DNA of 64,000 bases from Mangrovihabitans endophyticus (GTDB lineage Bacteria > Actinomycetota > Actinomycetes > Mycobacteriales > Micromonosporaceae), in NCBI RefSeq assembly GCF_014646155.1, contig NZ_BMMX01000024.1:1-64000 (forward strand), written 5' to 3'. Of the stretch, positions 1 through 64,000 are shown in pieces. Made by a program: the position numbers and the translations under genes. Position 1 is the stretch's first letter. Every line of letters begins with the position of its first letter. The notes under the pieces were generated by a model. That model was not told the DNA's origin and did not search any database. It was given only the letters and a program-made list of their open reading frames with translations.

Positions 1-197
1 CGGGTGTCGTCCAGCGTGGCGACCTGCACGGCGGCACCGGCCGGATCGGCGCTGGCCGGCGTCAGGGTGTACGGCTTGGCGGCGGCGCGGTGGGTGTCCG
101 GGGTGTCGAGCCAGCCAGTGACCACCGCGTGCAGGTGTTCAAGGCGAATACTCGATGGGTCGAGGCCGGGCAGGACGATCTCGAAACGGCTCGGCAT
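1..197 (-). CDS. cas6: Cas6-type CRISPR RNA endonuclease (N-terminal part)
   Basis: Only the first 65 codons are inside the window; the gene continues past base 1. The translated start (MPSRFEIVLPG) and the following LHAVVTGWLD...KPYTLTP stretch have the usual layout of a Cas6 RAMP N-terminus: a beta strand, then a helix, then the conserved KPYTLTP-like segment. Cas6 cuts pre-crRNA inside the repeat, just 3' of its hairpin. The ATG at 197 lies 4 bases after the stop of the membrane SAVED gene, so the two form one leftward operon, divergent from the effector operon. The catalytic residues and the C-terminal glycine-rich loop are outside the window, so activity cannot be judged. The call rests on the N-terminal pattern and the CRISPR context. 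Confidence 0.72.
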   Translation of the reverse strand, partial: MPSRFEIVLPGLDPSSIRLEHLHAVVTGWLDTPDTHRAAAKPYTLTPASADPAGAAVQVATLDDT

Positions 198-201
198 CGC
201 G

Positions 202-1275
202 TCACCGGTTCCTCGGCTGGGCGGGATGTACCCGCATCGGCTGATAGGTGCGGGTCGGCTGGTCGAAGTGCAGCAGGTAGGTCCCGGTGAAGAACCGCAA
301 CCGGTCGGCAGCCGCCAGGCGATGCCCGAGCGCCAACGCCACCGTCTTCGGAATGGTCGCCGCCACGACGACACCGCGTCGCATCCCACCCGCGGCGGCC
401 TCGCTGCGGAAGATGTCGGTGAGCGCATCCGCCAGCTCGACCGACAAGGCGGCCATCTGGGCTCCGGTCAGGGTGGGCCGATACGGGATCCCGTCTGCGG
501 CAGCCGGCCAGTGCACGTGCAGATAGTCACTGACCATGCAACCGGCGAACGCCTTCGCCGGGTCCATGGGCTGGGTGAAGGTGAGCAGCAGGCCGAGTCG
601 GCGCCGGCCGCGGGTTCGGCCGGGCATGGTGCCGGCCGTACGGGCGAGCGGGTGCGGTCCCGCTTTTGCCGTGGCCGGATCGAACAGGACGTCGCCGCCG
701 CGACCGGGCAGTTCGAGCAGGCGCAGGCCCTCGATGTCCGGCAACTCCGCCCCCACCGCCAGGGCGGCGGGCCAGGCGAGATTCGGGGCAACCGTGTAGC
801 CGGTGTCGTCACGGTCGCCGTTCAGCACCGCCTCCGTCGTGGCGGCGAGTTCCGCGCACGGGCGCGACAGGTCGATGATCCCGTTGGTCGTGGCCGCCTC
901 GTAGTCGACCCACCGGGTGACCGTGCGCAGCGAGATCCGCCGCTGCCGGGCCTGCTTGACCGCCGCGTCGTGCAGATCGGGCATGGCATCGTCGAGCATG
1001 CGCAGATAGAACAGCGTGCCGGTGTGCTGGTGCAGCCAGCCGCGGAACACCAACGCGAGCAGCAACAGCAGCAGACAGGCCACGAGCAGGATCCACCGCC
1101 CAGCCGTGCTGCCCGCCGGGGTGCCCGGCGCGACCGGCAGCCAGTCCTCGATGATCAGCCCGCCCGTGGCGGTCGTGCCCGCCAGCGCCGCAGCCGCCAG
1201 GAAGTTGGCGCCGCCCAGCCGCCACGGTGTGCGCCGGCGATCACGCCACCGGCGCACCTTGTCGCGACCGATCAT
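202..1275 (-). CDS. Two-transmembrane SAVED-like protein, putative CRISPR signalling effector
   Basis: 357 residues from the ATG at 1275. A basic N-terminus (residues 1-23) precedes two hydrophobic helices at about 24-42 and 61-79, then a soluble domain to the end. The last 60 residues (VVVAATIPKTVALALG..., then ...RTYQPMRV) follow the pattern of SAVED domains: a hydrophobic strand, a small-residue-rich helix ending in ALG, and a Y-x-P strand near the C-terminus. SAVED domains are known to bind cyclic oligonucleotides in CBASS and type III CRISPR systems. Fusion to two membrane helices is a known effector layout, thought to act on the membrane when ligand binds. Its place directly before cas6 and divergent from a Cas10 operon supports that role. 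The SAVED call is by pattern only. The alternative is an unrelated membrane sensor. Confidence 0.6.
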   Translation of the reverse strand: MIGRDKVRRWRDRRRTPWRLGGANFLAAAALAGTTATGGLIIEDWLPVAPGTPAGSTAGRWILLVACLLLLLLALVFRGWLHQHTGTLFYLRMLDDAMPDLHDAAVKQARQRRISLRTVTRWVDYEAATTNGIIDLSRPCAELAATTEAVLNGDRDDTGYTVAPNLAWPAALAVGAELPDIEGLRLLELPGRGGDVLFDPATAKAGPHPLARTAGTMPGRTRGRRRLGLLLTFTQPMDPAKAFAGCMVSDYLHVHWPAAADGIPYRPTLTGAQMAALSVELADALTDIFRSEAAAGGMRRGVVVAATIPKTVALALGHRLAAADRLRFFTGTYLLHFDQPTRTYQPMRVHPAQPRNR

Positions 1276-1500
1276 CGTGACACCCCTGAGCCTCCTGATC
1301 GCACATCCCGGTCGCCATTCGTAACGGCACCGTGACAACGTGCGCAAGGCCCGGCACGTTTTTCCGTCCGATCGATGGAAACCGTTACCGCCCGGCGGTG
1401 GGAGCGCGCCTGCCCCGCAGGACTGAATCTCCGATCGGTCGATGCCGTCCCGTAACCGCGGCGGCACGATGGCCGATGTCCGGTATGGAGGGAGGACCGC
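1276..1500. promoter_or_regulatory. Divergent intergenic region between the effector-membrane and RAMP operons
   Basis: These 225 bases separate the leftward SAVED/cas6 operon from the rightward cas operon, so both promoters should lie here. I see no clear -35/-10 pair or strong palindrome. A purine-rich patch (ggagggagga, 1487-1496) just before the GTG at 1501 is a plausible ribosome binding site for the first RAMP gene. Confidence 0.4.
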
Positions 1501-3684
1501 GTGGGGCAGTTCATCAACCCGTACACTTTCGTGCCGTTCCCAGGTCGTGACGCAGTGCTGGATCGAGGCGAACCGGCAGGTCATGACCGGCCGGTGGCCG
1601 ACGGGTGGCACGGCACGATCGAGTGGGAGTTCGAGTGCGTCAGCCCGCTGCTGGTGCGCTGGCCGACAGCCGAGGCTCGGACCTACGACGTCCCGCACCG
1701 GCCTGGAGCCGACGGATCACGGCGGCCGGTGCTGCCGGGTTCATCGGTGCACGGGGCTATGCGCGCATTGCACGAGATCCTCGCCGGTGGGTGCCTGCGG
1801 GTGTTCGACCCGCAGTTCTCGCCGTCGTACCGGGATCCGATGCGCGAGGGCGGGTTCGACCGGTGGCGGCTGGCCCGCGTCGAGCAGGTGGACAACGACG
1901 GCCGTCCCACCCAGGTACGACTGAGCGAGCCGACCACCCGGGTCAAGGGCAAGCTTGCCTTTTCGGCGTTCATCGACGCCGCGGCGCTCCCGCCCAATCT
2001 GACCAGCGGCGACCGGCTGACGATCAGCTTGCCCGAGGCGTCCGACGTGATGTATCGACCGGAGTACAAGCAGGTGACGAGCGTCCGGCGGGACGCCGAC
2101 GGTGACTGGGTGGTCCTGCTGACTGACGGCGGAACCCGCTACCGGAAGGCGGAACAGAGCAACGGTCCCCGCCCCCAGGAACGAGTCCCAACTGCGTACT
2201 TCATCGCCGCTGGGCGGCTCGGCTCCCGAACTATCGAGGTGACGGACGCCGCGTGGGCCGCCTATCGTACTGCTGCTCTCGGCAGCGATGACTACCGCCG
2301 CGCCAACCAGCAGCTTCGCCAAAGTCTGCGGGCCGCCGAGGAAGAACCGCGGGACGGCGCCGAGCAGGCACATCCTGGCGCACGTGAATTGGCTTTCGCG
2401 GATTATCCGGCGGTCCGGCCGATCCCGGTCGAGCACGAGAACGCGCGAGGCGGATCACGCCACCCGGTGTACCCGTTCCTGCACCCCGGGCAGGTGGTGT
2501 GGGCGCGGGTCGAGAACGAGACCGTGGTGGAGTTGAAGGCGTCGTGGTTCTGGCGGCACTCCGGCGAGGGCACATCGGCCGATCGGGTGCCGCCCGGCTT
2601 GCTGCCGTGCCGGGAGCCGGATGCGCTGTGCCCGTCGTGCCGGATGTTCGGGTCCGCCGAGGCGCTGGAACCCGGCACCGAGCAGGCCGGGCCGGCCGCG
2701 CAGTTCAGCTACCGCGGTCACGTCCGCGTCCAGGATGCGATCGCTGCCGAGGACGCGCGCATCGAGCAGGTCCGGTTGGCGCCGATGGGTGCGCCTAGGC
2801 CCGGTGCCGGCCAGTTCTACCTGCGCACCGGCGGCCCCGGAGGCAAGGGCCGTCCGCAGATGGCCGGGGAGCACGAACGGCCACTGCGCGAGTGGGGTTC
2901 GGGTGCCGATGACGGGCAAGCGCGGATGTTCCGGGGCCGGAAGATGTACTGGCGAACCACGGACACGCCGCCCCGGCAGCGATTCAAGGCCCGCTCGCAC
3001 CACAGCGAGGAGCTGGTCTCCTCCGTGAAGGTGTTCACCGCCGGGAGTCGGTTCGCCGTCCGGCTCACCGTCGAGAACCTGACCGCCGCGCAGGTCGGGG
3101 CGTTGGTCTGCACGCTGGATCCGGCCCGGCTGTTCCACCGCGCCCGCGCCAAGGACAGCACCGTCGCCGCGCAGAGCCGGCCGGAGGGCCTGGACGCCGC
3201 CGACGAGACGTTCGTGGTCCCGCTCGGCGGCGGGAAGCCGTTCGGGTTCGGCTCGTGCGCTACCCGAGCGATCCGGCTCCACCGCCTCGACCCGGCGGCC
3301 CGTTACCGCCACGGCGACGACGGCCACCGCCTGCTCGGTGACGACGAGACGGACGCGCTGGTCGACGCCTTCGTCGGCGGTGACCATCCGGAGTGGCTGC
3401 GCAGGCAGTGGAGCGTCGCGTCACGGGCGCTGCGGCTCGGGCATGTCGACGGTTCCCTCGTCTGGTATCCGCCCGGCGCCGACTGGCGAGTTTTGGAAGG
3501 GGCACTTGCCTTGCCGGATTCTGATGAGCGCCAAGAGGCCGAGCGCAATTTCGACTCGCCGTTCGCGTTCTTCCAGAACAGCGTTGGCTGGCAACGGGTG
3601 ACAAAGAAGGGAGTCCTGGCGTTTCCGCTGACCGAGCTGCCCACGATCACCGAGGCCGACCAGCGGTTGGAGATCGAGAAGTGA
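1501..3684 (+). CDS. TIGR03986-like RAMP (Cas7-like) protein of a type III CRISPR complex
   Basis: 727 residues with a GTG start preceded by a GGAGGGAGGA ribosome site. The opening GQFINPYTFVPFPG is the hallmark N-terminus of the TIGR03986 family of CRISPR-associated RAMP proteins. A first RAMP segment (about 38-110) contains SPLLVRWP and the VLPGSSVHGAMRALHE element, which normally contacts crRNA. A Cys segment LCPSCRMFGSA near residue 380 is the C-x2-C...FG signature of Cas7-like proteins. A charged, helix-rich insertion (about 250-300) separates the two, so this is an oversized Cas7 with an insertion. It should form part of the crRNA-bound backbone. The stop overlaps the cas10 GTG by 4 bases, which implies translational coupling. 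Confidence 0.82.
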   Translation: MGQFINPYTFVPFPGRDAVLDRGEPAGHDRPVADGWHGTIEWEFECVSPLLVRWPTAEARTYDVPHRPGADGSRRPVLPGSSVHGAMRALHEILAGGCLRVFDPQFSPSYRDPMREGGFDRWRLARVEQVDNDGRPTQVRLSEPTTRVKGKLAFSAFIDAAALPPNLTSGDRLTISLPEASDVMYRPEYKQVTSVRRDADGDWVVLLTDGGTRYRKAEQSNGPRPQERVPTAYFIAAGRLGSRTIEVTDAAWAAYRTAALGSDDYRRANQQLRQSLRAAEEEPRDGAEQAHPGARELAFADYPAVRPIPVEHENARGGSRHPVYPFLHPGQVVWARVENETVVELKASWFWRHSGEGTSADRVPPGLLPCREPDALCPSCRMFGSAEALEPGTEQAGPAAQFSYRGHVRVQDAIAAEDARIEQVRLAPMGAPRPGAGQFYLRTGGPGGKGRPQMAGEHERPLREWGSGADDGQARMFRGRKMYWRTTDTPPRQRFKARSHHSEELVSSVKVFTAGSRFAVRLTVENLTAAQVGALVCTLDPARLFHRARAKDSTVAAQSRPEGLDAADETFVVPLGGGKPFGFGSCATRAIRLHRLDPAARYRHGDDGHRLLGDDETDALVDAFVGGDHPEWLRRQWSVASRALRLGHVDGSLVWYPPGADWRVLEGALALPDSDERQEAERNFDSPFAFFQNSVGWQRVTKKGVLAFPLTELPTITEADQRLEIEK

Positions 3685-5072
3685 GGACGTACGTCGACGT
3701 GGCCGCCGTACGCATTCAGCGCTGGCTCGGCCGCAGCCGCACCCTGGCCGGCCGCCGCCACGCCTCGGCTGCCCTCGCCGAGGCCACCAGCGCCGAGGTC
3801 ATCGACAAGCTCATCGCCGACCTGCCCGACGTGCACCGCAACACCGAGGCAGGCGACGTCGACGGGGTCGTCAACCTGGAGGTCCCCGGCCCCGAGCACG
3901 CCGAGCCGGCGGCCCGTGCCTGCCTGGCGCACCTGCGTGCCCGGTTGCCCGCCGTCGAGCTGTCCGCGGTCTGGGGCCAGGGCGACGACTACCTCACCGC
4001 GTACGCCAAGGCCATCAAGCCTCGGCTGCGCACCCGTCAGGTCATCACTGACCTGCCCGCGGTGGCGGACTTCCCGCCGCTGGCCACCTGCGACCTGTGC
4101 CGGGCCGACGCCGCCGTCCTCGTCCGCCCGCAGCGCGACAACCCCGAACGCACCGAACGGGTCTGCGCCGACTGCCGGATGCGCGACGAGCACCCCGGCG
4201 GACGCCGCGCCGGCCCCGAGAAACGCCTTCGGGAACACCTTGGCGAGGGCAAGTTCGCCGACACCTTCGCCGACCTCGCCCGGCTGCCGGTCACCTGCAA
4301 CGCCCGCACCGAGGAACTATCCGGCACCGGCAACACCCAGCTTGCCACCGTCTACGCCGACGGCAACGCGATCGGCGACCTGATGGACAAGGCCGCCCAA
4401 TACGGCACCACCGACAAAGCCGGGCTCGTCCACCAGATCGACCAGGCGAATCTGGACGCGGTCTGCGAAGCCGTCCTCGACTTCGTCGACACCGACCGCA
4501 GCCCTTTCCTGCCGCTCACCCCGCACATCATGGCCGGCGACGACCTGCTGGTCAGCCTTCCGGCCGCCGCCGGCTGGCCGTTCGTCACCCGGTACCTGCG
4601 TCTTTACACGGCGAAACTCACCGCGCTCGGCGCCGACTTGCACCTGAAAGTGCCGCCGTCGGTGTCCGCCGGGATCGTCATCAGCCACGCCACCGATCCG
4701 TTCGCCGAGACCGTCACCCACGCCGAACACCTGCTCCGCACCGCGAAACGCGCCGTACGCGGCAGCGCGGCGTCGATCGCCTGGCTCGACCTCACCGCCG
4801 ACGGACCCCACCCGCCACCGAACAGGCCGGTGCTCACCCTGGACACCCTCACCGGCGTCCTCGACCAACCGCTGCGCCGCCTCGCCGCGCTACCCGCCAG
4901 CCAACGAAGCACGCTGGCCGGGCTGGCGATCGCTTCCGACCGAGACGCCCGGCTCACCGAACAGATCCGCCGCCTCGACCTCACCGAGGTCACCCCGTTC
5001 CTGAATCCCGATCCCGCCCTCGGCGGGCTCGGGCTCACCGACGCGCTGCGCCTGGTCCGGTGGTACGCATGA
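3681..5072 (+). CDS. cas10: Cas10-like large subunit, HD domain absent, cyclase palm retained
   Basis: 463 residues, short for Cas10 (usually 700-1000). There is no N-terminal HD nuclease: no HD pair appears before the palm. A zinc-binding set (CDLC at 137-140 and CADC at 162-165) separates the two halves. The first palm element is VYADGNAIGDLMDK (about 224-237). The second contains AGDD (285-288), which matches the G-G-D-D metal site of Cas10 cyclases with the first glycine replaced by alanine. Family knowledge says this palm makes cyclic oligoadenylates from ATP when the complex binds target RNA. Loss of HD means no Cas10 DNase, so the immune output would depend on signalling. It starts at GTG inside the previous gene and overlaps the next by ATGA. 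Confidence 0.85.
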   Translation: MRTYVDVAAVRIQRWLGRSRTLAGRRHASAALAEATSAEVIDKLIADLPDVHRNTEAGDVDGVVNLEVPGPEHAEPAARACLAHLRARLPAVELSAVWGQGDDYLTAYAKAIKPRLRTRQVITDLPAVADFPPLATCDLCRADAAVLVRPQRDNPERTERVCADCRMRDEHPGGRRAGPEKRLREHLGEGKFADTFADLARLPVTCNARTEELSGTGNTQLATVYADGNAIGDLMDKAAQYGTTDKAGLVHQIDQANLDAVCEAVLDFVDTDRSPFLPLTPHIMAGDDLLVSLPAAAGWPFVTRYLRLYTAKLTALGADLHLKVPPSVSAGIVISHATDPFAETVTHAEHLLRTAKRAVRGSAASIAWLDLTADGPHPPPNRPVLTLDTLTGVLDQPLRRLAALPASQRSTLAGLAIASDRDARLTEQIRRLDLTEVTPFLNPDPALGGLGLTDALRLVRWYA

Positions 5073-5641
5073 GCACCCTCGACTTCACCATCACCTTCCA
5101 CACCGGATTCCGCGTCGCCACCGGCAACGCCCGCGACGGCCTGGACGACACCGTCAACGCCGACGACCCGTTACCGGCCAGCACCCTGAAAGGGCTGATG
5201 CGCGCCGCCGCCCGCACCCTGCTCCCGCCGGACGGCACCACTGACCATCCCCTCGTGGTCGCCGTGTTCGGCGACCGCCACCACCCGAGCCCGTGGAACT
5301 GGTCGTCGGCGGATTTCGCCGACCCGCCCACCAGGCACCCCCGCGCCCACGTCGCCATCGACCCCGAGACCGGCACCGCCGCCCGCGACATGCTGCGCTT
5401 CGCCGAGGAACACTGGGCCACCACCGCCACCTTCGACGTGCTGCGGACCGGGCCGCTGCCCGCGGAAGACGCCGACCGGCACCGGATGCTGCTGGCCGCC
5501 GCCGGCTGCGCCGTGCACGCCCTCGGCAGCGACCGCCGCCGCGGCCTCGGCTGGGTCACCGTCACCTGCCCCGACCGGCCACCCACCCACGCCGACATCG
5601 ACCGCCTGCTGAACCTGCGCACCGCGGAGACCCCCGCATGA
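5069..5641 (+). CDS. Single-domain Cas7/Csm3-like RAMP protein
   Basis: 190 residues from the ATG that overlaps the cas10 stop (ATGA). It has the minimal RAMP layout: strand TITFHTGFRVATG, then LPASTLKGLMRAAARTLL (the backbone-contact helix), a middle segment with HVAIDPETGTAARDML, and a glycine-rich end GSDRRRGLGWVTV. The HVAID element is shared with the tandem Cas7 gene downstream and resembles the region in Csm3 that carries the target-RNA-cleaving aspartate. It is therefore a likely backbone subunit and possible RNase, but the catalytic residue is not proven. It overlaps the next gene by 4 bases. Assigning it as csm3 proper would be too specific. Confidence 0.8.
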   Translation: MSTLDFTITFHTGFRVATGNARDGLDDTVNADDPLPASTLKGLMRAAARTLLPPDGTTDHPLVVAVFGDRHHPSPWNWSSADFADPPTRHPRAHVAIDPETGTAARDMLRFAEEHWATTATFDVLRTGPLPAEDADRHRMLLAAAGCAVHALGSDRRRGLGWVTVTCPDRPPTHADIDRLLNLRTAETPA

Positions 5642-6648
5642 GCACACCCACGCCGGCCGTCATCCGGCTCACCGTCACCGCCAGCCAGCCCCTGGCCATC
5701 GGCCGCACCCCACAAACCGGACAGCTGCGTACCGCGCAGCCGTTGGTGCCCGGCAGCGTCGTCCGCGGCGCGTTCGCCGCCCGCTGGATCCGCCAGCACG
5801 GCACTCCCCGGACCATGAGCCCCGACGGCCGCGAAAGATTCCTGACCGTGTTCGAGTCGGGAGCCGTCCGCTTCGGGCCGCTCTACCCACACCACAGCGC
5901 CCTGCGCTGGCTGTCCGCGCCCACCCACAAGTACGGCCGCCCATCCGACTGCACCACACCGGAACCCGACCTCGCCGACACTGAGGCCGACCCGGTCTGC
6001 ACCGGCTGCACAACCCCGCTGGAAAGCGCCCGCGACGGACTCGACGGCGCCGACGGCCTGCTCACCGACCGCACCCACGCCGGCCTCGACGCCGACGACC
6101 GCCCGATCGACGGACAGCTCTACACCCGCCAACGCATCCGCGGCGGAACCCGCCTCGACGGCCTGCTCACCGGCCCCACCGACCTACTCGACCAACTCAC
6201 CACCGACACCAGCCCGCTGCTGCTCGGCGGCAACCGCACCGCCTCCGGCCGCACCACCCTCACCCACCAGCCCGCCACCATCGACCCACCCGAAACCACC
6301 GGACAGACAGTGATTCTGCGGCTGCACAGCCCGGCCATCTTCGTCGACGACTACGGCCGGCCCCTACCCGCGCCGCATCCCCCCGACCTCGCCCGCCGCC
6401 TCGGCATCGACAACGTCCACATCGAACGCCACTGGGTCCGCACCGACACCGTCGGCGGCTGGCACCTCGCCAGCGGCCTACCCAAACCCACCGAACAGGT
6501 CACCGTCGCCGGCAGCGTCTACCGCCTCCGGTGCAGCAGCCCCCCACCGTCGCAAGCGCTCGCCGCCCTCGCCCACCACGGCATCGGCCTGCGCCGCCAC
6601 GAAGGATTCGGGTGGATCAGCTACCCCCGCGCCGGAGATCCCGCATGA
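5638..6648 (+). CDS. csx10: Csx10-like RAMP protein (Cas5-like subunit of type III-D)
   Basis: 336 residues. The start carries PLAIGRTPQTGQLRTAQPLVPGSVVRGAFAARW in separate short elements: the PLxIG strand and the VPGSVVRGAFA helix are typical of Csx10. A Cys cluster (CTTPEPD...CTGC) follows near residues 103-123. The C-terminus has a glycine-rich loop, GIGLRRHEGFGWI (about 316-328). Csx10 marks subtype III-D and is thought to bind the 5' handle of crRNA in the Cas5 position. The gene overlaps both neighbours by ATGA. Base usage is like the rest of the operon, with long runs of C-ending codons. Confidence 0.75.
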   Translation: MSTPTPAVIRLTVTASQPLAIGRTPQTGQLRTAQPLVPGSVVRGAFAARWIRQHGTPRTMSPDGRERFLTVFESGAVRFGPLYPHHSALRWLSAPTHKYGRPSDCTTPEPDLADTEADPVCTGCTTPLESARDGLDGADGLLTDRTHAGLDADDRPIDGQLYTRQRIRGGTRLDGLLTGPTDLLDQLTTDTSPLLLGGNRTASGRTTLTHQPATIDPPETTGQTVILRLHSPAIFVDDYGRPLPAPHPPDLARRLGIDNVHIERHWVRTDTVGGWHLASGLPKPTEQVTVAGSVYRLRCSSPPPSQALAALAHHGIGLRRHEGFGWISYPRAGDPA

Positions 6649-7952
6649 AGCTCACCCTCGTCCACATCGCCCTGACCCTGCGCACCGACGGCGCCGTCGC
6701 CGCACCCGAAACCACCGACCAGAACACCGCACCGACCGATCCGGAGGCCGACCGCAACCGCCTCCCCGCCGCCCGCGACGGCCACGGCCGCCTCCACACC
6801 CCCGGCACCTCACTGGCCGGGCTGCTCCGCGCCCACCTCGGCGAACACTCCACCGCTCTGCTCGGTCCACCACCGGACACCAAATCCCTGACCACCTCGC
6901 CGCTACGCATCCTCGGCACCACCACCACACCACCCACCATCGACGGCACGACGGCCGGCACAATCTGGCGGGGGCAGACCGCCGTCGACCGCCGACGCGC
7001 CGCCCCCGCCGTCACCACGCTGCGCACGGCGGAACTGCTGCCCGCCGGCACCACCATCGACCTGTACCTGCGCCTCGACCACCCCGACGCCCACTGGCCC
7101 GCACTCGCCGAGCACCTGACCACCTGGCAACCCCAGATCGGCCGGGGACACACCACCGGGCGCGGCCACACCGACACCACCACCATCCGGTACGGCACCC
7201 TCGACCTCGACCAGCCGGACGACCTGCACACCTGGCTCACCCGGGGCGGCCCCGACCTCGTCCGGCACGTCGCCACCACCGACCTGACCGTCACCCCGGA
7301 ACCCAACGCCACCATCACCGTCGACTTCCACGTCCACGGCGAACTACACGTCGGCACCGGCGACAAACCCGCCGGCACCACCCCCGCCCTCCGCGACGGC
7401 CACCGCCGGCCCATCATCCCCGGCACCACCTGGAAAGGAATCCTGCGCGCCCGCGCCACCTGGATCCTCGCCCACCTCGGCATCACCACCTGCGCCACCG
7501 ACCACCAATGCGGCACCTGCCCCACCTGCCGCCTGTTCGGCTACACCGCACCACCCAGCAAGACCGGCGCCACCGGCCGCCGCGGACACGTCACCTTCGC
7601 CGACAGCCCCCTGCGCCAACCCGGAAACACCCGACCCGCCCGACCCGTCCCGCACACCCACGTCGCCATCGACCGCGTCACCGGCGGCGCCCACGACGGA
7701 CTGCTCTACACCCTCGAAACCTTCCCCGCCGCCCACACCACCCTCACCATCGGCTGCCCGAAACCACTCGAACCCTGGATGCGGGCACTCCTGCTCCTCG
7801 CCCTGCGCGACCTGCACGACGGCTACCTAGGCGTCGGCGCGAACACCACCCGCGGCTACGGCACCCTCCGCGCCACCGACCCCAAAGCGCTCACCCCGAC
7901 CACCGACCAACTCGCGGCCCTCGCCGCACTCACCCCGACAGGACAGCCATGA
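6645..7952 (+). CDS. Tandem Cas7-like RAMP protein (two fused Cas7 domains)
   Basis: 435 residues containing two RAMP units. Domain 1 (about 1-215) has RLHTPGTSLAGLLRAHLG and a glycine-rich loop IGRGHTTGRGHT near 164-175. Domain 2 (about 220-435) restarts with TVDFHVHGELHVGTGD and RPIIPGTTWKGILRARATWIL, then a Cys signature CGTCPTCRLFGYT (about 288-300), HVAIDRVTGGAHDG and a final GVGANTTRGYGTL loop. Double Cas7 proteins are known from III-D variants and occupy two backbone positions in one chain. The HVAID segment of domain 2 may hold an RNA-cleaving aspartate. The start at 6645 overlaps the Csx10 stop, and the stop overlaps the last gene of the operon. Confidence 0.8.
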   Translation: MKLTLVHIALTLRTDGAVAAPETTDQNTAPTDPEADRNRLPAARDGHGRLHTPGTSLAGLLRAHLGEHSTALLGPPPDTKSLTTSPLRILGTTTTPPTIDGTTAGTIWRGQTAVDRRRAAPAVTTLRTAELLPAGTTIDLYLRLDHPDAHWPALAEHLTTWQPQIGRGHTTGRGHTDTTTIRYGTLDLDQPDDLHTWLTRGGPDLVRHVATTDLTVTPEPNATITVDFHVHGELHVGTGDKPAGTTPALRDGHRRPIIPGTTWKGILRARATWILAHLGITTCATDHQCGTCPTCRLFGYTAPPSKTGATGRRGHVTFADSPLRQPGNTRPARPVPHTHVAIDRVTGGAHDGLLYTLETFPAAHTTLTIGCPKPLEPWMRALLLLALRDLHDGYLGVGANTTRGYGTLRATDPKALTPTTDQLAALAALTPTGQP

Positions 7953-8368
7953 CCACACCCGTGCCCGCACGGCTGCGAACCCACGGCTGGCTCGACTGGC
8001 CGGCAACCGCCGACATCCTCACCAACGCCACCTGCGCCTGGGCCGACACCGACGGCTTCCACATCGCCGAACGCCCCGACCACCTACCCGCCACCAGCCA
8101 CCTCTGGGCCTGGACCACCCACACCTGCTGGCGCGCCCGCATCGACAGCAGCCAAACCCTACTCACCGAACTCACCCTCAACCCCACCGAACCACACCCC
8201 GACACCATCGAGGTCCACAGCCAGCCCGGCATCGCCTGGCCCACCGACTACGGACCCATCGGCCCCCAACCACCCGGAGTCCTCACCACCACCTACACCC
8301 GCTACACCACCCCGAACCACAACGACGCCACCGGAACCACCTATATCCACGGCGAGAATGAGTCATAA
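7949..8368 (+). CDS. Csx19-like small type III-D protein
   Basis: 139 residues, the last gene of the cas operon, starting at an ATG that overlaps the tandem Cas7 stop. It is rich in W, T and H, with a CAWADTDGFHIAERP segment followed by SHLWAWTTHTCWRARI. That order (short strand-rich N-terminus, then an ARxxx segment followed by a run of TELTL) resembles the Csx19 family, which accompanies Csx10 in III-D loci. I place it there mainly by size, position and this weak pattern. It has no membrane segment and no nuclease motif. The alternative is a lineage-specific accessory subunit, or a diverged small subunit (Cas11), since no other candidate exists in the operon. Confidence 0.5.
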   Translation: MTTPVPARLRTHGWLDWPATADILTNATCAWADTDGFHIAERPDHLPATSHLWAWTTHTCWRARIDSSQTLLTELTLNPTEPHPDTIEVHSQPGIAWPTDYGPIGPQPPGVLTTTYTRYTTPNHNDATGTTYIHGENES

Positions 8369-8568
8369 GCACACCTGACCATCACGCGCAATCACTCCTG
8401 CGGGTGACCCATCCGGGCGCCCCGCACTGGGCTCAGGTGTGTAAGGTCGCTGACCAGCACAAACACGCCTCAGCCATTCATGAGAATCAGCGCGCGACAA
8501 GACCCGCGAAGCCAGGCGTGCACAAGGCCGCCATTTCCGCAGCTCAGACCCCATAGAAAACCGATGGG
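8369..8568 (+). promoter_or_regulatory. Leader region of CRISPR array 1
   Basis: The 200 bases between the cas operon stop and the first repeat hold no gene. They should contain the array promoter. A 9-base inverted repeat (CACACCTGA at 8370-8378, TCAGGTGTG at 8433-8441) is present; it could be an operator or part of the cas operon terminator. The last 30 bases before the first repeat are locally A-rich, as is common for leaders. The leader is placed on this side because the degenerate repeats are at the far end of the array. Confidence 0.55.
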
Positions 8569-9107
8569 GCACGAAAACCAGTCACGCCACCAGGCGTTTA
8601 GAGACACAAAAACGCAATGAGTCCAATCCTAAAGAGGCGCACGAAAACCAGTCACGCCACCAGGCGTTTAGAGACTTCTCCGCATATCATGCAACGTATC
8701 GTGAAAGCGTACGCACGAAAACCAGTCACGCCACCAGGCGTTTAGAGACGGTCATCGTCAGTCCGGTCAGCCGGCCGGGCACCAAGCACGAAAACCAGTC
8801 ACGCCACCAGGCGTTTAGAGACACCTCCTCACCTCATCGTCGAGGGAGGTTCGTGCACGAAAACCAGTCACGCCACCAGGCGTTTAGAGACCCGAGGTGG
8901 TAGCCGGGGGCGAGGGGGCCGGCACGAAAACCAGTCACGCCACCAGGCGTTTAGAGACCCGGTCAGGAGCCAGGTCAGCATCTCGGCCGCCATCAGGCAC
9001 GAAAACCAGTCACGCCACCAGGCGTTTAGAAACAGGAACATGTAGGCGCTGATCACGATCATCGCGACGCGTGCGAAAACCGGTCACGCCACCAGGCGTT
9101 TAGAAAC
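8569..9107 (+). CRISPR. CRISPR array 1: eight 37-base repeats, seven spacers
   Basis: Repeats begin at 8569, 8639, 8713, 8786, 8855, 8922, 8997 and 9071. The first six are identical. The seventh ends TTAGAAAC instead of TTAGAGAC, and the eighth has further changes (GTGCG start, CGGTC). Spacers are 33, 37, 36, 32, 30, 38 and 37 bases. Each repeat holds a 5-base-pair hairpin, ACGCC-ACCA-GGCGT, followed by exactly eight bases (TTAGAGAC), the length of a Cas6-made 5' handle. Decay at the right end means the leader is on the left and transcription is rightward, in line with the cas operon. The array lies directly behind the type III genes and is very likely their crRNA source. Confidence 0.97.
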
Positions 9108-9337
9108 CAGGTTCCATCTCGCCTCACCTCGAAGAAATCCCGTAACGCGTCAACAACGCAACGCGGCGGCCTTCCCAAATCCGAAACCCGCCACGTGAAG
9201 GCTGGCGACATAGGCATATATCAGTCATTTGACAAGTGCTTATTCTCGTGCAGCTAGACAGTTTTCGACTCCAATAAATCTCTGCGAATGAGCTTTGATA
9301 CCCTCTTCCTAAACTCTGCGGATTTGGAGAAATTGGC
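9108..9337 (+). promoter_or_regulatory. Lower-GC spacer region before the ndk-like gene
   Basis: This stretch is clearly less G+C-rich than its surroundings, especially from 9200 to 9337. TTGACA at 9229-9234 and TAGACA at 9255-9260 could be a -35/-10 pair, but the 20-base spacing is long. A purine patch (ttggagaaattggc) precedes the ATG at 9338. The drop in GC marks a junction between the CRISPR locus and the next module. I find no gene here. Confidence 0.35.
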
Positions 9338-9832
9338 ATGGCTGCTGTTGAGCGAACTCTCGTGCTGTTGAAGCCGGACGCGGTCGCCCGAGGGCTCGCG
9401 GGTCGGGTGCTTCAGCGGTTCGAGGACGCCGGCCTGAAGATCGTGGGTACGAAGATGGTGCGGATGGACGCCGAGCTGGCGGCCAAGCACTACTTCGACC
9501 TGGAGGAGCGGTTCGGCAAGTCGGTCTTCGACGTGACCGCGACGTTCATGCAGTCCGGCCCGGTCATCGCCCTGGTCCTGGAGGGCGTCGAGGCCGTCAC
9601 CAACGTGCGCCGGCTCGTGGGTGTCACGTTCCCGAACCAGGCGAACCCCGGCACGATCCGTGGCGACTTCGCGCACACGTCGAAGGCGTACACCGAGGCC
9701 ACGCACACGGTGGCTGCGAACCTCATCCACGCCTCCGGCAACGTGGAGGAGGCCAAGTACGAGGTCGAGCTGTGGTTCTCCGAGTCCGAGATGTTCGACT
9801 ACCAGACCGTGGGCGAGCGGTTCCTTTTCTGA
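9338..9832 (+). CDS. Divergent nucleoside diphosphate kinase
   Basis: 164 residues. The N-terminus ERTLVLLKPDAVARGL carries the KPD motif, RGDFAH supplies the conserved arginine, and NLIHASGNVEEAKYE holds the phosphohistidine (His131) in its normal setting, so the enzyme looks active. It would transfer phosphate between nucleoside di- and triphosphates. It is about 25 residues longer than housekeeping Ndk, with an insertion around 60-66 and a C-terminal tail (SEMFDYQTVGERFLF). The position next to a CRISPR array and an AICE, away from housekeeping genes, suggests an accessory copy. Its stop overlaps the next start by one base (TGATG). Confidence 0.85.
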   Translation: MAAVERTLVLLKPDAVARGLAGRVLQRFEDAGLKIVGTKMVRMDAELAAKHYFDLEERFGKSVFDVTATFMQSGPVIALVLEGVEAVTNVRRLVGVTFPNQANPGTIRGDFAHTSKAYTEATHTVAANLIHASGNVEEAKYEVELWFSESEMFDYQTVGERFLF

Positions 9833-10149
9833 TGGTCGACGAGGAAGCCCCCGCGCGGCCTGAGATCGGCCAGGTCCGCAAGCAGTACGAGGACGAGCGC
9901 TACTTCCAGGACAGTTGGGCGGCGGCGCAGTATGCGTACGCGCTGGCCGTCCGCCTGCGTGAGGTGGGTGAGGTCGACGAGGCCCGCCGGTACGCGAAAG
10001 AGTGCCTGTGGCTCGCCGAGACGCTTCCGGCGAACACCCTCGACGACGTGACCACCGAACAGCAATCGGTCGGCGGGGTGTCGTTGCCGGAGCGGTTCCA
10101 TGACGGCGTGGTCCGGTCCCGGCTCGCGGATCTGCTCACCGCGGCCTGA
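9832..10149 (+). CDS. Hypothetical protein coupled to the Ndk homologue
   Basis: 105 residues, acidic and mainly helical, with two repeats of alternating Ala/Arg helices (QDSWAAAQYAYALAVRLREV and DEARRYAKECLWLAETLP in separate segments) that resemble a single TPR hairpin. No catalytic motif, signal peptide or membrane segment is seen. The one-base overlap with the ndk-like gene implies co-translation and a shared role. I do not recognise the family. It may belong to the cargo end of the adjacent mobile element. Confidence 0.7.
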   Translation: MVDEEAPARPEIGQVRKQYEDERYFQDSWAAAQYAYALAVRLREVGEVDEARRYAKECLWLAETLPANTLDDVTTEQQSVGGVSLPERFHDGVVRSRLADLLTAA

Positions 10150-10193
10150 ACGACAGACGCGCCTGACCGGTCGGGCGGTGTGAGTGCTGGACG

Positions 10194-10604
10194 TCAGCTC
10201 AGGTTGGCGTCCAGGTACTCCTGGACCGGCCCGAAGAACGGGTATGGCACGTGCTCGGCGAGGGTGTCGGTGTCGCACCATTCCACCTCTGCCAGTTCTT
10301 CCTCGTCGGCGGCGTAGGCCGTGCCGTCGAGGTAGTCGCAGGCGACGTACAGCATGGTTCGCCCGGTGTTGGGGTGGACCCTTTCCCCTAGCCGCGTCGC
10401 CGCTTGGACGGTGAGCCCAGTTTCTTCCAGCGTCTCGCGCACGGCGGCCTGTTCGGCCGACTCGCCGGCCTCGACCCCGCCGGCCGGGAACTGCCAGGAC
10501 AACTGGCCTTCCTTGACGCGCCGCCGGACCAGCAAGACTTTGCCGTCGTGGACGATGACGGCGGCGGCGATGGGTGGGCGATCGTCGGTGGTCGGCTGGC
10601 TCAT
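10194..10604 (-). CDS. NUDIX hydrolase
   Basis: 136 residues. A complete NUDIX box is present: GGVEAGESAEQAAVRETLEE and TGL follow the G-x5-E-x7-RE-x2-EE-x-G pattern. It should hydrolyse a nucleoside diphosphate linked to another moiety; the substrate cannot be read from sequence. It is the last gene of the leftward GntR/HTH-NUDIX/NUDIX operon and starts inside the preceding gene (4-base overlap). In pSAM2 the activator Pra is a NUDIX protein that favours excision and replication. This gene or its larger neighbour may be the counterpart. Confidence 0.88.
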   Translation of the reverse strand: MSQPTTDDRPPIAAAVIVHDGKVLLVRRRVKEGQLSWQFPAGGVEAGESAEQAAVRETLEETGLTVQAATRLGERVHPNTGRTMLYVACDYLDGTAYAADEEELAEVEWCDTDTLAEHVPYPFFGPVQEYLDANLS

Positions 10605-11278
10605 GGGTCACCTTCCAGGGCGCGCAGAACAGGCGCGTAGATGCGCTGTCGAGGGATGAAGCGGGTGATATCGGTGCGCGGCGCCCAGAGCGCGCTGAGG
10701 TTCTCGACGACGTCGCGGTTTTCGACCTGGCCGGCGAGGTAGTCGCAGAGGAAGTAGCTGGCGTGGACGCCGGAGAGTGGGTGGACGCGGCTGCCCAGCT
10801 CGGTGCGGACGGTGCAGTGGATGCCGGTTTCGGCGAGGGTTTCGCGGGTGGCGACGGTGGTGGGGTTGGCGCCTGGTTTGACGACGCCGGCCGGGAATTG
10901 CCAGTCGATGCCGCTGGGGTCGGCGTCGCGGCGCTGGACCAGGAGGACCTCGGTGTCGGTGACTACGACGGCGATGGCGACGGTGAGAGCTACGGCGCCG
11001 CCGGCTGCGTTGGCTTCGGCGTCGTCTTCGGCCTTGAGGTGGCGGGCGAAGCGGAGTTTGGCCGGTTCGTCGGCGCGTTCGTAGGCGGTGTCGAGGGCGC
11101 GTTGCAGTTCGGGGCGGATGACGATGTCGGGTCCGCCGGCCCAGGCGGCGATGGTGCGTTTGGCGACGCCGAGTTGGGCGGCCATCTCGTCCTGGGACAT
11201 GCGCAAAGCTGCCTGGAGTGCGGTGGCGTGCCTGCCGGTCCACTGGTCGATGACGGTGTGCCGGGCGGGCTGGCTCAT
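10601..11278 (-). CDS. HTH-NUDIX fusion with a degenerate NUDIX box
   Basis: 225 residues. Residues 15-50 (ATALQAALRMSQDEMAAQLGVAKRTIAAW) form an XRE-like helix-turn-helix. Residues 95-225 form a NUDIX fold. The box reads GVVKPGANPTTVATRETLAE-TG: the first glutamate is alanine and the RE-x2-EE core has only one of its two adjacent glutamates. Catalysis may be lost, leaving a ligand-sensing role coupled to DNA binding. It sits between the GntR regulator (2-base gap) and an intact NUDIX gene, so it is probably part of the element's excision control. The HTH supports regulation; the ligand is unknown. Confidence 0.82.
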   Translation of the reverse strand: MSQPARHTVIDQWTGRHATALQAALRMSQDEMAAQLGVAKRTIAAWAGGPDIVIRPELQRALDTAYERADEPAKLRFARHLKAEDDAEANAAGGAVALTVAIAVVVTDTEVLLVQRRDADPSGIDWQFPAGVVKPGANPTTVATRETLAETGIHCTVRTELGSRVHPLSGVHASYFLCDYLAGQVENRDVVENLSALWAPRTDITRFIPRQRIYAPVLRALEGDP

Positions 11279-11280
11279 GG

Positions 11281-11631
11281 TCAGTCGGTGACCGCGAGGG
11301 TGGTGCCGGCCGGGTAGGTGTCGACGTCGCCGTTGGCTCTGGTGACCGTCACCGCCGCCGTCGAGGTGATCGTGTCGCCGGGGTGGAGGTCGGCGCGGTC
11401 GGGGACCTCGACGACGAAGGTGCCGTGGCCTTGCCGGACTTCGACCAGGCCCTCCGCGCGGAGGACGGCGAGGGCGCGGCGGACAGTTTCGCGGGCGAGG
11501 CCGAATTCGTCGTGGAGATCCTTCTCCGAGGGCATCCGGCGGCCCGGTGATAACTCTCCGCTACGAATGCGATCCCGCAACACGGTCGCGAGCTGCCGGT
11601 ATGCAGCACCTTCGCGATCGGGCGTGATCAT
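11281..11631 (-). CDS. GntR-family repressor (KorSA-like)
   Basis: 116 residues. The N-terminal winged helix-turn-helix is typical GntR: AAYRQLATVLRDRI, then MPSEKDLHDEFGLARETVRRAL and GHGTFV at the wing. The C-terminal part is only about 40 residues, too short for a FadR or HutC ligand domain, as in the short AICE regulators. In pSAM2, KorSA represses pra and itself. Here the gene heads the operon with the two NUDIX genes, which fits the same circuit. CTAG-containing repeats upstream (11640-11684) are candidate autoregulatory operators. Confidence 0.88.
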   Translation of the reverse strand: MITPDREGAAYRQLATVLRDRIRSGELSPGRRMPSEKDLHDEFGLARETVRRALAVLRAEGLVEVRQGHGTFVVEVPDRADLHPGDTITSTAAVTVTRANGDVDTYPAGTTLAVTD

Positions 11632-11639
11632 GCCCTTAC

Positions 11640-11684
11640 TCTAGGTATAGACATGCAGGCGCCTAGTGGCGTATGCGTCTAGAC
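11640..11684. promoter_or_regulatory. Candidate GntR operator region
   Basis: Within 45 bases upstream of the gntR start are TCTAGGTATAGAC (11640-11652), a GCCTAG step (11661-11666) and a perfect 8-base palindrome GTCTAGAC (11677-11684). CTAG is uncommon in this genome type, and the CTAGGTnTAG core recurs in the inverted repeat after the translocase gene at 18933-18943. Binding by the GntR protein is inferred. Confidence 0.5.
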
Positions 11685-11698
11685 GACCTCACGACCAA

Positions 11699-11737
11699 GG
11701 GCCAGCCCAGGTGCATGGCGAGAACCTGGGCTGGCCC
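11699..11737 (-). terminator. Hairpin terminator between the small-gene operon and gntR
   Basis: A perfect 14-base-pair stem (GGGCCAGCCCAGGT at 11699-11712, its complement at 11724-11737) with an 11-base loop. Leftward transcripts from the four small genes (11948-13089) would meet it before the gntR promoter. No strong U-run follows. The rest of the 11632-11947 gap holds no gene that I can support. Confidence 0.65.
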
Positions 11738-11947
11738 CAGCCGACCGCGCCCCGGGGAAGTTGACCGTCAAGCGCGGGAATGACGGTCGTCGGAACGGGT
11801 CGGCGCCTTCCGGGCAGGCAGAGCGAATCGTGGATGCCCACCGGAAGCTCGGAGATATTGATCTGGTTTGCGCCGGCCGACCGAAAGGCGGCTGACACGG
11901 CGCCTCCACTCGACGACGAGCAGGGGCCGGCCTGGCAGTGTGGTCAG

Positions 11948-12238
11948 CTACACCGGCCAACGGGTGTCGGGTGGCTGGATGTCCCTTGCGGTTAACGGCG
12001 CCTCGTTCCAAAACGGCAGCCAGCCCAGGAACCGGCGATGGAGATCGACCAGGAGCAGGTCCGGGCGAGCGTCGGCCGCCTCCATGTATCGCTCGTGCAT
12101 GAAGGCGAGAAGCCTGCCGGGCCGCATCACCTTGGGCAGCGAGTCCTGCGCGACCCGGCACGGCCACGCCTCGGTCGGATCGCAGATCACGCAGTCCTGC
12201 GTGGCGTCGTCCGGAAGGTGATCACCAGGCGCGCTCAT
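11948..12238 (-). CDS. Small Cys-motif protein (WPC family), element-borne
   Basis: 96 residues. An N-terminal CVICDPTEAWPCRVAQD segment shows C-x2-C-x5-W-P-C, a pattern shared with two upstream genes in the same overlapping chain. The middle (FMHERYMEAADARPDLLLVDLHRRFLGWLPFW) is helical and aromatic. I do not recognise the function. The three cysteines could bind zinc. The gene ends the leftward operon; its ATG overlaps the previous stop by 4 bases. Genes of this kind are common as unnamed cargo in AICEs. Confidence 0.7.
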   Translation of the reverse strand: MSAPGDHLPDDATQDCVICDPTEAWPCRVAQDSLPKVMRPGRLLAFMHERYMEAADARPDLLLVDLHRRFLGWLPFWNEAPLTARDIQPPDTRWPV

Positions 12239-12588
12239 CCGTCGTCGCCGTTCCGAACGAGCAGGATGCCGCGCAATTCCTCAGGCGTGGCGCCGTGGAG
12301 TCTCGCCGGCCCGCCGAACGGGCGCCCTCGGCGCCAGGCGTGATAGCCCGCCGGGTACGCGAAGCCCGGAACCTTGTTCTCGTGAAGGTAGGCGACCGTC
12401 CAGCCGGGAAACTCGTCCTCCAGAGCCTCGCAGGCGGCGACGCTCTCGGGTGGATAGCCCAGACGTTCGGCGAGGATGGGGCGGTTCTTGTGCGCCAGCT
12501 CCGCCCGTTCCCGGGCCAGCTCCTCCTCATGCCTGCGGTGGGCGTCCTCGTCGTAGCTGCCGACCCACGCCGGCCAGTCCCCCGTCAT
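12235..12588 (-). CDS. Hypothetical element-borne protein
   Basis: 117 residues from the ATG that overlaps the stop of the upstream gene (12585). The N-terminal 40 residues are a charged helix (DEDAHRRHEEELARERAELAHK). The rest is mixed, with ERLGYPPESVAACEALEDEF and FPGW-like aromatic segments, and it lacks the C-x2-C...WPC motif of its neighbours. No known domain was recognised. Overlap at both ends shows that it is translated as part of the four-gene chain. Confidence 0.65.
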   Translation of the reverse strand: MTGDWPAWVGSYDEDAHRRHEEELARERAELAHKNRPILAERLGYPPESVAACEALEDEFPGWTVAYLHENKVPGFAYPAGYHAWRRGRPFGGPARLHGATPEELRGILLVRNGDDG

Positions 12589-12857
12589 GACGTGAGCGCG
12601 ATCCGCGCGAGGGTGGACTGCAACCGGTCCCGCACCCTGCTCGGCACGTCGTGTTCGACCAAGTCGACGTTCTTGATGACGTCGTCGAGGCAGTCCCAGT
12701 AACACAGCTTGACGTAGGCAGCCAGCCCGAGAGGATCGTCGGCGAAGCGCAGCGCGACGGCATCCAGCGCGGCGTCGCACGGCCACGGCGCTCCGCAGCC
12801 CAAGCAATCCCACCCTGGCCGCACCGGCGCGTGCAGCAGTGATGCGGGATCACTCAT
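12585..12857 (-). CDS. Small Cys-motif protein (WPC family), element-borne
   Basis: 90 residues. The segment WDCLGCGAPWPCDAALD has C-x2-C-x4-WPC, followed by a helical domain (ALRFADDPLGLAAYVKLCYWDCLDDVI). It resembles the products at 11948 and 12850 in motif but not in length. Three closely placed cysteines suggest a zinc site. It overlaps the next gene downstream by 4 bases and the upstream gene by 8. Function unknown. Confidence 0.68.
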   Translation of the reverse strand: MSDPASLLHAPVRPGWDCLGCGAPWPCDAALDAVALRFADDPLGLAAYVKLCYWDCLDDVIKNVDLVEHDVPSRVRDRLQSTLARIALTS

Positions 12858-13089
12858 GACGATCAGCCGCGCTGGCGCGGAACCTCTGCGCGGGGGTGAG
12901 GTCGACGACCCGGCTGTGCTGCCCCGGATAGATCTGGGTCGGCCATCGGCTCCAGTCCGGCTCCGGTCGTTTGGCGATCTCGGCCCTGACCGCTGCGTCG
13001 CGGGCGTCCACGCACGGCCACAGTGCGTTGCACACGCATCTCTTCGCGCGGAGCACCTGCCACCAGCGTCGGTTGCGGGGTCTGTGCAT
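12850..13089 (-). CDS. Small Cys-motif protein (WPC family), first gene of the chain
   Basis: 79 residues from the ATG at 13089; a GTG at 13110 is an alternative start adding seven residues. CVCNALWPCVDARDAAVRAEI carries the C-x-C-x3-WPC version of the motif. The C-terminus is basic and polar, with no membrane segment. It would be the first gene of the leftward chain, divergent from the XRE regulator at 13289, so its promoter lies among the TGCACGT repeats near 13178-13201. Function unknown. Confidence 0.55.
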   Translation of the reverse strand: MHRPRNRRWWQVLRAKRCVCNALWPCVDARDAAVRAEIAKRPEPDWSRWPTQIYPGQHSRVVDLTPAQRFRASAADRHE

Positions 13090-13177
13090 GCGAATCACCC
13101 ACTCAGTCACGAACCGGCCGACCTGCACGTCTGCGCCACGGGGGCCGCAAAAAGTGCACGCCTTGTGTGACCTAGAA

Positions 13178-13201
13178 TGCACGTACAGCCACGTACGTGC
13201 A
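13178..13201. promoter_or_regulatory. TGCACGTAC inverted repeat upstream of the XRE regulator
   Basis: TGCACGTAC (13178-13186) and GTACGTGCA (13193-13201) form a perfect 9-base inverted repeat with a 6-base gap in the divergent promoter region. Another GTGCACG lies at 13154-13160. The same TGCACGT core forms perfect palindromes in the promoters of the second DUF5753/DUF397 locus at 55819 and 57268, which suggests an operator for this regulator class. Confidence 0.5.
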
Positions 13202-13288
13202 AGCCTTGCAAATCCAGTCTCCGCAAACGCGAGGTCGTGTGCATGCGGGGCCATGCGACCGTGCACACTCAGGGGAAGGATCGAAGGG

Positions 13289-14152
13289 ATGCACGAGGTG
13301 GCTGGACGCAAGACGCCGACGATTCGGCTACGCCGCTTGGCCGGCGAGCTGAAACGCCTCCGCATCGCCGCCGCGCTGACGGTCGAACGAGTCGCCGAAG
13401 AGACCGGCCTCGACCAGTCCTCGCTCTACCGAGTCGAGCGCGCCCTGAACAAGCCGCAGCGCAGGACCGTCACCACCCTGCTCAACCTCTATGACGTGCC
13501 GAAAGACCGTCAGGAGACGCTGCTCGGCTGGCTCCGAGACTCCGGCCAGCAGGGCTGGTTCCGGGCGTACGAGCCGTACCTGCCGGAGCAGTACCAGACC
13601 TACATCAGCTTCGAGTACGACGCCGAACGCCTGCGCAACTACGAGAACATGTTCGTCCCGGGGCTGCTCCAGACCGAGGACTACGCACGGGCCGTCGTCG
13701 AAGGCGTCGGGCTGAACCTGGGCGACGAAGACGTACAGCGGCGAGTCGAGGTCCGGGTGCAACGCCAAGCCGTCCTGCACCGGCCGGCGCCCATGCAACT
13801 TCACGCCGTGGTCAGCGAAGCGGCGATCCGCTGCACCGTCGGCGGTCCGGCAGTCATGCGCGCCCAGCTCGACCGGCTGGCCCAAGCGGCGAGCCAGCCG
13901 AACGTGCGCCTACAGGTCATCCCGTTCACCGCCGGAGCCCACCCCGGCCTGGTCGGCTCGTTCGTCGTCATGGACTTCGCCGACCCGTTCGACTCCCCGC
14001 TGGTCTACACGGACGGGCCACAGGGCGACGCCTTCTTGGAAACTCAAGAGGAGGTGGCGCGGTTCGCGGCTATGTTCGATCGCACGGCCGGCTTCGCGCT
14101 GAGCCCGGCGCAGTCGAAGAAACTCATCCAAGACGCGGCCAAGGCCGTATAG
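13289..14152 (+). CDS. XRE-family regulator with DUF5753 domain
   Basis: 287 residues from the ATG at 13289, preceded by GAAGGATCGAAGGG. An N-terminal helix-turn-helix (LKRLRIAAALTVERVAEETG, then DQSSLYRVERA) is followed by the DUF5753 domain: FEYDAERLRNYENMFVPGLLQTEDYARAV is its hallmark, and the C-terminal half has VRLQVIPF and GSFVVMDFAD. Such proteins pair with DUF397 proteins in actinomycetes and control development or antibiotic production. Here the DUF397 partner follows after 14 bases. In an AICE the pair may act as element regulator or as cargo affecting the host. It resembles the second copy at 56248-57141. Confidence 0.92.
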   Translation: MHEVAGRKTPTIRLRRLAGELKRLRIAAALTVERVAEETGLDQSSLYRVERALNKPQRRTVTTLLNLYDVPKDRQETLLGWLRDSGQQGWFRAYEPYLPEQYQTYISFEYDAERLRNYENMFVPGLLQTEDYARAVVEGVGLNLGDEDVQRRVEVRVQRQAVLHRPAPMQLHAVVSEAAIRCTVGGPAVMRAQLDRLAQAASQPNVRLQVIPFTAGAHPGLVGSFVVMDFADPFDSPLVYTDGPQGDAFLETQEEVARFAAMFDRTAGFALSPAQSKKLIQDAAKAV

Positions 14153-14166
14153 CAGGGAGGTTCGCC

Positions 14167-14361
14167 GTGGACCTGAGCAGCCTGACGTGGCGGAAGTCGA
14201 GCCGTTCCAGCGCGAACGGCCAGTGCGTCGAGGTCGCCATCACCGACGCCGAGGTCCTGGTCCGCGACACCAAAGACCGCAGCCAGGCCCCGCATCGCTA
14301 CACCCGGGCCGAGTGGGAAGCGTTCATCGGCGGCGTGAAGGACGGCGAGTTCGACCTCTGA
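14167..14361 (+). CDS. DUF397 protein, partner of the XRE regulator
   Basis: 64 residues with a GTG start behind a clear GGGAGG site. It has the canonical DUF397 layout: LTWRKSSRSSANGQCVEVA, then VLVRDTKD, then FIGGVKDGEFDL at the end. DUF397 proteins are small partners that antagonise DUF5753 XRE regulators. Together with the upstream gene it forms a two-gene unit closed by the hairpin at 14403-14436. Confidence 0.93.
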   Translation: MDLSSLTWRKSSRSSANGQCVEVAITDAEVLVRDTKDRSQAPHRYTRAEWEAFIGGVKDGEFDL

Positions 14362-14402
14362 CTTGCGGTGCAACCGCCTTGCTTAGGGTTCGGTTTCACA
14401 GA

Positions 14403-14436
14403 GTCGAGCCCCATCCGGGTACGGGTGGGGCTCGAC
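14403..14436 (+). terminator. Terminator after the XRE/DUF397 unit
   Basis: A 14-base-pair stem (GTCGAGCCCCATCC against GGGTGGGGCTCGAC, one G-T pair) with a 6-base loop, followed by a T-rich stretch (ctctttggctttca). It lies 41 bases after the DUF397 stop. The remaining bases to 14672 hold no gene that I can support. Confidence 0.8.
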
Positions 14437-14672
14437 CTCTTTGGCTTTCATTCAGCGCATAGATCGACGTGTACCCGATCGCCTCATTTCGGAAGCTCGA
14501 CCGGCACCGACCCCGTCTGGCCCGACTTCCACGCGCCGGACGGCGACCGCCCCCGGAGCCTTTGACCGCCCACATGCATCGGAAGCGCATCGGAACTACA
14601 TCGACGATGGTTGTTGCCTCATCGGCGGCGCACGGGTTTCCCGGTTGACTGGTTCTCACCAGCAAGCAGCGC

Positions 14673-14930
14673 CTACGAAGGAGGTGAATCGATGTCCCGC
14701 TCGACCTCGACCGACCCGCGACGCGGCCGGCTCGCCTGCCACTGCCGCACCGCCGCCGGCCGCCACGCCGGGGACCGGCCGAACATCCGGTCCGCGGCCG
14801 GCGCCTGCCCACGTGACACGTAGGCGGCCCAGGTGACACGACTGATCGGCGCCCCCACCGCACGCAGGAACGCCAGCACGTCCTCGGTCGTCCACCAGTC
14901 CTCTGGCAGGTCACCGGTCGCCTCGGCCAT
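14673..14930 (-). CDS. Small winged-helix DNA-binding protein (excisionase-like)
   Basis: 85 residues from the ATG at 14930. WWTTEDVLAFLRAVGAPISR, then TWAAYVSRGQAPAADRMF, then WRPAAVRQWQASRPRRG follow the MerR/excisionase-like layout found next to AICE spread genes: a recognition helix, a wing with the ARGQAP turn, and a C-terminal WRxxxVxxW helix. It probably binds the double palindrome just upstream (15025-15075) and controls the divergent spread/transfer operon. It is distinct from the excisionase next to the integrase. Confidence 0.72.
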   Translation of the reverse strand: MAEATGDLPEDWWTTEDVLAFLRAVGAPISRVTWAAYVSRGQAPAADRMFGRSPAWRPAAVRQWQASRPRRGSVEVERDIDSPPS

Positions 14931-15024
14931 CACCGGCGAGGGTACGCGACCCCACGGCTCCACCCCTCGCAACCTCACACCCTGACTTTCCTCGCCCCGC
15001 CCGCCGATCATTCGCTTGCTCGAA

Positions 15025-15075
15025 TACAACGCCGAGTTGTACGGCCCGCTTCATGCGAACACAACGCGACGTTGT
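15025..15075. promoter_or_regulatory. Two copies of the palindrome ACAAC-N5-GTTGT
   Basis: TACAAC-GCCGA-GTTGTA lies at 15025-15041 and ACAAC-GCGAC-GTTGT at 15061-15075. The starts of the shared 15-base core are 35 bases apart. They sit in the divergent region between the leftward HTH gene (14930) and the rightward transfer operon (15115), an ideal position for operators that control conjugation genes. Confidence 0.65.
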
Positions 15076-15114
15076 ACTCGGCGGCGGGCGGCACCCGATC
15101 CCGGAAGGACCCCC

Positions 15115-15354
15115 GTGTTCCGCATCCCGCTGCCCGACGAACCGACCCCGGCCCACCTCGACGCCATCGAGCGCGAACAGCGCCTCCTCGAAGCCGAGAT
15201 CGCCCTGGTCGACGCCGAGATCCGCTTCCTCACCGCCGAGCCCACCCCGACCCAGCTCGACTGGCGCCGGCTACGCCGCGCCCAGAACCGCGTCCTGCGC
15301 GAGCTGGTCGCCCTGGCCGAGCGCTACCTCCGCTCGATCGACGAGGCGGCCTGA
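15115..15354 (+). CDS. DUF6284-like small protein, first gene of the transfer operon
   Basis: 79 residues with a GTG start behind GGAAGGA. It is almost wholly helical: PTPAHLDAIEREQRLLEAEIALVD, then PTQLDWRRLRRAQNRVLRELVALAERYL in shorter segments. The LDWRRLRRAQxRVLRE pattern is typical of a small unnamed family (DUF6284) that occurs at the head of AICE transfer regions. Its role is unknown. It follows the double operator and precedes the spread genes, so it should be expressed with them. Confidence 0.68.
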   Translation: MFRIPLPDEPTPAHLDAIEREQRLLEAEIALVDAEIRFLTAEPTPTQLDWRRLRRAQNRVLRELVALAERYLRSIDEAA

Positions 15355-15418
15355 TGACCGCCCCCGACCAGGCAGCCGCCGCCGTGACGGCACGGCCCGG
15401 ACCCCACAGGAGCCAGCC

Positions 15419-15643
15419 ATGAGCCTCGGAATCTTCTCCCTGCTGCTGATCGCGGCACTGGTCATGCTCGCCATCGACTGCAAGACCCGCGGCCGGATCG
15501 TGTTCGCCGCGTTCTGCGCCCTGATGCTCGGCCTGACCATCGCCGGAAGCCACGGCGTGCTGGCCGACCCTTCACACGCGCTGATCGACGGCGTCCGCGA
15601 CGGTCTGTCCTCGATCGGGCGGTCGCTGGGCGGTGGCCGATGA
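15419..15643 (+). CDS. Small membrane protein, probable spread protein
   Basis: 74 residues. Two hydrophobic helices (residues 2-19, SLGIFSLLLIAALVMLA; residues 28-44, IVFAAFCALMLGLTIAG) are followed by a short soluble tail. Size, topology and position before a DUF2637 gene match the small Spd membrane proteins that help plasmids spread between hyphal compartments. The stop overlaps the next start by ATGA. A tiny open frame (15353-15421) before it is too short to support. Confidence 0.65.
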   Translation: MSLGIFSLLLIAALVMLAIDCKTRGRIVFAAFCALMLGLTIAGSHGVLADPSHALIDGVRDGLSSIGRSLGGGR

Positions 15644-16278
15644 CCGGCGCCCAGCTCGCCCGGGTCCGCTGGGGAGTGCGCGGCGCCCTGTCCCTGGGCG
15701 TCGCCACCTCGGTCGCCGCGAACGTCCTGCACGCCGACCCGAACCCGATCAGCCAGGCCATCGCCGCCTGGCCGCCGCTGGCCCTGCTGCTCACCGTCGA
15801 GCTGATCTCCCGCGTCCCGGTCCAACAACGGCGGCTGGCCGCCGTCCGGCTCGCCGCCACCGCGTCCATCGCGGGCATCGCCGCCTGGGTCTCCTACTGG
15901 CACATGGCCGGCGTCGCCGCCCGCTACGGCGAGGCCGGCGCCGCGCCTTACCTGATCCCGCTGTCGGTGGACGGCCTGGTCGTCGTCGCCTCGGTCTGCC
16001 TGGTCGAGCTGGCCGGACGCCTCGCCGACCTGACCCGCCAACCGGACACCGGCCCGGCCATCGCGTCCGAGGTCCCGCAGCCGGTAGCGGACACCACGAC
16101 GGACAACGCCTCGGACACCCCACCGGACAGACCCGTTCGCCCGGCACGCAAGCGAAGCGCCGCCACCGCCGTCGCCCGGATGCGGACCCGGCACCCCGAC
16201 ATGCCCGCCCGCGAAATCGCACGCCGCCTCGGCGTCACCGACCGCACCGTCCGCCGCCACCTGTCCGCCGCGGCCTGA
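15640..16278 (+). CDS. DUF2637 membrane protein (SpdB-like) with C-terminal HTH
   Basis: 212 residues. Four hydrophobic segments lie in residues 15-125 (ALSLGVATSVAANVL, PPLALLLTVELI, AATASIAGIAAWVSYWHMAGVAA, LIPLSVDGLVVVASVCLVELAG), the usual DUF2637 layout with the SVDG motif. After a linker comes a DNA-binding helix-turn-helix at 178-208 (MPAREIARRLGVTDRTVRRHL). SpdB2-type proteins bind DNA and assist intramycelial transfer, so a membrane anchor plus HTH fits. It is coupled to the small membrane gene upstream. Confidence 0.85.
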   Translation: MTGAQLARVRWGVRGALSLGVATSVAANVLHADPNPISQAIAAWPPLALLLTVELISRVPVQQRRLAAVRLAATASIAGIAAWVSYWHMAGVAARYGEAGAAPYLIPLSVDGLVVVASVCLVELAGRLADLTRQPDTGPAIASEVPQPVADTTTDNASDTPPDRPVRPARKRSAATAVARMRTRHPDMPAREIARRLGVTDRTVRRHLSAAA

Positions 16279-16295
16279 CCAAATCGGAGCCCACC

Positions 16296-16637
16296 ATGCC
16301 CGACACCACCGACACCATCACCAAGGCCCTCACCTCGCTCGGAGCCACGGCGGACGAGATCGCCGAAACCCTCGTGATCGGCGGATGGCGCGGGCTGCGC
16401 AACGACGCCGGAGCCTGCCCGATCTCCCGCTACCTGACCTCGGTCCTGCCGGGCGCCGACGACGTGGTGACCGGCACCGCGCAGCTCACCGTCCTCAGCA
16501 GGCACGCGGAGCTGGACGTCGACCTTCCGCCCGCCGTCGAGCAGTTCGTCCGCGCGTTCGACGACGGCGGCTTCCCCGACCTGGTCGTGACCGTCACCGA
16601 CGCCCAGGGCGACCCGATCGACGACCTCACCCGCTAG
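16296..16637 (+). CDS. Hypothetical element-borne protein
   Basis: 113 residues, acidic. Helices at the start (ITKALTSLGATADEIAETLV) are followed by GWRGLRNDAGACPISRYLTSVLPGADDV, a pattern seen in small unnamed AICE and phage proteins of actinomycetes with one conserved Cys in CPISRYL. No catalytic site recognised. It lies between the SpdB-like gene (17-base gap) and the translocase, separated from the latter by a strong hairpin. Confidence 0.65.
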   Translation: MPDTTDTITKALTSLGATADEIAETLVIGGWRGLRNDAGACPISRYLTSVLPGADDVVTGTAQLTVLSRHAELDVDLPPAVEQFVRAFDDGGFPDLVVTVTDAQGDPIDDLTR

Positions 16638-16643
16638 CTCTGC

Positions 16644-16689
16644 CCGGGGCGCGGCCAACCGGCCTCGCAAACCACCGGCCGCGCCCCGG
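16644..16689. terminator. Strong hairpin between the spread genes and the translocase gene
   Basis: A perfect 13-base-pair stem (CCGGGGCGCGGCC at 16644-16656, its complement at 16677-16689) with a 20-base loop. It starts 7 bases after the stop of the preceding gene and ends 40 bases before the translocase ATG. It may attenuate transcription or protect the upstream mRNA end. No U-run is present. Confidence 0.55.
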
Positions 16690-16729
16690 CCCCCGATCGG
16701 CCCGCAGACCTCCCGGAGGAACCCCCATC

Positions 16730-18898
16730 ATGGCAACCCCGAACCCCGACGACGGCTTCGACTGGAACCAGGCCGAGGCGGACGTCAACCGCGTCGTCGA
16801 CCTCGGCGCCGAACGCCGCAACCGCCAGCCGGACGGCTGGTCCACCGACATCGACGACGAACACGACGACCTCGGCGACACCCCCATCCCCGTCGACCCC
16901 ACCGACAGCAGCTCCGCGACGAGTTGGCCGCAGGCCGCCTCGACGCGCCGTCCGATCGTTCCGGCCTGGCTGCGCTCCAAGGCCGAGGCCGTCGCCCTCG
17001 CCCGGTGGATCGTCGGCCACTACACCCACGTCACCGCCTACCACTTGACCCGCACGCCGCTCTACGCCGGACGGCTGGCCGTCCGCTCGCCGCGCGGCGC
17101 CGTCCGCATGATCGGCGGCACCGCCCGCTGGGTGACCGACGCCGAAGGACTACCCGTCCGCCTCGCCGCCGTTCGCCGCGAAGACGCCCACGAATACCTG
17201 CGCCTGTCGCGGCAACGCGACGGCCGTGTCCGCCTGCGCACCCTGCTGCTGCTCGCCACGCTCACCGTCGGCGCGGTCGGCGTGCTGTTCCTGCTCGTCG
17301 CCACACCCCGATGGGCCTGGTACACCACCCTCGCCGGCCTGATCGGCGTGCTCGGCCTCATCGGCACCACACCGGACAAGCCGCTGATGGACGTCGCCGC
17401 CGTCAAACCCCGCGTCCGCAAACTGACCGCCGACGTGCTGATGCGCGCCTTCCTCGCCGCCGGACTGTGCAAGCCCGACAACCCGATCACCTTCCCGATG
17501 CCGATCATGCGCGACGGCCCCGGCTGGCGAGCCGTCATCGACCTGCCGTACGGCACCAAGGCCGACACCGCCATCAAGAAGCGCACCGACCTCGCCGCCG
17601 GCCTCGACCTCGACGAGGTCCAGGTCTGGCCCGAACGGGTCCGCGGCACCGCCGGCTCCGCGCGACGCCTCGCCCTGTGGGTCGCCGACGAGGACCCGTA
17701 CGCCAAGCCGTCCGGCCTGTGGCCGCTGCTCGCCAAGGGCGGCGTGGACATCTTCGAGGCGTTCCCATTCGGCGAGGACCAGCGCGGACGGCCCGTCGGG
17801 CTATTGCTGATGTTCACGTCCCTGCTCGTCGGCGCCATTCCCCGGATGGGCAAGACGTTCGCCGCTCGCCTGCCCGCCCTCGCCTGCGCCCTCGATCCGC
17901 TGGTCGAGCTGCACATCTACGACGGCAAGGGCGGCCAGGACTGGCGCGCGTTCGAGCCGATCGCCCACCGGGTCGGCTTCGGCATCCGCGACGACGTCGT
18001 CCTCGACCTGGTCGAGGACTTGCGCGCCCTGGTCGCCGACATGAACCGCCGCTACGACACCATCGCCACCCTGCCCGCCGACCTGTGCGCCGAGTCGAAG
18101 GTCACCCGCGACATCGCCGCCCGCCGCGCCCTCAAGCTGTGGCCGGTCCTGGTCTCGATCGACGAGTTCCAGCGCTACAGCGGCCACTCGCAGCACGGCG
18201 ACGAGATCGTCACCCTGCTCACCGAGCTGTGCAAGGTCGGCCCGTCCGTCGGCATCATGATCAGCCTCGCCACCCAGAAGCCCGACGGCAAAGCCGTCCC
18301 GACCGACCTGCGCGACAACATCGGCACCCGCTTCGCCCTCAAGACGATGACCTGGCAGTCGTCCGAGGCCGTGCTGGGCGCCGGTTCCTACACCGCCGGC
18401 CACGACTCGTCCCGCTTCCAGCGCGCCCACAAGGGGGTCGGCATCCTGCTCGGCGCCGACGACTCCGGCTCGGTCGAGGACGCCGTCACCGTGCGCACCA
18501 ACCGCACCCCGCTGGCCGACATCGACACCGTCATCCGTCGCGCCCACGCCCTGCGCACCGACGCCGGAGCCATCACCGGCCAGGCCGCCGGCGACCCCGG
18601 CGCCGACAGCCGGGCCGGCTCTCTGCTCGACGACATCCTCACCGTCGTCCCTGCCAGCGAACCCAAGGTCTGGTCCGAAACCGTCGCCGCCCGCCTCGCC
18701 GAGCTACGCCCCGAGGTCTACGGCGGCTGGAAACCCGAACAGGTCGCCGCCGCTCTCAAGCCCTACGGCATCCCGGTCGGCCGCCAGGTCTGGAGCACCG
18801 ACCCGGCCACCGGCGACAAGGCCAACCGCAAGGGCATCCACCGCGACGACATCACCGCCGCAGTGACCCGCCGTAACCAACATCGCCGCGCCGCCTGA
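16730..18898 (+). CDS. FtsK/SpoIIIE-type conjugal DNA translocase (TraB/TraSA-like)
   Basis: 722 residues from the ATG at 16730 (ribosome site GGAGGAAC). An acidic N-terminus precedes two membrane helices (about 172-190 and 198-215). The motor domain carries Walker A GAIPRMGKT (368-376) and Walker B VLVSIDEF (473-480), followed by the LATQKPDGKAVPTDLRDNI element typical of FtsK-like Tra proteins. The C-terminal 80 residues (KVWSETVAARLAELRP...) look like the winged-helix domain that reads transfer-site repeats. It would pump double-stranded element DNA between mycelial cells as a hexamer. It is the main transfer gene of the AICE and appears intact. Confidence 0.93.
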   Translation: MATPNPDDGFDWNQAEADVNRVVDLGAERRNRQPDGWSTDIDDEHDDLGDTPIPVDPTDSSSATSWPQAASTRRPIVPAWLRSKAEAVALARWIVGHYTHVTAYHLTRTPLYAGRLAVRSPRGAVRMIGGTARWVTDAEGLPVRLAAVRREDAHEYLRLSRQRDGRVRLRTLLLLATLTVGAVGVLFLLVATPRWAWYTTLAGLIGVLGLIGTTPDKPLMDVAAVKPRVRKLTADVLMRAFLAAGLCKPDNPITFPMPIMRDGPGWRAVIDLPYGTKADTAIKKRTDLAAGLDLDEVQVWPERVRGTAGSARRLALWVADEDPYAKPSGLWPLLAKGGVDIFEAFPFGEDQRGRPVGLLLMFTSLLVGAIPRMGKTFAARLPALACALDPLVELHIYDGKGGQDWRAFEPIAHRVGFGIRDDVVLDLVEDLRALVADMNRRYDTIATLPADLCAESKVTRDIAARRALKLWPVLVSIDEFQRYSGHSQHGDEIVTLLTELCKVGPSVGIMISLATQKPDGKAVPTDLRDNIGTRFALKTMTWQSSEAVLGAGSYTAGHDSSRFQRAHKGVGILLGADDSGSVEDAVTVRTNRTPLADIDTVIRRAHALRTDAGAITGQAAGDPGADSRAGSLLDDILTVVPASEPKVWSETVAARLAELRPEVYGGWKPEQVAAALKPYGIPVGRQVWSTDPATGDKANRKGIHRDDITAAVTRRNQHRRAA

Positions 18899-18908
18899 CG
18901 CTAGCGCG

Positions 18909-18946
18909 CCGCTAGACCTAGCCCCGTCACCCGCTAGGTCTAGCGG
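18909..18946. repeat. CTAG-rich 14-base inverted repeat after the translocase gene
   Basis: CCGCTAGACCTAGC (18909-18922) and its exact complement (18933-18946) are separated by 10 bases. Seven CTAG tetramers fall within 18899-18990. The arm contains CTAGGTCTAG, close to the CTAGGTATAG upstream of gntR. It could be an operator for the GntR repressor, a terminator-like hairpin, or part of a transfer or replication site. Confidence 0.6.
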
Positions 18947-19038
18947 CACCGCTAGCCCCGGATACCGCACCTGATCAGGCCGCTAGCGCTCTATCCCAGA
19001 TCTCGCACACCCCTCGACAACGCCGCCTGGAGGACGTT

Positions 19039-19290
19039 GTGGACTCCCTCGCCATCGCCGCTAGCCTGCTCTGCCCCGCCGCCACCCTCGTCACCCTCGG
19101 CTACGCCGCCGTCTGTACGGCGTCCCCGTTCGGCCGTTGCCGTCGGTGTCGCGGCCTCGGCCGCACCGTCAGCCGATCCGGCCGGCGCGTCCTCCTCTGC
19201 CGCCACTGCGACGGCGCCGGCATCCGCATCCGCACCGGCCGCCACCTCTTCCACCTCGCCGCCCGCATCCACCGCGACGGCACCCACTGA
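19039..19290 (+). CDS. Membrane-anchored zinc-ribbon protein, element-borne
   Basis: 83 residues with a GTG start behind GGAGG. One membrane helix (residues 3-25) is followed by CRRCRGLGRTVSR and CRHCDGAGIRIRTGRHL, two C-x2-C-x-G-x-G units like the DnaJ central zinc domain. Proteins of this kind are frequent between tra and rep genes of AICEs and may be spread proteins. Function not established. The downstream replication gene starts 15 bases later. Confidence 0.7.
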   Translation: MDSLAIAASLLCPAATLVTLGYAAVCTASPFGRCRRCRGLGRTVSRSGRRVLLCRHCDGAGIRIRTGRHLFHLAARIHRDGTH

Positions 19291-19304
19291 CGAGGCCCAT
19301 TACC

Positions 19305-21247
19305 GTGACCCGCACACCGCCCCATGACCCCGCCGCCGAGCGGGCCGTCATCGGCGCCGCCCTGCTCAACCCGGAACTGCTCGGCGACCTCGCCGACCAG
19401 CTCCAGGCCGACGACTTCTACCGCCCCGCCCACGCCGCCCTGTGGCACGTCCTGCTCGACCTGCACACCGCCGGCACCGCCGCCGACCCGATCACCGTCA
19501 CCGCCCACCTGGCCGAGGCCGGCGACCTCGCCCGCGTCGGCGCCGCCGCCTACCTGCACACCCTGATCAGCGGCGTCCCCAGCGCCGCCAACGCCGGCCA
19601 CTACGCCCGCATCGTCGCCGAGCACGCCCGCCGCCGCGACGTCGCCGACCTTGGCGTCCGCCTCACCCACCTCGCCGAGACCGGCGCCGACACCAGCGAC
19701 CTACTCACCCACGGCCGCGCCCTGCTCGACACCGCACCGGCCAAACCCTGGCCCGCACCCATCTCGCTCACGAACCGCACCGCACCCCGCCCGTTCCCCG
19801 TCGACGCCCTACCCGGCTGGCTCGCCGACATGGTCGCCGCCGTCGCCGAGTTCACCCAGACGCCCACCGACCTGGCCGGCTGCATCGCGCTGGCCGCCCT
19901 GTCCACCGCCGCCGGAGGCCGCGCCGAGATCGAGATCCGCGGCTCCTGGCGCGAACCAGCCAACCTGTTCACCGTCGTCGTCCTGCCGCCTGGCTCCCGC
20001 AAGTCCGCCGTGTTCGCCGCGATGATCCGCCCCCTGCTCGCCGCCGAGGCCGCCCTCATCGACCGCACCAAACCGGCCATCGTCGAAGCCGAACTCGCCC
20101 TGCGCGTCGCCACCAAAGCCGCCGACCGCGCAGCCACCACCGCCGCCAACGCCACCAACGGCCGGGACCGGCTGCTCGCCGACGCCACCGCCGCCGCGAT
20201 GACCGCCGACGCCATCACCGTCCCGCCGCTGCCGCGCCTGGTCGCCGACGACGTCACCAGCGAACAAGCCGCCACCCTGCTCGCCGAACAGGGCGGACGC
20301 CTCGCCGTCCTCTCCCCGGAAGGAGGCATCTTCGCCACCCTCGCCGGCCGCTACTCCGGCACCCCGAACCTCGAAGTCTTCCTCAAAGGCCACGCCGGAG
20401 ACCTGCTGCGCGTCGACCGCCGCTCCCGACCCGCCGAACACGTCGACCGGCCTGCCCTCACCCTCGGCCTCGCCGTGCAACCCGAAGTGCTGCGCGACAT
20501 CGCCGCCATGCCCGGCTTCCGCGGCAAGGGCCTGCTCGCCCGCCTGCTGTTCGCCGTGCCCGCCAACACCGTCGGCCGCCGCCGCATCGGCACCGACCCC
20601 ATCCCGACCCTCGTCGCCGACACCTACGCCGACCGGCTCCGCACCCTCGTCCTCGGCCTGGCCGACCACCGCGACCCGCTCGTCCTCGCGATCACCCCGC
20701 AGGCCAACGAACGAATGCTCGACATCGAACGCGACGTCGAACCCCGCCTCGCCCCGTCCGGCACCTGGGCGCACATCGTCGACTGGGGCAGCAAGTACGC
20801 CGGAGCCGTCGCCCGCATCGCCGCCCTGCTCCACCTCGCCGCGCACGGCCCCCGGCACCCACCAGGACCGATCGACGCCGCCACCCTCGACCAGGCCGCC
20901 ACCCTCGGCGCCTACTCGCCGACCACGCCGCCACCGCCTTCGACGACATGGGCGCCGACCCGCTCGTCGACGACGCCCGGCACATCCTCGCCTGGATCGA
21001 ACGCACCACCAGCGACCGCTTCACCAAACGCGACCTGTTCACCGCCCTGTCCCGAGGCCGGTTCCGCAAGGCCGCCGACCTCGACCCGGTCCTCAACCTC
21101 CTGGTCGGCCACGGCTACCTGCACCCCGCCCCGGCACCGGAACGCCGAGGCGCCGGCCGCGCCCCCTCGCCGGCCTGGCTCGTCCACCCCGACCTCACCC
21201 GACCCGCCGCCACGGTCGCCCCGATCACCGCCGGCCGCGCCTCATGA
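19305..21247 (+). pseudogene. DnaB-N/DUF3987 replication protein with an apparent frameshift
   Basis: The GTG at 19305 opens a product whose first 110 residues form a DnaB-like N-terminal domain (AAERAVIGAALLNPELLGDL...FYRPAHAAL). A DUF3987 helicase/primase-type domain follows, with PGSRKSAVFAAMIRPLL in the P-loop position. Coding potential then leaves this frame near 20913-20916 and continues in the next one as LADHAATAFDDMGADPLVDDARHILAW to a stop at 21247. One base seems missing at CCTACTCGCC, where CCTACCTCGCC would restore TYR-LEU-ALA-ASP. In the unshifted frame the chain loses its C-terminal winged-helix region and reads into the excisionase frame. This is either a true disabling mutation or a sequencing error. 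The role would be initiation of AICE replication. Confidence 0.75.
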
Positions 21248-21371
21248 TCACGCCGCGCAATCCGCAGAACCGCAGAACCCCGCCCAGGCCGCCATTGCGC
21301 GGATAGCGCGGATTCCGCGGACCCACCCACGCACCGCGCCGCTCCACCAACCCCTCCGAAAGGTCCCGCAG

Positions 21372-21608
21372 ATGACAACCGATCCGCGCGGCACCGCCGA
21401 CGAGATCACCGAACCCACCCGGCTCATCCTCACCATCGAGCAGGCCGCCCGCCGCCTCGGCATCGGCCGCACCCTCATGTACTCCCTCGTCATGACCGGC
21501 AAGATCGAATCCGTCACCATCGGCCGGCTCCGCCGCGTCCCGGTCGAAGCCCTCAGCGACTACGTCGTCAAGCTCCGCCAAACCCAGCACGACGACCAGG
21601 CCGCGTAG
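21372..21608 (+). CDS. xis: Excisionase (MerR-type winged helix)
   Basis: 78 residues. The core LTIEQAARRLGIGRTLMYSLVMTGKIESVTIGRLRRVPVEALSDYV is the standard excisionase fold, cited here as consecutive parts: LTIEQAARRLGIGRT (helix-turn-helix), TGKIESVTIG (wing), RRVPVEALSDYV (last helix). It would bend attachment-site DNA and direct the integrase to excision. The start is the ATG at 21372. The gene ends 12 bases before the integrase, the usual xis-int arrangement. Confidence 0.88.
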   Translation: MTTDPRGTADEITEPTRLILTIEQAARRLGIGRTLMYSLVMTGKIESVTIGRLRRVPVEALSDYVVKLRQTQHDDQAA

Positions 21609-21620
21609 GGGAGGGCAACT

Positions 21621-22847
21621 ATGGGACGCAGGCCAAACGGCGCATCGAGCATCTACAAGGGCGGCGACGGTGTCTGGCACGGCCGGGTCACCGTCGGCGT
21701 GAAGGACGACGGCACGCCGGACCGCCGCCACGTCCGAGGCAAGTCCGAGGCCGTCGTCACCCGCAAAGTCCGGGTGCTGGAGCGCGACCGCGACGGCGGT
21801 ACCGTCCGCAAGCCCGGCCAGAACTGGACCGTGGCGAAGTGGCTCACCCACTGGTTCGAGAACATCGCCGCGCCGAACGTGCGGGAGAACACCGCAGCCG
21901 GGTACCGGGTGGCGGTCAACGTCCACCTGATCCCCGGCCTCGGCGCCCACCGGCTGGACAAGTTGACACCCGAGCACATCGAGAAGCTGACCCGCAAGAT
22001 GCAGGTGAACGGCAGCGCGGCAGGCACCGCCCACCAGGCACACCGCACCCTGCGGACGGCCTTGAACGAGGCGGTCCGCCGCGGCCACCTCACCCAGAAC
22101 CCGGCACGGCTGGCGAAAGCACCTCGGCTTGAGGACGAGGAGATCGAGCCGTACACCGTCGCCGAGGTCCAACGCCTGCTGATGGCGGCCGGAGCACGCC
22201 GGAACTCGGCACGCTGGGCCGTCGCTCTCGCCCTGGGACTGCGGCAGGGCGAAGCGCTCGGTTTGAAATGGACCGACATCGACCTGGACGAGGGGACACT
22301 GGTGGTCCGCCGCGCCCGACAACGGCCCAAGTGGCGGCACGGCTGTACCGAGCCGTGCGGCCGAAAGATGGCCGGGCACTGCCCCGACCGGCATCCGCTT
22401 CGGAAGGAGACGGCCGACACCAAGTCGAGGGCCGGCCGCCGCCGGGTCGGTCTGCCGGACCAGCTCGTCGTCCTGCTCCGGCAGCACCGCGAGACACAGG
22501 ACTCCGAGCGGAAGGCAGCGCGCCAGCTCTGGACCGAAGGCGGCTGGCTGTTCACGACGCCGACGGGCGGCCCGCTCAATCCGCGCAGCGACTACACCGA
22601 ATGGAAACGGCTCCTGGCCGACGCGAAACTGCGAGACGGCCGACTACACGACGCCCGGCACACCGCAGCCACGGTGCTTCTCGTCCTCGACGTGAACGAA
22701 CGCGCCGTCATGGGAATCATGGGCTGGTCGAATTCCGGCATGACCCGCCGCTATCAACACCTGACCGCCGAGGTCCGCCGGGACGTCGCCAGCAGGATCG
22801 ACAACCTCCTGTGGTCACCCCACGCTTCGAGTACTCGAAGTGGGTGA
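21621..22847 (+). CDS. int: Tyrosine site-specific integrase
   Basis: 408 residues with a GGGAGG ribosome site. An N-terminal AP2-like arm-binding region (GASSIYKGGDGVWHGRVTVG), a core-binding SAM-like domain (about 70-160) and a catalytic domain are present. The catalytic residues are Arg208 (LRQGEALGL), His343 and Arg346 with His347 (LHDARHT), and nucleophile Tyr378 (TRRYQHL). A Cys/His insertion (HGCTEPCGRKMAGHCPDRH) in the catalytic domain is usual for AICE integrases. It should recombine attP with a host attB, often a tRNA 3' end. The nearest tRNA is tRNA-Ser at 23748, about 900 bases away with CRISPR array 2 between, so the attachment site is uncertain. Confidence 0.95.
   Translation: MGRRPNGASSIYKGGDGVWHGRVTVGVKDDGTPDRRHVRGKSEAVVTRKVRVLERDRDGGTVRKPGQNWTVAKWLTHWFENIAAPNVRENTAAGYRVAVNVHLIPGLGAHRLDKLTPEHIEKLTRKMQVNGSAAGTAHQAHRTLRTALNEAVRRGHLTQNPARLAKAPRLEDEEIEPYTVAEVQRLLMAAGARRNSARWAVALALGLRQGEALGLKWTDIDLDEGTLVVRRARQRPKWRHGCTEPCGRKMAGHCPDRHPLRKETADTKSRAGRRRVGLPDQLVVLLRQHRETQDSERKAARQLWTEGGWLFTTPTGGPLNPRSDYTEWKRLLADAKLRDGRLHDARHTAATVLLVLDVNERAVMGIMGWSNSGMTRRYQHLTAEVRRDVASRIDNLLWSPHASSTRSG
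22826..22841. repeat. Perfect 16-base palindrome at the integrase 3' end
   Basis: CTTCGAGTACTCGAAG lies inside the last codons of int. Such a site could be an arm-type or core site of the attachment region or a weak hairpin. Its match elsewhere was not found by eye. Confidence 0.45.
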
Positions 22848-22895
22848 ACAGCCATTCACGGGTCGTTATCCGGTGACGACGGTCCCGCCTACCTG

Positions 22896-23361
22896 ACCAT
22901 TACGGAGCCGGGCCCCGGCGGCCGGGAATGCCGGCGACCGACTCCACGTCACCATTCGTTGCTACGGAGCCCGGCCTTGGCGGCCGGGAAGTGGCCGGGA
23001 TCAACGCTGCCCTGGCCGACTTGCAGACCGTCGCTACGGAGCCCGGCCTTGGCGGCTGGGAAGAGAAGGTGCCGATCAAGTTCGTGATCGAGACCCTGCT
23101 GTCGCTATGGAGCCCGGCCTTAGCGGCCGGGAAGAGCACGATCTACCTCAACAGCCAGGTCCGGATCACCACCGAGTCGCTACGGAGCCCGGCCTTGGCG
23201 GCCGGGAAGAGGACACCGCTACCTACATCTACGACGCCGGACTGACCTGGTCGCTACGGAGCCCGGCCTTGGCGGCCGGGAAGAGCGGCTCCGGAGTCCG
23301 TCGTCGAAGCGTGGGCGACCTGGCTGTCGCTACGGAGCCCGGCCTTGGCGGTCGGGAAGAG
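22896..23361 (-). CRISPR. CRISPR array 2: seven 36-base repeats of a second repeat type
   Basis: Repeats start at 22896 (strongly degenerate), 22958, 23030, 23101, 23176, 23250 and 23326. The consensus on the + strand runs from GTCGCTACGGAG through CCCGGCC-TTGGC-GGCCGGG (a 7-base-pair hairpin) to AAGAG. Spacers are 26 (next to the degenerate repeat), 36, 35, 39, 38 and 40 bases. Decay at the left end implies that the leader is on the right and that transcription runs leftward. The repeat shares no clear similarity with array 1 and no cas gene stands beside it, so it is an orphan within this window. It lies 48 bases behind the AICE integrase gene. Confidence 0.95.
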
Positions 23362-23695
23362 GGCTCGCCGCATTCGCGGGCTCTGAGCTGCGATTTTAGA
23401 GGCTCGCCCGAGCGCTGCCGCGCAACACCCCGGACGCATCGACGCGGATCGTCAAATTCGTGGGGTAAACGGCCTCTGACCTGCGTGCGAGCGCTCCCCG
23501 GGGTTTGACCCGTCACCGAAGCGCTCGCAACGAGATGCCCCGTACTGCGATCAACGGCAGACGCATTCGCGCATCGGTGGACAATCCGCCGCCAGACAGA
23601 AGTGACTCCCACCACCAACCTCGCAGCCAAGATCATCGCAGCCGCCACGCCGACCGTCGGTGAAGCCAAATGAGACCGGAATTGAGACCGCGGAC
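23362..23695 (-). promoter_or_regulatory. Leader-side region of CRISPR array 2
   Basis: The 334 bases between the last repeat and the tRNA terminator contain no gene that I can support. If the array is read leftward, its promoter and leader lie here. Patches of lower GC occur at 23390-23400 and 23440-23470. A cgagcgct...agcgctcg arrangement is present (GAGCGCT at 23409-23415, with AGCGCTCG at 23519-23526 and at 23487-23494 in overlapping form), of unknown meaning. Confidence 0.45.
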
Positions 23696-23736
23696 GCGAA
23701 CGCCCGGCAGCCCGGACCGGGCTGCCGGGCGTTCGC
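23696..23736 (-). terminator. Perfect 18-base-pair terminator hairpin behind tRNA-Ser
   Basis: Left arm 23696-23713 (GCGAACGCCCGGCAGCCC), loop GGACC, right arm 23719-23736, with no mismatch. It starts 11 bases beyond the tRNA 3' end on the minus strand and should end the tRNA transcript. It also separates the tRNA from leftward CRISPR transcription. Confidence 0.85.
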
Positions 23737-23747
23737 CCTGCTCATGG

Positions 23748-23834
23748 CGGTGGTGAAGGGATTTGAACCCTTGGAGGGCGTAAACCCTCACACGCTTTCG
23801 AGGCGTGCTCCTTAGGCCACTCGGACACACCACC
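23748..23834 (-). tRNA. tRNA-Ser (anticodon CGA)
   Basis: 87 nucleotides on the minus strand. The acceptor stem is GGTGGTG/CACCACC, the D arm region reads TCCGAGTGGCCTAAGGA, the anticodon loop is CTCGAAA (CGA, reading UCG), there is a long variable arm (GAGGGTTTACGCCCTC, typical of class II serine tRNAs), and the T arm is AGGGTTCAAATCCCT. The discriminator base is G. CCA is not encoded; the genome continues CC. Its 3' end faces the CRISPR/AICE region, the usual side for integrating elements. Confidence 0.97.
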
Positions 23835-23962
23835 GCGAAGTAGGTTACCTGACGGCTCCACCGTTGCGCCGCCGGGTTACCCGGGCGCGTACGCACCGGC
23901 CCCGAACTGGCACGATGGCACTCGGCGCGAAGTGATCAGGCGAGACGAGACGGGGTATCGGC

Positions 23963-24670
23963 GTGAGCGTGCACATCGGCGCGGCACCGGGCGAGATCGC
24001 GGAGCGGGTGCTGCTGCCCGGCGACCCGATGCGTGCCAAGTGGATCGCGGAGAACTTCCTCGACGATGCCCGGTGCTACACCGAGGTGCGGGGCATGCTC
24101 GGCTTCACCGGCACCTGGCAGGGTCGGCGGGTCTCGGTGCAGGGCTCGGGCATGGGCATGCCGTCGGCGTCGATCTACACCCACGAGCTGATCAACGAGT
24201 ACGGCGTCACCTCGGTGATCCGGATCGGCTCGTGCGGGGCACTCGCCGCGGACCTGAACCTCGGCGACGTGCTCGCGGCGATCGGCTCGGCCACCGATTC
24301 GAACATGAACCGCGCCCGCTTCGACGGCCTGATCGACTACGCGCCAGTGGCGGACTTCGGTCTGCTGCGCACCGCGGTCGATGTGGCCGAGCGGCGCGGT
24401 GTCGCGATGCGCGTGGGCCCGATCCTGGCGGCGGACGCGTTCTACACCGACCGTCCGGACCTCTACGACGCTTTGGCGCAGTACGGCGTGTTGGCGGTCG
24501 AGATGGAATCGGCGGCCATTTACACGACGGCGGCCCGCTACGGCGCTCGCGCGCTGACGATCCTCACCGTGAGCGATCACATCAAGCGCGAGGAGCGGAT
24601 GGATTCGGCGCGGCGCGAGAAGGGCTTCGGCGACATGGTGCGCATCGGCCTGGACACCGCGATCGCCTGA
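23963..24670 (+). CDS. deoD: Purine nucleoside phosphorylase, DeoD type
   Basis: 235 residues, GTG start. Hallmarks are HIGAAPGEIAERVLLPGDPMRA at the phosphate site, GSGMGMPSASIYTHEL, IRIGSCGAL, and VEMESAAIYTTAARYGA at the nucleoside pocket, with the catalytic aspartate in LTVSDHI. It splits purine (deoxy)nucleosides with phosphate in purine salvage, in the cytoplasm as a hexamer. The length is normal for the family. It faces tadA convergently with a 15-base gap. Confidence 0.96.
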   Translation: MSVHIGAAPGEIAERVLLPGDPMRAKWIAENFLDDARCYTEVRGMLGFTGTWQGRRVSVQGSGMGMPSASIYTHELINEYGVTSVIRIGSCGALAADLNLGDVLAAIGSATDSNMNRARFDGLIDYAPVADFGLLRTAVDVAERRGVAMRVGPILAADAFYTDRPDLYDALAQYGVLAVEMESAAIYTTAARYGARALTILTVSDHIKREERMDSARREKGFGDMVRIGLDTAIA

Positions 24671-24685
24671 CCCACACGGGCTCCG

Positions 24686-25132
24686 TCAGCGGAAGAAGCC
24701 GCGCATCAACGCGGCGCAGTCCGCCTCCAGCACACCCGAGTACACCTCGGGGCGGTGGTTGAGGCGCCGGTCGCGCACCACGTCCCACAGCGACCCGACG
24801 GCACCGGTCTTCGGCTCCCAAGCGCCGAAGACCAACGCGGACACCCGGGCGAGCACCAGCGCTCCCGCGCACATGGTGCACGGTTCCAGGGTGACCACCA
24901 GGGTGCAGCCGTCGAGCGCGCGATCACCCCGTGCCGCCGCGGCCCGGCGCAACGCCAGCACCTCGGCGTGCGCGGTGGGGTCGCCGGTCAGTTCGCGCTC
25001 GTTGCCGGCGGCGGCGAGCTCGGTGCCGCCCGCGTCGAAGACCACCGCACCCACCGGCACCTCGGTGGGGTTCGACGCGGCCACCTCCAGCGCGCGGCGC
25101 ATCCACGCCTCGTGGCCGGGCCGGGATTTCAC
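24686..25132 (-). CDS. tadA: tRNA-specific adenosine-34 deaminase
   Basis: 148 residues from a GTG at 25132 that overlaps the upstream stop (GTGA). An ATG at 25102 would shorten it by ten residues. The zinc site is complete: HAEVLALR (His plus proton-shuttle Glu) and PCTMCAGAL (two Cys). NPTEVPVGAVV and the GSLWDVVRDRRLNHRP segment are typical of TadA, which makes inosine at the wobble base of tRNA-Arg. The partner gene upstream is the usual actinobacterial neighbour. Confidence 0.94.
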   Translation of the reverse strand: MKSRPGHEAWMRRALEVAASNPTEVPVGAVVFDAGGTELAAAGNERELTGDPTAHAEVLALRRAAAARGDRALDGCTLVVTLEPCTMCAGALVLARVSALVFGAWEPKTGAVGSLWDVVRDRRLNHRPEVYSGVLEADCAALMRGFFR

Positions 25133-25644
25133 GAGTCGCGCAGCTCCTCCATCTCGTCTCCGCACCCCAGCCGCTGGCATATCTCGGCGGTCACATCGGA
25201 CGGCAGCATGCCGTCGCGCGCACACAACGTGATCAGTTTCTGGGCACCCACACCCAGGTCGGCGAGCAGGTCCGCATCGCCCAGCGGGTCGGCGTCGAGT
25301 TCGACCGCGGAGGACTCGTCCTCCGCGGTCTGCGCGGATGCCGGCACGTCGATCTCCAACGCGGGGGTCTCCAGGTCGCCGAGCAGCACCTCGCCGAGCC
25401 AGGACTCCTCGGCGTATGCCGCGTCCGACCCGAAGACCCGCAGGTCCTCGCCCTCGTCCAGGCGGATGATGACGAGGTATTGATCGTCTGCCTCGACGAA
25501 GAGCAACGACACGGAGGCGTCCGGGTCCGCGTCACGCAGCCTGTCCGTCACCTCGTCGATGTCGAGCAAGCGGCTCTGAAGTGTCAGTTCCGAGACCGAC
25601 CATCCGTCCTTGCCCATGGTCGCGGCGGCTGCGAATGTCGACAC
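25129..25644 (-). CDS. TadA-associated acidic protein
   Basis: 171 residues from the GTG at 25644, chosen because GGGGGGA lies 4 bases upstream; a GTG at 25656 is possible. The protein is very acidic, with SLLFVEADDQYLVIIRLDEGEDLRVFGSDAAYAEES at its centre and an Asp/Glu-rich C-terminal half. It matches the small actinobacterial family annotated as tRNA adenosine deaminase-associated protein. The biochemical role is unknown; the constant linkage to tadA suggests a helper. It overlaps tadA by 4 bases. Confidence 0.85.
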   Translation of the reverse strand: MSTFAAAATMGKDGWSVSELTLQSRLLDIDEVTDRLRDADPDASVSLLFVEADDQYLVIIRLDEGEDLRVFGSDAAYAEESWLGEVLLGDLETPALEIDVPASAQTAEDESSAVELDADPLGDADLLADLGVGAQKLITLCARDGMLPSDVTAEICQRLGCGDEMEELRDS

Positions 25645-25727
25645 TGTTCCCCCCACGCGAAGTTCTCCGCGGAAGACGGTAGTCGCTGCTGCAACGGCTG
25701 CCTCGCGCCACGCCTAGATGTGGCGTG

Positions 25728-25931
25728 TCAACCCACCAATCGGCGGCGGGCGGCGATCAGTTCGCGCAGCCGGGCGCCGTGCAGGCGCTGCGGGTGACGG
25801 TGCTCGCGCGCCGCCTTGGCGTCCGCCAGAGCGGCGAGGAGTTCCAGCCGGCGGCGGCGACGATCGGGGTCGAGCCGTGGCGGTGTGGGGGGCATAGACG
25901 CGAGGTTGCCGACTGGCGCGAGGTTCGTCAA
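25728..25931 (-). CDS. Possible small basic protein
   Basis: 67 residues (or 55 from an internal Met). The C-terminal half is an Arg/Ala/Leu-rich amphipathic helix (RRRRRLELLAALADAKAAREHRH). It has no recognised domain and no neighbour coupling. The open frame could be a chance product of high GC. It lies in the 354-base gap between the TadA partner and the small membrane gene, which is otherwise empty. Confidence 0.3.
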   Translation of the reverse strand: MTNLAPVGNLASMPPTPPRLDPDRRRRRLELLAALADAKAAREHRHPQRLHGARLRELIAARRRLVG

Positions 25932-25998
25932 GGCCGAGTGCGCTCGGCCACGGAGACCGCACTGACGGTGGGCGACAAAGCCGCGCAGGATCTGACAA

Positions 25999-26382
25999 TC
26001 ACCACAGGGGCCAGTCGTTTGTGGTGATCCAGCGCACCGCCACCACCGCGGTCGCTATGGACAGCCCACCGGCCGCGGTCAGCGCGATCCCGGTGGCCAC
26101 GCCGCGATCACCGAGGATCATCAGCATGGTGGCGACGATCCAGGCGCTGATCGCCGCGGCCACCGTCCACCACGCGTACGTGAGAAGGTCCCGACCGAGC
26201 ATGCCGAACAGCGCGAACCAGGCCAGGGCGGCACCGACGCCCGCGGTCAGTTGCGGGCCGCGCACCGGAAACGGTTCCCGGTACGTCGGGCGGGCCGCCT
26301 GGCTGGACAACAGGGTGGGTGGTTGAGGGCGCCACCCGGGTGGCGGCGCGGCGGCCGGCGGCCAGCCTCCCTGTTCGCTCAT
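25999..26382 (-). CDS. Small membrane protein of unknown function
   Basis: 127 residues. A Pro-rich cytoplasmic N-terminus (about 1-43) is followed by three hydrophobic helices near 44-62, 67-88 and 95-117, the last ending in the short tail RWITTNDWPLW. No catalytic or binding motif recognised. Such Pro-rich, multi-helix proteins are common in actinomycetes. Start ATG at 26382; divergent from the lipoprotein gene, so both promoters lie in 26383-26445. Confidence 0.75.
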   Translation of the reverse strand: MSEQGGWPPAAAPPPGWRPQPPTLLSSQAARPTYREPFPVRGPQLTAGVGAALAWFALFGMLGRDLLTYAWWTVAAAISAWIVATMLMILGDRGVATGIALTAAGGLSIATAVVAVRWITTNDWPLW

Positions 26383-26445
26383 GGTGTCAGCTTATCCGCG
26401 ACGAGCACCGCGGCGATGCGCAACGATGTCTGTCATATTGGCTCG

Positions 26446-27183
26446 GTGCATTCAGTCCGTACCGTTGCAGCATCGGCCGCGCTCGTGTTCTGCCTCGCCG
26501 GCTGCGGTTCGGCGGCCGGCACGGCCGCGCCATCCGTGACGCCCCGTTTCGTCGAGCCGTCGTCCTCGGGGCCGTCCGCCGCGCCGAGCGCACCGGTGAC
26601 GAACGCTTCGGCACCCGATTCGCCGGCGGGCTCTGCGGCACCTTCCCCGACGGCGAGCCCGAGCCCGTCGGGGAAGGTGGAGTACGTCTTCCCGGTCCAC
26701 GCGAGCAACGTGGATTTCCACACCACCCATGCGAAGTACCCGGCGACCGACATCTTCGCCGACTGCGGTGAACCGGTGGTGGCCACCACCAGCGGGGTGG
26801 TGCTGGAGGTCAGCCTGACCGACGAGTACGTCAAGGGGCGACCCGACGGACCGTTGAACGGCGGGCGATCGGTGTCGTTGCTCGGCGATGACGGGGTCCG
26901 CTACTACGGCTCGCACCTGCAGCGGGTGCTGTCCGGAATCCGCGCGGGCGTGCGCGTGCAGGCGGGTCAGGAGCTCGGCGAGGTAGGCCATACCGGGAAT
27001 GCCAACGGCGTGTGTCACCTGCATTACGGCATCTCGCCGCCGTGTGCCCGGACCGGCGACTGGAAGGTGCGCCGCGGCGTGATCTGGCCGGCGCCCTACC
27101 TCAAGTCGTGGCGCAAGAAGGGCGGCAAGAGCCCGGTCTCCGAGGTGGCCGCGTGGAAGAGTGAACACGACTGCAAGGCGTGA
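26446..27183 (+). CDS. Secreted M23-like peptidase lipoprotein
   Basis: 245 residues with a GTG start at 26446. A signal peptide ends in a lipobox LAGC (Cys20), so the mature protein is probably lipid-anchored. A Ser/Pro/Ala-rich linker (25-75) leads to an M23 (LytM-like) domain: YPATDIFADCGEPVVATTSGVV holds the metal Asp region, and HLHYGI near residue 200 is the HxH motif. The first zinc His of the usual H-x3-D is probably in HTTHAKYPATD. It may cut peptidoglycan crosslinks. Two extra cysteines (CGEP and GVCHLHYG) could form a disulphide. Confidence 0.82.
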   Translation: MHSVRTVAASAALVFCLAGCGSAAGTAAPSVTPRFVEPSSSGPSAAPSAPVTNASAPDSPAGSAAPSPTASPSPSGKVEYVFPVHASNVDFHTTHAKYPATDIFADCGEPVVATTSGVVLEVSLTDEYVKGRPDGPLNGGRSVSLLGDDGVRYYGSHLQRVLSGIRAGVRVQAGQELGEVGHTGNANGVCHLHYGISPPCARTGDWKVRRGVIWPAPYLKSWRKKGGKSPVSEVAAWKSEHDCKA

Positions 27184-27281
27184 GGCGGGAAGCGGAAGGC
27201 GCGGGTTGCATCGCCCGCCCGAGAGAAGTGCGACCCGCCGATAATGCGTTCTGGTCCGCCCGCTTTCCGAGGAGGCACGCC

Positions 27282-27854
27282 ATGCCGGGTCAGGTCAGAG
27301 CCGTCGAGAACGAACAAGACGGCCTGCTCGCCTATCTCGCACAGATGCGCGACGCCGTGCGGCTCGCCGCGTACGGCCTGGATCCACAGCAACTGCGCGC
27401 CACGCCCACCCGCAGCACACTCACCGTCGGCGGCCTGATCAAGCACTGCGCCTTCACCGAGGAGAGCTGGCTCACCACCGTGCGAGGCGAAGCGCAGACC
27501 GTCGACGAGCGGACGTGGGGGGAGAATTTCCGGCTCGCCGACGGGGAGACCCTCGACGAGGTGCTCGCCCGCTATGACCGGATCGCCGAGCGGACCGAGG
27601 CGACCGTGCGGAAAATCGACGACCTGGGCCATCGCATCCCGATCGACCATTCGATGCCGTGGAACAGCAAGGACCTCGACCACTGGACCCTGCGCTGGGT
27701 GCTGCTGCATCTGATCGAGGAGACGGCCCGGCACGCCGGTCACGCGGACATCATCCGGGAATCGGTCGACGGCGCCACCGCGTACCCGCTGATGGCCGCG
27801 GCCGAGGGCTGGCCGGAGACGGAATGGGTCAAGCCCTGGCGGCCCGGCGCCTAG
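27282..27854 (+). CDS. DinB/DUF664-family protein
   Basis: 190 residues from the ATG at 27282, with GGAGG 12 bases upstream. It is a four-helix bundle of the DinB type: LAYLAQMRDAVRLAAYGLD, TVGGLIKHCAFTEESWL (first metal His) and LIEETARHAGHADIIRE (the two C-terminal His). Related enzymes are metal-dependent thiol transferases such as mycothiol-dependent isomerases, so a mycothiol-linked role is possible but not shown. It ends 3 bases from the convergent mtnA stop. Confidence 0.85.
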   Translation: MPGQVRAVENEQDGLLAYLAQMRDAVRLAAYGLDPQQLRATPTRSTLTVGGLIKHCAFTEESWLTTVRGEAQTVDERTWGENFRLADGETLDEVLARYDRIAERTEATVRKIDDLGHRIPIDHSMPWNSKDLDHWTLRWVLLHLIEETARHAGHADIIRESVDGATAYPLMAAAEGWPETEWVKPWRPGA

Positions 27855-27857
27855 GCT

Positions 27858-28820
27858 TCAGACCTTCTCGCCGCGATCGAGGCGGATCACCCGCCGTTCC
27901 GTCACGACCGCGGTGACCAGGTCGTGCGGTGTCACGTCGAAGGCCGGGTTCGCCGCCGCGAACGTGGCGCTGACCTCGGCCGCACCGCGGTCCTCGATGT
28001 CCACCGCGGCACCGCCCGGGGTGTCGTGGTCCACCGTGGACTCCGGCGCCACCACGACGAACGGCAGCCCGGACCGGCGTGCACCGAGCGCATGGGCATA
28101 GGTGCCGATCTTGTTGACGACGTCGCCGTTGGCGCAGATGCGATCCGCACCGAGGATCACCGCGTCCACCTCTCCGCGCGCCATCAGGAACGGGCCGGCC
28201 GAATCCACCGCGACCCGGAACTCGACCCCCCACCGTGCCAGTTCCCACGAGGTCAGCCGGGCGCCCTGCAGCAGCGGGCGCGTCTCGCTGGCGATCACCC
28301 CGGCCAGCGCGCTGCGCCGGTGCAGTTCACCCACCACCCCGAGCGCTGTGCCGATGGTGACGGTGGCCAGGCCGCCGGTGTTGCAGTGGGTCAGCAGCCG
28401 CGGACGATCGCCGCACAGTTCGAGCATCAGGTCGGCGCCCCGCGCGGCCATCGCCTCGGAGGCGGCGATCTCCTCGTCGCGGATCGCACACGCCTCGGCC
28501 AACACGGCGGTCGGGCCCTGCGGCAGCTTGCCGGCCGCGCGCCGAGCACCACGGGCGAGATTCACCGCGGTCGGCCGGGCCGTCTCGATTTCCCGTACGG
28601 CCTGGGCGAGCCGGTCCGGTTCCGCGTGATGCAGGCGCGCGGCCAGCGCCACGCCGAAGGCCCCGGCGACCCCGAGCGCAGGCGCACCGCGTACGGACAA
28701 CGACTGGATGGCCTCCACCACCTCGGCCACGGTGGCCAGGCGGAGCATCCGCAGTTCGTCCGGCAGCGCGGTTTGATCGATGATTTCGACGGCCCCGTCC
28801 ACCCAGTCGATGGTTCGCAT
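27858..28820 (-). CDS. mtnA: S-methyl-5-thioribose-1-phosphate isomerase
   Basis: 320 residues. It has the family markers SVRGAPALGVAGAFGVAL near the N-terminus, LLTHCNTGGLATV with the catalytic Cys, and GADRICANGDVVNKIGTYAHAL with the catalytic Asp. The end, GEKV, is normal. It converts methylthioribose-1-phosphate to the ribulose form in the methionine salvage pathway. The gene stands alone, divergent from the PHP-domain gene (52-base gap). Related eIF2B-like isomerases are excluded by the CNTGGLAT motif. Confidence 0.93.
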   Translation of the reverse strand: MRTIDWVDGAVEIIDQTALPDELRMLRLATVAEVVEAIQSLSVRGAPALGVAGAFGVALAARLHHAEPDRLAQAVREIETARPTAVNLARGARRAAGKLPQGPTAVLAEACAIRDEEIAASEAMAARGADLMLELCGDRPRLLTHCNTGGLATVTIGTALGVVGELHRRSALAGVIASETRPLLQGARLTSWELARWGVEFRVAVDSAGPFLMARGEVDAVILGADRICANGDVVNKIGTYAHALGARRSGLPFVVVAPESTVDHDTPGGAAVDIEDRGAAEVSATFAAANPAFDVTPHDLVTAVVTERRVIRLDRGEKV

Positions 28821-28872
28821 GCGCCAAGGCTATCGACGATCCACGCGGTCGCCGGTGGCTGACCGTAGGCTG

Positions 28873-29937
28873 ATGCGCATGGCATCCCGTGATCCCGTGG
28901 CCGATCTGCGGCGCATCGCCTTCCTGCTGGAGCGCGCGAACGAGGCGACGTACCGGGTGAAGGCGTTCCGGTCCGCGGCGACCGCGGTCGCCGCGCTGGA
29001 CGAGGGCGAGCTGACGGACCGGGCCGAGGCCGGCACGCTGGCGAAAGTGCCCGGCATCGGCGAGGTCACCGCCCGGTGCGTGACCGAGTCGCTGGCCGGG
29101 GAGGAACCGGTCTATCTGCGCCGCATGGAATCCACCGCAGGTGTCGATCTGGGCGGCGCCGCCGCCGGGTTGCGGGCCGCGCTGCGCGGCGACTGCCATG
29201 CCCATTCGGACTGGTCGGACGGCGGCTCACCGATCGAGGAGATGGCCTTGGCCGCGGTCGAGCTGGGGCACGAATACCTGGTGCTGACCGATCATTCGCC
29301 GACCCTGACGGTGGCCCGCGGCCTGCCGCCGGCCCGGTTGCGCCGCCAACTCGATCACGTGGCACGGGTCAACGACGCGCTCCCGGAGGGCTTCCGCATC
29401 CTGACCGGCATCGAGGTCGACATCCTGCCGGACGGTTCGCTCGATCAGGAGGAGGCCCTGCTGGCCCGGCTCGACGTGGTGGTCGGCTCGGTGCACAGCA
29501 AGCTGCGGGACGAGGGCCCGCGCATGACTCGGCGGATGCTGACCGCGATCGCCAACCCGCACCTCGACATTCTCGGGCACATGACCGGGCGCAAGGTCGC
29601 CGCGGCGGGCGTCGGCGACAAGGGACACCGCGCCGGGCGTACCCGCCCGCCGAGCGCGTTCGACCTCGACAAGGTGATTGCCGCGTGTCTGGAGTACGAC
29701 AAGGCGATCGAGATCAACTGCCGCCCGGACCGGTTGGACCCGCCGAAGCGGATGCTCACCGTCGCGGTCGAGGCCGGATGCCTGTTCAGCATCGACACCG
29801 ACGCGCACGCGCCCGGCCAGTTGGACTGGCTGGGGTACGGGTGCGAGCGTGCCGCGCTGTGCGGGGTGCCGGTCGACGCGGTGGTCAACGCCTGGCCCAT
29901 GGGGCGGCTGCTGGAGTGGACCGGATCGCATAAATAG
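28873..29937 (+). CDS. HhH-PHP domain phosphoesterase (PolX-like C-terminal half)
   Basis: 354 residues from the ATG at 28873 (an ATG at 28879 is also possible). Residues 1-90 form a PolX-like helical region with a helix-hairpin-helix (LAKVPGIGEVTARCV). The PHP domain (115-340) holds the metal ligands: DCHAHSDWSDGG, LTDHSPTL, GIEVDIL, VGSVHSKL, NPHLDILGHMTG, and SIDTDAHAPGQL. Proteins of this form lack the polymerase and are called PHP-domain hydrolases. A DNA-repair phosphatase or exonuclease role is possible. The next gene starts 14 bases later. Confidence 0.87.
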   Translation: MRMASRDPVADLRRIAFLLERANEATYRVKAFRSAATAVAALDEGELTDRAEAGTLAKVPGIGEVTARCVTESLAGEEPVYLRRMESTAGVDLGGAAAGLRAALRGDCHAHSDWSDGGSPIEEMALAAVELGHEYLVLTDHSPTLTVARGLPPARLRRQLDHVARVNDALPEGFRILTGIEVDILPDGSLDQEEALLARLDVVVGSVHSKLRDEGPRMTRRMLTAIANPHLDILGHMTGRKVAAAGVGDKGHRAGRTRPPSAFDLDKVIAACLEYDKAIEINCRPDRLDPPKRMLTVAVEAGCLFSIDTDAHAPGQLDWLGYGCERAALCGVPVDAVVNAWPMGRLLEWTGSHK

Positions 29938-29951
29938 GTAGTGTCTGCGTC

Positions 29952-31622
29952 GTGGGAGACGTTGATGAGCTTGCCGACCGTTACGTCGACGAGTGGGCCG
30001 CGCTCAGCCCGTCCGGCGCCACCTTCGTGGGGATCTCCGGGTTCGACGACAAGTGGGACGATCTCTCACCGGAGGGGTTCGCCGCGCAGGCCGATCTCAC
30101 CCGCCGCACCATCGCCGAGCTCGACGTCATCGACCCGGCGGACGAGTCGGAACACGTCGCCAAGGAGGCGATGCTGGAGCGGCTCGGCCTGAGCCTGGCG
30201 CAATACGACGCCGGCTACGAGGTCTCCGACATCAACGTCATCTCCAGCGGTCTGCACGGCATGCGGATGACCTTCGACCTGATGCCGCTGAACGGCGAGG
30301 AGGCGGCGGCCAACATCGCGGCCCGCCTGGCCGCATTTCCCGCCGCCCTCACGCAATATCAGCGCTCGCTGCGGGAGGCCGCCGACAGGGGTCTGGTGGC
30401 CGCCCGCGCACAGTTGCTCGCGATCGCCGGTCAGTGCGACGCCTGGACGGATCCGGCGCGCGACGACTTCTTCCACCGGCTCGCCGACCGGGTCGGCGCC
30501 AACGGCGCCCTCGATACCGAGCTGCGTCGTGGCGCCGCCGCGGCGACACAGGCCACCGCCGACTTCGGCCGGTTCCTGCGCGCCGAGCTCGGGCCGCGCG
30601 GACGGGACAAGGAGGCTGCCGGGCTGGAGCGGTACACGCTCGCCTCGCAGTACTTCCTCGGTGCCCAGGTGGACCTGCTGGAGACGTACGCGTGGGGCTT
30701 TGTCGAGCTGCACCGCATCGAGCAGGAGATGCGCACGGTGGCGGCGGAGATCGCCGGTTCCGGCGCGAGCGTCGATGACGCGGTGGCGCGGCTGGACGCC
30801 GATCCGGCCCGGACCGTTCCCGGCAAGGAGGCGTTCCGGGACTGGATGCAGCAGCTCGCCGATCGCGCGGTCAACGAGCTGAACGGCACCCATTTCGACA
30901 TCCCCGCGGCGATGCAGAGGTTGGAGTGCTGCCTCGCGCCGACCAGCGACGGATCGATTTACTACACCGCGCCGTCGGAGGACTTCACCCGACCGGGCCG
31001 GATGTGGTGGGCGGTGCCGGAGGGGAATGAGGAGTTCTCCACCTGGCGGGAGACCTCGACGGTCTACCACGAGGGCGTTCCCGGGCATCACCTGCAGATC
31101 GGCACCACCCAGTTGCGATCTGACCGGCTGAACCGGTGGCAGCGCCTGTTGTGCTGGTGTTCCGGGCACGGTGAGGGCTGGGCGCTGTACGCCGAACGCC
31201 TGATGGACGAGCTCGGCTACCTCGCCGACCCGGGTGATCGCCTGGGCATGCTGGACGCGCAGTCGCTGCGGGCCACCCGGGTGATCGTCGACATCGGCAT
31301 GCATCTGGAGCTGGAGATTCCGCGGGACAACCCGTTCGGCTTCCGGCCGGGCGAGCGGTGGACGCCGGAACTGGGTTGGGAGTTCCTGCGGGCGCACTGC
31401 CGGATGTCGGATGAGGTGCTGCGGTTCGAGTGGCGGCGTTACCTCGGCTGGCCCGGTCAGGCCCCGTCGTACAAGGTCGGCGAGCGGATCTGGCTGCAGG
31501 CCCGCGACGAGGCGAAGGCGCGCAAGGGCGCGGACTTCGACCTCAAGGAGTTCCACCAGAGCGCACTCAACCTGGGCGCGCTGGGTCTCGACCCGCTGCG
31601 CCAGGTGCTGAGCCGGATCTGA
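29952..31622 (+). CDS. DUF885 family protein (putative zinc peptidase)
   Basis: 556 residues with a GTG start. The long helical N-terminal domain is followed by the hallmark HEGVPGHHLQ (His373-Glu374...His379), a zinc-peptidase-like motif within DUF885, then GHGEGWALYAERLMDELGYL and the end LGALGLDPLRQVL. The family is annotated as uncharacterised, and some members are thought to be metallopeptidases. No signal peptide, so it should be cytoplasmic. It probably shares a transcript with the PHP gene. Confidence 0.88.
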   Translation: MGDVDELADRYVDEWAALSPSGATFVGISGFDDKWDDLSPEGFAAQADLTRRTIAELDVIDPADESEHVAKEAMLERLGLSLAQYDAGYEVSDINVISSGLHGMRMTFDLMPLNGEEAAANIAARLAAFPAALTQYQRSLREAADRGLVAARAQLLAIAGQCDAWTDPARDDFFHRLADRVGANGALDTELRRGAAAATQATADFGRFLRAELGPRGRDKEAAGLERYTLASQYFLGAQVDLLETYAWGFVELHRIEQEMRTVAAEIAGSGASVDDAVARLDADPARTVPGKEAFRDWMQQLADRAVNELNGTHFDIPAAMQRLECCLAPTSDGSIYYTAPSEDFTRPGRMWWAVPEGNEEFSTWRETSTVYHEGVPGHHLQIGTTQLRSDRLNRWQRLLCWCSGHGEGWALYAERLMDELGYLADPGDRLGMLDAQSLRATRVIVDIGMHLELEIPRDNPFGFRPGERWTPELGWEFLRAHCRMSDEVLRFEWRRYLGWPGQAPSYKVGERIWLQARDEAKARKGADFDLKEFHQSALNLGALGLDPLRQVLSRI

Positions 31623-32044
31623 CCGTCGCGGCCGGGTCTCGGCCCAACCGTCTCAGCGTTTGTCCCACAATTCGGGAAAGTAGCCGACGGACAGCGTGTC
31701 CGTTTACACACGCGCCGTAACAATATGACGCTTCGCTTTCATTCAATTACTAAAAGCTAAATATCGATGTGCGTCATTTGCTGCTTCGTTCGCCGACCGA
31801 AATGATCATTTCTGCGCTCGATATTCCGGAACCGCCATGTGCTAGCCATGCCCAGCTCAGACCCTGATACCTCGCGTCCGGGCGTTCGGCGTATCCCCCG
31901 ATCAGATGAGCCAACTCTGACCCTTGGAAAGGGGTCGCATGATTATTTCTCGGATAGGTTGACTCGGATTGGTGAGTCACCCGACTACTCAGGGTAGCCA
32001 CCACACTTGCCTGACGCGCGCGCAGCTTGGCGGAGGAATGAGCA
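31623..32044 (+). promoter_or_regulatory. Intergenic region before the conservon
   Basis: 422 bases without a supported gene, noticeably AT-richer between 31690 and 31800. The promoter of the signalling operon should lie here. TTGACT at 31959-31964 is a possible -35, but I see no convincing -10. GAGTCAC and GACTACTC near 31973-31990 form a weak inverted repeat. A GGCGGAGGAATG start context precedes the ATG at 32045. Confidence 0.4.
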
Positions 32045-33193
32045 ATGGCAGTCTCGGTGGACAACCGCCCGTCCCGGTTACGCACGGCGCTCGCGGCTGT
32101 TCTCACGGTCCTGGTGCTCGTGCCGGTGGGCGTCCTGTTCCTGTGGGTCTGGACGGACACCGCCGATGAGCGGGACAGCACTCAGCTCGAACAGCAGGGC
32201 GTGCAATACCTCACGGCGTTGAATCCCCTGATCAGCGGCCTGGCGGAGGCCGAGTCCTCGGCGCTGTCCGGCGTCTCAGCACCGCCGGCGGCGCTCAGCG
32301 ACGCGGTGGGCCGGGTCAACGAGATCGATCAGCAGCTCGGCGACGCGCTGCGCACGCACGAGCGGTGGACCGGCCTCCGCGACAAGATCAGCCGACTGGC
32401 CGGGGTGTCGGGTGACCCGGTCACGGTCTTCACCGCACATGTGGAGGTCACCGACCTCGCCCTGGCGCTCTACAACACCGTGCGCAACAACTCCGCGTTG
32501 GTCCGCGACCCGTACAACGACATCTCCCACCTGCAGCAGGCGATGGCCGTCGACCTGCCGGGCGCGGTCGTGCACGTGAGCCGGATGGGCGACCTCAGCA
32601 TGCTGGTGGCAGGCGCGTCGGCCAAGCAGAAGGCCGTCCTGGCGCCCCAGTTCGGTGCCGAGGTGCAGCAGGTCAACACCTCGGTCGACAGCCTGACGGA
32701 CAACCTGCAGGCGGCGGTCGACGACACCGACAGCACCACGCTCAGCGGCAACCTGGTGAGCACGCTGGACTCGTTCCGCCGGGGCGTGGAGTCACTGACC
32801 CGGGGCGCGAACCCGGGCGGCACGCCGGACGCCTCCACCATGGCGACCGCACAGACCCAGTTGCAGACCTCACTGACCGGGCTGGCCGGCGTCACCCTGC
32901 GCGAGATGGGCAGCCTGCTCGAAGACCGCATGGACGCGCTGAACCTGCGACGTGTCGAGATCATGGTCGCCGGGTCCGTCGCGGTGCTGCTGGTGCTCGT
33001 CGCCGTCGCGGTCTGGATGACCACGGCCATGCGCCGCCGCCCGGCGCCACCGGACCGGGTGCCCGGAGAGACGACCCGCGACATGCGGGACATGACCCCG
33101 AGCGCCGATCGCGGATACGGCGGTTCGTCGCTGGACACCGTGCCGTCCTTCGGCGACCCGACGCGGCGGGAGCGGTCCGGTGCTCTTCGGTAA
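32045..33193 (+). CDS. Two-helix membrane protein with extracytoplasmic sensor-like domain
   Basis: 382 residues. Membrane helix 1 lies at about 14-36, followed by a helical extracytoplasmic domain of about 260 residues and helix 2 at about 304-326; the tail is basic and disordered. The layout is that of a four-helix-bundle sensor without any kinase or HAMP part. The stop lies 14 bases inside the histidine kinase gene, so the two are co-translated. It probably acts as an accessory receptor for the conservon. No family name recognised. Confidence 0.78.
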   Translation: MAVSVDNRPSRLRTALAAVLTVLVLVPVGVLFLWVWTDTADERDSTQLEQQGVQYLTALNPLISGLAEAESSALSGVSAPPAALSDAVGRVNEIDQQLGDALRTHERWTGLRDKISRLAGVSGDPVTVFTAHVEVTDLALALYNTVRNNSALVRDPYNDISHLQQAMAVDLPGAVVHVSRMGDLSMLVAGASAKQKAVLAPQFGAEVQQVNTSVDSLTDNLQAAVDDTDSTTLSGNLVSTLDSFRRGVESLTRGANPGGTPDASTMATAQTQLQTSLTGLAGVTLREMGSLLEDRMDALNLRRVEIMVAGSVAVLLVLVAVAVWMTTAMRRRPAPPDRVPGETTRDMRDMTPSADRGYGGSSLDTVPSFGDPTRRERSGALR

Positions 33194-35903
33194 ATTCCGC
33201 ATCCTGGGCAAACTCGCCCTGCTCGTACTCGTACCGCTGCTCGGCGTGGTCGCGTTGAGCGTGCCGATCGTGGTCAACCGCATCCAGGCCGCGCAGGACG
33301 CGCAAGACGTCTCCGACACGGTGCGACTGGCCACCCGGGTCGGTTCCGCGGTGCAGGAGTTGCAGGAGGAACGCCTCCTGTCGGTCGGCTATCTGTTCGG
33401 CCTGATCCAGCAGCCCGAGCTGGTGGTGCAGAGCGCGAAGGCGCAGGACGCCATCAGCAATCTGACCGTGGGTGATCAGCCGTTGTCCGAGGGCTTGCGG
33501 CGGGCGATCGCGGACGCCGCCAAACTCAACAACACCCGGCAGAGCGTGCTCAACCGCTCGATCCGCCCAGACCTGATCGTCAGCGACTTCACCGCGATCA
33601 TCACGCCGATCATCAAGCAGATCGGCCTGGCCGGCGGCGCCGACCTCACCACGGCCGTGGGCCGTCAGGTGTACGCGCTCGAACAGGCGCTGCTCAGCGA
33701 CGACATGATCAGCCAGGCGTCGGGTTACCTCACCGGCGCCGTGGTGACCAAGCAGGCAGGCTTCGTGGGGTTGTTCTCCGCGACCCTGGTCCAGCTACAG
33801 CTGATCATCGGAAACGGCGAGCCGTACTTCACCGACACGCAGTACAAGCTGTACCTCGGCGCCCAGGAGGCGTTCGCGGCACGCGTCGGCGACCGGTTCC
33901 TGAGCCAGGCGGCGGTGGACCCGGACGCCGCGGTCAAACTGCTGAACGTCACCACGCTCTTCCCGTCTCTGCGCTCGGTGATCGTGCTCGGCGGCTTCGT
34001 GGAAAAGCGTGTGGCGGCGGATGTGAACCGGGCCGTCACCGACAACCGCAACAGCGCCCTGCGCACCGCCACGCTGATCGGTGGCGGCTCGCTCCTGCTG
34101 CTGTTGATCGTGATCGGGCTGAGCCTGTTCATGGCCCGCGCGGTCGCCCGGCCGCTGCGCCGGCTCACCGTCTCGGCCGACCGGATCGCGCGAGAGGCCG
34201 AGACGGAGCTGGAACGGGTCGCCGACGACGACGTCGAAGCGGCCCGGCCGATTCATCTGGATCCGGTGGACATCCAAGCCGGCGACGAGATCGGCGATCT
34301 GGCCCGCGCGTTCGACCGGGTGCAGACCACCGCCGCCCGGCTGGTGGAACGCCAGGTGGTCGGCCGACGCAACGTCGCGCAGATGTTCGCCCACGTCGGG
34401 CGGCGCACCCAGAACCTGGTCGGCCGGCAACTGGCGCTGATCGACAACCTGGAGCGCAAGGAGACCGACAGCGAGCGGCTGCGCGAGCTGTACCGGCTGG
34501 ACCACATGTCGTCGCGTCTGGGCCGCAACGCCTCCAGCCTCGTGGTGCTCTCCGGTGGTGCGGGCGCCAACGAGCACATGGCACCGCTCCCGCTGTCCGA
34601 CGTGGTGCGCCTGGCCCTCGGCGAGATCGAGGACTACACGCGGGTCGATGTCGAGGTGCCCGAGGACCTGGTCGTGGTGCCCGCCCTGGTCGCCGACCTC
34701 ACCCTGCTGCTCGCCGAGTTGATGGAGAACGCGACGTCGTTCTCCCCGCCGCACACCCAGGTCACCGTCTCGGCCTCGGAGCTGCGCGGCGGTGCCCGCC
34801 TGGCGGTGGCCGACCACGGGCTCGGCCTGGCGCCGGAACGCCTGGCCGAGGAGAACGCCCGGCTGACCCGCCGGGAACGACTCGACCTGGCCCCCAGCGA
34901 GGTGCTCGGCCTGTTCGTCGTGGGCCGCCTGGCGCGACGGCACGGCATCGAGGTGACCCTGACCGACACAGCGGAGGGCGGCGTCACCGCCCTCGTGGAC
35001 CTGGGCCCGCAACACCTGATCCAGCGGGCCGACCCGATGGCCTCCCCCGCGCCGCTTCAAGCGACCGTGACCAGCCATCACGCGAGCGAATTCGTGCCCC
35101 TGCTGGCCGGGGCGTCGGTACGCTCGGTGCCCGGCAGCGCGCAACCCTTCGACGCCGAGATGCTCAGCCGCGCCACGCTGACCTTGCAGGCCGCGCAGTC
35201 CTGGAACGCCTTCCAGCCGGCCACCACCGCGCCGGAGCTGGTGCCGGGACCGGTGTACGAGGCCGAACCGGTCTACGACCCGCGCACCCCGGAGGCATAC
35301 CAGGCACCGCAACCGGCCGCCCCAGCACCGGAACCGGCGGCGCAGCAGCGTCCGCGCTGGGACGACGGCACGCCGGTCGCCGGTCGCGTGCCGGCCGCCC
35401 TGCCGGAACTCCCGGTCGCCCACCCCACATCGGGCCTGTACGCGGAGACCGAGCGGCCGGTGGTCATGGAGGCGCCGTGGGCCGGCAGCCCGGCGAACGC
35501 CGACCGCCCCCCGGACGGGGCACCGAAGCTGCGCCGCCGCGTGCCGGGTAGCCAGTTGCCGGCCGAGTCCGGGGCGAAACTCCCCTCCGCACCACCGTCG
35601 GCGGACGACGCCCAGGCCGCCCGGGAGGCGTTCGAGGCCTTCGAGGCAGGCGTGTCGCGGGCGCAGTGGGACGTCATCGAGACCGACATGTCGTCCCCGC
35701 CGTCCGCCGGCCATCCACCGCTCGCGCGCCGCGTGCCGGGCGCCACCCTTCCGGTCAGCGAGCCGCGGGCGGCCGAAACCCCGGCCACACCCGCGCAGCC
35801 TCTGGACCCGGACGCGGCCCGCGATCTGATCGAACAGTTCGAGTACGGGGTCGCGCTGGCACTGAATGAAACTCAGCCACAACACGAGGGACAACCGCGA
35901 TGA
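33180..35903 (+). CDS. Histidine kinase-like sensor of the conservon (NIT/HAMP/HATPase)
   Basis: 907 residues, GTG start. An N-terminal helix is followed by a nitrate/nitrite-sensor-like (NIT) extracytoplasmic domain (VQELQEERLLSVGYLFGLIQ is typical), a second helix at about 298-318, a HAMP segment, a dimerisation helix region (NVAQMFAHVGRRTQNLVGRQ) and a HATPase domain with LMENATSFSPPHTQVTV (N box) and VADHGLGLAPERLAEEN (G1 box). The C-terminal 280 residues are Pro/Ala-rich and disordered. CvnA-type kinases signal through the roadblock, DUF742 and GTPase proteins encoded next to them. It overlaps the roadblock gene by ATGA. Confidence 0.92.
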   Translation: MLFGKFRILGKLALLVLVPLLGVVALSVPIVVNRIQAAQDAQDVSDTVRLATRVGSAVQELQEERLLSVGYLFGLIQQPELVVQSAKAQDAISNLTVGDQPLSEGLRRAIADAAKLNNTRQSVLNRSIRPDLIVSDFTAIITPIIKQIGLAGGADLTTAVGRQVYALEQALLSDDMISQASGYLTGAVVTKQAGFVGLFSATLVQLQLIIGNGEPYFTDTQYKLYLGAQEAFAARVGDRFLSQAAVDPDAAVKLLNVTTLFPSLRSVIVLGGFVEKRVAADVNRAVTDNRNSALRTATLIGGGSLLLLLIVIGLSLFMARAVARPLRRLTVSADRIAREAETELERVADDDVEAARPIHLDPVDIQAGDEIGDLARAFDRVQTTAARLVERQVVGRRNVAQMFAHVGRRTQNLVGRQLALIDNLERKETDSERLRELYRLDHMSSRLGRNASSLVVLSGGAGANEHMAPLPLSDVVRLALGEIEDYTRVDVEVPEDLVVVPALVADLTLLLAELMENATSFSPPHTQVTVSASELRGGARLAVADHGLGLAPERLAEENARLTRRERLDLAPSEVLGLFVVGRLARRHGIEVTLTDTAEGGVTALVDLGPQHLIQRADPMASPAPLQATVTSHHASEFVPLLAGASVRSVPGSAQPFDAEMLSRATLTLQAAQSWNAFQPATTAPELVPGPVYEAEPVYDPRTPEAYQAPQPAAPAPEPAAQQRPRWDDGTPVAGRVPAALPELPVAHPTSGLYAETERPVVMEAPWAGSPANADRPPDGAPKLRRRVPGSQLPAESGAKLPSAPPSADDAQAAREAFEAFEAGVSRAQWDVIETDMSSPPSAGHPPLARRVPGATLPVSEPRAAETPATPAQPLDPDAARDLIEQFEYGVALALNETQPQHEGQPR

Positions 35904-36370
35904 CATCCCCCTACAGCACGGAAACCGGCAACGGCCGCGACTTCGCGCAGTCGCAACTGAGCGCCGAGGCGAAGACCTTCAACTGGCTGCTGGACTCCTT
36001 CACCTCCGGCACCGCCGGCGTGGTCGAAGCCATCGCCGTGTCCTCGGACGGGCTGCTGATGGCGATGTCCGCGATCAAGGACCGGCCGAACGCCGAGCGG
36101 CTCGCCGCGGTCGTCTCCGGGCTCACCAGCCTGGCCGGCGGCGCGGCGAACTGGTACCGGCTGGGCAGCCTCAACCGGGTCATCATCGACATGCAGGACG
36201 GCTATCTCCTGGTCACCGCGATCAGCGCCGGTTCCGTGCTGGGGGTGATCGCCGACCGCTCGGCGAACCTCGGCACCCTCGCGTACGAGATGACACTGTT
36301 CGCCACCCGGGCCGGTGGCGCGCTCAGCCCCCGCCTCATCGCTGAATTGAAGAACGCCGTTCAGCAATGA
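35900..36370 (+). CDS. Roadblock/LC7 domain protein (CvnB-like)
   Basis: 156 residues. The roadblock fold is clear: FNWLLDSFTSGTAGVVEAIAVSSDGLLMAMS, then a middle helix with ERLAAVVSGLTSLAGGAANW, then GYLLVTAISAGSVLGVIADRSANLGTLAYEM. It would regulate nucleotide exchange or hydrolysis of the small GTPase encoded two genes later. Overlaps of 4 bases at both ends give strict co-translation. Length is a little above the usual 130-140 because of an N-terminal tail. Confidence 0.95.
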   Translation: MTSPYSTETGNGRDFAQSQLSAEAKTFNWLLDSFTSGTAGVVEAIAVSSDGLLMAMSAIKDRPNAERLAAVVSGLTSLAGGAANWYRLGSLNRVIIDMQDGYLLVTAISAGSVLGVIADRSANLGTLAYEMTLFATRAGGALSPRLIAELKNAVQQ

Positions 36371-36831
36371 CGCCGCCGGCTGGCTCCGACGAACCGGGAC
36401 GCCCGGCCACGCCCGGCGTCCGGCCGTTCCTGCACCGGTCCGGAGCGGCGGCGTACCGCCCGCAGCCGCCGGCGGGGCCGGACGACCAGGTGCCGGACGG
36501 TCACATCAGTGGTCTGCGGCCGTTCGTCATCACCTCCGGGCGGGTGGACGGCGTCGATCCCGACATCGGCATGGAGACCCAGGTCACCGTGCATCCGGAT
36601 GCCCGCCCGGCGCGGCTGCCACCGGAACAGCGGGCCATCGTCGCGCTGTGTATCGAACCGCATTCGGTGGCCGAGATCTCCGCATTGCTGAAATTACACC
36701 TGGGCGTCGCGCGGATCCTGGTCAGCGACCTGCGCGCCTGCGGCCAGCTCGACGTGCACGTGTTGGACAGCGAGTTCCCCGACCCCGAGACCATCATGCG
36801 AGTGATCCGTGGACTTCGATCCATCAACTGA
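36367..36831 (+). CDS. DUF742 protein (CvnC-like)
   Basis: 154 residues. The Pro-rich N-terminus is followed by the DUF742 winged-helix core: GLRPFVITSGRVDG in the middle and LPPEQRAIVALCIEPHSVAEISALLKLHLGVARILVSDL near the C-terminus, ending FPDPETIMRVIRGL. DUF742 proteins link the kinase and GTPase in conservons, and their winged helix may bind DNA or partner proteins. It overlaps the GTPase gene by 23 bases. Confidence 0.94.
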   Translation: MTPPAGSDEPGRPATPGVRPFLHRSGAAAYRPQPPAGPDDQVPDGHISGLRPFVITSGRVDGVDPDIGMETQVTVHPDARPARLPPEQRAIVALCIEPHSVAEISALLKLHLGVARILVSDLRACGQLDVHVLDSEFPDPETIMRVIRGLRSIN

Positions 36832-37438
36832 CCGCATCGTCGGCACCGCACGAGTGCCGAACGAGCGCAAGCAGAACAAGCCCCCGGTGCCGGTCAAAAT
36901 CATCGTGGCCGGCGGCTTCGGGGTGGGCAAAACCACGACGGTCGGCGCGATTTCGGAGATCTCACCGCTGACCACCGAAGCCGAGATGACCATGGAATCG
37001 GTCGGCGTGGACGATCCGGGACCGGATTCGGCCAAGACCACCACCACGATCGCGATGGACTTCGGCTGCGTGACCATCGACCACACGCTGAAGCTGTACC
37101 TGTTCGGCACACCCGGTCAGGCGCGTTTCGCCTTCATGTGGGACGACCTGATTCGTGGGGCGCTGGGCGCGCTGGTCGTGGTGGACACCAACCGGATCGA
37201 CGACTGCTATCCGGCCGTCGACTACTTCGAACGGGCCGGCCTGCCGTTCGTGGTCGGCATCAATACCTTCAATGGTCAACTCGGATACAGCCTGGACGAA
37301 GTACGGTGGGCGCTGGCGGTGCGAGACGAGGTGCCGGTGCTGTCGTTCGACGCTCGATTTCGGGGCTCCGTAAGGGATGCGCTGCTGGTCGTGCTCGATC
37401 AGGCACTCGACCGCGCGATCAAGATGCGATCGTCGTAG
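36809..37438 (+). CDS. Conservon small GTPase (CvnD-like)
   Basis: 209 residues with a GTG start inside the DUF742 gene. The G1 box is GGFGVGKTT, the switch area has TTTTIAMDFG, G3 is represented by FGTPGQARF in place of the usual DxxG, and the region VVDTNRIDDC lies in the middle. G4 reads GINTFNG instead of NKxD, as is usual for this prokaryotic Ras-like class. It is the output switch of the conservon, membrane-associated through partner proteins. Its targets are unknown. Confidence 0.94.
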   Translation: MDFDPSTDRIVGTARVPNERKQNKPPVPVKIIVAGGFGVGKTTTVGAISEISPLTTEAEMTMESVGVDDPGPDSAKTTTTIAMDFGCVTIDHTLKLYLFGTPGQARFAFMWDDLIRGALGALVVVDTNRIDDCYPAVDYFERAGLPFVVGINTFNGQLGYSLDEVRWALAVRDEVPVLSFDARFRGSVRDALLVVLDQALDRAIKMRSS

Positions 37439-37530
37439 GGTGTGCGTCGCATCGCTTGCATCACGGTTCCCTATCGCCGTTTGAACGGGCACAGTGGTAA
37501 AAGTGACTTCCTGACGGGAGGACGGGTGAC

Positions 37531-38391
37531 GTGCGAGGCGGACTGGACGACGCGCTCGACAAGCTGGCGCGCCGCGATGAACTTCGCCGCCGCGCCGCCG
37601 GCGAGGCGACCGGCGCGCTGCCGGCGGTGAACGAGCTGGTCGAGGCCATTGCGGGTGTTGTCGGCCGCAACCCACGGCTGGAGGTGACCGTCGGCGTCGA
37701 GGGTGTGGGCGAGCCCACACTGCTGCACTTCTACGTCCAGGACGGCGTGGTGCACGTCAACGCGGACAATTCCGTCGCCGCCCAGGCACCCGAGGCGGAG
37801 CCCGACTCGGGCCGGCGTGCCGACTTCGACATCGATCTGGAAGATTCCCCGGACGAGCCCTACTCGGCGCCGCCCGCGCACTCCGCGCCTCCGGCATACT
37901 CCGCGCCTCCGGCGTACTCCGCCCCGCCCGGCGGATACGACGCGCCGGGCGGATACGACCAGAGGGACGGCTCCGCGGATCCCACGCGCCGGCTCAGCTT
38001 CGACGACCGGGATCGATACGACCCGGGCACCGGATACGACACCGACGCGTACCCGTCGCAGCCGACCTCCGCCCAGCCGATGTCTGCCCAGCCGATGTCG
38101 GCCCAGCCCGCGTCCGCGCAGCCGGACCCGCACCCGTTCGCGGCCACGCCACCGCCCGAGGTCCCTCCCCAGCCCCCGCGCATCCAGCCGGAACACCACT
38201 GGGCGCCGGAGGAGCCGTCGGCGGCCGAGCGCGCCGAGGGCGGCGGGACGCAGCGGGGCGGCATGCCGCAACCGCTGCGTGAGCCGATCCCGCTGGAGGT
38301 GGACAGCGAACAGACCGAGAAGGCGGCCAAGCGTCTCGCCGCGCTGCTGCGCGACAACCCCACCCTGCTGCGCCAGTCCCCACCCGAGTAG
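37531..38391 (+). CDS. Pro-rich, repeat-containing protein downstream of the conservon
   Basis: 286 residues, GTG start. The N-terminal 80 residues look folded (VNELVEAIAGVVGRNPRLEVTVGVEG, then LLHFYVQDGVVHVN). The central part is disordered with short tandem repeats: YSAPPA-type units (residues 111-129) and SAQPM-type units (residues 173-189). The C-terminus (EKAAKRLAALLRDNPTLLRQS) is a helix. The family is not recognised. It follows the GTPase by 92 bases and may be transcribed with the conservon, possibly as a target or scaffold; that is inference. Confidence 0.72.
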   Translation: MRGGLDDALDKLARRDELRRRAAGEATGALPAVNELVEAIAGVVGRNPRLEVTVGVEGVGEPTLLHFYVQDGVVHVNADNSVAAQAPEAEPDSGRRADFDIDLEDSPDEPYSAPPAHSAPPAYSAPPAYSAPPGGYDAPGGYDQRDGSADPTRRLSFDDRDRYDPGTGYDTDAYPSQPTSAQPMSAQPMSAQPASAQPDPHPFAATPPPEVPPQPPRIQPEHHWAPEEPSAAERAEGGGTQRGGMPQPLREPIPLEVDSEQTEKAAKRLAALLRDNPTLLRQSPPE

Positions 38392-38419
38392 CCGTCCCGT
38401 CGCTGTGCTGCGGTTCCGC

Positions 38420-41400
38420 TCAGTGACCGCCACCGGCCAACCGGGTGATCGCCGTCTCGATGCCGGACACCCGGTCCGCGAGCAACCCCACCGCGCCGAC
38501 CGCCCGGACTATCGGGTCGCCGTCCGCGCCGCCGAGCGCCTGTTCCCGCCGGAACGCCGCCTTCACCTCGTCCCACCGTTGCGCCTGCTCCGCGCCGAGC
38601 CGCCCGCGCAGCTCCGCCAGCTTCAACAGGTTGGCCTCGGCGCCGCTGGTCAGCGTCTGCGCCTCGCCGAGATAGTGATCGTCGATCAGGGTTTCCAACT
38701 CGGCGTCGTTCATCACCGGCACGATGCGCTCGGCCAGCTTGTTCATGTTGCGGTAGGAGCCCTGCAACCGGAACGGCGGCTCGGTGCGCGCCGCGTCCGA
38801 CTGTCCCGCCGACGCGATGTACGCCCTGTTGTTGCGCAGCACGACCCGCTGCACGTGACGCATCTTGCGCAGCACGGACAGGATCTGCTCCAGCTCGACG
38901 GCCGAGTACGCGTGCCCGAGACGGTCCGGGCGCACCGACTCGTCGCCCTCGGCCAGGCGGATCAACAGCGGCACGTCCTCCCGGTCGCGGGCGGACAGCG
39001 GTGCGAGCACCGGGTTGGAGGTGAGCGCGTTCTCCAGGTAGGAGAGCTCGAACAGGTCCTCCCGCCCGGCCAGGACGTCACCCAGGTTCCACACGTCCGC
39101 GCGGTTGGCGAGCATGTCCGGCACCCGGAAACGCTGCCCGGTCTCGGTGTACGGGTTGCCGGCCATGCACACGGCGAACCGCTTGCCCCGCAGGTCGTAC
39201 GTGCGGGTTGAGCCCTCCCAGACGCCCTCCATCCGGCGCTGGGTGTCGCACAACGAGATGAACTTCTGCAGCAACTCGGGTGAGGTGTGCTGGATGTCGT
39301 CCAGATAGAGCAGCACGTTGTTGCCCATCCGCAGGGCGAAGGAGATCTTCTCCACCTCCTGCCGCGCGGTGGCATCCGGCGCCTCGGCCGGGTCGAGGGA
39401 CGTCACACGGTGTCCCAGCGCCGGCCCGTTCACCTTGACGAAGACCAGCCCCAGCCGGTTCGCGACGTATTCCATCAGCGTCGTCTTGCCGTACCCGGGC
39501 GGCGAGATGAGCAGCAGCAGCCCGGACTGATCGGTGCGCTTGGCGTCGCCGGTGGCACCCAACTGCCGTGCCAGGTTGTCGCCGATCAGCGGCAGATAGA
39601 CCTCGTCCAGCAGCCGGTTACGCACGAAGGCGTCCATCACCGCCGGGCGGTATTCGTCCAGCCGCAGCCGGGACCGTTCGGCCGCTACCAGCGCCGCGCG
39701 ACGACGCTGATATTCCCGGTACGCCGGGACCTCGACGTCGCGGAAACGACCGGTCCGGGTCAGCAACTCGTCCAGCCGTACGCTCATCCGTCCCTCGGTG
39801 ATCCGCGGGTGCACGCCGAGCAGTCCCTCGACGGTCGTGGTCAACGCGGCCGACGAGTCGTACCGGTCGAGTCCGGTCCCGGTCATCTCGACCGCGACCG
39901 CCTCCACGAGATCTTCCGCCTCGCCCGCCGAGGGATGCGCCGCCCGGAAGGCGGACAGCCACGCCTCGACCAGTTGGCGTCGCGCCGCCGGATCGGCGTC
40001 CAGCGCGCGCAGGTCGTCCGCGTACTGCCGGGCCGCGGGTGCCTGCGCCCCGCCGAGTGCCCGGTGGAACCGGTCCAGGAAGGTGCGTACTGCCGCGCTC
40101 GTGACGAACCCGGCTTGCGGCACTGCCAACTCGTCCACCAGGTAGTCGCCGATCGCCGGGTCCGCGGGGACGCCGAGGCCGGTTAGGTACGCCCCGGCCG
40201 CGTCGCCCAGTTCGGCACGCAACGCGACCATCGCGGCTCCGGCCGAGCCGAACGTGTCCCGCGCCCGCACCAGCGACCCGGCACGCAACGTCCAGGTCGC
40301 CCGCTGGTCCGCCGGGGCCCCGAACGCCCAGAACAGTTGCGCCCCGGCGCGTACCGTAGGGCGGTACCGCAGCAGTCCGGCGCCCGCCTCCAGGCGCAGT
40401 AGCGCACCCAGGATCAGGGTGGCGTCGGCGTCGTGCACGCCCCGCTCATGTCCCTCGTCGAAGCGCGCCTCGGCACCGCGCCGCACCAGGTCACGCAGCG
40501 TGCCATCGGTGAACGCCGACCGGCAGCCGTCCGGGTCCGCGGCGAACAACGCGGCGGCCAGGTGCTCGGCGCGGTACACCGCCGGGCTCTCCGAGATCAG
40601 CGGCCGGTCCCAGAACTCCGCGGTGGACGCGAACGTCTCGTCGGCGACGGGGGCGCGGTAGTCGGTGCCGGTGACCGCGAACGCCAGCCGGTCGCCGTCG
40701 GGCACCATGGTCAGCTCGATCGGCTGCGTGTTCACCGCGAACGCGTGGCGGCCGAGCCGGATGGTGTGCCCGCCGTCGGCGTACAGGTCGTGACGGTCGC
40801 GCAGGGACCGGCCGGCTTCCTGCCGCGCCGACTTGATCCGCCCGTCCAGCTCCTCGGCCCGTACGCCGTCGCCGAGCTCACGCAGTTCGGCCGCGACCGA
40901 CCGCAGTTTCGCCACCATCGGATCGGTGGCGAAGTAGGTGTTGACCTCCTCGATCTCGTCGATCGTGGCGACCCGCCGCCGGACGCTGGTGAGGATCCGG
41001 TCCGCGGAGGCGACCAGCCGGTCCGCGCGGCGCGCACGCTCGTCGAGCAGTGACTGGCGGCGGGCGGCGAACGCTTCCGAGATCTCCGCACGCTTGCCGG
41101 TGAGCCGGTCCAGGAAGTCGTCGAAGTCCCCGAAACGGGATTCCAGGGACTCCACCTGAAGCATCAGGCGCCCGAGTTGGTCATCGCACGCCTGCGGGGT
41201 GTCGGCCACCGCGAGCGCGCCGGTGATCGACTGTCCGAGCAGGGCGAACTCGGCGGCGAACGCGGCCCGGCCCTCGGTGGCGGCGAGCTCCCGGCGGCGA
41301 GCGTCCAGGGTCGCCCGCGCACGGTTCAGCCCGCCGACCACCTCGCCCAGGCGTTCCAGGATGGTGACCCGGACGGTGGCGTCCGCGATGTCCAACCCGC

Positions 41401-43312
41401 CGACGATCTCGGTGACCGCCTGCAGCCCGTCGGACTGTTCGGCGATGTGCCGCTCCACCGGCTCGGCCGCGGCCACCGTCTGCACCGCACGTGCCCGGTC
41501 CGCCAGTGCCTCCACCTCGGTCAGGTATCCGGCCAGCGAGTCGGGTTGCTGGAGGAACGCCACCGCACCCCGGCCGGCATCGTCCAGTTCGGAGTCCAGC
41601 GAACCGGCCAAGTCGTCGAGCCGTGCGGTGTCGACGTAGCGCATGTCCCGCAACGTGACCACCCGACCCTGGGCGTGCCGCAGCGCGGCCAGCCGACGGA
41701 TCCACGCATCCGCGTCGGTCGGGGTCTCGCCGCGGGTCCGCCGGATCAGCGAGCCGACCGCCTCGGCCGTCTCGTCCACCGCGGCCGCGGCCTGCGCGGT
41801 CAGCGACTGGACGGTCTCGAATTCCTCCAGCACCTGTGCCGCGGTGGCCCGCACGTCGACCAGCGGGGCGCGCAGATCGCCGAGCTCCGATTCGCCCAGC
41901 CAGTGGTAGTGGTCGAAGATCCGCGTGCAGGCGGCGACCATGGCCTCGTACACCGCGCCGGACGGGGTCATCTCGTCGGCCATCCGGGACACGGACAGGC
42001 ATTCGGAGATGCCGCGGACCAGCTCGGCGTTGCCGATCCGCTCCAGTGGCCCGGTGCCGGCCGGCAGGGACGCCGCGTACGTGTCCGACACGTACGGCGT
42101 CTGCCAGACCTGCATCGGATGCACCCGGGACGGCTCGTCGGAGGTGGCCCGGAACACCACCAGGGTGCCGTCGTCGAACAGCGAGTAGCCGTGACAGACG
42201 ATCGGGCTGGCCACCTCCTTGCGGATCAGGTTGTAGTTCAGCAGCAGGTAACGGCCGTCCGCGCGGGCGTGGAACACGAACATGACGTCCTCGCCGTTGA
42301 CCGAGCGCAGTGACCGCTCGAACTCCAGGTCGGACACGTTCGCGTCGAACGTCTTCGTGACGCCGGTGGACAGGTAGTACCCGCCGGGGAAGATGATGCC
42401 GTGGTCCTCCGGCAGGCGGTGGCATGCCTGACCGATCCCGTCGAGGCGCACCACCTCCTTCGTCCGGATGTTGAACACCAGGTGGCGCCAGGCTTCCTCC
42501 TTGTACGGCCGGATGCGTAGCAGGATCAGCGAGCCGATCCGCGCGTACCGGACGTCGGCATCGGCCAGGCTTTGCAGCGGCTCGTCCACCGGCTCGGCAT
42601 AGACCCCCGCACCGTCCGCGGTGTTGTTCTCCACCTTGACGGTCAGCGTGCCGCCGACCGTCTCGACGAAGACCTCGTCCTCGATGGAGATGTGCGGATG
42701 CCGCCCCTGCACGTGCTGTTCCCGGGTGGTCTCCACCCACTCGAAGTCGTGCGCCGTCGGGAACACGTGGTCCCGCTCGCCGCGGGCGTCCACATAGCTC
42801 ACCTGGCCGGTCGCGTCGACCTTCCAGCGCAGCACCCGCAGATCGTCGGCGCGCGGTCCGGTCTGGAACACCGCCAGCAGCAGACCTTCCAGGCGGCGCA
42901 GTTGCAGCAGCTTCGCTTCGCGGTAGTAGCGGTACAGCTCGGCGAAGTCGCGCTGGAAACCGGAATCGTCCAGCAGCCCCCGCACGTCGGCCGCCGGGTC
43001 GAACCGGAAGGCGTCGCCGTCACGGGCGAAGCCGTGCACCGCGAACACGTCGTCCACCGACGTCTGCGAGCGCAGGCCGATGAAGACGTTGTAGCCGAAC
43101 AGCATCGCGCCGCCGACCTGGGCCACGTCCCGGGGCACGCAGTTGTTCTCGGTGCGGATCCGCTCGGTGCCGATCAGACGCAGCTCGGTGCTGCCGAAGG
43201 TGGTGACGCGCCGTTCGTTGAGCGCACCGGCCCGGCGGGCCAGCTCGGCACACTGCTCGCCGAGCCGGGCTCGCAGAACCTCGTATGTGCCCGCGTCGAG
43301 CGTGGCGGTCAC
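38420..43312 (-). CDS. Giant AAA ATPase of the DNA-repair-ATPase family
   Basis: 1630 residues. The N-terminal 500 residues (ERRVTTFGSTELRLIGTERIRTENNCVPRDVAQ...) resemble the DUF3686 beta-rich region of proteins annotated as DNA repair ATPases. A long coiled-coil region (about 500-850) follows. The AAA domain near 1270 has Walker A SPPGYGKTTLMEYVANRLG and Walker B LLYLDDIQHTSPELL, then FAVCMAGNPYTETGQRFRVPD as the sensor region. It has no nuclease motif. It starts 4 bases inside the flotillin gene, so it works with a membrane SPFH scaffold. The DNA repair label is inherited from annotation; a membrane-linked remodelling role seems as likely. Confidence 0.8.
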   Translation of the reverse strand: MTATLDAGTYEVLRARLGEQCAELARRAGALNERRVTTFGSTELRLIGTERIRTENNCVPRDVAQVGGAMLFGYNVFIGLRSQTSVDDVFAVHGFARDGDAFRFDPAADVRGLLDDSGFQRDFAELYRYYREAKLLQLRRLEGLLLAVFQTGPRADDLRVLRWKVDATGQVSYVDARGERDHVFPTAHDFEWVETTREQHVQGRHPHISIEDEVFVETVGGTLTVKVENNTADGAGVYAEPVDEPLQSLADADVRYARIGSLILLRIRPYKEEAWRHLVFNIRTKEVVRLDGIGQACHRLPEDHGIIFPGGYYLSTGVTKTFDANVSDLEFERSLRSVNGEDVMFVFHARADGRYLLLNYNLIRKEVASPIVCHGYSLFDDGTLVVFRATSDEPSRVHPMQVWQTPYVSDTYAASLPAGTGPLERIGNAELVRGISECLSVSRMADEMTPSGAVYEAMVAACTRIFDHYHWLGESELGDLRAPLVDVRATAAQVLEEFETVQSLTAQAAAAVDETAEAVGSLIRRTRGETPTDADAWIRRLAALRHAQGRVVTLRDMRYVDTARLDDLAGSLDSELDDAGRGAVAFLQQPDSLAGYLTEVEALADRARAVQTVAAAEPVERHIAEQSDGLQAVTEIVGGLDIADATVRVTILERLGEVVGGLNRARATLDARRRELAATEGRAAFAAEFALLGQSITGALAVADTPQACDDQLGRLMLQVESLESRFGDFDDFLDRLTGKRAEISEAFAARRQSLLDERARRADRLVASADRILTSVRRRVATIDEIEEVNTYFATDPMVAKLRSVAAELRELGDGVRAEELDGRIKSARQEAGRSLRDRHDLYADGGHTIRLGRHAFAVNTQPIELTMVPDGDRLAFAVTGTDYRAPVADETFASTAEFWDRPLISESPAVYRAEHLAAALFAADPDGCRSAFTDGTLRDLVRRGAEARFDEGHERGVHDADATLILGALLRLEAGAGLLRYRPTVRAGAQLFWAFGAPADQRATWTLRAGSLVRARDTFGSAGAAMVALRAELGDAAGAYLTGLGVPADPAIGDYLVDELAVPQAGFVTSAAVRTFLDRFHRALGGAQAPAARQYADDLRALDADPAARRQLVEAWLSAFRAAHPSAGEAEDLVEAVAVEMTGTGLDRYDSSAALTTTVEGLLGVHPRITEGRMSVRLDELLTRTGRFRDVEVPAYREYQRRRAALVAAERSRLRLDEYRPAVMDAFVRNRLLDEVYLPLIGDNLARQLGATGDAKRTDQSGLLLLISPPGYGKTTLMEYVANRLGLVFVKVNGPALGHRVTSLDPAEAPDATARQEVEKISFALRMGNNVLLYLDDIQHTSPELLQKFISLCDTQRRMEGVWEGSTRTYDLRGKRFAVCMAGNPYTETGQRFRVPDMLANRADVWNLGDVLAGREDLFELSYLENALTSNPVLAPLSARDREDVPLLIRLAEGDESVRPDRLGHAYSAVELEQILSVLRKMRHVQRVVLRNNRAYIASAGQSDAARTEPPFRLQGSYRNMNKLAERIVPVMNDAELETLIDDHYLGEAQTLTSGAEANLLKLAELRGRLGAEQAQRWDEVKAAFRREQALGGADGDPIVRAVGAVGLLADRVSGIETAITRLAGGGH

Positions 43313-45324
43313 TTCCCGGTGCCGTTGATCGCCAGCTTCTTCTCACCCAGCCCCATCGCATCCACCATGGCGAGCAGTTCGCGCAGGCGGTCCGCGTCCT
43401 CCTTACCGGACGCGCCCTTGATCTGCTGCAGCAGGTACGCCGAGAGGGTCAGGTTGCTGACGTCCGAGGTGCTCACCGCGCCCAGCAGCTTGCCCAGGTC
43501 CTGCGGCAGCGAAGCGCTGCCGTCCAGATAGGGCTGCGCGAGACCGCCTGCCACGGTCGAGTTGGCGACGAACCCGTCCACGCTCTTGCCCAGCGCGATC
43601 GAACCCATCAGCTTGTCGAAGAAGACGCTGTCCCCGCCGACGATGTCGATGTTCGCCTTGGACAGGCCCGTCGACACCACGCTCGCCTGCGCCTCCGCGA
43701 CCTGCCGGTGCACGTCGATGCCGGCCAACCGGATCTCCTTCTCCGCCTCCAACCGCAGCCGGTACTCCTCGTGCTCGCGGGACGCCTCGTCCAGCGCGGC
43801 CATCGCGGCAGCCTTCTCGGTCAGCCCCTCGGCTTCGCTGCGCAGCTTCTCCCGCATGCCCTCGGCGGCGGCCAGCGCCTTCTCCCGGTCCACCGCGGCC
43901 TCGGCGCGGCCCACCTTCTCCACCGCCTCGGCGCTGCGCTCGTCCACCTGCACCTGCGCCAGCCCGGCCGCCGCGGATTCCGCCTGCATGCCCTCGGCCA
44001 GCCTGATCTTGGCGCGCGCGTCCAGCTCCGCGGCCTGCTGCCGGGCCTCGGCCAGGGCCGCCGTCTCGCGAGCCTTGTGCGCCGCTGCGGCCTCCGCCGC
44101 CTCGGCCGCCTTGATGTCCTTGACCAGGCCCTCCTGCGCCTGCGCCTCGGCCGCGATGATGGTCGCCTGGCGGGTGCGCTCGGCTTCCTCCACCATCCGC
44201 AGGCGCTTGATGTTCTCCTCCTGCTCGGCGACCGTCTTCTCCACCGCGATGCGCTCCCGCGTCACCTCGGCCATCGCCCGGCGCTCGCCCTCGACCTCCT
44301 TGTCCTTGGCGATCGTGGACAGCTCCACCTCCCGGTCCCGGCCGACCACCTCCAGCATCCGGTCCTTCTCGATGCGCTCGGTCTCGATCGCGATGACCCG
44401 CTCGCGGTTCTTCTCCGCCACCGCGATCTCGCGGGCCTGGTTCTCCCGCTGGACGCCCAGTTGCTCATCCGTGCGCAATGCCGCACCGTGCGCCCGCAGC
44501 CGCTCCTGCGCCTGCACCGTCTCGATCTCGGCGCTCTCCCGCGCCCGCATGGTCTCGATCTCGCGCTGCTGCTTGATCTCCGCGTCGGCCTGCCGGCGCT
44601 GCAGTTCGAGGATCGCCTCGCGGGCGTCCACGTCCTGCCGGGTGATCTCCTTCTCCTCGTTGCGCCGGTAGTCGTTGGTGCGCACCGCCTCGATCGCGGT
44701 CAGCTCGGTGATCTTCCGGATGCCCTGCGCGTCCAGGATGTTCTTCGGATCCAGCGAGTGCAGCGGCGTCTGCTCCAAGAAGTCGATCGCCGCGTCCTCC
44801 AGGCTGTAGCCGTTGAGGTCCGTGCCGATCACCGCGACGATCTGGTCGCGGAAGTCGTTGCGCCGGGTGTAGAGATCGACGAAGTCGAGCTGCTTGCCGA
44901 CCGTCTTCAACGCCTCGGAGAACTTGGCGTTGAACAACTCCTGCAGCGTCGCCTCGTTGCTGGCCCGGTCGGTGCCGATCGCCTGCGCCACCTTGATGAC
45001 GTCCTCGACGGTCTTGTTGACCCGCACGAAGAACGTGATGCGGATGTCCGCCCGGATGTTGTCCTTGCAGATCAGACCCTCACGGCCGGTACGCGTGATC
45101 TCGATCGTCTTCACCGAGATGTCCATCGTCTCGGCCTTGTGCAGCACCGGCAGCACGACGGCGCCGGTGAATGTCACGTCCACGCGGCGGACCTTGGAGA
45201 TGATCAGCGCCTTGCCCTGCTCGACCTTGCGGAACAGGCGGCTCACGACGAACAACACGCCGAGAGCGATGAGAACGATGACGGCAATGAGGATGCCGAG
45301 CCCGGTGGAGATGACGTCCATCAA
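43309..45324 (-). CDS. Flotillin-like SPFH membrane protein
   Basis: 671 residues. One N-terminal membrane helix (about 7-30) is followed by the SPFH/band 7 domain (KALIISKVRRVDVTFTGAVVLPVLHKAETMDIS, then FFVRVNKTVEDVIKVAQAIG) and a very long Ala/Glu-rich coiled coil (about 220-560), ending in a small helical C-terminus. Flotillins form oligomeric rings or cages in membrane microdomains. The pairing with an NfeD-like gene upstream is classical. The coupling to a giant ATPase downstream (4-base overlap) is less common. Confidence 0.93.
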   Translation of the reverse strand: MMDVISTGLGILIAVIVLIALGVLFVVSRLFRKVEQGKALIISKVRRVDVTFTGAVVLPVLHKAETMDISVKTIEITRTGREGLICKDNIRADIRITFFVRVNKTVEDVIKVAQAIGTDRASNEATLQELFNAKFSEALKTVGKQLDFVDLYTRRNDFRDQIVAVIGTDLNGYSLEDAAIDFLEQTPLHSLDPKNILDAQGIRKITELTAIEAVRTNDYRRNEEKEITRQDVDAREAILELQRRQADAEIKQQREIETMRARESAEIETVQAQERLRAHGAALRTDEQLGVQRENQAREIAVAEKNRERVIAIETERIEKDRMLEVVGRDREVELSTIAKDKEVEGERRAMAEVTRERIAVEKTVAEQEENIKRLRMVEEAERTRQATIIAAEAQAQEGLVKDIKAAEAAEAAAAHKARETAALAEARQQAAELDARAKIRLAEGMQAESAAAGLAQVQVDERSAEAVEKVGRAEAAVDREKALAAAEGMREKLRSEAEGLTEKAAAMAALDEASREHEEYRLRLEAEKEIRLAGIDVHRQVAEAQASVVSTGLSKANIDIVGGDSVFFDKLMGSIALGKSVDGFVANSTVAGGLAQPYLDGSASLPQDLGKLLGAVSTSDVSNLTLSAYLLQQIKGASGKEDADRLRELLAMVDAMGLGEKKLAINGTGK

Positions 45325-45381
45325 TGGTCCTTTGTGGGGTTGAGCCGGTGGTGAATGAGAGAGAAGTCGACGAAGCAGCCG

Positions 45382-45972
45382 TCACGACGACGACGGCGGC
45401 GTGTCCGGACGCAGGGCCACGTCGGCCGGCACGACCCAGAAGAACTCCCCGTCCGGGTCGACGTCGTAGAGCAGTGCCACGGTCCCCGCGCCCAGATCGT
45501 CGTGGCCGGCCTGGCGGACCTGCACCAGGGCGGACGAGCCGTCCCGGGCGTGCACCTCGGCCTGACCGAAGGCATCGGTCACCCGGCCCGTGCGAATCAC
45601 GCAGGTCAGGCCGATGAAGTCGGCGCGCGACGGCGCGGTGCCGGTGGGCCAGACCCGTTTGAGGCCGGTCAGCGCGAGCCTGGTCAGCAGCCAGGCCGCG
45701 ACCAGCGCGGCGAGCAGCACGAGCCAGCCGGCGACGGGCAGTAACTGGGTGCCTGCCAGGCTGCCGAACCAGGCGAACGCCACGAGCAGGGACACCACCA
45801 CCGGCACGGGCACACCGGCCAGGCCGGCGAAGCCGAGGGCGTCGGTGTCGATGTCGGCATCCGGGTCGGCGCCACCGACGATCACCACGATCCAGTAGCC
45901 GACGACCACGACGAGCAGCGGGGTGAAGACGATCGTGGGGAAGCTGAGCACCGCGTCGACGAACCCGCCCAT
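45382..45972 (-). CDS. NfeD-like membrane protein with OB-fold domain
   Basis: 196 residues. Three hydrophobic helices lie at about 12-34, 50-71 and 78-98, followed by a beta-rich cytoplasmic domain (FIGLTCVIRTGRVTDAFGQAEVHARDGSSALVQV) like the OB fold of NfeD/YqiJ proteins. These partner with flotillins in membrane domains. It is the first gene of the NfeD-flotillin-ATPase operon; the flotillin gene starts 57 bases downstream. No serine-protease domain is present, so it is the short NfeD class. Confidence 0.85.
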   Translation of the reverse strand: MGGFVDAVLSFPTIVFTPLLVVVVGYWIVVIVGGADPDADIDTDALGFAGLAGVPVPVVVSLLVAFAWFGSLAGTQLLPVAGWLVLLAALVAAWLLTRLALTGLKRVWPTGTAPSRADFIGLTCVIRTGRVTDAFGQAEVHARDGSSALVQVRQAGHDDLGAGTVALLYDVDPDGEFFWVVPADVALRPDTPPSSS

Positions 45973-46236
45973 GCCGCTCGCCCCCTCCTGTAGAACCTGA
46001 TCATCGCAGGTCCACGCAACTCCGCCGGCCCCGGCACGACTGCCGCCGGATGCCTCCCGGTCTCCGCCCTGGTGCGTGGTCTGGGCTCGCCCGTTCAGCC
46101 AGATTCGCCGGGCGGACAGGCCCAGCGCCCTTGATCTTCGCGACGACAGCTACTTAGCGTCACTGAATCCCTGTTGTCGTCGGCGATGAGCACGCTGGGT
46201 GATCATCACCGGCCCGGCCGCGTCTCGGAGAGTTCC

Positions 46237-47436
46237 ATGCCGCCCAGAGAAGTGCACCTCGTCGGCGGCACACCGTGGGAGGCGATGCTGCTCGCTCCGG
46301 TGGCCGTTGCCCTGCGCGACGCCGGCCTGCTCGAACCGGTTCTGGTGATCTGCGGCCGCCGGCTCGCGGCCACCCGGCGAGTGCTTGCCGCCTTCGGCCT
46401 GTCGCCGGACGTACGGGTGCCGCCGCCCGCGCCGGTTTCGGTCGACGCCGATCCACGCGGTGTCATGATGCAGCGGCTCGACGCGTTGTGGGCGACACGC
46501 ACCCCGGCGGCCGTCATCGTGCCCGGCCGGGCCCTGGCCGGGGAGGCCGCCCCGACCGGCCTGGCGGCGGCGCTCGCCGCGCACTGGCGACGCGTCCCGG
46601 TGGTGCAACTCGACGCCGGGGAGCGCCGCGCGGATCTGGCGGACACGCTTGCGGATGACGCCGACCGGCGGCTCGCCGCCCAGGTGACCACGATCCATCT
46701 GACCGCTACGCCGAACGCCGCCATGAACCTGCTCGACGAACGCGTGCCGGCCGGCGACGTGCTGGTCACCGGCAGCACGGCGGTGGACGCGGCGGTCGCC
46801 GTGGCCGGTCGCAGGCTGCGGTACGAGACGTCCGCGGTGGCCACCGCGCGGAGCGGTCCGGCGCGTCCACTGATGCTCGTCGTCGCCCGTCATCCACAGA
46901 CCCGTGGCGCGGCGTTGGAGGGCGTCCTGACCGCCGTCCGGGCGTTGGTCCAGCGGCGTACGGACATGGAAGTCGTGATGCTACGGCCGCCCGGTCCGGC
47001 GGCGCGCGAGCATGCCGGTCGGCTGCTGGGCGACCTCGACCGGGTCACCGTGCTGACCGCCCTGTCGCATGCCGACCTGTGCCGCCTGGTGAGCGAGGCG
47101 TCCCTGCTGGTCAGCGACGTCGGCGACCTGGTGCCGCTGGCGCCGTCGTTCGGCGTACCGGTGCTGAGCCTGCGGTGGAGCGACGACCTGCCGGAGGCGC
47201 TGCACGCGGGGTGTGCCCGGCTGGTCCCGTGCGAGACGGCGCAGATCGTCGCGCACGCCGACGATCTGTTGGACAGCCCGGTGCGGCGCGACGCGATGAC
47301 CGCCGGCGGCAACCCGTACGGCGATGGGCTGGCCGGGCGGCGGGCCGCACAGGCGTCGGCCGCCCTGCTGGGTCTCGCCGCCCCGCCGGAGCCGATGCCG
47401 TCGCCGGGCACCGTGCCGTTCGGGGCGACCGCCTGA
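46237..47436 (+). CDS. UDP-GlcNAc 2-epimerase-like protein (degenerate WecB family)
   Basis: 399 residues from the ATG at 46237 (CGGAGAG site upstream). It has the two-Rossmann GT-B layout of WecB: the N-terminal half ends with LTATPNAAMNLLDERVPAGDVLVTGSTAVDA, and the C-terminal half has MLVVARHPQTRGAALEG and SHADLCRLVSEASLLVSDVGDL. The usual N-terminal GTRPE motif is GGTPWEA, and the HGDT-type segment is LDAGERR. Catalytic residues therefore appear altered, and epimerase activity is doubtful. The stop overlaps the following ATG by one base. Confidence 0.72.
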   Translation: MPPREVHLVGGTPWEAMLLAPVAVALRDAGLLEPVLVICGRRLAATRRVLAAFGLSPDVRVPPPAPVSVDADPRGVMMQRLDALWATRTPAAVIVPGRALAGEAAPTGLAAALAAHWRRVPVVQLDAGERRADLADTLADDADRRLAAQVTTIHLTATPNAAMNLLDERVPAGDVLVTGSTAVDAAVAVAGRRLRYETSAVATARSGPARPLMLVVARHPQTRGAALEGVLTAVRALVQRRTDMEVVMLRPPGPAAREHAGRLLGDLDRVTVLTALSHADLCRLVSEASLLVSDVGDLVPLAPSFGVPVLSLRWSDDLPEALHAGCARLVPCETAQIVAHADDLLDSPVRRDAMTAGGNPYGDGLAGRRAAQASAALLGLAAPPEPMPSPGTVPFGATA

Positions 47437-47807
47437 TGCCCGCCGCGAAGCACCGCATGGGGGTGGTCGACTTCTACGTCGGGTCGTGGATCGCCGACGA
47501 CCGCGGCGGTGTGCGCCGGGTGCTGGCCGCGGACGTCGAGGTGGAATGGAACCTGGACGCCCCGGTCGACGACGAGGAACTGGTGCAGACACTGCACCGC
47601 ATCGCGGTCTTCGCCGACACGGTGGAAGTGGTCTCCCGGGCCCCGGCGCCGGACGGTGTGGCGCTCGTCTACGACATGGTGGCGCCGTTCGGCACCGCAC
47701 GGATGGCGGAGTTCCTCACCGTGGCGCACGGACGGATCACCGAGGTGCGCCAGGTGTACGACCTGGTCGCGGTGGACCGGTTCTTTCCGGGCCTGTACGA
47801 CCAGTGA
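47436..47807 (+). CDS. SnoaL/NTF2-like small protein
   Basis: 123 residues. The pattern of an N-terminal helix (MGVVDFYVGSW), a strand-rich core (VEVEWNLDAPVDDEELVQTLHRI) and the closing strands (ARMAEFLTVAHGRITEVRQVYDLVAVDRFF) fits the NTF2-like cone fold. No catalytic pair was identified. It is co-translated with the epimerase-like gene (TGATG). Such proteins act as polyketide cyclases, isomerases or simple ligand binders; the present role is unknown. Confidence 0.68.
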   Translation: MPAAKHRMGVVDFYVGSWIADDRGGVRRVLAADVEVEWNLDAPVDDEELVQTLHRIAVFADTVEVVSRAPAPDGVALVYDMVAPFGTARMAEFLTVAHGRITEVRQVYDLVAVDRFFPGLYDQ

Positions 47808-47841
47808 ACCTTGTCAACCGCTCAGCGTTCCTGGATGCCGC

Positions 47842-49518
47842 TCAGCGCTCCTGAATGCCGCTCAGCGGTCCGGGGTTGAGGCTGCGCGGCGCGTTCCACT
47901 TCTGAATGCCGGAGCCGTCGCAGTCCGTCGCGATCGCCTCGCTCCACCCCGAGTACTGGTACGCCAGACCCAGCGACCCGGCCGCTTCCAGGCAGTGCCC
48001 GTACGCGTCCACCACCTGGTACGAGTCGGCGAACAGCGGCGCGTCGGCGTACACGGTCCACTGCAGGTCCTGACCGCCGACCGAGCAGCGATCCACCCAG
48101 ACGTATCCGCCGTTGATGCCGGGGCTCTGCAAGCACCACGTCTGGCCGGTGTAGGCGCCGTTGGTCGGGACCGTGTAGATCTGCCCGGTGGCCCGGTAGT
48201 CGCCCGCCGGGATGGCCGGGCCGGTCCACTTGTGGTTCCAGTAGACGTCTCCGGTGAAGGTCTGCTTGCACGGGTACGTGATCAGCGCGGGCGCCTTGCC
48301 CCGGTCGAGGAACCAGCGACCCAGCGGGTCCTCGTTGGTCAGGTCGAGGCAGCGGCCGTATTCGGCGTAGTTCACCAGTTGGCCGGTCCCCACGCCGGCC
48401 GCGCCGGCGCCGGCCGAGGCGTCCGGCACGAACGCCCGCCCGGTGACTCCGGCCCGCCCGCAGAAGCCGCCGCTCTGCAACACGATCTGGGTGTAGACCG
48501 CGCCGGGGCTCTCCTGGCTCAGGCAGAATCCGTTGCGGTTGGTGCCGTCCGAGGTCGACCAGTACGTCTGGGCGTTGACCTCGTAGCTCCACTGCTGCCG
48601 CGGGCTGGCCGACGCGGTGCACGCCTGGAAGGTGACCGCGGCGCCGTTCGCCGGGGTTTTGGGGGCGGTGATGCACAGCCCGTACGGGGTGCCGGCCCCC
48701 TTGGTGGTGCGCGACTTGGACAGGGACAGGCTCAGGTTCCGCGGGTAGACGAACTTGACCTGGTCCTCGTCGCTGTCACAGGGCACCGCCCAGACGTAGT
48801 GGCCGACGCCGGGACCTTCCTTGTCGCCGACGCACAGCGTCCCGTTGGTTCCGGCGATGACGACCCGGCCGCCGGGGATGGTTTCCTGCGTGGTCCGGAA
48901 GGTGTAGGTGGCGTAGAGCGTACGGCTCGCCGTTCCGGCCGTGCCGGTGGAGCGGAGCAGGCCGAACAGCGGCACCTGCTGGAGGATGCCGTCGTTGCAG
49001 GCGACCGCGCTCTGCACCGCGTCGTTGATCGCCGGGACGTCCGCCTTCTTGTTGGTGCCCAGCGACCTCAGCAGGGTGTTCACCGGCGTTCCGGCGGTGA
49101 GCTGGTTGAGGTTGGTCAGCTCGCCGAGCGGGCCGAGGGTGTTGACCATGCCGGACGGATCCACCAGGAAGTATCCGATGGTGGTCGAGTAGTCCGGCTG
49201 ACCGGAGGCCGCCGACGCGTTGATCCGCTGGTCGCACCGCGGCAGCTTGTTGAGCACCCCGGTCACGCCGACCGCCGCGGCGCGGATCTTGGCCAGTCCG
49301 GCGTCCAGTCCGGCCTGCGCGGCGGCCACCGCGGCCACCCGGTCGGCGGCCCGCTGGCTGTCCTTGATCTGGCCGACCACCAGGACCGACAGGCCGGCGC
49401 TGAGGGTCACGCCGACGAGCGTGACGAGAAGGGCGAGCGGCATCGAACCGCCGTCGTCCGGGCCGGGACGACGGCGGCGACGCCAGGGGTACGCGAACGT
49501 ACCGCGACCGGCGAACAT
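47842..49518 (-). CDS. Pilin-like membrane-anchored protein with ricin-type lectin repeats
   Basis: 558 residues. A basic N-terminus (RRRRRPGPDDGGSMPLALL) and one membrane helix (about 26-48) followed by QIKDSQRAADRVAAVAAAQAGLDAGLAKIR resemble PilX-type pilus assembly proteins. The remaining 330 residues have a ricin B-like (beta-trefoil) pattern with repeated Q-x-W or similar ends (RQQWSYEV, LQWTVYAD, IQKWNAP) and many cysteines. It is probably exported and binds carbohydrate at the cell surface. The fusion of a pseudopilin-like anchor to a lectin is unusual. The gene stands alone. Confidence 0.7.
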   Translation of the reverse strand: MFAGRGTFAYPWRRRRRPGPDDGGSMPLALLVTLVGVTLSAGLSVLVVGQIKDSQRAADRVAAVAAAQAGLDAGLAKIRAAAVGVTGVLNKLPRCDQRINASAASGQPDYSTTIGYFLVDPSGMVNTLGPLGELTNLNQLTAGTPVNTLLRSLGTNKKADVPAINDAVQSAVACNDGILQQVPLFGLLRSTGTAGTASRTLYATYTFRTTQETIPGGRVVIAGTNGTLCVGDKEGPGVGHYVWAVPCDSDEDQVKFVYPRNLSLSLSKSRTTKGAGTPYGLCITAPKTPANGAAVTFQACTASASPRQQWSYEVNAQTYWSTSDGTNRNGFCLSQESPGAVYTQIVLQSGGFCGRAGVTGRAFVPDASAGAGAAGVGTGQLVNYAEYGRCLDLTNEDPLGRWFLDRGKAPALITYPCKQTFTGDVYWNHKWTGPAIPAGDYRATGQIYTVPTNGAYTGQTWCLQSPGINGGYVWVDRCSVGGQDLQWTVYADAPLFADSYQVVDAYGHCLEAAGSLGLAYQYSGWSEAIATDCDGSGIQKWNAPRSLNPGPLSGIQER

Positions 49519-49606
49519 GGGGCCCTCCTCGGCGGCGTGCGGGCGATGGTTCTCAAGTTCGCCTATCGGCAGGAGGGCGCCGGACCTGAGCCCGACCGGC
49601 CGGGTG

Positions 49607-50368
49607 TCAGCCGGCCCGCACCGGCATGCGCCGGTCCAGCAACTCGAACAGCCGTTCCCAGTGACGCTGCTCGCCGGCCTCGTGGTGGGAGGCCGTGTCG
49701 GACATGGTGAAGCCGTGCGGGGCGCCCTCGTAGACCTCCGAGGTGTGCGTCACCCCGGCCTCGCGCAGCGCCGACTCCAGGGCGGCGATGTGCTCCGGGG
49801 TCATCGAGGAGTCGTTGTCCGCATGCGCGAAGTACACCTCGCCGGTGATCTGCCCCACCGCGCGATGCGGGCTGTCCGGCGCGTCACCGACGACCCGCCC
49901 GGCGTGGAAGCTGGCCAGCGTGGCGATCCGGTCCGGGTACGCCTCCATCGCCTTGAGCGCGTTGGTGCCGCCCATGCAGTAGCCGACCGCGGCGACCGGC
50001 CCGTCGGCCACGTCCGGCAGTCCCTGCAGGTAGTCGAGGTACGCGCCGGCGTCACGCACGATGGCGGCGGTGTCCAGTGCCTGAATCTGGGGCATGATCT
50101 TCTGGAAGATGGTGCCGCGCCGCTCCGGGTCGTCGATGCCGGACAGATCGACCAGCGGTGCCCGGCCCGCGCGGTAGAAGAGATTCGGCACGAGCACCGC
50201 GTACCCCCGGTCGGCGATCCGCCCGGCCATCTCCTCCAGGCGGGGGCGCAGGCCGAAGGCGTCCATGAAGAGGAGCACGGCGGGGTTCGGGCCGGCACCC
50301 TCCGGCAGGATCAGGTACGCGTCGGCGGTGCCGTCCGGCGTCGAGATGTCGACCGTTGTGCTACGCAT
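49607..50368 (-). CDS. Dienelactone hydrolase family protein
   Basis: 253 residues from the ATG at 50368 with GGGAGA upstream. It has the alpha/beta-hydrolase layout with nucleophile Cys131 in GYCMGG, an Asp in AHADNDSSM and His in GAPHGFTM. Dienelactone hydrolases open lactone rings in aromatic catabolism, and many members have other ester substrates. It is divergent from a TetR gene and separated by a 30-base palindrome, which suggests regulation by that repressor. Confidence 0.9.
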   Translation of the reverse strand: MRSTTVDISTPDGTADAYLILPEGAGPNPAVLLFMDAFGLRPRLEEMAGRIADRGYAVLVPNLFYRAGRAPLVDLSGIDDPERRGTIFQKIMPQIQALDTAAIVRDAGAYLDYLQGLPDVADGPVAAVGYCMGGTNALKAMEAYPDRIATLASFHAGRVVGDAPDSPHRAVGQITGEVYFAHADNDSSMTPEHIAALESALREAGVTHTSEVYEGAPHGFTMSDTASHHEAGEQRHWERLFELLDRRMPVRAG

Positions 50369-50414
50369 GTGCGGTCTCCCTAAATTCGACCGAAAATTCG
50401 CGTCAGACCCTAGC

Positions 50415-50444
50415 ACCGAAATGGGGAGACGTCCCCGTTACGGT
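50415..50444. promoter_or_regulatory. 30-base palindromic operator between dienelactone hydrolase and tetR
   Basis: The sequence has the exact symmetry ACCG-N4-GGGGA-N4-TCCCC-N4-CGGT, centred between the two divergent starts (50368 and 50460). This is the expected form and position of a TetR operator that controls both genes. Binding is inferred. Confidence 0.7.
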
Positions 50445-50459
50445 CGGTACGCTGTCGCC

Positions 50460-51020
50460 ATGGCCGGAGCACGACTGCGCGCGGACGCCGAACGCAACCG
50501 GGCGGCGCTGCTGACCGCCGCCCGCGAAGTGTTCGGTGAGCAGGGGCTGGACGCTTCACTCGACGAGATCGCCCGCCGGGCGGGCGTCGGCAATGCCACC
50601 CTCTACCGCCGCTTCCCGACACGCAAAGATCTGATCGCCGCGGTCTTCGCCGACCAGAAGGCCAAGCATCTGGAACTCGCGGAGCACGCCCTGCAGGAGC
50701 CGGACCCGTGGACCGGGTTTCTCCGGTACGTGACGCGACTCTGCGAGTTGCAGGCCACCAACCGCGGACTGTCGGAGCTGCTCGGCGGGGTGGAGGGCAT
50801 CGACGACGAGCGGCTGACGCAGTTGCGGACCACCTCGCAGCGCCGTGCCACGGAGGTCATCCTGCGCGCCCAGCGCGCCGGACGACTGCGGGTCGACTTC
50901 ACCCTCGGCGATCTCGGGCTGCTGATGATGGCCAACGCGGGCGTGCTGCACCGCACCGACGACCCACAGGCCTGGCGCCGGCAACTCACGCTGCTGATCG
51001 ACGGCCTGGCGACGCGCTGA
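50460..51020 (+). CDS. TetR-family repressor divergent from the hydrolase gene
   Basis: 186 residues. The HTH region reads ALLTAAREVFGEQGLDASLDEIARRAGVGNATLYRRFPTRKDL, cited as the TetR signature DEIARRAGVGNATLYRRF. The ligand domain (60-186) is helical with no special motif. The palindrome at 50415 lies just upstream. It probably represses the hydrolase gene and itself in the absence of an aromatic or lactone ligand. Confidence 0.92.
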   Translation: MAGARLRADAERNRAALLTAAREVFGEQGLDASLDEIARRAGVGNATLYRRFPTRKDLIAAVFADQKAKHLELAEHALQEPDPWTGFLRYVTRLCELQATNRGLSELLGGVEGIDDERLTQLRTTSQRRATEVILRAQRAGRLRVDFTLGDLGLLMMANAGVLHRTDDPQAWRRQLTLLIDGLATR

Positions 51021-51039
51021 GCCCAGGCCGCCCGGCTTC

Positions 51040-51663
51040 TCAGGCGAAGCCTCGACCCGCCTCGGCGAGCGCCGCGCGGACCAGTTCGGCAAGGGTGACG
51101 TCCGCCGGCCGGTCGAGCCACAGGTCCAGCGAGACACGCATCGCCATCAGGAATGTCGCGGCGGTCAGCCGCGCGCGCACCCGCAGCGGATCGTCGTCGG
51201 CCGACCGTGCGGTCACCGCGGCGGCGAGTTCACGTTCCCAGGTCGCGAAGGTGCGCAACTGAGTCGCGATCAGCGACGGCTGGCTACGCACCATGCGGTT
51301 GCCGGCCACCCATTCCGGGTCGAGATCGCCGACGTGCAGATAGAACTCCTCGGCCGCCGCAGTCAGAGCCTGCCAGGGCGTCTCGTGCGCGGGCCGGCTA
51401 CGCACAATGTCGAGCAGCGCCCGCATCCGCTGATGCTCGCCGTGCAGCAGCGCCTCATCCTTGTTCGCAAAATAGTTGGAAAAGGTACGTCGGCTGACCC
51501 CGGCGGCGTCCGCGATCGCCTCCACGGTGACGCGGTCCGGACCATGCTCCATGGCAAGACGCAGCGCAGACTCGTGGAGCGCCTGCCGGGTCGCGGCCTT
51601 CTTCCGCTCGCGCAGGCCCATCTTCCGCTCGCGCAGGCCCAGCTCGGCACCGGAGGCAACCAT
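51040..51663 (-). CDS. TetR-family regulator with duplicated N-terminal heptapeptide
   Basis: 207 residues from the ATG at 51663. The HTH is TVEAIADAAGVSRRTFSNYF, typical of TetR proteins in the MarR/AcrR-like group with the SNYF ending. A 21-base tandem duplication (51601-51621 and 51622-51642) repeats GLRERK at the N-terminus and creates an internal Met at 51621, so the ancestral start may be that one (193 residues). It stands convergent to the first TetR gene with a 19-base gap. Target unknown. Confidence 0.88.
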   Translation of the reverse strand: MVASGAELGLRERKMGLRERKKAATRQALHESALRLAMEHGPDRVTVEAIADAAGVSRRTFSNYFANKDEALLHGEHQRMRALLDIVRSRPAHETPWQALTAAAEEFYLHVGDLDPEWVAGNRMVRSQPSLIATQLRTFATWERELAAAVTARSADDDPLRVRARLTAATFLMAMRVSLDLWLDRPADVTLAELVRAALAEAGRGFA

Positions 51664-52507
51664 CAGACCACGATAGCCGTGCGGCACCGCCAAGCAGCCG
51701 GAACCTCACGCACCCCACCCCTTGCGCATCGGCCCCCGCCCGCCGTCTCCGTGCCCCGCCCGCTCCCGCCCCGCCCGCTCCCACCCGGCCCGCTCCCACC
51801 CGGCCCGCTCCCACCCGGCCCGCTCCCACCCCGCCTCTCCCACCGCCCCGCCCGCTCCCGCGCCGCCCCGAGGGGCCACCCAGTCCCACGCGACGATCTT
51901 GGAGATTCGGTGGTCGATATGTCACCTTATGCCTGAGGTGCCGGACCACAAACTCCATGATCGGCACACAGGCCGCACCCCAGCCCGTCGATCTTGAGCT
52001 TTACGGTCGGATAAGTCGGGCTTGGCGGGGTGAATCCGGCACAGGATGTCCTAGATCGGCGAACGGGGACGACGGACGGGGGCGAGGGGCGGCGGACGAC
52101 GGACGACGGGCGGCGGACGACGGACGACGGGCGGCGAACGGGGACGGCGGGCGAGGGGCGGCGGACGACGGACGACGGACGAGGGCGGCGGGCGAGGGCG
52201 ACGAGCGGGGTGGGGCGGGGCACGGGGACGGCGGGCGGGGGCCGACGCGCGAGGGATGGGGGTGGGCGTGCGGGGGTGGGGCAGGGTGGCGGCTTCGTGC
52301 CCGCTACGTGCTGGTGACACCGTTCCGTCCGCAATCCGACCCCCTCCGGCCGGTGCAATATGGATCACGTGTGCGATTCTTGATGCGAGATGCTTACTCA
52401 GAGCTAGCGTGCCGAGACGGAGAGCATTACCCGCGACGGGATCCCGCAGTTTTCTCACACCGAGCCGCCGGGTGTCGATGGAGTGCGGTGAGTGGGAGGG
52501 GTAGCCG
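51664..52507. repeat. Low-complexity intergenic region with C-rich and purine-rich tracts
   Basis: 844 bases without a supported gene. At 51773-51830 a 15-base unit (CCGGCCCGCTCCCAC) repeats about three to four times. At 52060-52270 the + strand is almost all G, A and C with few T, and an 18-base unit (GGCGGACGACGGACGACG) recurs near 52091, 52109 and 52158. Open frames exist on both strands but encode only Arg/Pro/Ser or Asp/Gly repeats and have no ribosome sites, so I read them as non-coding. The promoter of the GGDEF gene should lie in 52300-52500. Confidence 0.8.
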
Positions 52508-54106
52508 ATGGAAGATCCGGTGGACGACGCCGAGCAACTGTCCGTTGCCCTGCTCGAAATCGAGGACGCCGTCGTCTGGGACGCCGTTGCCTCACTCGAC
52601 CGCGCGGTCGTCATCGAGCAGCAGGCCTTGCGGCTCGGTGACGAGATGCTCGCCGCGCGTGCCCGGCTGTGCCAGGCGAACATGTGGATGCGGTCCGGAG
52701 ACGTCGCCACCGCCGCGCGTCAGATCAGCAAGATCCATCAGTGGGCGATCGACCACGACGCGCGGCGCTTGCAGGCTCGTACGCACCTGGTGTGGGCCAA
52801 CATCCATCGGCACCTGGGTGACGCGGCGCAGTGCCTGGAGCATTCCGTGCTGGCCGTGGAGCTGCTGGACGATCAGGCCACCCCGCACATGCAGATCTGG
52901 CATCGCACCAAGCTCGCCGACGCGCTGGGCCTGAACAACTCGCTGGAGGCCGCGCGGCAGCGGTACGCACAGGCGGAAGGTCTGGCCTACGAACTCGACC
53001 AGCCCGACCTGTTGATCATGCTGCTGAACAACTGGGCGTACTGCGAATATTCGGCCGGCGCGCACGAGGGTGCCGAGGAGGTCGCCTCGCGGTTGCAGGC
53101 GCTCGCCGCCCGGCACGGGCACCAGTTGGAGCCGAACGCGCTGGACACCATCGGGTCGATCCAGATCGAGAACGGGCACTTCGCCGAGGCGGAGCGCACC
53201 CTGCAGATCGGCATCGCACGGTACGGCGAGGGCCGGTACGAGGACGCCGACGCCCTGCCGGAATACCTGCTGACCCTCGCGCAGGCGCAGCGTGGTCTGG
53301 GTGCCACCGACCGGGCGCAGCAGAGCCTGGACCGGTCTCGCGCACTGTGTCTGGAACGCGACCTGGGCGACGTGCTGGTCCGGGTGCAGCAGGAGCAGGC
53401 CGAGTTGCACGCCGCACGCGGCGAGTTCGCCGAAGCGTTCGCCGCACACAAGGTCTTCTTCGCCTCGTTCAAGCGGTTGCAGTCGCAGCAGCGGGAGGCT
53501 CAGGCGCGGACCCGGCAGGCGATGTTCGAGGCGGACGAGGCGTTGCGGGAGGCGGAGCGCTTCCGCGAGCAGGCGCGCCGCGATCCGTTGACCGGCCTGC
53601 GCAATCGTCGTTTCGTGGATGAGGAACTGCCCCGGCTCCTCGACGCCTCCGAGTCCTTGACGGTGGCCATCGTCGACCTGGACCACTTCAAGCGCATCAA
53701 CGATCAGCTATCCCACGACGTCGGAGACCAGGTGCTGGTCCAGGTGGCGAAGGTGCTGGAGACCGAGCTCACCGCGGTGGCGCCGGACGGCTTCGTGGCT
53801 CGGCTGGGCGGCGAGGAGTTCCTCATGGTGCTCCCGGGCGCCACCCTGGGTGTGGCCACGGTACGCCTGGACGGCATCCGCCGGGCGGTGGGTGGATACG
53901 AGTGGAACGGCATCACCCGCGGCCTGCCGGTCACGGTCAGCGTCGGCGCCGCCGACCTGTACAGCGCGCCCGCGCCGACTCAGGCCGACCTGCTGTCCAT
54001 AGCGGACCGGAACCTGTACGCGGCCAAGCGGGCCGGCCGCGATCGGGTGATCTCCGCCATCCCGGAGGCTCGCCACCTGTACCGCGATGGGGCATCCGCC
54101 GCTTGA
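52508..54106 (+). CDS. TPR-type diguanylate cyclase (GGDEF domain)
   Basis: 532 residues. Residues 1-350 are tandem TPR-like helix pairs (for example ALDTIGSIQIENGHFAEAERTLQIG). A coiled linker (QQREAQARTRQAMFEADEALREAERF) leads to a GGDEF domain (360-520) with RDPLTGLRNRRFVDEEL, VDLDHFKRINDQLSHDVGD and the active-site motif GGEEF at 434-438. It should make cyclic di-GMP from GTP, in the cytoplasm, with the TPR part acting as input. No RxxD inhibitory site precedes the motif. The gene appears monocistronic. Confidence 0.93.
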   Translation: MEDPVDDAEQLSVALLEIEDAVVWDAVASLDRAVVIEQQALRLGDEMLAARARLCQANMWMRSGDVATAARQISKIHQWAIDHDARRLQARTHLVWANIHRHLGDAAQCLEHSVLAVELLDDQATPHMQIWHRTKLADALGLNNSLEAARQRYAQAEGLAYELDQPDLLIMLLNNWAYCEYSAGAHEGAEEVASRLQALAARHGHQLEPNALDTIGSIQIENGHFAEAERTLQIGIARYGEGRYEDADALPEYLLTLAQAQRGLGATDRAQQSLDRSRALCLERDLGDVLVRVQQEQAELHAARGEFAEAFAAHKVFFASFKRLQSQQREAQARTRQAMFEADEALREAERFREQARRDPLTGLRNRRFVDEELPRLLDASESLTVAIVDLDHFKRINDQLSHDVGDQVLVQVAKVLETELTAVAPDGFVARLGGEEFLMVLPGATLGVATVRLDGIRRAVGGYEWNGITRGLPVTVSVGAADLYSAPAPTQADLLSIADRNLYAAKRAGRDRVISAIPEARHLYRDGASAA

Positions 54107-54197
54107 GGGATGGCGGTTCCTCGTCTGGGCTGAAGACTAGGCTGGGCGTCAGCGACGGACCCCCACCCGTCGAGCGGTCGAGGGACAGGAGGCGGTC

Positions 54198-55025
54198 GTG
54201 CAGCCAGACGGTGACGTTCCGACGTCGGCCGAGGCCGTGCATCCCGGGGCGAACATGACCGTGCCCCACTCCGCTCGGATCTATGACTACTGGCTCGGCG
54301 GCAAGGACAACTTCGCCGTGGACCGCGCCGTGGGCGACGCGATGGCGAAGGCCATTCCGGGCATGCGCTACATGGCCGGTGAGAACCGCAAGTTCGTCCA
54401 TCGAGCGGCCGAGGACCTGGTCGCCGCCGAGGGCATCCGGCAGTTCCTCGACATCGGTACGGGCATCCCCACCCGCCCGAACCTGCACGAGGTTGCCCAG
54501 TCCGTGGCCCCGGACACCCGCGTCGTCTATGTGGACAACGACCCGCTGGTGCTGGTGCACGCGCGCGCCTTGATGGTGAGCACCGGCCAGGGGCGCAGCG
54601 AGTATGTCGCGGGTGATCTGCGCGACCCGTCGTCGATCCTGCACGAGCCGGTGCTGACCGCCACCCTCGACCTGACGAAGCCCGTCGGCCTCACCTTGAT
54701 CGCGATCCTGATGCTGCTGTCCGATGCGGAGGATCCGTGGTCTCTGGTCGCCGAACTGCGCGACGGAATGCCGTCCGGCAGCCTCCTGGCGATCACCCAT
54801 CCGACCGCCGATTTCAATCCCGGCGAGGTGTCGCAGGCGGTCACCGCCGCCACCGGTGCGGGCATGACGTTGGTGGCGCGCCCGCAGGAGCAGGTGCGCC
54901 GCTTCTTCGGCGACTGGGAGATGCTGGAGCCGGGCTTGGTCCCGGTGTCCGCCTGGCGTCCCCGGGAGCCGGTGGCGGATCCGCAGGCCGCGTACTACTG
55001 GGCCGGGGTGGCCCGCAAGCCCTGA
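54198..55025 (+). CDS. SAM-dependent methyltransferase, DUF574 type
   Basis: 275 residues, GTG start with GGAGGCGG upstream. PHSARIYDYWLGGKDNFAVDR near the N-terminus is the hallmark of this actinomycete family. FLDIGTGIPTRPNLHEVAQ is the SAM-binding motif I, VVYVDNDPLVLVHARAL motif II. The family is expanded in actinomycetes and its substrates are unknown. The distance to the GGDEF gene (91 bases) leaves room for its own promoter. Confidence 0.93.
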   Translation: MQPDGDVPTSAEAVHPGANMTVPHSARIYDYWLGGKDNFAVDRAVGDAMAKAIPGMRYMAGENRKFVHRAAEDLVAAEGIRQFLDIGTGIPTRPNLHEVAQSVAPDTRVVYVDNDPLVLVHARALMVSTGQGRSEYVAGDLRDPSSILHEPVLTATLDLTKPVGLTLIAILMLLSDAEDPWSLVAELRDGMPSGSLLAITHPTADFNPGEVSQAVTAATGAGMTLVARPQEQVRRFFGDWEMLEPGLVPVSAWRPREPVADPQAAYYWAGVARKP

Positions 55026-55045
55026 CACGCTTGCCTCCTTGGAGG

Positions 55046-55089
55046 CCGGCCGGGCGGCCTGGCACGGGGGAGCCCGACCGCCCGGCCGG
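55046..55089. terminator. Hairpin between convergent genes
   Basis: A perfect 12-base-pair stem (CCGGCCGGGCGG at 55046-55057, its complement at 55078-55089) with a 20-base loop in the 69-base gap between the methyltransferase gene and the leftward gene at 55095. It could end transcription from both sides. Confidence 0.6.
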
Positions 55090-55094
55090 GGTCC

Positions 55095-55442
55095 TCAGGG
55101 CCGCAAGCGCGGCCGTTTCGGTGGCGGCGGCGCCGGCAACTGCCCAGCGCGCACCAGGACCTGACGGTGCGCTCCGGTGCGCCCAGCCGGGTCGATGACC
55201 ACGCCTTCCACTTCAAGCCAGAGGTCTCCGTCGATCGGGACCGGCTTGTCCCACTGCACGTGACGCACCAGCAACGTCAGCGGCCCGACGCCGTAGCAGT
55301 AGTCGGTCTCGGCGAACCGGCGCACCGCTCCGCGGGGCACTCCGCGGTGCAGACGCCCCTCTCGGATGATCGGGGCGGACGCCGACCAGGGGCCGGCCAC
55401 CCGGTGTCGTCGTGCGCAGCGGACGGCGTCACTCACCCGCAT
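55095..55442 (-). CDS. Hypothetical protein
   Basis: 115 residues from the ATG at 55442. The N-terminus is basic (VRCARRHRVAGPW); the middle has strands (YCYGVGPLTLLVRHVQWDKPVPIDGDLWLEVEGVVIDPAGRTGAHRQVLVRAG), and the end is Pro/Lys-rich. I recognise no family. The start overlaps the stop of the upstream gene by 14 bases, so the two form a leftward unit. Confidence 0.6.
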   Translation of the reverse strand: MRVSDAVRCARRHRVAGPWSASAPIIREGRLHRGVPRGAVRRFAETDYCYGVGPLTLLVRHVQWDKPVPIDGDLWLEVEGVVIDPAGRTGAHRQVLVRAGQLPAPPPPKRPRLRP

Positions 55443-55674
55443 CGGGCTCACCGTCCTCCGTGTCCGGCGCGGGCGGGTTGGCGGGCCGGCTGAGCGCATA
55501 GCGCACGCCCCCGAACCGATGCGTCACGGTGCTGGCGCGCGTCGACGCGGCTTGCACGTCGTCGGTGGGCGCTTCGTCACGGTGCATGAGCGGCGGGTTC
55601 CCTTTCCGGGCGGCGTCCAGGGCGTGGGGGTCATTGGGGTCAGGGTGCTCGGGACCGATGTTGGGAACCGACAT
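55429..55674 (-). CDS. Small hydrophilic hypothetical protein
   Basis: 81 residues from the ATG at 55674. It is rich in Pro, Asp, Ala and Arg with no hydrophobic segment, and the segment STVTHRFGGVRYALSRP is the only part that looks ordered. No known domain. It precedes and overlaps the gene at 55095. The promoter region (55675-55916) is shared with the divergent DUF397 gene. Confidence 0.55.
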   Translation of the reverse strand: MSVPNIGPEHPDPNDPHALDAARKGNPPLMHRDEAPTDDVQAASTRASTVTHRFGGVRYALSRPANPPAPDTEDGEPDAGE

Positions 55675-55818
55675 GGTCAAGCCTCCGCTTCGGACCGCCC
55701 CCGCCAGGGAGCCCGGTGCGCAACCGAGTGGTCACGCAAAGATGTCACCCTCAGTGACACACTTTCGACATGGTACGTGCGTTATCATGCTCACAATCAT
55801 GGGATTTCGCAAGGCCAG

Positions 55819-55830
55819 ATGCACGTGCAT
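55819..55830. promoter_or_regulatory. Palindrome ATGCACGTGCAT upstream of the DUF397 gene
   Basis: A perfect 12-base palindrome 86 bases before the DUF397 ATG, followed by a further TTGCACG at 55830-55836. The identical 12-mer lies at 57268-57279 upstream of the DUF5753 regulator, and the AICE copy of that regulator has related TGCACGT repeats. It is a candidate binding site for the DUF5753 protein. Confidence 0.55.
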
Positions 55831-55916
55831 TTGCACGCTACGTCTCCTGGTGGAAGCACTGTGATACGAACGGCTCTGATCGATCGCCGATCGGAGAGGA
55901 ACTGAGGGAGCTTCGG

Positions 55917-56153
55917 ATGAGCCACATTGTTAACGGCATGGCCGCCGGACAGTTGCACGGCGTGACATGGCAGAAGAGTGGCCGTAGCGGGCCGAACGGT
56001 AATTGCGTGGAATGTGCCGCCCTCCCGGGCGGCGGAGTCGCGATGCGCAACTCCCGGGACCCCGAAGGGCCGGCACTGATCTACACGCCGGCAGAGATCG
56101 AGGCGTTCATCCTTGGCGTGCGTGACGGGGACTTCGACAACCTGCTGAGCTGA
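55917..56153 (+). CDS. DUF397 protein (second copy)
   Basis: 78 residues from the ATG at 55917 (GGGAG upstream). The DUF397 core is present: VTWQKSGRSGPNGNCVECAALPGGGVAMRNSRDPEGPALIYTPAEIEAFILGVRDGDFDNLL, recognised by the WxKSxRS...NCVE start and the FxxGVRDGxFD end. It should pair with the DUF5753 regulator encoded convergently at 56248. In contrast to the AICE copy, the two genes are on opposite strands and share a terminator. Confidence 0.93.
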   Translation: MSHIVNGMAAGQLHGVTWQKSGRSGPNGNCVECAALPGGGVAMRNSRDPEGPALIYTPAEIEAFILGVRDGDFDNLLS

Positions 56154-56180
56154 TCAACCCATCTCGGCCGCACGGCCGAT

Positions 56181-56218
56181 GCCGGCAGGCCCGCCTCTGG
56201 CCAGGCGGGCCTGCCGGC
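56181..56218. terminator. Bidirectional terminator between DUF397 and the XRE gene
   Basis: A perfect 15-base-pair stem (GCCGGCAGGCCCGCC at 56181-56195, its complement at 56204-56218) with an 8-base loop, followed by CTTTAT on the + strand. It lies between convergent genes ending at 56153 and 56248. Confidence 0.82.
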
Positions 56219-56247
56219 CTTTATCCGGCAGGGATGCCCGCCATCGC

Positions 56248-57141
56248 TCAGGCGGGCCGACCCACCTCATTGAGCAGGCCTTCGAGGATCTCCGGCGTCC
56301 GGTTCGGAGGCTCGGCATCGATGCAGACGCGCTCCATCGCGATCGCGTAGTGATCCACATCCTCGCGTTTGTCGAGGTAGATGGAACTGGTCAGGTGCTC
56401 GACCCAGACCACGTCCGGCAACTCCGGTTCCGGGAAGCGGAAGATGGCGAAGGAGCCTCCCGCCGCGGCATGGCCGCCGGCGTGGAACGGAATGATCTGA
56501 AGCCGGATGTTGGGCCTGCGAGAAGCCTCGATCAGCTCCCCGATCTGAGCCTTCATCACATCGACGCCACCGATCGGACGCCGCAGCACCGCCTCGTCGA
56601 TGACCGCCCACAACTGCGGCGACTCGTCACCGCGGTCGAGGATCTGCTGACGCTGCATGCGCAGTTGCACCCGGCGCTCGATCTCGTCGGCCGGCACGCC
56701 GGCGTGGCCGAGAAGCATGATCGCTCGGGCGTACTCCGGGGTCTGCAGCAGGCCGGGGACGAACTGGATCTCGTACGTCCGGATGAGTGACGCCGCCGCC
56801 TCCAGGCCGAGGAAGGACTGGAAGCCCGGCGGCAGGATGTCGCTGAAGTGATGCCACCACCCCGGGCTGTTCGCCTGCCGCGCGAGGGCGAGGAGCACCT
56901 CGCGCTCCTTCAGGTCCGCGACGCCATAGAGGGTCAGCAGGTCGGCGACGTCCCGCTCCTTGAAGCTGACCCGGCCGAGCTCCATCCGGCTGATCTTGGA
57001 ACCGGAGGCACGGATCTCCCACCCGGCGTCCTCGCGGGTGATGCCCCGGTTCTCCCGCAACCGGCGAAGTTGCGCACCGAGCAATATGCGCAGGACCGTA
57101 GGGCCGCTGCTGGGCGACTCCTCCTGCGTACCCGTGCTCAC
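56248..57141 (-). CDS. XRE-family regulator with DUF5753 domain (second copy)
   Basis: 297 residues, GTG start. The HTH is LRRLRENRGITREDAGWEIRASGSKISRMELGR, with RASGSKISRMELG as the recognition part. The DUF5753 domain has TYEIQFVPGLLQTPEYARAIM and RLQIIPFHAGGHAAAGGSFAIFRFPEPELPDVVWVEHL near the end. It belongs to the same class as the AICE regulator at 13289 but differs clearly in sequence. Its promoter carries the ATGCACGTGCAT palindrome at 57268. Confidence 0.93.
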   Translation of the reverse strand: MSTGTQEESPSSGPTVLRILLGAQLRRLRENRGITREDAGWEIRASGSKISRMELGRVSFKERDVADLLTLYGVADLKEREVLLALARQANSPGWWHHFSDILPPGFQSFLGLEAAASLIRTYEIQFVPGLLQTPEYARAIMLLGHAGVPADEIERRVQLRMQRQQILDRGDESPQLWAVIDEAVLRRPIGGVDVMKAQIGELIEASRRPNIRLQIIPFHAGGHAAAGGSFAIFRFPEPELPDVVWVEHLTSSIYLDKREDVDHYAIAMERVCIDAEPPNRTPEILEGLLNEVGRPA

Positions 57142-57267
57142 CTGACTCCTTATGCCGCGAGCTGCGATTCAACGACTTGCCGAACGAGATCCTCTGCATC
57201 CTAGGCGGAGATCGTCACCCACGAAACGGATCGTCACCCCAAAAACACGATCAGGCGCACGAGCCGA

Positions 57268-57279
57268 ATGCACGTGCAT
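57268..57279. promoter_or_regulatory. Palindrome ATGCACGTGCAT in the XRE promoter region
   Basis: Identical to the 12-base palindrome at 55819-55830. It lies 127 bases before the leftward XRE start and 145 bases before the rightward gene at 57424, in a 282-base gap without genes. It could serve both promoters. Confidence 0.55.
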
Positions 57280-57423
57280 GCGACCTTGCGAACGCATGTG
57301 TCACGGGGGATGATAGCCCACAGGCACGTCATGGCCCGCTGACACAGCGTGTCGAAAACTTCGGCCTTACGGCCGACGTGATCGCCCGCGCGGCTGACCC
57401 TCGTGATCTTGGAGGCCATTCCG

Positions 57424-57750
57424 ATGTCCACACCGACCATCGCACCTCTGCACCGCGACCCGGCCGACGTGGCTCCGGCGGACAGTTACCACAAAGCCGA
57501 CCGCGTCTGGGTTTACCGAGGCGGCTGGCACGCCGGGATCATCGAGTCCTCGTCTGCCCTAGCCGTCACGGTCACCTACCGTCCGGGCGAAAACCGGGGC
57601 ACCGGCGTCGACACCTTCATGCCGTCTTATGTGACGGCCCGCGCCGACGAGGACCCGCTGGACCGGCCGGCCGGACGCGCCACCCGGCGCGGCTCCACGG
57701 GCCAGCCGTTCCCGGTTCGGATGCCGACCACCGACCAGCTCTCCGCATGA
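57424..57750 (+). CDS. Hypothetical protein with SH3/Tudor-like core
   Basis: 108 residues from the ATG at 57424 (GGAGG 12 bases upstream). The centre reads KADRVWVYRGGWHAGIIESSSALAVTVTYRPGENRGTGVDTFMPSYVTAR, a five-strand barrel-like pattern with VWVYRGGWHAGII at its start. The C-terminus is polar. I do not recognise the family; small proteins of this type are frequent in actinomycetes beside DUF5753/DUF397 genes. Its stop overlaps the ATG of a 19-codon frame. Confidence 0.62.
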   Translation: MSTPTIAPLHRDPADVAPADSYHKADRVWVYRGGWHAGIIESSSALAVTVTYRPGENRGTGVDTFMPSYVTARADEDPLDRPAGRATRRGSTGQPFPVRMPTTDQLSA

Positions 57751-57806
57751 CGCAACATCTCACCGCCGATGGGTGCAAGACCGTCCAAATGAGGTATTCG
57801 GCATAG
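57747..57806 (+). CDS. Possible 19-residue peptide coupled to the upstream gene
   Basis: The frame MTQHLTADGCKTVQMRYSA begins in an ATGA overlap with the preceding stop and ends 68 bases before the radical SAM gene. A short peptide next to a SPASM radical SAM enzyme could be a substrate, but it lacks the FxSxx C-terminus expected for FxsB partners. It has one Cys. The support is position and coupling only; it may be a chance frame. Confidence 0.25.
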   Translation: MTQHLTADGCKTVQMRYSA

Positions 57807-57874
57807 AGCAGATAATCCGCCCAGGCAGCATGCCCTGAGCGGATCGCCACGGGGTGGCCCGCCAGAATGAGGTC

Positions 57875-59119
57875 ATGGCCGCTGACATCGAGGCCGACCA
57901 TGTCGCTGTGTGGCCGCACCGCACCCTGGATCTCGCTGGGGCCCGTCGCGCGGGCTGGCGGCCGACCGCCATTCGCGAATTCGTCCTCAAGGTCCATCAG
58001 CGCTGCAACCTCGCATGTGACTACTGCTACGTCTACGAGATGGCGGATCAGAGCTGGCGGGATCGGCCTGCCATCATGCCGCCGGAGATCTGGCAAGCGG
58101 CCGGGCGGCGCATCGCGGAGCACGCCGAGCGGTTCGGCCTCGACGGCGTCACGGTGATCCTGCACGGCGGCGAACCCCTGCTCGTGGGCGCGGACCGCCT
58201 CCTCCGCATGATCGGTGCCCTGCGGGCCGCGATGCCGCACGGCTGCGAACTGGCCGTCGGCATGCAGACCAACGGCGTACGTCTCGACGACGGCATGCTC
58301 ACCCGGCTGGCCGGCGCCGGCGTGCGGATCGGGGTCAGCGTCGACGGCGACGCCGCCGCCCACGACCGGCACCGGAGGTTCCGCGACGGCCGTGGCAGCC
58401 ACGACGCCGTGCGGAGCGCCCTGGCGCTGCTGGGCGAGGACCGGTTCCGGGCCAACTTCGCCGGGTTGCTGTGCACGGTGGATCCGAGACGGGACGCCCT
58501 GACGACGTACCGGGAACTGCTCCGGCACCGACCCCCGGAGATCGACTTTCTGTTGCCGCACGCCAACTGGGGCACTCCCCCGGAGCGTCCGGACGGCCCC
58601 GGCACGGCACCGTACGGGGAATGGCTGGCCGCCGTCTTCGACCGTTGGTACGGCGCGCCGCGCCGGGAGACGGGCATCCGACTCTTCGATGACATCATCG
58701 CCTTGGCACTCGGCGGGTCCGGACGCTCCGAGCAGGTGGGCCTGAGCCCGGTCACCGTCGCCGTGGTGGAGTCCGACGGCGCCATCGAACAGGTCGACTC
58801 GCTGAAGAGCGCCTACCCGGGCGCCGCCGCCACCGGGCTGGACGTCCGAACTGACTCCTTCGAGGCGGTGCTGCGGCATCCCGGCGTGATCGCCCGGCAG
58901 ATCGGCGCGCATGCCCTCGCCGACTCGTGCCGGGCGTGCCCGATTCATCGAATCTGCGGTGCCGGACACTATGCACACCGGTACACCCCGGGGACCGGGT
59001 TCCGGCATCCCACCGTCTACTGCCCCGACATGACGGTCTTGATCGGACATATCACGGAGAGACTGGCGGTGGACGTCACCCGTCTGCGGTCCATCGTCGC
59101 GCCGGGCCGAACCACCTGA
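57875..59119 (+). CDS. Radical SAM/SPASM protein of the FxsB type
   Basis: 414 residues from the ATG at 57875; a GTG at 57854 would add seven residues. The radical SAM cluster is HQRCNLACDYCYVYEMAD with Cys44, Cys48 and Cys51. VILHGGEPLL is the GGEP motif. The C-terminal SPASM part holds Cys352, Cys355, Cys361 and Cys383, and its CGAGHYAHRYTPGTGF and HPTVYCPDM segments are close to the FxsB signature. FxsB enzymes modify ribosomal peptides, forming crosslinks on short precursors. No clear FxSxx precursor is visible nearby; the 19-codon frame upstream is a weak candidate. The HxlR gene follows at once. Confidence 0.88.
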   Translation: MAADIEADHVAVWPHRTLDLAGARRAGWRPTAIREFVLKVHQRCNLACDYCYVYEMADQSWRDRPAIMPPEIWQAAGRRIAEHAERFGLDGVTVILHGGEPLLVGADRLLRMIGALRAAMPHGCELAVGMQTNGVRLDDGMLTRLAGAGVRIGVSVDGDAAAHDRHRRFRDGRGSHDAVRSALALLGEDRFRANFAGLLCTVDPRRDALTTYRELLRHRPPEIDFLLPHANWGTPPERPDGPGTAPYGEWLAAVFDRWYGAPRRETGIRLFDDIIALALGGSGRSEQVGLSPVTVAVVESDGAIEQVDSLKSAYPGAAATGLDVRTDSFEAVLRHPGVIARQIGAHALADSCRACPIHRICGAGHYAHRYTPGTGFRHPTVYCPDMTVLIGHITERLAVDVTRLRSIVAPGRTT

Positions 59120-59146
59120 TGTGCCCTGCTGCGGCGGCGTCGCGGT

Positions 59147-59159
59147 GTTACGTTTTAAC
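59147..59159. promoter_or_regulatory. GTTA-N5-TAAC inverted repeat at the HxlR start
   Basis: GTTACGTTTTAAC lies one base before the GTG at 59161. Inverted repeats of this kind are usual for HxlR-type operators. Its place at the start codon suggests leaderless transcription from a nearby promoter or autorepression. Confidence 0.5.
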
Positions 59160-59160
59160 A

Positions 59161-59511
59161 GTGGGGCACCCGCAGCCAGAGATCGTCCGCGGCCACCAGC
59201 AGTGTTGCCGAGTCGACGCGTCGCTGTCGCGTGCCTTCGAGTTCCTCGGGCGGCGCTGGAACGCCGCGGTGCTCGGGAGCCTGAAGTCCGGGCCTGCCGG
59301 CTTCCGGGAGCTGTCCCGGGCCATCCGCGGGGTGAGCGATTCAGTGCTCTCCAACCGCCTGTCCGCCCTCACCGCCGCGGGGCTCATCACCCGGACCGTC
59401 GACGAGGGGCCGCCGGTCTCCGTGTCGTACGCATTGACCGAGGCCGGGCACGCCCTGATGCCGGCGCTCGACCAGATCGCGAACTGGGCGAGCGAACACC
59501 TGCCGCGCTGA
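59161..59511 (+). CDS. HxlR-family transcriptional regulator
   Basis: 116 residues from the GTG at 59161; an ATG at 59119 would add 14 residues. The winged helix shows CRVDASLSRAFEFLGRRWNAAVLGSL, FRELSRAIRGVSDSVLSNRLSALTAAGLITR and VSYALTEAGHALMPALDQIANWA, all typical of HxlR. The conserved Cys near the start (CCRV) can be a redox or aldehyde sensor in this family. It probably controls the nitroreductase-like gene that follows after 75 bases. Confidence 0.9.
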   Translation: MGHPQPEIVRGHQQCCRVDASLSRAFEFLGRRWNAAVLGSLKSGPAGFRELSRAIRGVSDSVLSNRLSALTAAGLITRTVDEGPPVSVSYALTEAGHALMPALDQIANWASEHLPR

Positions 59512-59586
59512 GCCGACACGGCCCGGTGATCCATTTCACCTTTATTCGCAGTGGCTATCTGTCGAGATGCCGCTAGCTTTTTAGAA

Positions 59587-60201
59587 GTGAGTACTACTAC
59601 CGAAGCCCCCTTGGGCCGCCTCGACGACGCCGGCCGGACGCTGCTCTTCTCCGGCGCCCGCACGGTCAACGCATTCGCCTCGACGCCGGTGTCCGACACC
59701 GAGCTCGCCGAGATCTGGGACCTGGCGAAATGGCCGCCGACCGCCGCCAACTCCCAGCCGCTGCGCGTCCTCTACCTGCGCACCAGCGAAGCCAAGGACC
59801 GGGTGGTGCCGCTGATGAACGAGGGCAACCGGGACAAGACCGCCTCCGCGCCGGTCGTCGCCGTGCTCGCCGCGGACACCTCGTTCCACGAGCACATGCC
59901 GACCCTGTTCCCGATAAAGCCGGAGCTACGGGACGTCTTCGACGCCAACCCCGCGATGCGGGAAGGGTCCGCCAAGTTCAGCGCGTCGCTCCAGATCGGC
60001 TACTTCCTTCTTGCCGTACGCGCCAACGGCCTGGCCGCGGGCCCGATGGCCGGATTCGACGCCGCCGCGGTGGACAAGGAGTTCTTCCCCGGCGGCCGCT
60101 TCACCTCCCTGCTGGTCGTCAACATCGGCCACCCGGGCGAGAACGCGTCGTACCCGCGCGGGCCGCGCCTGCCGCACGAGACCGCCGTGCAATTCCTCTG
60201 A
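59587..60201 (+). CDS. Nitroreductase-family flavoprotein (RutE/HadB-like)
   Basis: 204 residues, GTG start. GARTVNAFASTPVSDTELAEIWDLAKWPPTAANSQPLRVLYL is the N-terminal FMN-binding pattern with the WPPTAANSQP motif of the malonic semialdehyde reductase group. GYFLLAVRANGLAAGPMAGFD and VNIGHPGENASYPRGPRL are the later conserved parts. It would reduce an aldehyde or nitro compound with NAD(P)H. Regulation by the adjacent HxlR is likely from position. Confidence 0.92.
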   Translation: MSTTTEAPLGRLDDAGRTLLFSGARTVNAFASTPVSDTELAEIWDLAKWPPTAANSQPLRVLYLRTSEAKDRVVPLMNEGNRDKTASAPVVAVLAADTSFHEHMPTLFPIKPELRDVFDANPAMREGSAKFSASLQIGYFLLAVRANGLAAGPMAGFDAAAVDKEFFPGGRFTSLLVVNIGHPGENASYPRGPRLPHETAVQFL

Positions 60202-60266
60202 GCATGTTTCGCACCACCCCAGGCGGGTAGCTGAGGGCGTCGGCACGCGGTCGCGGAGGTGGTTCC

Positions 60267-60566
60267 ATGCTTGACCCCGAGGAGAAACTCGCGTTCGACT
60301 GCATGGTGACCCAACTACGCGCCGACGACCCCCAGTTCCACCGCCGCACCGACCAGATCCTCCGACCACGCCGGCGATTGCGGATGATCGCCGCGGTCGT
60401 GTTGTGGACCATGGCTCCGGTCTGCGTCCTTCTCGGCGGATGGACCGGCCTGATCGTGGCGGCGATCTCCGTTTGGTACGGCATTCACCTGCTGACCAAG
60501 GTGCCGGGATCGGTCACCACGCCCCTCGGCGCCGCGACCCGGCGCCTTCCCGGCGCATCGATCTAG
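60267..60566 (+). CDS. DUF3040 membrane protein
   Basis: 99 residues. It starts with LDPEEKLAFDCMVTQLRADDPQF, the DUF3040 hallmark, followed by two membrane helices (about 40-56 and 59-75). The family is unique to actinobacteria and uncharacterised. Its ribosome site is GGAGG. The next gene starts 47 bases later. Confidence 0.88.
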   Translation: MLDPEEKLAFDCMVTQLRADDPQFHRRTDQILRPRRRLRMIAAVVLWTMAPVCVLLGGWTGLIVAAISVWYGIHLLTKVPGSVTTPLGAATRRLPGASI

Positions 60567-60613
60567 GCGGTTTCGACGCTCCTGCGACGCGTCGAGATCC
60601 GAAAGGGGGAGAC

Positions 60614-60793
60614 ATGGCGAACCATGATGTCCACACCGGTCAGGAAACCGATCGGGACACGTCGCGGGCGATGACCCACGACGAGGCCACCGAAACCGTC
60701 GAACAGGACCCGGCGCTACGCAACTCAGTCGGCGGCGACGATCGCCGGACCGAGCCCGGCCCGAAGGACCTCCCCGAACGCGACGAGGACTAG
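60614..60793 (+). CDS. Small acidic hydrophilic protein
   Basis: 59 residues with a strong AAAGGGGGAG site 4 bases upstream of the ATG at 60614. The product is disordered, rich in Asp, Glu, Thr and Arg (MTHDEATETVEQDPALR), without hydrophobic segments. Unknown function; possibly a stress-related disordered protein. It may share a transcript with the DUF3040 gene. Confidence 0.6.
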   Translation: MANHDVHTGQETDRDTSRAMTHDEATETVEQDPALRNSVGGDDRRTEPGPKDLPERDED

Positions 60794-60816
60794 GCCAAAC
60801 TCCGCCAGGTCTAGGC

Positions 60817-61656
60817 TCACCGCCAGCGGTCGCCGGTGAGGCGCTCGTACACCTCGACGTAGCGGCTGCGGGTCGCCTCCACCACCTGCTCCGGGATCTC
60901 GGGGCCGGGCGGAGTGCGATCCCAGCCCGTCAATTCGGCCGCCGACCAGTCCCGCAGGAACTGCTTGTCCAGGTATCGCGGCGTCTCGCCGGGACGATAT
61001 TCGTCGGCTGACCAGAAGCGCGACGAGTCGGGCGTCAGCAACTCGTCCGCGATCACCAGCGTGCCGCCGTGGACACCCAGCTCGATCTTGGTGTCCGCGA
61101 TGATGATCCCCCGCGACCGCGCGATCTCTTCACCGCGGCGGTACACCTCCAGAGTGATCCGCCGCAGCTCGGCCGCGACATCCGGCCCGACCTGGGACTC
61201 CACATCCGCGTACGTGATGAACTCGTCATGACCCTCACCCGGGGCGACCTTCGTCGTCGGGGTGAAAATCGGCTCGCTCAGGCGGGACGCCTCCCGCAGA
61301 CCCTCGGGCAGGGCGATGCCCGAGACGGTGCGATCCTTCTCGTACTCCTTGAGGCCGGAGCCGGCCAGGTAACCCCGGGCGATGCACTCCACCATGACCA
61401 TGTTCAGGCGCTGGCAGCGCACCGCACGGCCGACCCAGTCGGAGGGCACGTCGGTGGCGGACAGAACATGGTTCGGCGCGACGTCACTGAGCTGCTCAAA
61501 CCACCACAGTGAGAGCTGCGTGAGAATCTTGCCCTTGTCGGGGATCGGCGTTGGGAGCACGACGTCATAGATCGAGACGCGGTCGGAGGCGACCAGGATA
61601 AGGTCGCCGCGGTCGACGTAGACGTCGCGAACCTTGCCCGAATGCAGCAGCTCCAC
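60817..61656 (-). CDS. purC: Phosphoribosylaminoimidazole-succinocarboxamide synthase
   Basis: 279 residues from the GTG at 61656, chosen for the GGGAGA site upstream and the classical start ELLHSGKVRDVY. A start at 61725 would add 23 residues. SAICAR synthetase features are VASDRVSIYDVVLPTPIPDKGKILTQLS, ECIARGYLAGSGLKEY, IIIADTKIELG and DELLTPDSSRFW. It joins aspartate to CAIR in purine biosynthesis, in the cytoplasm. The gene is divergent from the helicase gene. Confidence 0.95.
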   Translation of the reverse strand: MELLHSGKVRDVYVDRGDLILVASDRVSIYDVVLPTPIPDKGKILTQLSLWWFEQLSDVAPNHVLSATDVPSDWVGRAVRCQRLNMVMVECIARGYLAGSGLKEYEKDRTVSGIALPEGLREASRLSEPIFTPTTKVAPGEGHDEFITYADVESQVGPDVAAELRRITLEVYRRGEEIARSRGIIIADTKIELGVHGGTLVIADELLTPDSSRFWSADEYRPGETPRYLDKQFLRDWSAAELTGWDRTPPGPEIPEQVVEATRSRYVEVYERLTGDRWR

Positions 61657-61775
61657 GTGCTCTCCCAGCTCGAAGCGAACTCCGTGGGACAACGCTATCG
61701 GATGCCGCCGACCACAAGCGGACAAGCCCAGCGCGTACGTCAGAACGTCAGACCTTCACGCTAGGTTCAGACACC

Positions 61776-64000
61776 GTGACCGAGCTGCCCGCAGGAGCGT
61801 ACGAACACCTCATCACCGAGAGGCGAGAAAGCCAACTCGCCCGCCTCGATGCCGCGCTGGTCGATCGAGCCAATCTGGACTCGGCAGATTCACACGAGAT
61901 GCTCGCCCGGCATGTCGCGACGGTGGCACGGCGCGCGCTGCGGGCAGTCAAGGGCACGGACCACGACAAACTGGAGCGCCAAATCGCGCTAGCAAACCGC
62001 ATCGTCGCGATGCTTTACGACGATGCCGATCCGGACGACGTCGTGAGCACACGAGACAAGCCGTTACTGCGGGCGGTGGCGGACCGACCCGCAGCACCGG
62101 CTAAGCCCGCCTTCCCGGTACGCCCGGAGGTGCCATTCGGCACAGGGGTGTTGCTCACCAATGGGCGTGGTCAGCCGCGCATCGGGACGGAAGTAGCCCG
62201 CGAGATGGCATCAGCAGATGAAGTCGATCTGCTGTGCGCCTTCATCAAATGGCACGGCATTCGTGTCATCGAGGAAGCCTTGGCCGAGCTCCGGTCGCGG
62301 GGTGGCAGGCTTCGGATCATCACCACCACCTACATGGGCGCCACCGAACAACGGGCACTCGACCGCCTCGCCAGCCTCGGTGCGGAGATTCGCGTGTCCT
62401 ACGAAACGCGCACCACACGCCTGCACGCCAAGGCCTGGCTGTTCCGGCGGCACAGCGGGACCCATACCGCGTACGTTGGGTCGTCCAATCTCTCGAAGAG
62501 TGCGTTGATCGATGGCTTGGAATGGAACGTCCGGCTCTCCCAATTGGAACAGGCGTCTCTGCTGGACCACTTCGCCGCGACCTTCGACGAGTACTGGACC
62601 GATCCGGCTTTCGAGCCCTACGACCCAGCCCATGACGGCGTCCGGCTGCATGATGCGCTGCTCCACGAGTCGGGGATGAGCGATGCGACGCTTCCCCTCT
62701 CCATCTCCGCCTTGGAGGTGCGACCGTACGGTTACCAGCAAGAAATCCTCGAACGGCTCGACGCTGAACGCACCGTGCACCGCCGACACCGCAATCTCGT
62801 GGTCATGGCGACCGGCACCGGAAAGACGATCGTCGCCGCCTTGGACTACCGGCGACTCCGCCGGTCGGGTGCAGCCAGGACCCTTCTGTTCGTAGCTCAT
62901 CAGGATCACATCCTTGATCAGGCAATAGCTGTCTTCCGGCAGGTTCTCGACATGCCCATATTTGGCGAGAAGTTCGGCGGCGGGAGCCGGCCGGCTCGCT
63001 GGGATGCGGTCTTCGCCTCGATCCAGTCACTCCACCGACTCAACCTCGACGAGGTCGAGCCGACCATGTTCGACATGGTCATCGTCGATGAGTTCCACCA
63101 CGCCGAGGCACCGACATACGCCAAGATCCTGCAGCATCTCACGCCGCGCATCATGCTCGGACTCACCGCGACGCCCGAGCGCACGGACGGAGGCGACATT
63201 CGACGTTGGTTCGATGGGCACACCGCCATCGAGCTACGCCTCTGGGAGGCGCTGGAAAGGCAACTCCTCGCACCTTTTCAATATTTTGGAATCGCCGACA
63301 ACACTGATCTGTCGCACCTCGGCTGGAAGCGGGGGCATGGATATGACCGTGCCGAGCTGGGCCGGGTCTACACGGGGCACCACGCGCGAGCAAGGCTGGT
63401 CGTCAAGGCCGTCGCCGACACGGCAGATGCGAATACCATGCGAGCGATCGGATTCTGCGTGAGCATCGGCCATGCGGAATTCATGGCGGCCCAGTTTGCC
63501 AAGGCCGGAATACCTTCGGTCGCCCTACACTCACGCATTGACCGTGCCGCACAGCGCGATGCGGTACGGCGGCTCAAAGAAGGGACTCTGCGGGCGATCT
63601 TTACGGTCGACCTCTTCAACGAAGGAGTCGACATCCCGTCCGTCGACACCATCATGCTCCTCCGCCCCACCGAGAGTGCGACGATCTTCCTCCAGCAGCT
63701 TGGTCGCGGCCTCCGTCTCGCCGACGGCAAGCCCTGCTTGACCGTGCTCGACTTCATCGGTACACAACACGCCAACTTTCGCTTCGACCTGCGCTACCGG
63801 GCACTGACCGGGGCCACACGACGAAAGTTGGAGCGGGACGTCCACCATGATTTTCCCACCCTGCCGGCCGGTTGCGCGATCAAGCTCGACCGAGTATCCA
63901 AGCAGACGGTGCTGGCCAACATCCGGTCCGCGCTGCGCATCGGACGCCACGACCTGGCTCAAGAACTGCGTGAGCATCCCGAACTGACCCTTGCCGCCTT
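61776..64000 (+). CDS. PLD-like nuclease/DEAD-type helicase fusion (runs off the window)
   Basis: At least 741 residues from the GTG at 61776; the 3' end is outside. Residues about 120-290 form a phospholipase-D-like domain with LHAKAWLFRRHSGTHTAYVGSSNLSKSAL (the H-x-K and downstream GSSN of a PLD half-site). A superfamily 2 helicase follows with MATGTGKT (Walker A), VDEFHHAEAP (motif II, DEFH), LGLTATPERTDGG (motif III) and QQLGRGLRLADGKP (motif VI). Proteins of this build usually end in a DUF3427 domain. They are often found in defence or restriction-like loci, but the context downstream is not visible. Confidence 0.85.
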   Translation, partial: MTELPAGAYEHLITERRESQLARLDAALVDRANLDSADSHEMLARHVATVARRALRAVKGTDHDKLERQIALANRIVAMLYDDADPDDVVSTRDKPLLRAVADRPAAPAKPAFPVRPEVPFGTGVLLTNGRGQPRIGTEVAREMASADEVDLLCAFIKWHGIRVIEEALAELRSRGGRLRIITTTYMGATEQRALDRLASLGAEIRVSYETRTTRLHAKAWLFRRHSGTHTAYVGSSNLSKSALIDGLEWNVRLSQLEQASLLDHFAATFDEYWTDPAFEPYDPAHDGVRLHDALLHESGMSDATLPLSISALEVRPYGYQQEILERLDAERTVHRRHRNLVVMATGTGKTIVAALDYRRLRRSGAARTLLFVAHQDHILDQAIAVFRQVLDMPIFGEKFGGGSRPARWDAVFASIQSLHRLNLDEVEPTMFDMVIVDEFHHAEAPTYAKILQHLTPRIMLGLTATPERTDGGDIRRWFDGHTAIELRLWEALERQLLAPFQYFGIADNTDLSHLGWKRGHGYDRAELGRVYTGHHARARLVVKAVADTADANTMRAIGFCVSIGHAEFMAAQFAKAGIPSVALHSRIDRAAQRDAVRRLKEGTLRAIFTVDLFNEGVDIPSVDTIMLLRPTESATIFLQQLGRGLRLADGKPCLTVLDFIGTQHANFRFDLRYRALTGATRRKLERDVHHDFPTLPAGCAIKLDRVSKQTVLANIRSALRIGRHDLAQELREHPELTLAA

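Follow-up and report, generated by a model that had tools for sequence, protein, structure and literature searches.

Does a CRISPR array that lies beside the integrase gene of an integrated element, with no adjoining cas genes, belong to that element or to the chromosome around it? The question is raised by a 64,000-nt stretch of DNA, hereafter the window, from contig NZ_BMMX01000024.1 (C24) of Mangrovihabitans endophyticus (assembly GCF_014646155.1), an Actinoplanes-like bacterium with many CRISPR loci in its genome. Both arrays in the window are real: 33 16-mers lie in CRISPR-like runs versus none in each of 20 Markov shuffles. The left part of the window contains the following features.

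202 to 1698, minus strand: CARF/SAVED-TM-type membrane protein, ancillary to the type III locus (PADLOC CARF, 2.2e-76; SAVED_TM, 2.2e-68)
1501 to 8368, plus strand: type III-D-like effector genes, encoding a TIGR03986 RAMP, Cas10, a Csm3/Cas7-like protein, a Csx10/Cas5-like protein, a Cas7-like RAMP and Cas11
8569 to 9107, plus strand: array 1, eight 37-nt repeats, type III-like

A first-pass annotation had described array 1 (37-base repeats) as bordered by cas genes on its left. Indeed, its eight repeats, starting at positions 8569, 8639, 8713, 8786, 8855, 8922, 8997 and 9071, follow the type III-D-like genes, among which only TIGR03986 passes the NCBIfam cut-off. The final two repeats are variant, and thus the leader probably lies on the cas side. 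The array 1 repeat folds weakly, unlike the hairpin of array 2, and the two repeats are unrelated. At the end of contig C72 of the same genome stand type III repeats similar to the array 1 repeats. The open frame for the membrane protein probably starts too far upstream. A Cas6-like start read by eye on the minus strand of positions 1 to 200 was rejected, as its 66 residues gave no PADLOC match.

To the right of array 1 lie the genes of the element.

9338 to 10604: nucleoside diphosphate kinase (plus), small TPR-like protein (plus) and Nudix protein (minus), of uncertain element membership
10601 to 11278, minus strand: HTH-Nudix (Pif-like) protein
12971 to 14152, plus strand: HTH/DUF5753 regulator
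16385 to 18898, plus strand: FtsK/SpoIIIE-like transfer protein, Tra (phrog_1358, 6.5e-24; EccCa, 1.5e-7)
19137 to 21608, plus strand: replication protein with DnaB-N and DUF3987 regions and an excisionase-type HTH at the C-terminus
21621 to 22847, plus strand: tyrosine integrase (Phage_integrase PF00589, 1.6e-19)

The kinase and TPR-like proteins have matches in none of 35 compared loci, the neighboring Nudix protein in two and Tra in 19. The leftmost gene clearly common to the related element of genome G049 is that for the HTH-Nudix protein (82% identity). In the sections of PMC3218068 that define them, AICEs are characterized by a tyrosine or serine integrase, a Tra with an FtsK/SpoIIIE domain (PF01580), a replication protein of the RepSA, RepAM (DUF3631) or Prim-Pol type, and tRNA integration with direct repeats. 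The tyrosine integrase agrees with the earlier designation of the element as an AICE; a right end at a tRNA-Ser gene is supported, the second direct repeat being seen in relatives but not in this genome. The replication protein, for which Pfam reveals DnaB-N and DUF3987, falls outside the AICE types, and the element is thus termed AICE-like. Tra matches phrog_1358 and EccCa but has no Pfam match (PF01580 is absent at E 0.01) and no PDB match.

Beyond the integrase gene the order of features is as follows.

22896 to 23361, minus strand: array 2, six 36-nt type I-G repeats plus a degenerate one, with six spacers
23362 to 23551, minus strand: array 2 leader, homologous to the I-G leaders of C72 and of genome G043
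23671 to 23688, plus strand: paired motif TGAGAC-N6-TGAGAC, the sole copy in C24
23745 to 23834, minus strand: tRNA-Ser(CGA)

Given the integrase stop at 22847 and the array start at 22896, 48 bp separate the two, as had been noted. The repeats of array 2 begin at 22958, 23030, 23101, 23176, 23250 and 23326, with the degenerate one at 22896-22931; five spacers measure 35-40 nt and one 26 nt. The hairpin has a 7-bp stem (CCCGGCC/GGCCGGG) that differs from the array 1 fold, again as annotated. The transcript of the whole array folds more stably than shuffled versions (z of -2.55), which is expected from the repeat stems. Four of the six repeats are altered and two have lost a stem pair, including the leader-proximal one; two are perfect and four retain the stem. 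The repeats identical to their own consensus number 21 of 25 and 15 of 19 in the C72 arrays, and 9 of 11 in G043.

The leader aligns with those of C72 with scores of 35 and 27 and with that of G043 with a score of 24, exceeding all 300 shuffles (maxima of 15-17), whereas trailer-side scores are 8-9. Since the array reads leftward from a leader at its right, on the minus strand, its old end rather than its leader faces the integrase gene. As first annotated, array 2 stands without cas genes nearby: no cas match was observed among the genes scanned from 9.3 kb to the integrase, and the right end of the element lies beyond the array. The element, whose left end was not located, could include the type III genes at 1501-8368; the type of these genes differs from that of array 2.

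The right end is delineated by two features. In related genomes the attachment core is marked by a duplicated 3' part of tRNA-Ser, with matches running from ~23696-23725 to 23803. The paired motif, which we read as putative arm sites for the integrase at the element's right end, occurs on the correct strand immediately ahead of the target tRNA in 56 of the 64 other related integrase loci, 51 of them exact; with either strand counted and the window included, the number is 57 of 65. It is present in none of 26 tRNA-Ser(CGA) sites lacking an integrase. A gapped alignment of the attR arm gave no discrimination, and the motif test was used instead. Because array 2 ends before the motif at 23671, which is followed by the tRNA-Ser core, the array most likely sits within the element's right end. 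The annotation had offered, as one possibility, insertion of the element into a CRISPR island anchored at tRNA-Ser; for array 2 this is unsupported, given the right-end motif beyond the array.

The distance between integrase gene and tRNA is less than 300 bp in 43 of the 64 loci and at least 800 bp in 21, and thus a slot for extra DNA is common. No array occupies this interval in the other surveyed elements. Eight cargo proteins were scanned with PADLOC: six had no match, one had a strong candidate family (PDC-M30A, 1e-44) and one a weak one (PDC-M06B, 4.2e-7), and Pfam assigned DUF4231 and DUF6414 to two. These matches are insufficient to claim the interval as a defense slot.

Second tRNA-Ser copies occur in five of 66 other genomes of the genus, and integrase homologues separate the two copies in G006, G009 and G049. 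The related elements with both ends located are about 14-16 kb long, that of G049 being 14.3 kb, from which attL was estimated to fall at ~8.6-9.5 kb. Of the direct repeats that the annotation had proposed as a check, the right one was located, but attL was found neither in the window (seeds, BLAST) nor in the genome (BLAST). Core and arm patterns in C24, C72, C84 and C86, and the core only in C67 and C78, yielded nothing convincing. A genome-wide pattern search gave 21 matches with up to two mismatches versus seven for the control, none being exact. On the left, the flanking chromosome is found on a different contig, C86.

A further proposed check, a search of the genome for cas genes that suit the array 2 repeat, was successful. 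Contig C72 carries an apparently complete type I-G operon encoding Cas7g, Csb2, Cas3g, a Cas3-extension protein, Cas4g-1g and Cas2. Of 36 positions, the array 2 repeat differs from those of the two C72 I-G arrays at four and five, respectively, and from the G043 repeat, which adjoins I-G cas genes, at three. By score the leader is nearer to C72 than to G043, contrary to the repeat. The kinship of both repeat and leader to those beside I-G cas genes assigns array 2 to type I-G. Cognate cas genes for the array are therefore present in its own genome, and on the basis of the C72 operon and repeats this similar, use of host Cas proteins by array 2 is plausible. The annotation held that an attR before 22896, together with cas genes elsewhere for an old chromosomal array, would speak against carriage on the element; cognate cas genes do exist elsewhere, but the right end is on the far side of the array.

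No convincing protospacer for the array 2 spacers was observed in neighboring loci, phages, plasmids, family genomes, IMG/VR or related elements. Neighboring loci gave short partial matches only. The best spacer-internal phage match covers 25 of 27 nt in a Streptomyces phage tape-measure gene (E 0.4), and the best plasmid match (E 0.003) straddles a repeat. Matches with E values up to 0.01 occur in at least 136 of 354 family genomes and are mostly weak or repeat-borne; of fifteen inspected among the matches listed, the best has six mismatches in 35. The 13-17 mismatches of shuffled spacers at these places provide no test, since the places were picked for their match. In IMG/VR, codon-wobble patterns of five spacers gave zero hits each, as did a pattern search with the repeat. 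Against 95 related-element sequences the best of five spacers reached 25/36, with shuffled sets at 22-28. Spacers of array 1, the C72 I-G arrays and C78 likewise stayed within shuffled maxima; those of the C72 type III array (23 versus at most 22) and of C67 (27 versus at most 26) lay one identity above, which was not counted as a match.

Taken together, these observations suggest that array 2 is probably a leader-bearing, cas-less type I-G cargo array of a tRNA-Ser-targeting AICE-like element, located between the integrase gene and attR. The element would probably be a mobile carrier of guides for host immune proteins. The earlier suggestion that the array travels on the element is upheld as to position, the right end lying beyond the array, but not by an attL. 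Indeed, the absence of attL from the assembly counts against this explanation, leaving an excisable, complete element putative. In addition, mobility of the array rests on one genome, as the interval is free of arrays in every relative surveyed. That array 2 is instead an old chromosomal array beside tRNA-Ser, with the element inserted to its left, would suit a genome rich in CRISPR loci and a single visible element end. This reading is strongly disfavored, however, by a right-end motif that lies to the right of the array and is specific to integrase-bearing sites. Moreover, a repeat within three mismatches occurs in just one other genome of 249, G043, where it and tRNA-Ser lie on different contigs.

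The array may have boarded the element and since decayed into a relic yielding no useful crRNAs, for which the chances are somewhat below even. The altered repeats, the stems broken in two of them and the lack of a detected target point this way, as do the mostly consensus-identical repeats of C72 and G043, but the leader is still recognizable, two repeats are perfect and four stems are kept. It is unlikely that recombination within this lineage brought array 2 into the already integrated copy and that the array never traveled: C72 does hold other I-G leader-array units and the intervals of other elements are devoid of arrays, but the array 2 repeat is nearer to that of another species than to those of C72. 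Slightly less likely still is a composite island at tRNA-Ser, in which the element, array 2, array 1 with the type III-D genes and perhaps the C72 I-G locus form one larger element or defense island. An attL missing from its expected place, the type III repeats at the end of C72 and a left flank on C86, which implies intervening DNA, are in keeping with it. However, nothing was found that connects C72 with C24; shared Cas proteins may be all that the shared repeats indicate, and the related elements with both ends located span about 14-16 kb.

Read directly from the DNA are the position of a type I-G repeat array with its leader between integrase gene and right-end motif, and the C72 operon. 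For the favored cargo array, the leader next to attR would drive leftward transcription, convergent with the integrase gene. Host Csb2 would cut the transcript, and the crRNAs would arm the host I-G effector and Cas3. New spacers could come from host Cas4-1g/Cas2, and excision of the element would move the array along. The array looks old and little renewed. Present function is disfavored by the altered repeats, the broken stems, the lack of a convincing protospacer, and spacers that match related elements no better than shuffled ones.

Several known systems resemble array 2 in part. Plasmid-borne orphan arrays are described in PMC9071438 as cas-less and shorter than cas-linked arrays, with host Cas proposed to act in trans; array 2 likewise is a cas-less array on a mobile element, but one that is AICE-like and chromosomally integrated, and it is of type I-G, with a leader, in the integrase-attR interval. 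The ICEs and IMEs of ESKAPE species treated in PMC9841420 are also integrated conjugative-type elements with spacers, said there to be mostly against prophages and other ICEs/IMEs. They are defined by a relaxase and an integrase, whereas the element described here has a predicted FtsK-like Tra, and no targets are assigned for array 2. The mini-arrays of phages and archaeal viruses (PMC11656645) are cas-less, carried on mobile elements and possibly exploit host Cas, but as described there they have one or two spacers, mostly against related viruses, and host-identical repeats. With six spacers, a leader, repeats four or five positions removed from those of the host and no spacer matches to related elements above shuffled controls, array 2 differs, and the earlier label of mini-array is a loose one. 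The AICEs pACPL and pSAM2 (PMC3364876, PMC3218068) share with this element a tyrosine integrase near attP and a Nudix gene and, probably, integration in a tRNA 3' end, an FtsK-like Tra and the 11-17 kb size class. pACPL of Actinoplanes sp. SE50/110, however, uses tRNA-Pro and RepSA (PMC3364876, PMC3218068), whereas the element described here targets tRNA-Ser, encodes a replication protein with DnaB-N and DUF3987, and has a CRISPR array adjoining attR. Fcci3350, an ICE that carries CRISPR, differs in being of the T4SS type (PMC3218068).

The locus presents a well-placed case of a conjugative-type element that contains a cas-less array, and both its right end and the host's cognate cas operon have been located. 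The paired motif beside tRNA-Ser provides a simple marker for the element family and its cargo slot. A rather doubtful extension is that the integrase-attR interval serves this AICE-like family as a plug-in slot, filled here by a portable I-G guide cassette that would serve the I-G machinery of each new host. If so, the element would gain an immune repertoire at a cost below 1 kb, with no cas genes to carry. If crRNAs are made from array 2, guides could pass from one actinomycete to another with no accompanying cas genes.

The source genome is a draft of 7.58 Mb in 220 contigs; its contig C24 is 81,893 bases in length, of which the window takes up the first 64 kb. The layout proposed in the first-pass annotation, namely two CRISPR arrays with a mobile element between them, was borne out. 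The relevant features are as follows.

8569-9107: array 1, eight 37-nt repeats, following type III-D-like genes
22958-23361: array 2, six 36-nt repeats, plus a degenerate one at 22896 (22896-23361 overall)
23745-23834: tRNA-Ser(CGA)

The genes between the arrays include those for an HTH-Nudix protein, an FtsK-like Tra, a DnaB-N/DUF3987 replication protein accompanied by an excisionase-type HTH, and a tyrosine integrase. A Pfam search did not find PF01580 in Tra, and the replication protein falls outside the types named in PMC3218068; the element is thus referred to as AICE-like. A CARF/SAVED-TM-type membrane protein (202-1698) adjoins the type III-D-like genes, and a nucleoside diphosphate kinase gene (9338-9832) follows array 1, ahead of the element core. 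No match to the latter was found in the 35 loci compared, most of which cover only 10 kb upstream of the integrase gene.

The right end of the element was addressed with 90 loci, the window's own included, that contain this integrase or a related one. Of these, 30 came from genome contigs and 60 were hits in a set of 354 family genomes, spread over 57 of them. Ten had no tRNA within the stretch covered, although for one of these (L128 of genome G049) a tRNA-Ser is present in the longer stretch L057. Of the remaining 80, 65 have distinct flanks, that is, 64 besides the window. In all 64 the integrase is followed by a tRNA on the opposite strand, a tRNA-Ser in 56 cases. The gap from the end of the integrase match measures less than 300 bp in 43 loci and 800 bp or more in the other 21. 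Allowing one mismatch, the paired motif TGAGAC-N6-TGAGAC precedes the tRNA by no more than 130 bp in 56 of these loci, and in 51 it is exact; of the eight lacking it, three have tRNA-Phe and five tRNA-Ser. As a control, the best-matching tRNA-Ser(CGA) loci from 66 other genomes of the genus, 29 in all, were inspected over ∼1.5 kb each. The motif was absent from all 26 with no such integrase within that distance and present in all three that have one. On the basis of its position and conservation in the alignment, it is a putative integrase arm site.

The exact motif occurs once in all of contig C24, at 23671, to the right of array 2, which places the array, as judged from sequence, between the integrase gene and the right end of the element. 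The suggestion that array 2 is an old chromosomal locus left outside the element is strongly disfavoured by this position together with the absence of the motif from the integrase-free control sites. The bolder of the two earlier positions, that array 2 travels on the element and uses host Cas proteins, is correct as to location, and its functional half is plausible.

No array was found in the integrase-tRNA interval of the other loci with a detector requiring three exact 16-mers at a spacing of 52-85, or an I-G-like repeat within nine mismatches, which may miss very short or decayed arrays. Where array 2 stands here, L057, L093, L096, L099, L110, L118, L132 and L170 carry varied cargo genes; their products include a candidate defence protein of family PDC-M30A as well as proteins with DUF4231 and DUF6414. 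Copies of a CTCCGCATCTCCGCAA-like sequence, both direct and inverted and possibly replication iterons, cluster upstream of the integrase gene in two Micromonospora elements (L096:9310-9473 and L112:6904-7067).

The proposed search for attachment repeats lent support to a right end at tRNA-Ser, through the motif, and located no left end: sequence and pattern searches found no second tRNA-Ser copy in the source genome. Of 66 other genomes of the genus, 5 have a second, partial copy. In G006, G009 and G049 the partial copy and the intact gene are ∼14-16 kb apart, the DNA that separates them includes integrase homologues, and the copies have a common, different continuation past the core. The integrase ends ∼0.1 kb before the tRNA in G006 and G009, and ∼2.6 kb of other DNA intervenes in G049. 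Judging by relatives, the left flank on the chromosome corresponds to sequence on contig C86 of the source genome, where no attachment sequence was seen. Array 1 and the type III-D-like genes could also belong to the element. Several relatives (G006, G009, G010, G024 and G049) have the tRNA-Ser block (23667-27850) inverted or rearranged with respect to its neighbours, and in G035 it is collinear with the window.

Within three mismatches, the array 2 repeat was found in 2 of 250 genomes, the source genome, where all six copies lie within array 2, and G043. In the latter, a repeat differing at 3 of 36 positions adjoins type I-G genes on contig C46 (Cas7g, Csb2, Cas3g, Cas4-1g and a Cas8g-like Cas3-extension protein); the tRNA-Ser is on C50. 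The search for fitting cas genes in the source genome led to an I-G operon on contig C72 (Cas7g, Csb2, Cas3g, a Cas3-extension protein, Cas4g-1g and Cas2). Two arrays flank it; in one the repeat departs from the array 2 repeat at 4 of 36 positions, in the other at 5. This contig ends with four type III repeats that resemble the array 1 repeat closely (L084, 16035-16282). Two further CRISPR loci, each with a Cas1 match, comprise 30-nt repeats on C67 (L085) and 29-nt repeats on C78 (L086) that resemble type I-E.

The DNA to the right of array 2 was aligned with three leaders and scored 35 and 27 against the pair on C72 and 24 against that of G043; each set of 300 shuffles peaked at 15-17, and the opposite flank of the array reached 8-9. 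This homology argues that array 2 is read on the minus strand, from beside attR toward the integrase gene. The evident machinery for it is most likely the I-G proteins of the host: transcription would begin in the leader, Csb2 would cut the transcript, the guides would be loaded into the I-G effector, and Cas3 would destroy the target DNA. Four of the six array 2 repeats are altered, with a stem pair lost at 23326 and 23030; repeats identical to the consensus number 21 of 25 and 15 of 19 on C72 and 9 of 11 in G043. The altered repeats and broken stems are signs of age and count against present use. No convincing protospacer was found in neighbouring loci, phages, plasmids, the 354 family genomes or IMG/VR. 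Competition between elements gained no support from a comparison of five array 2 spacers with 95 related-locus sequences: the best match was 25/36, and shuffled sets reach 22-28.

Arrays devoid of cas genes are described on plasmids (PMC9071438), on ICEs and IMEs of ESKAPE species (PMC9841420), and in viruses (PMC11656645). The literature searched mentioned no AICE with a CRISPR array, a weak absence given that subscription journals lay mostly outside it. Array 2 represents a new and well-placed instance of the known cas-less arrays on mobile elements, with a putative function.
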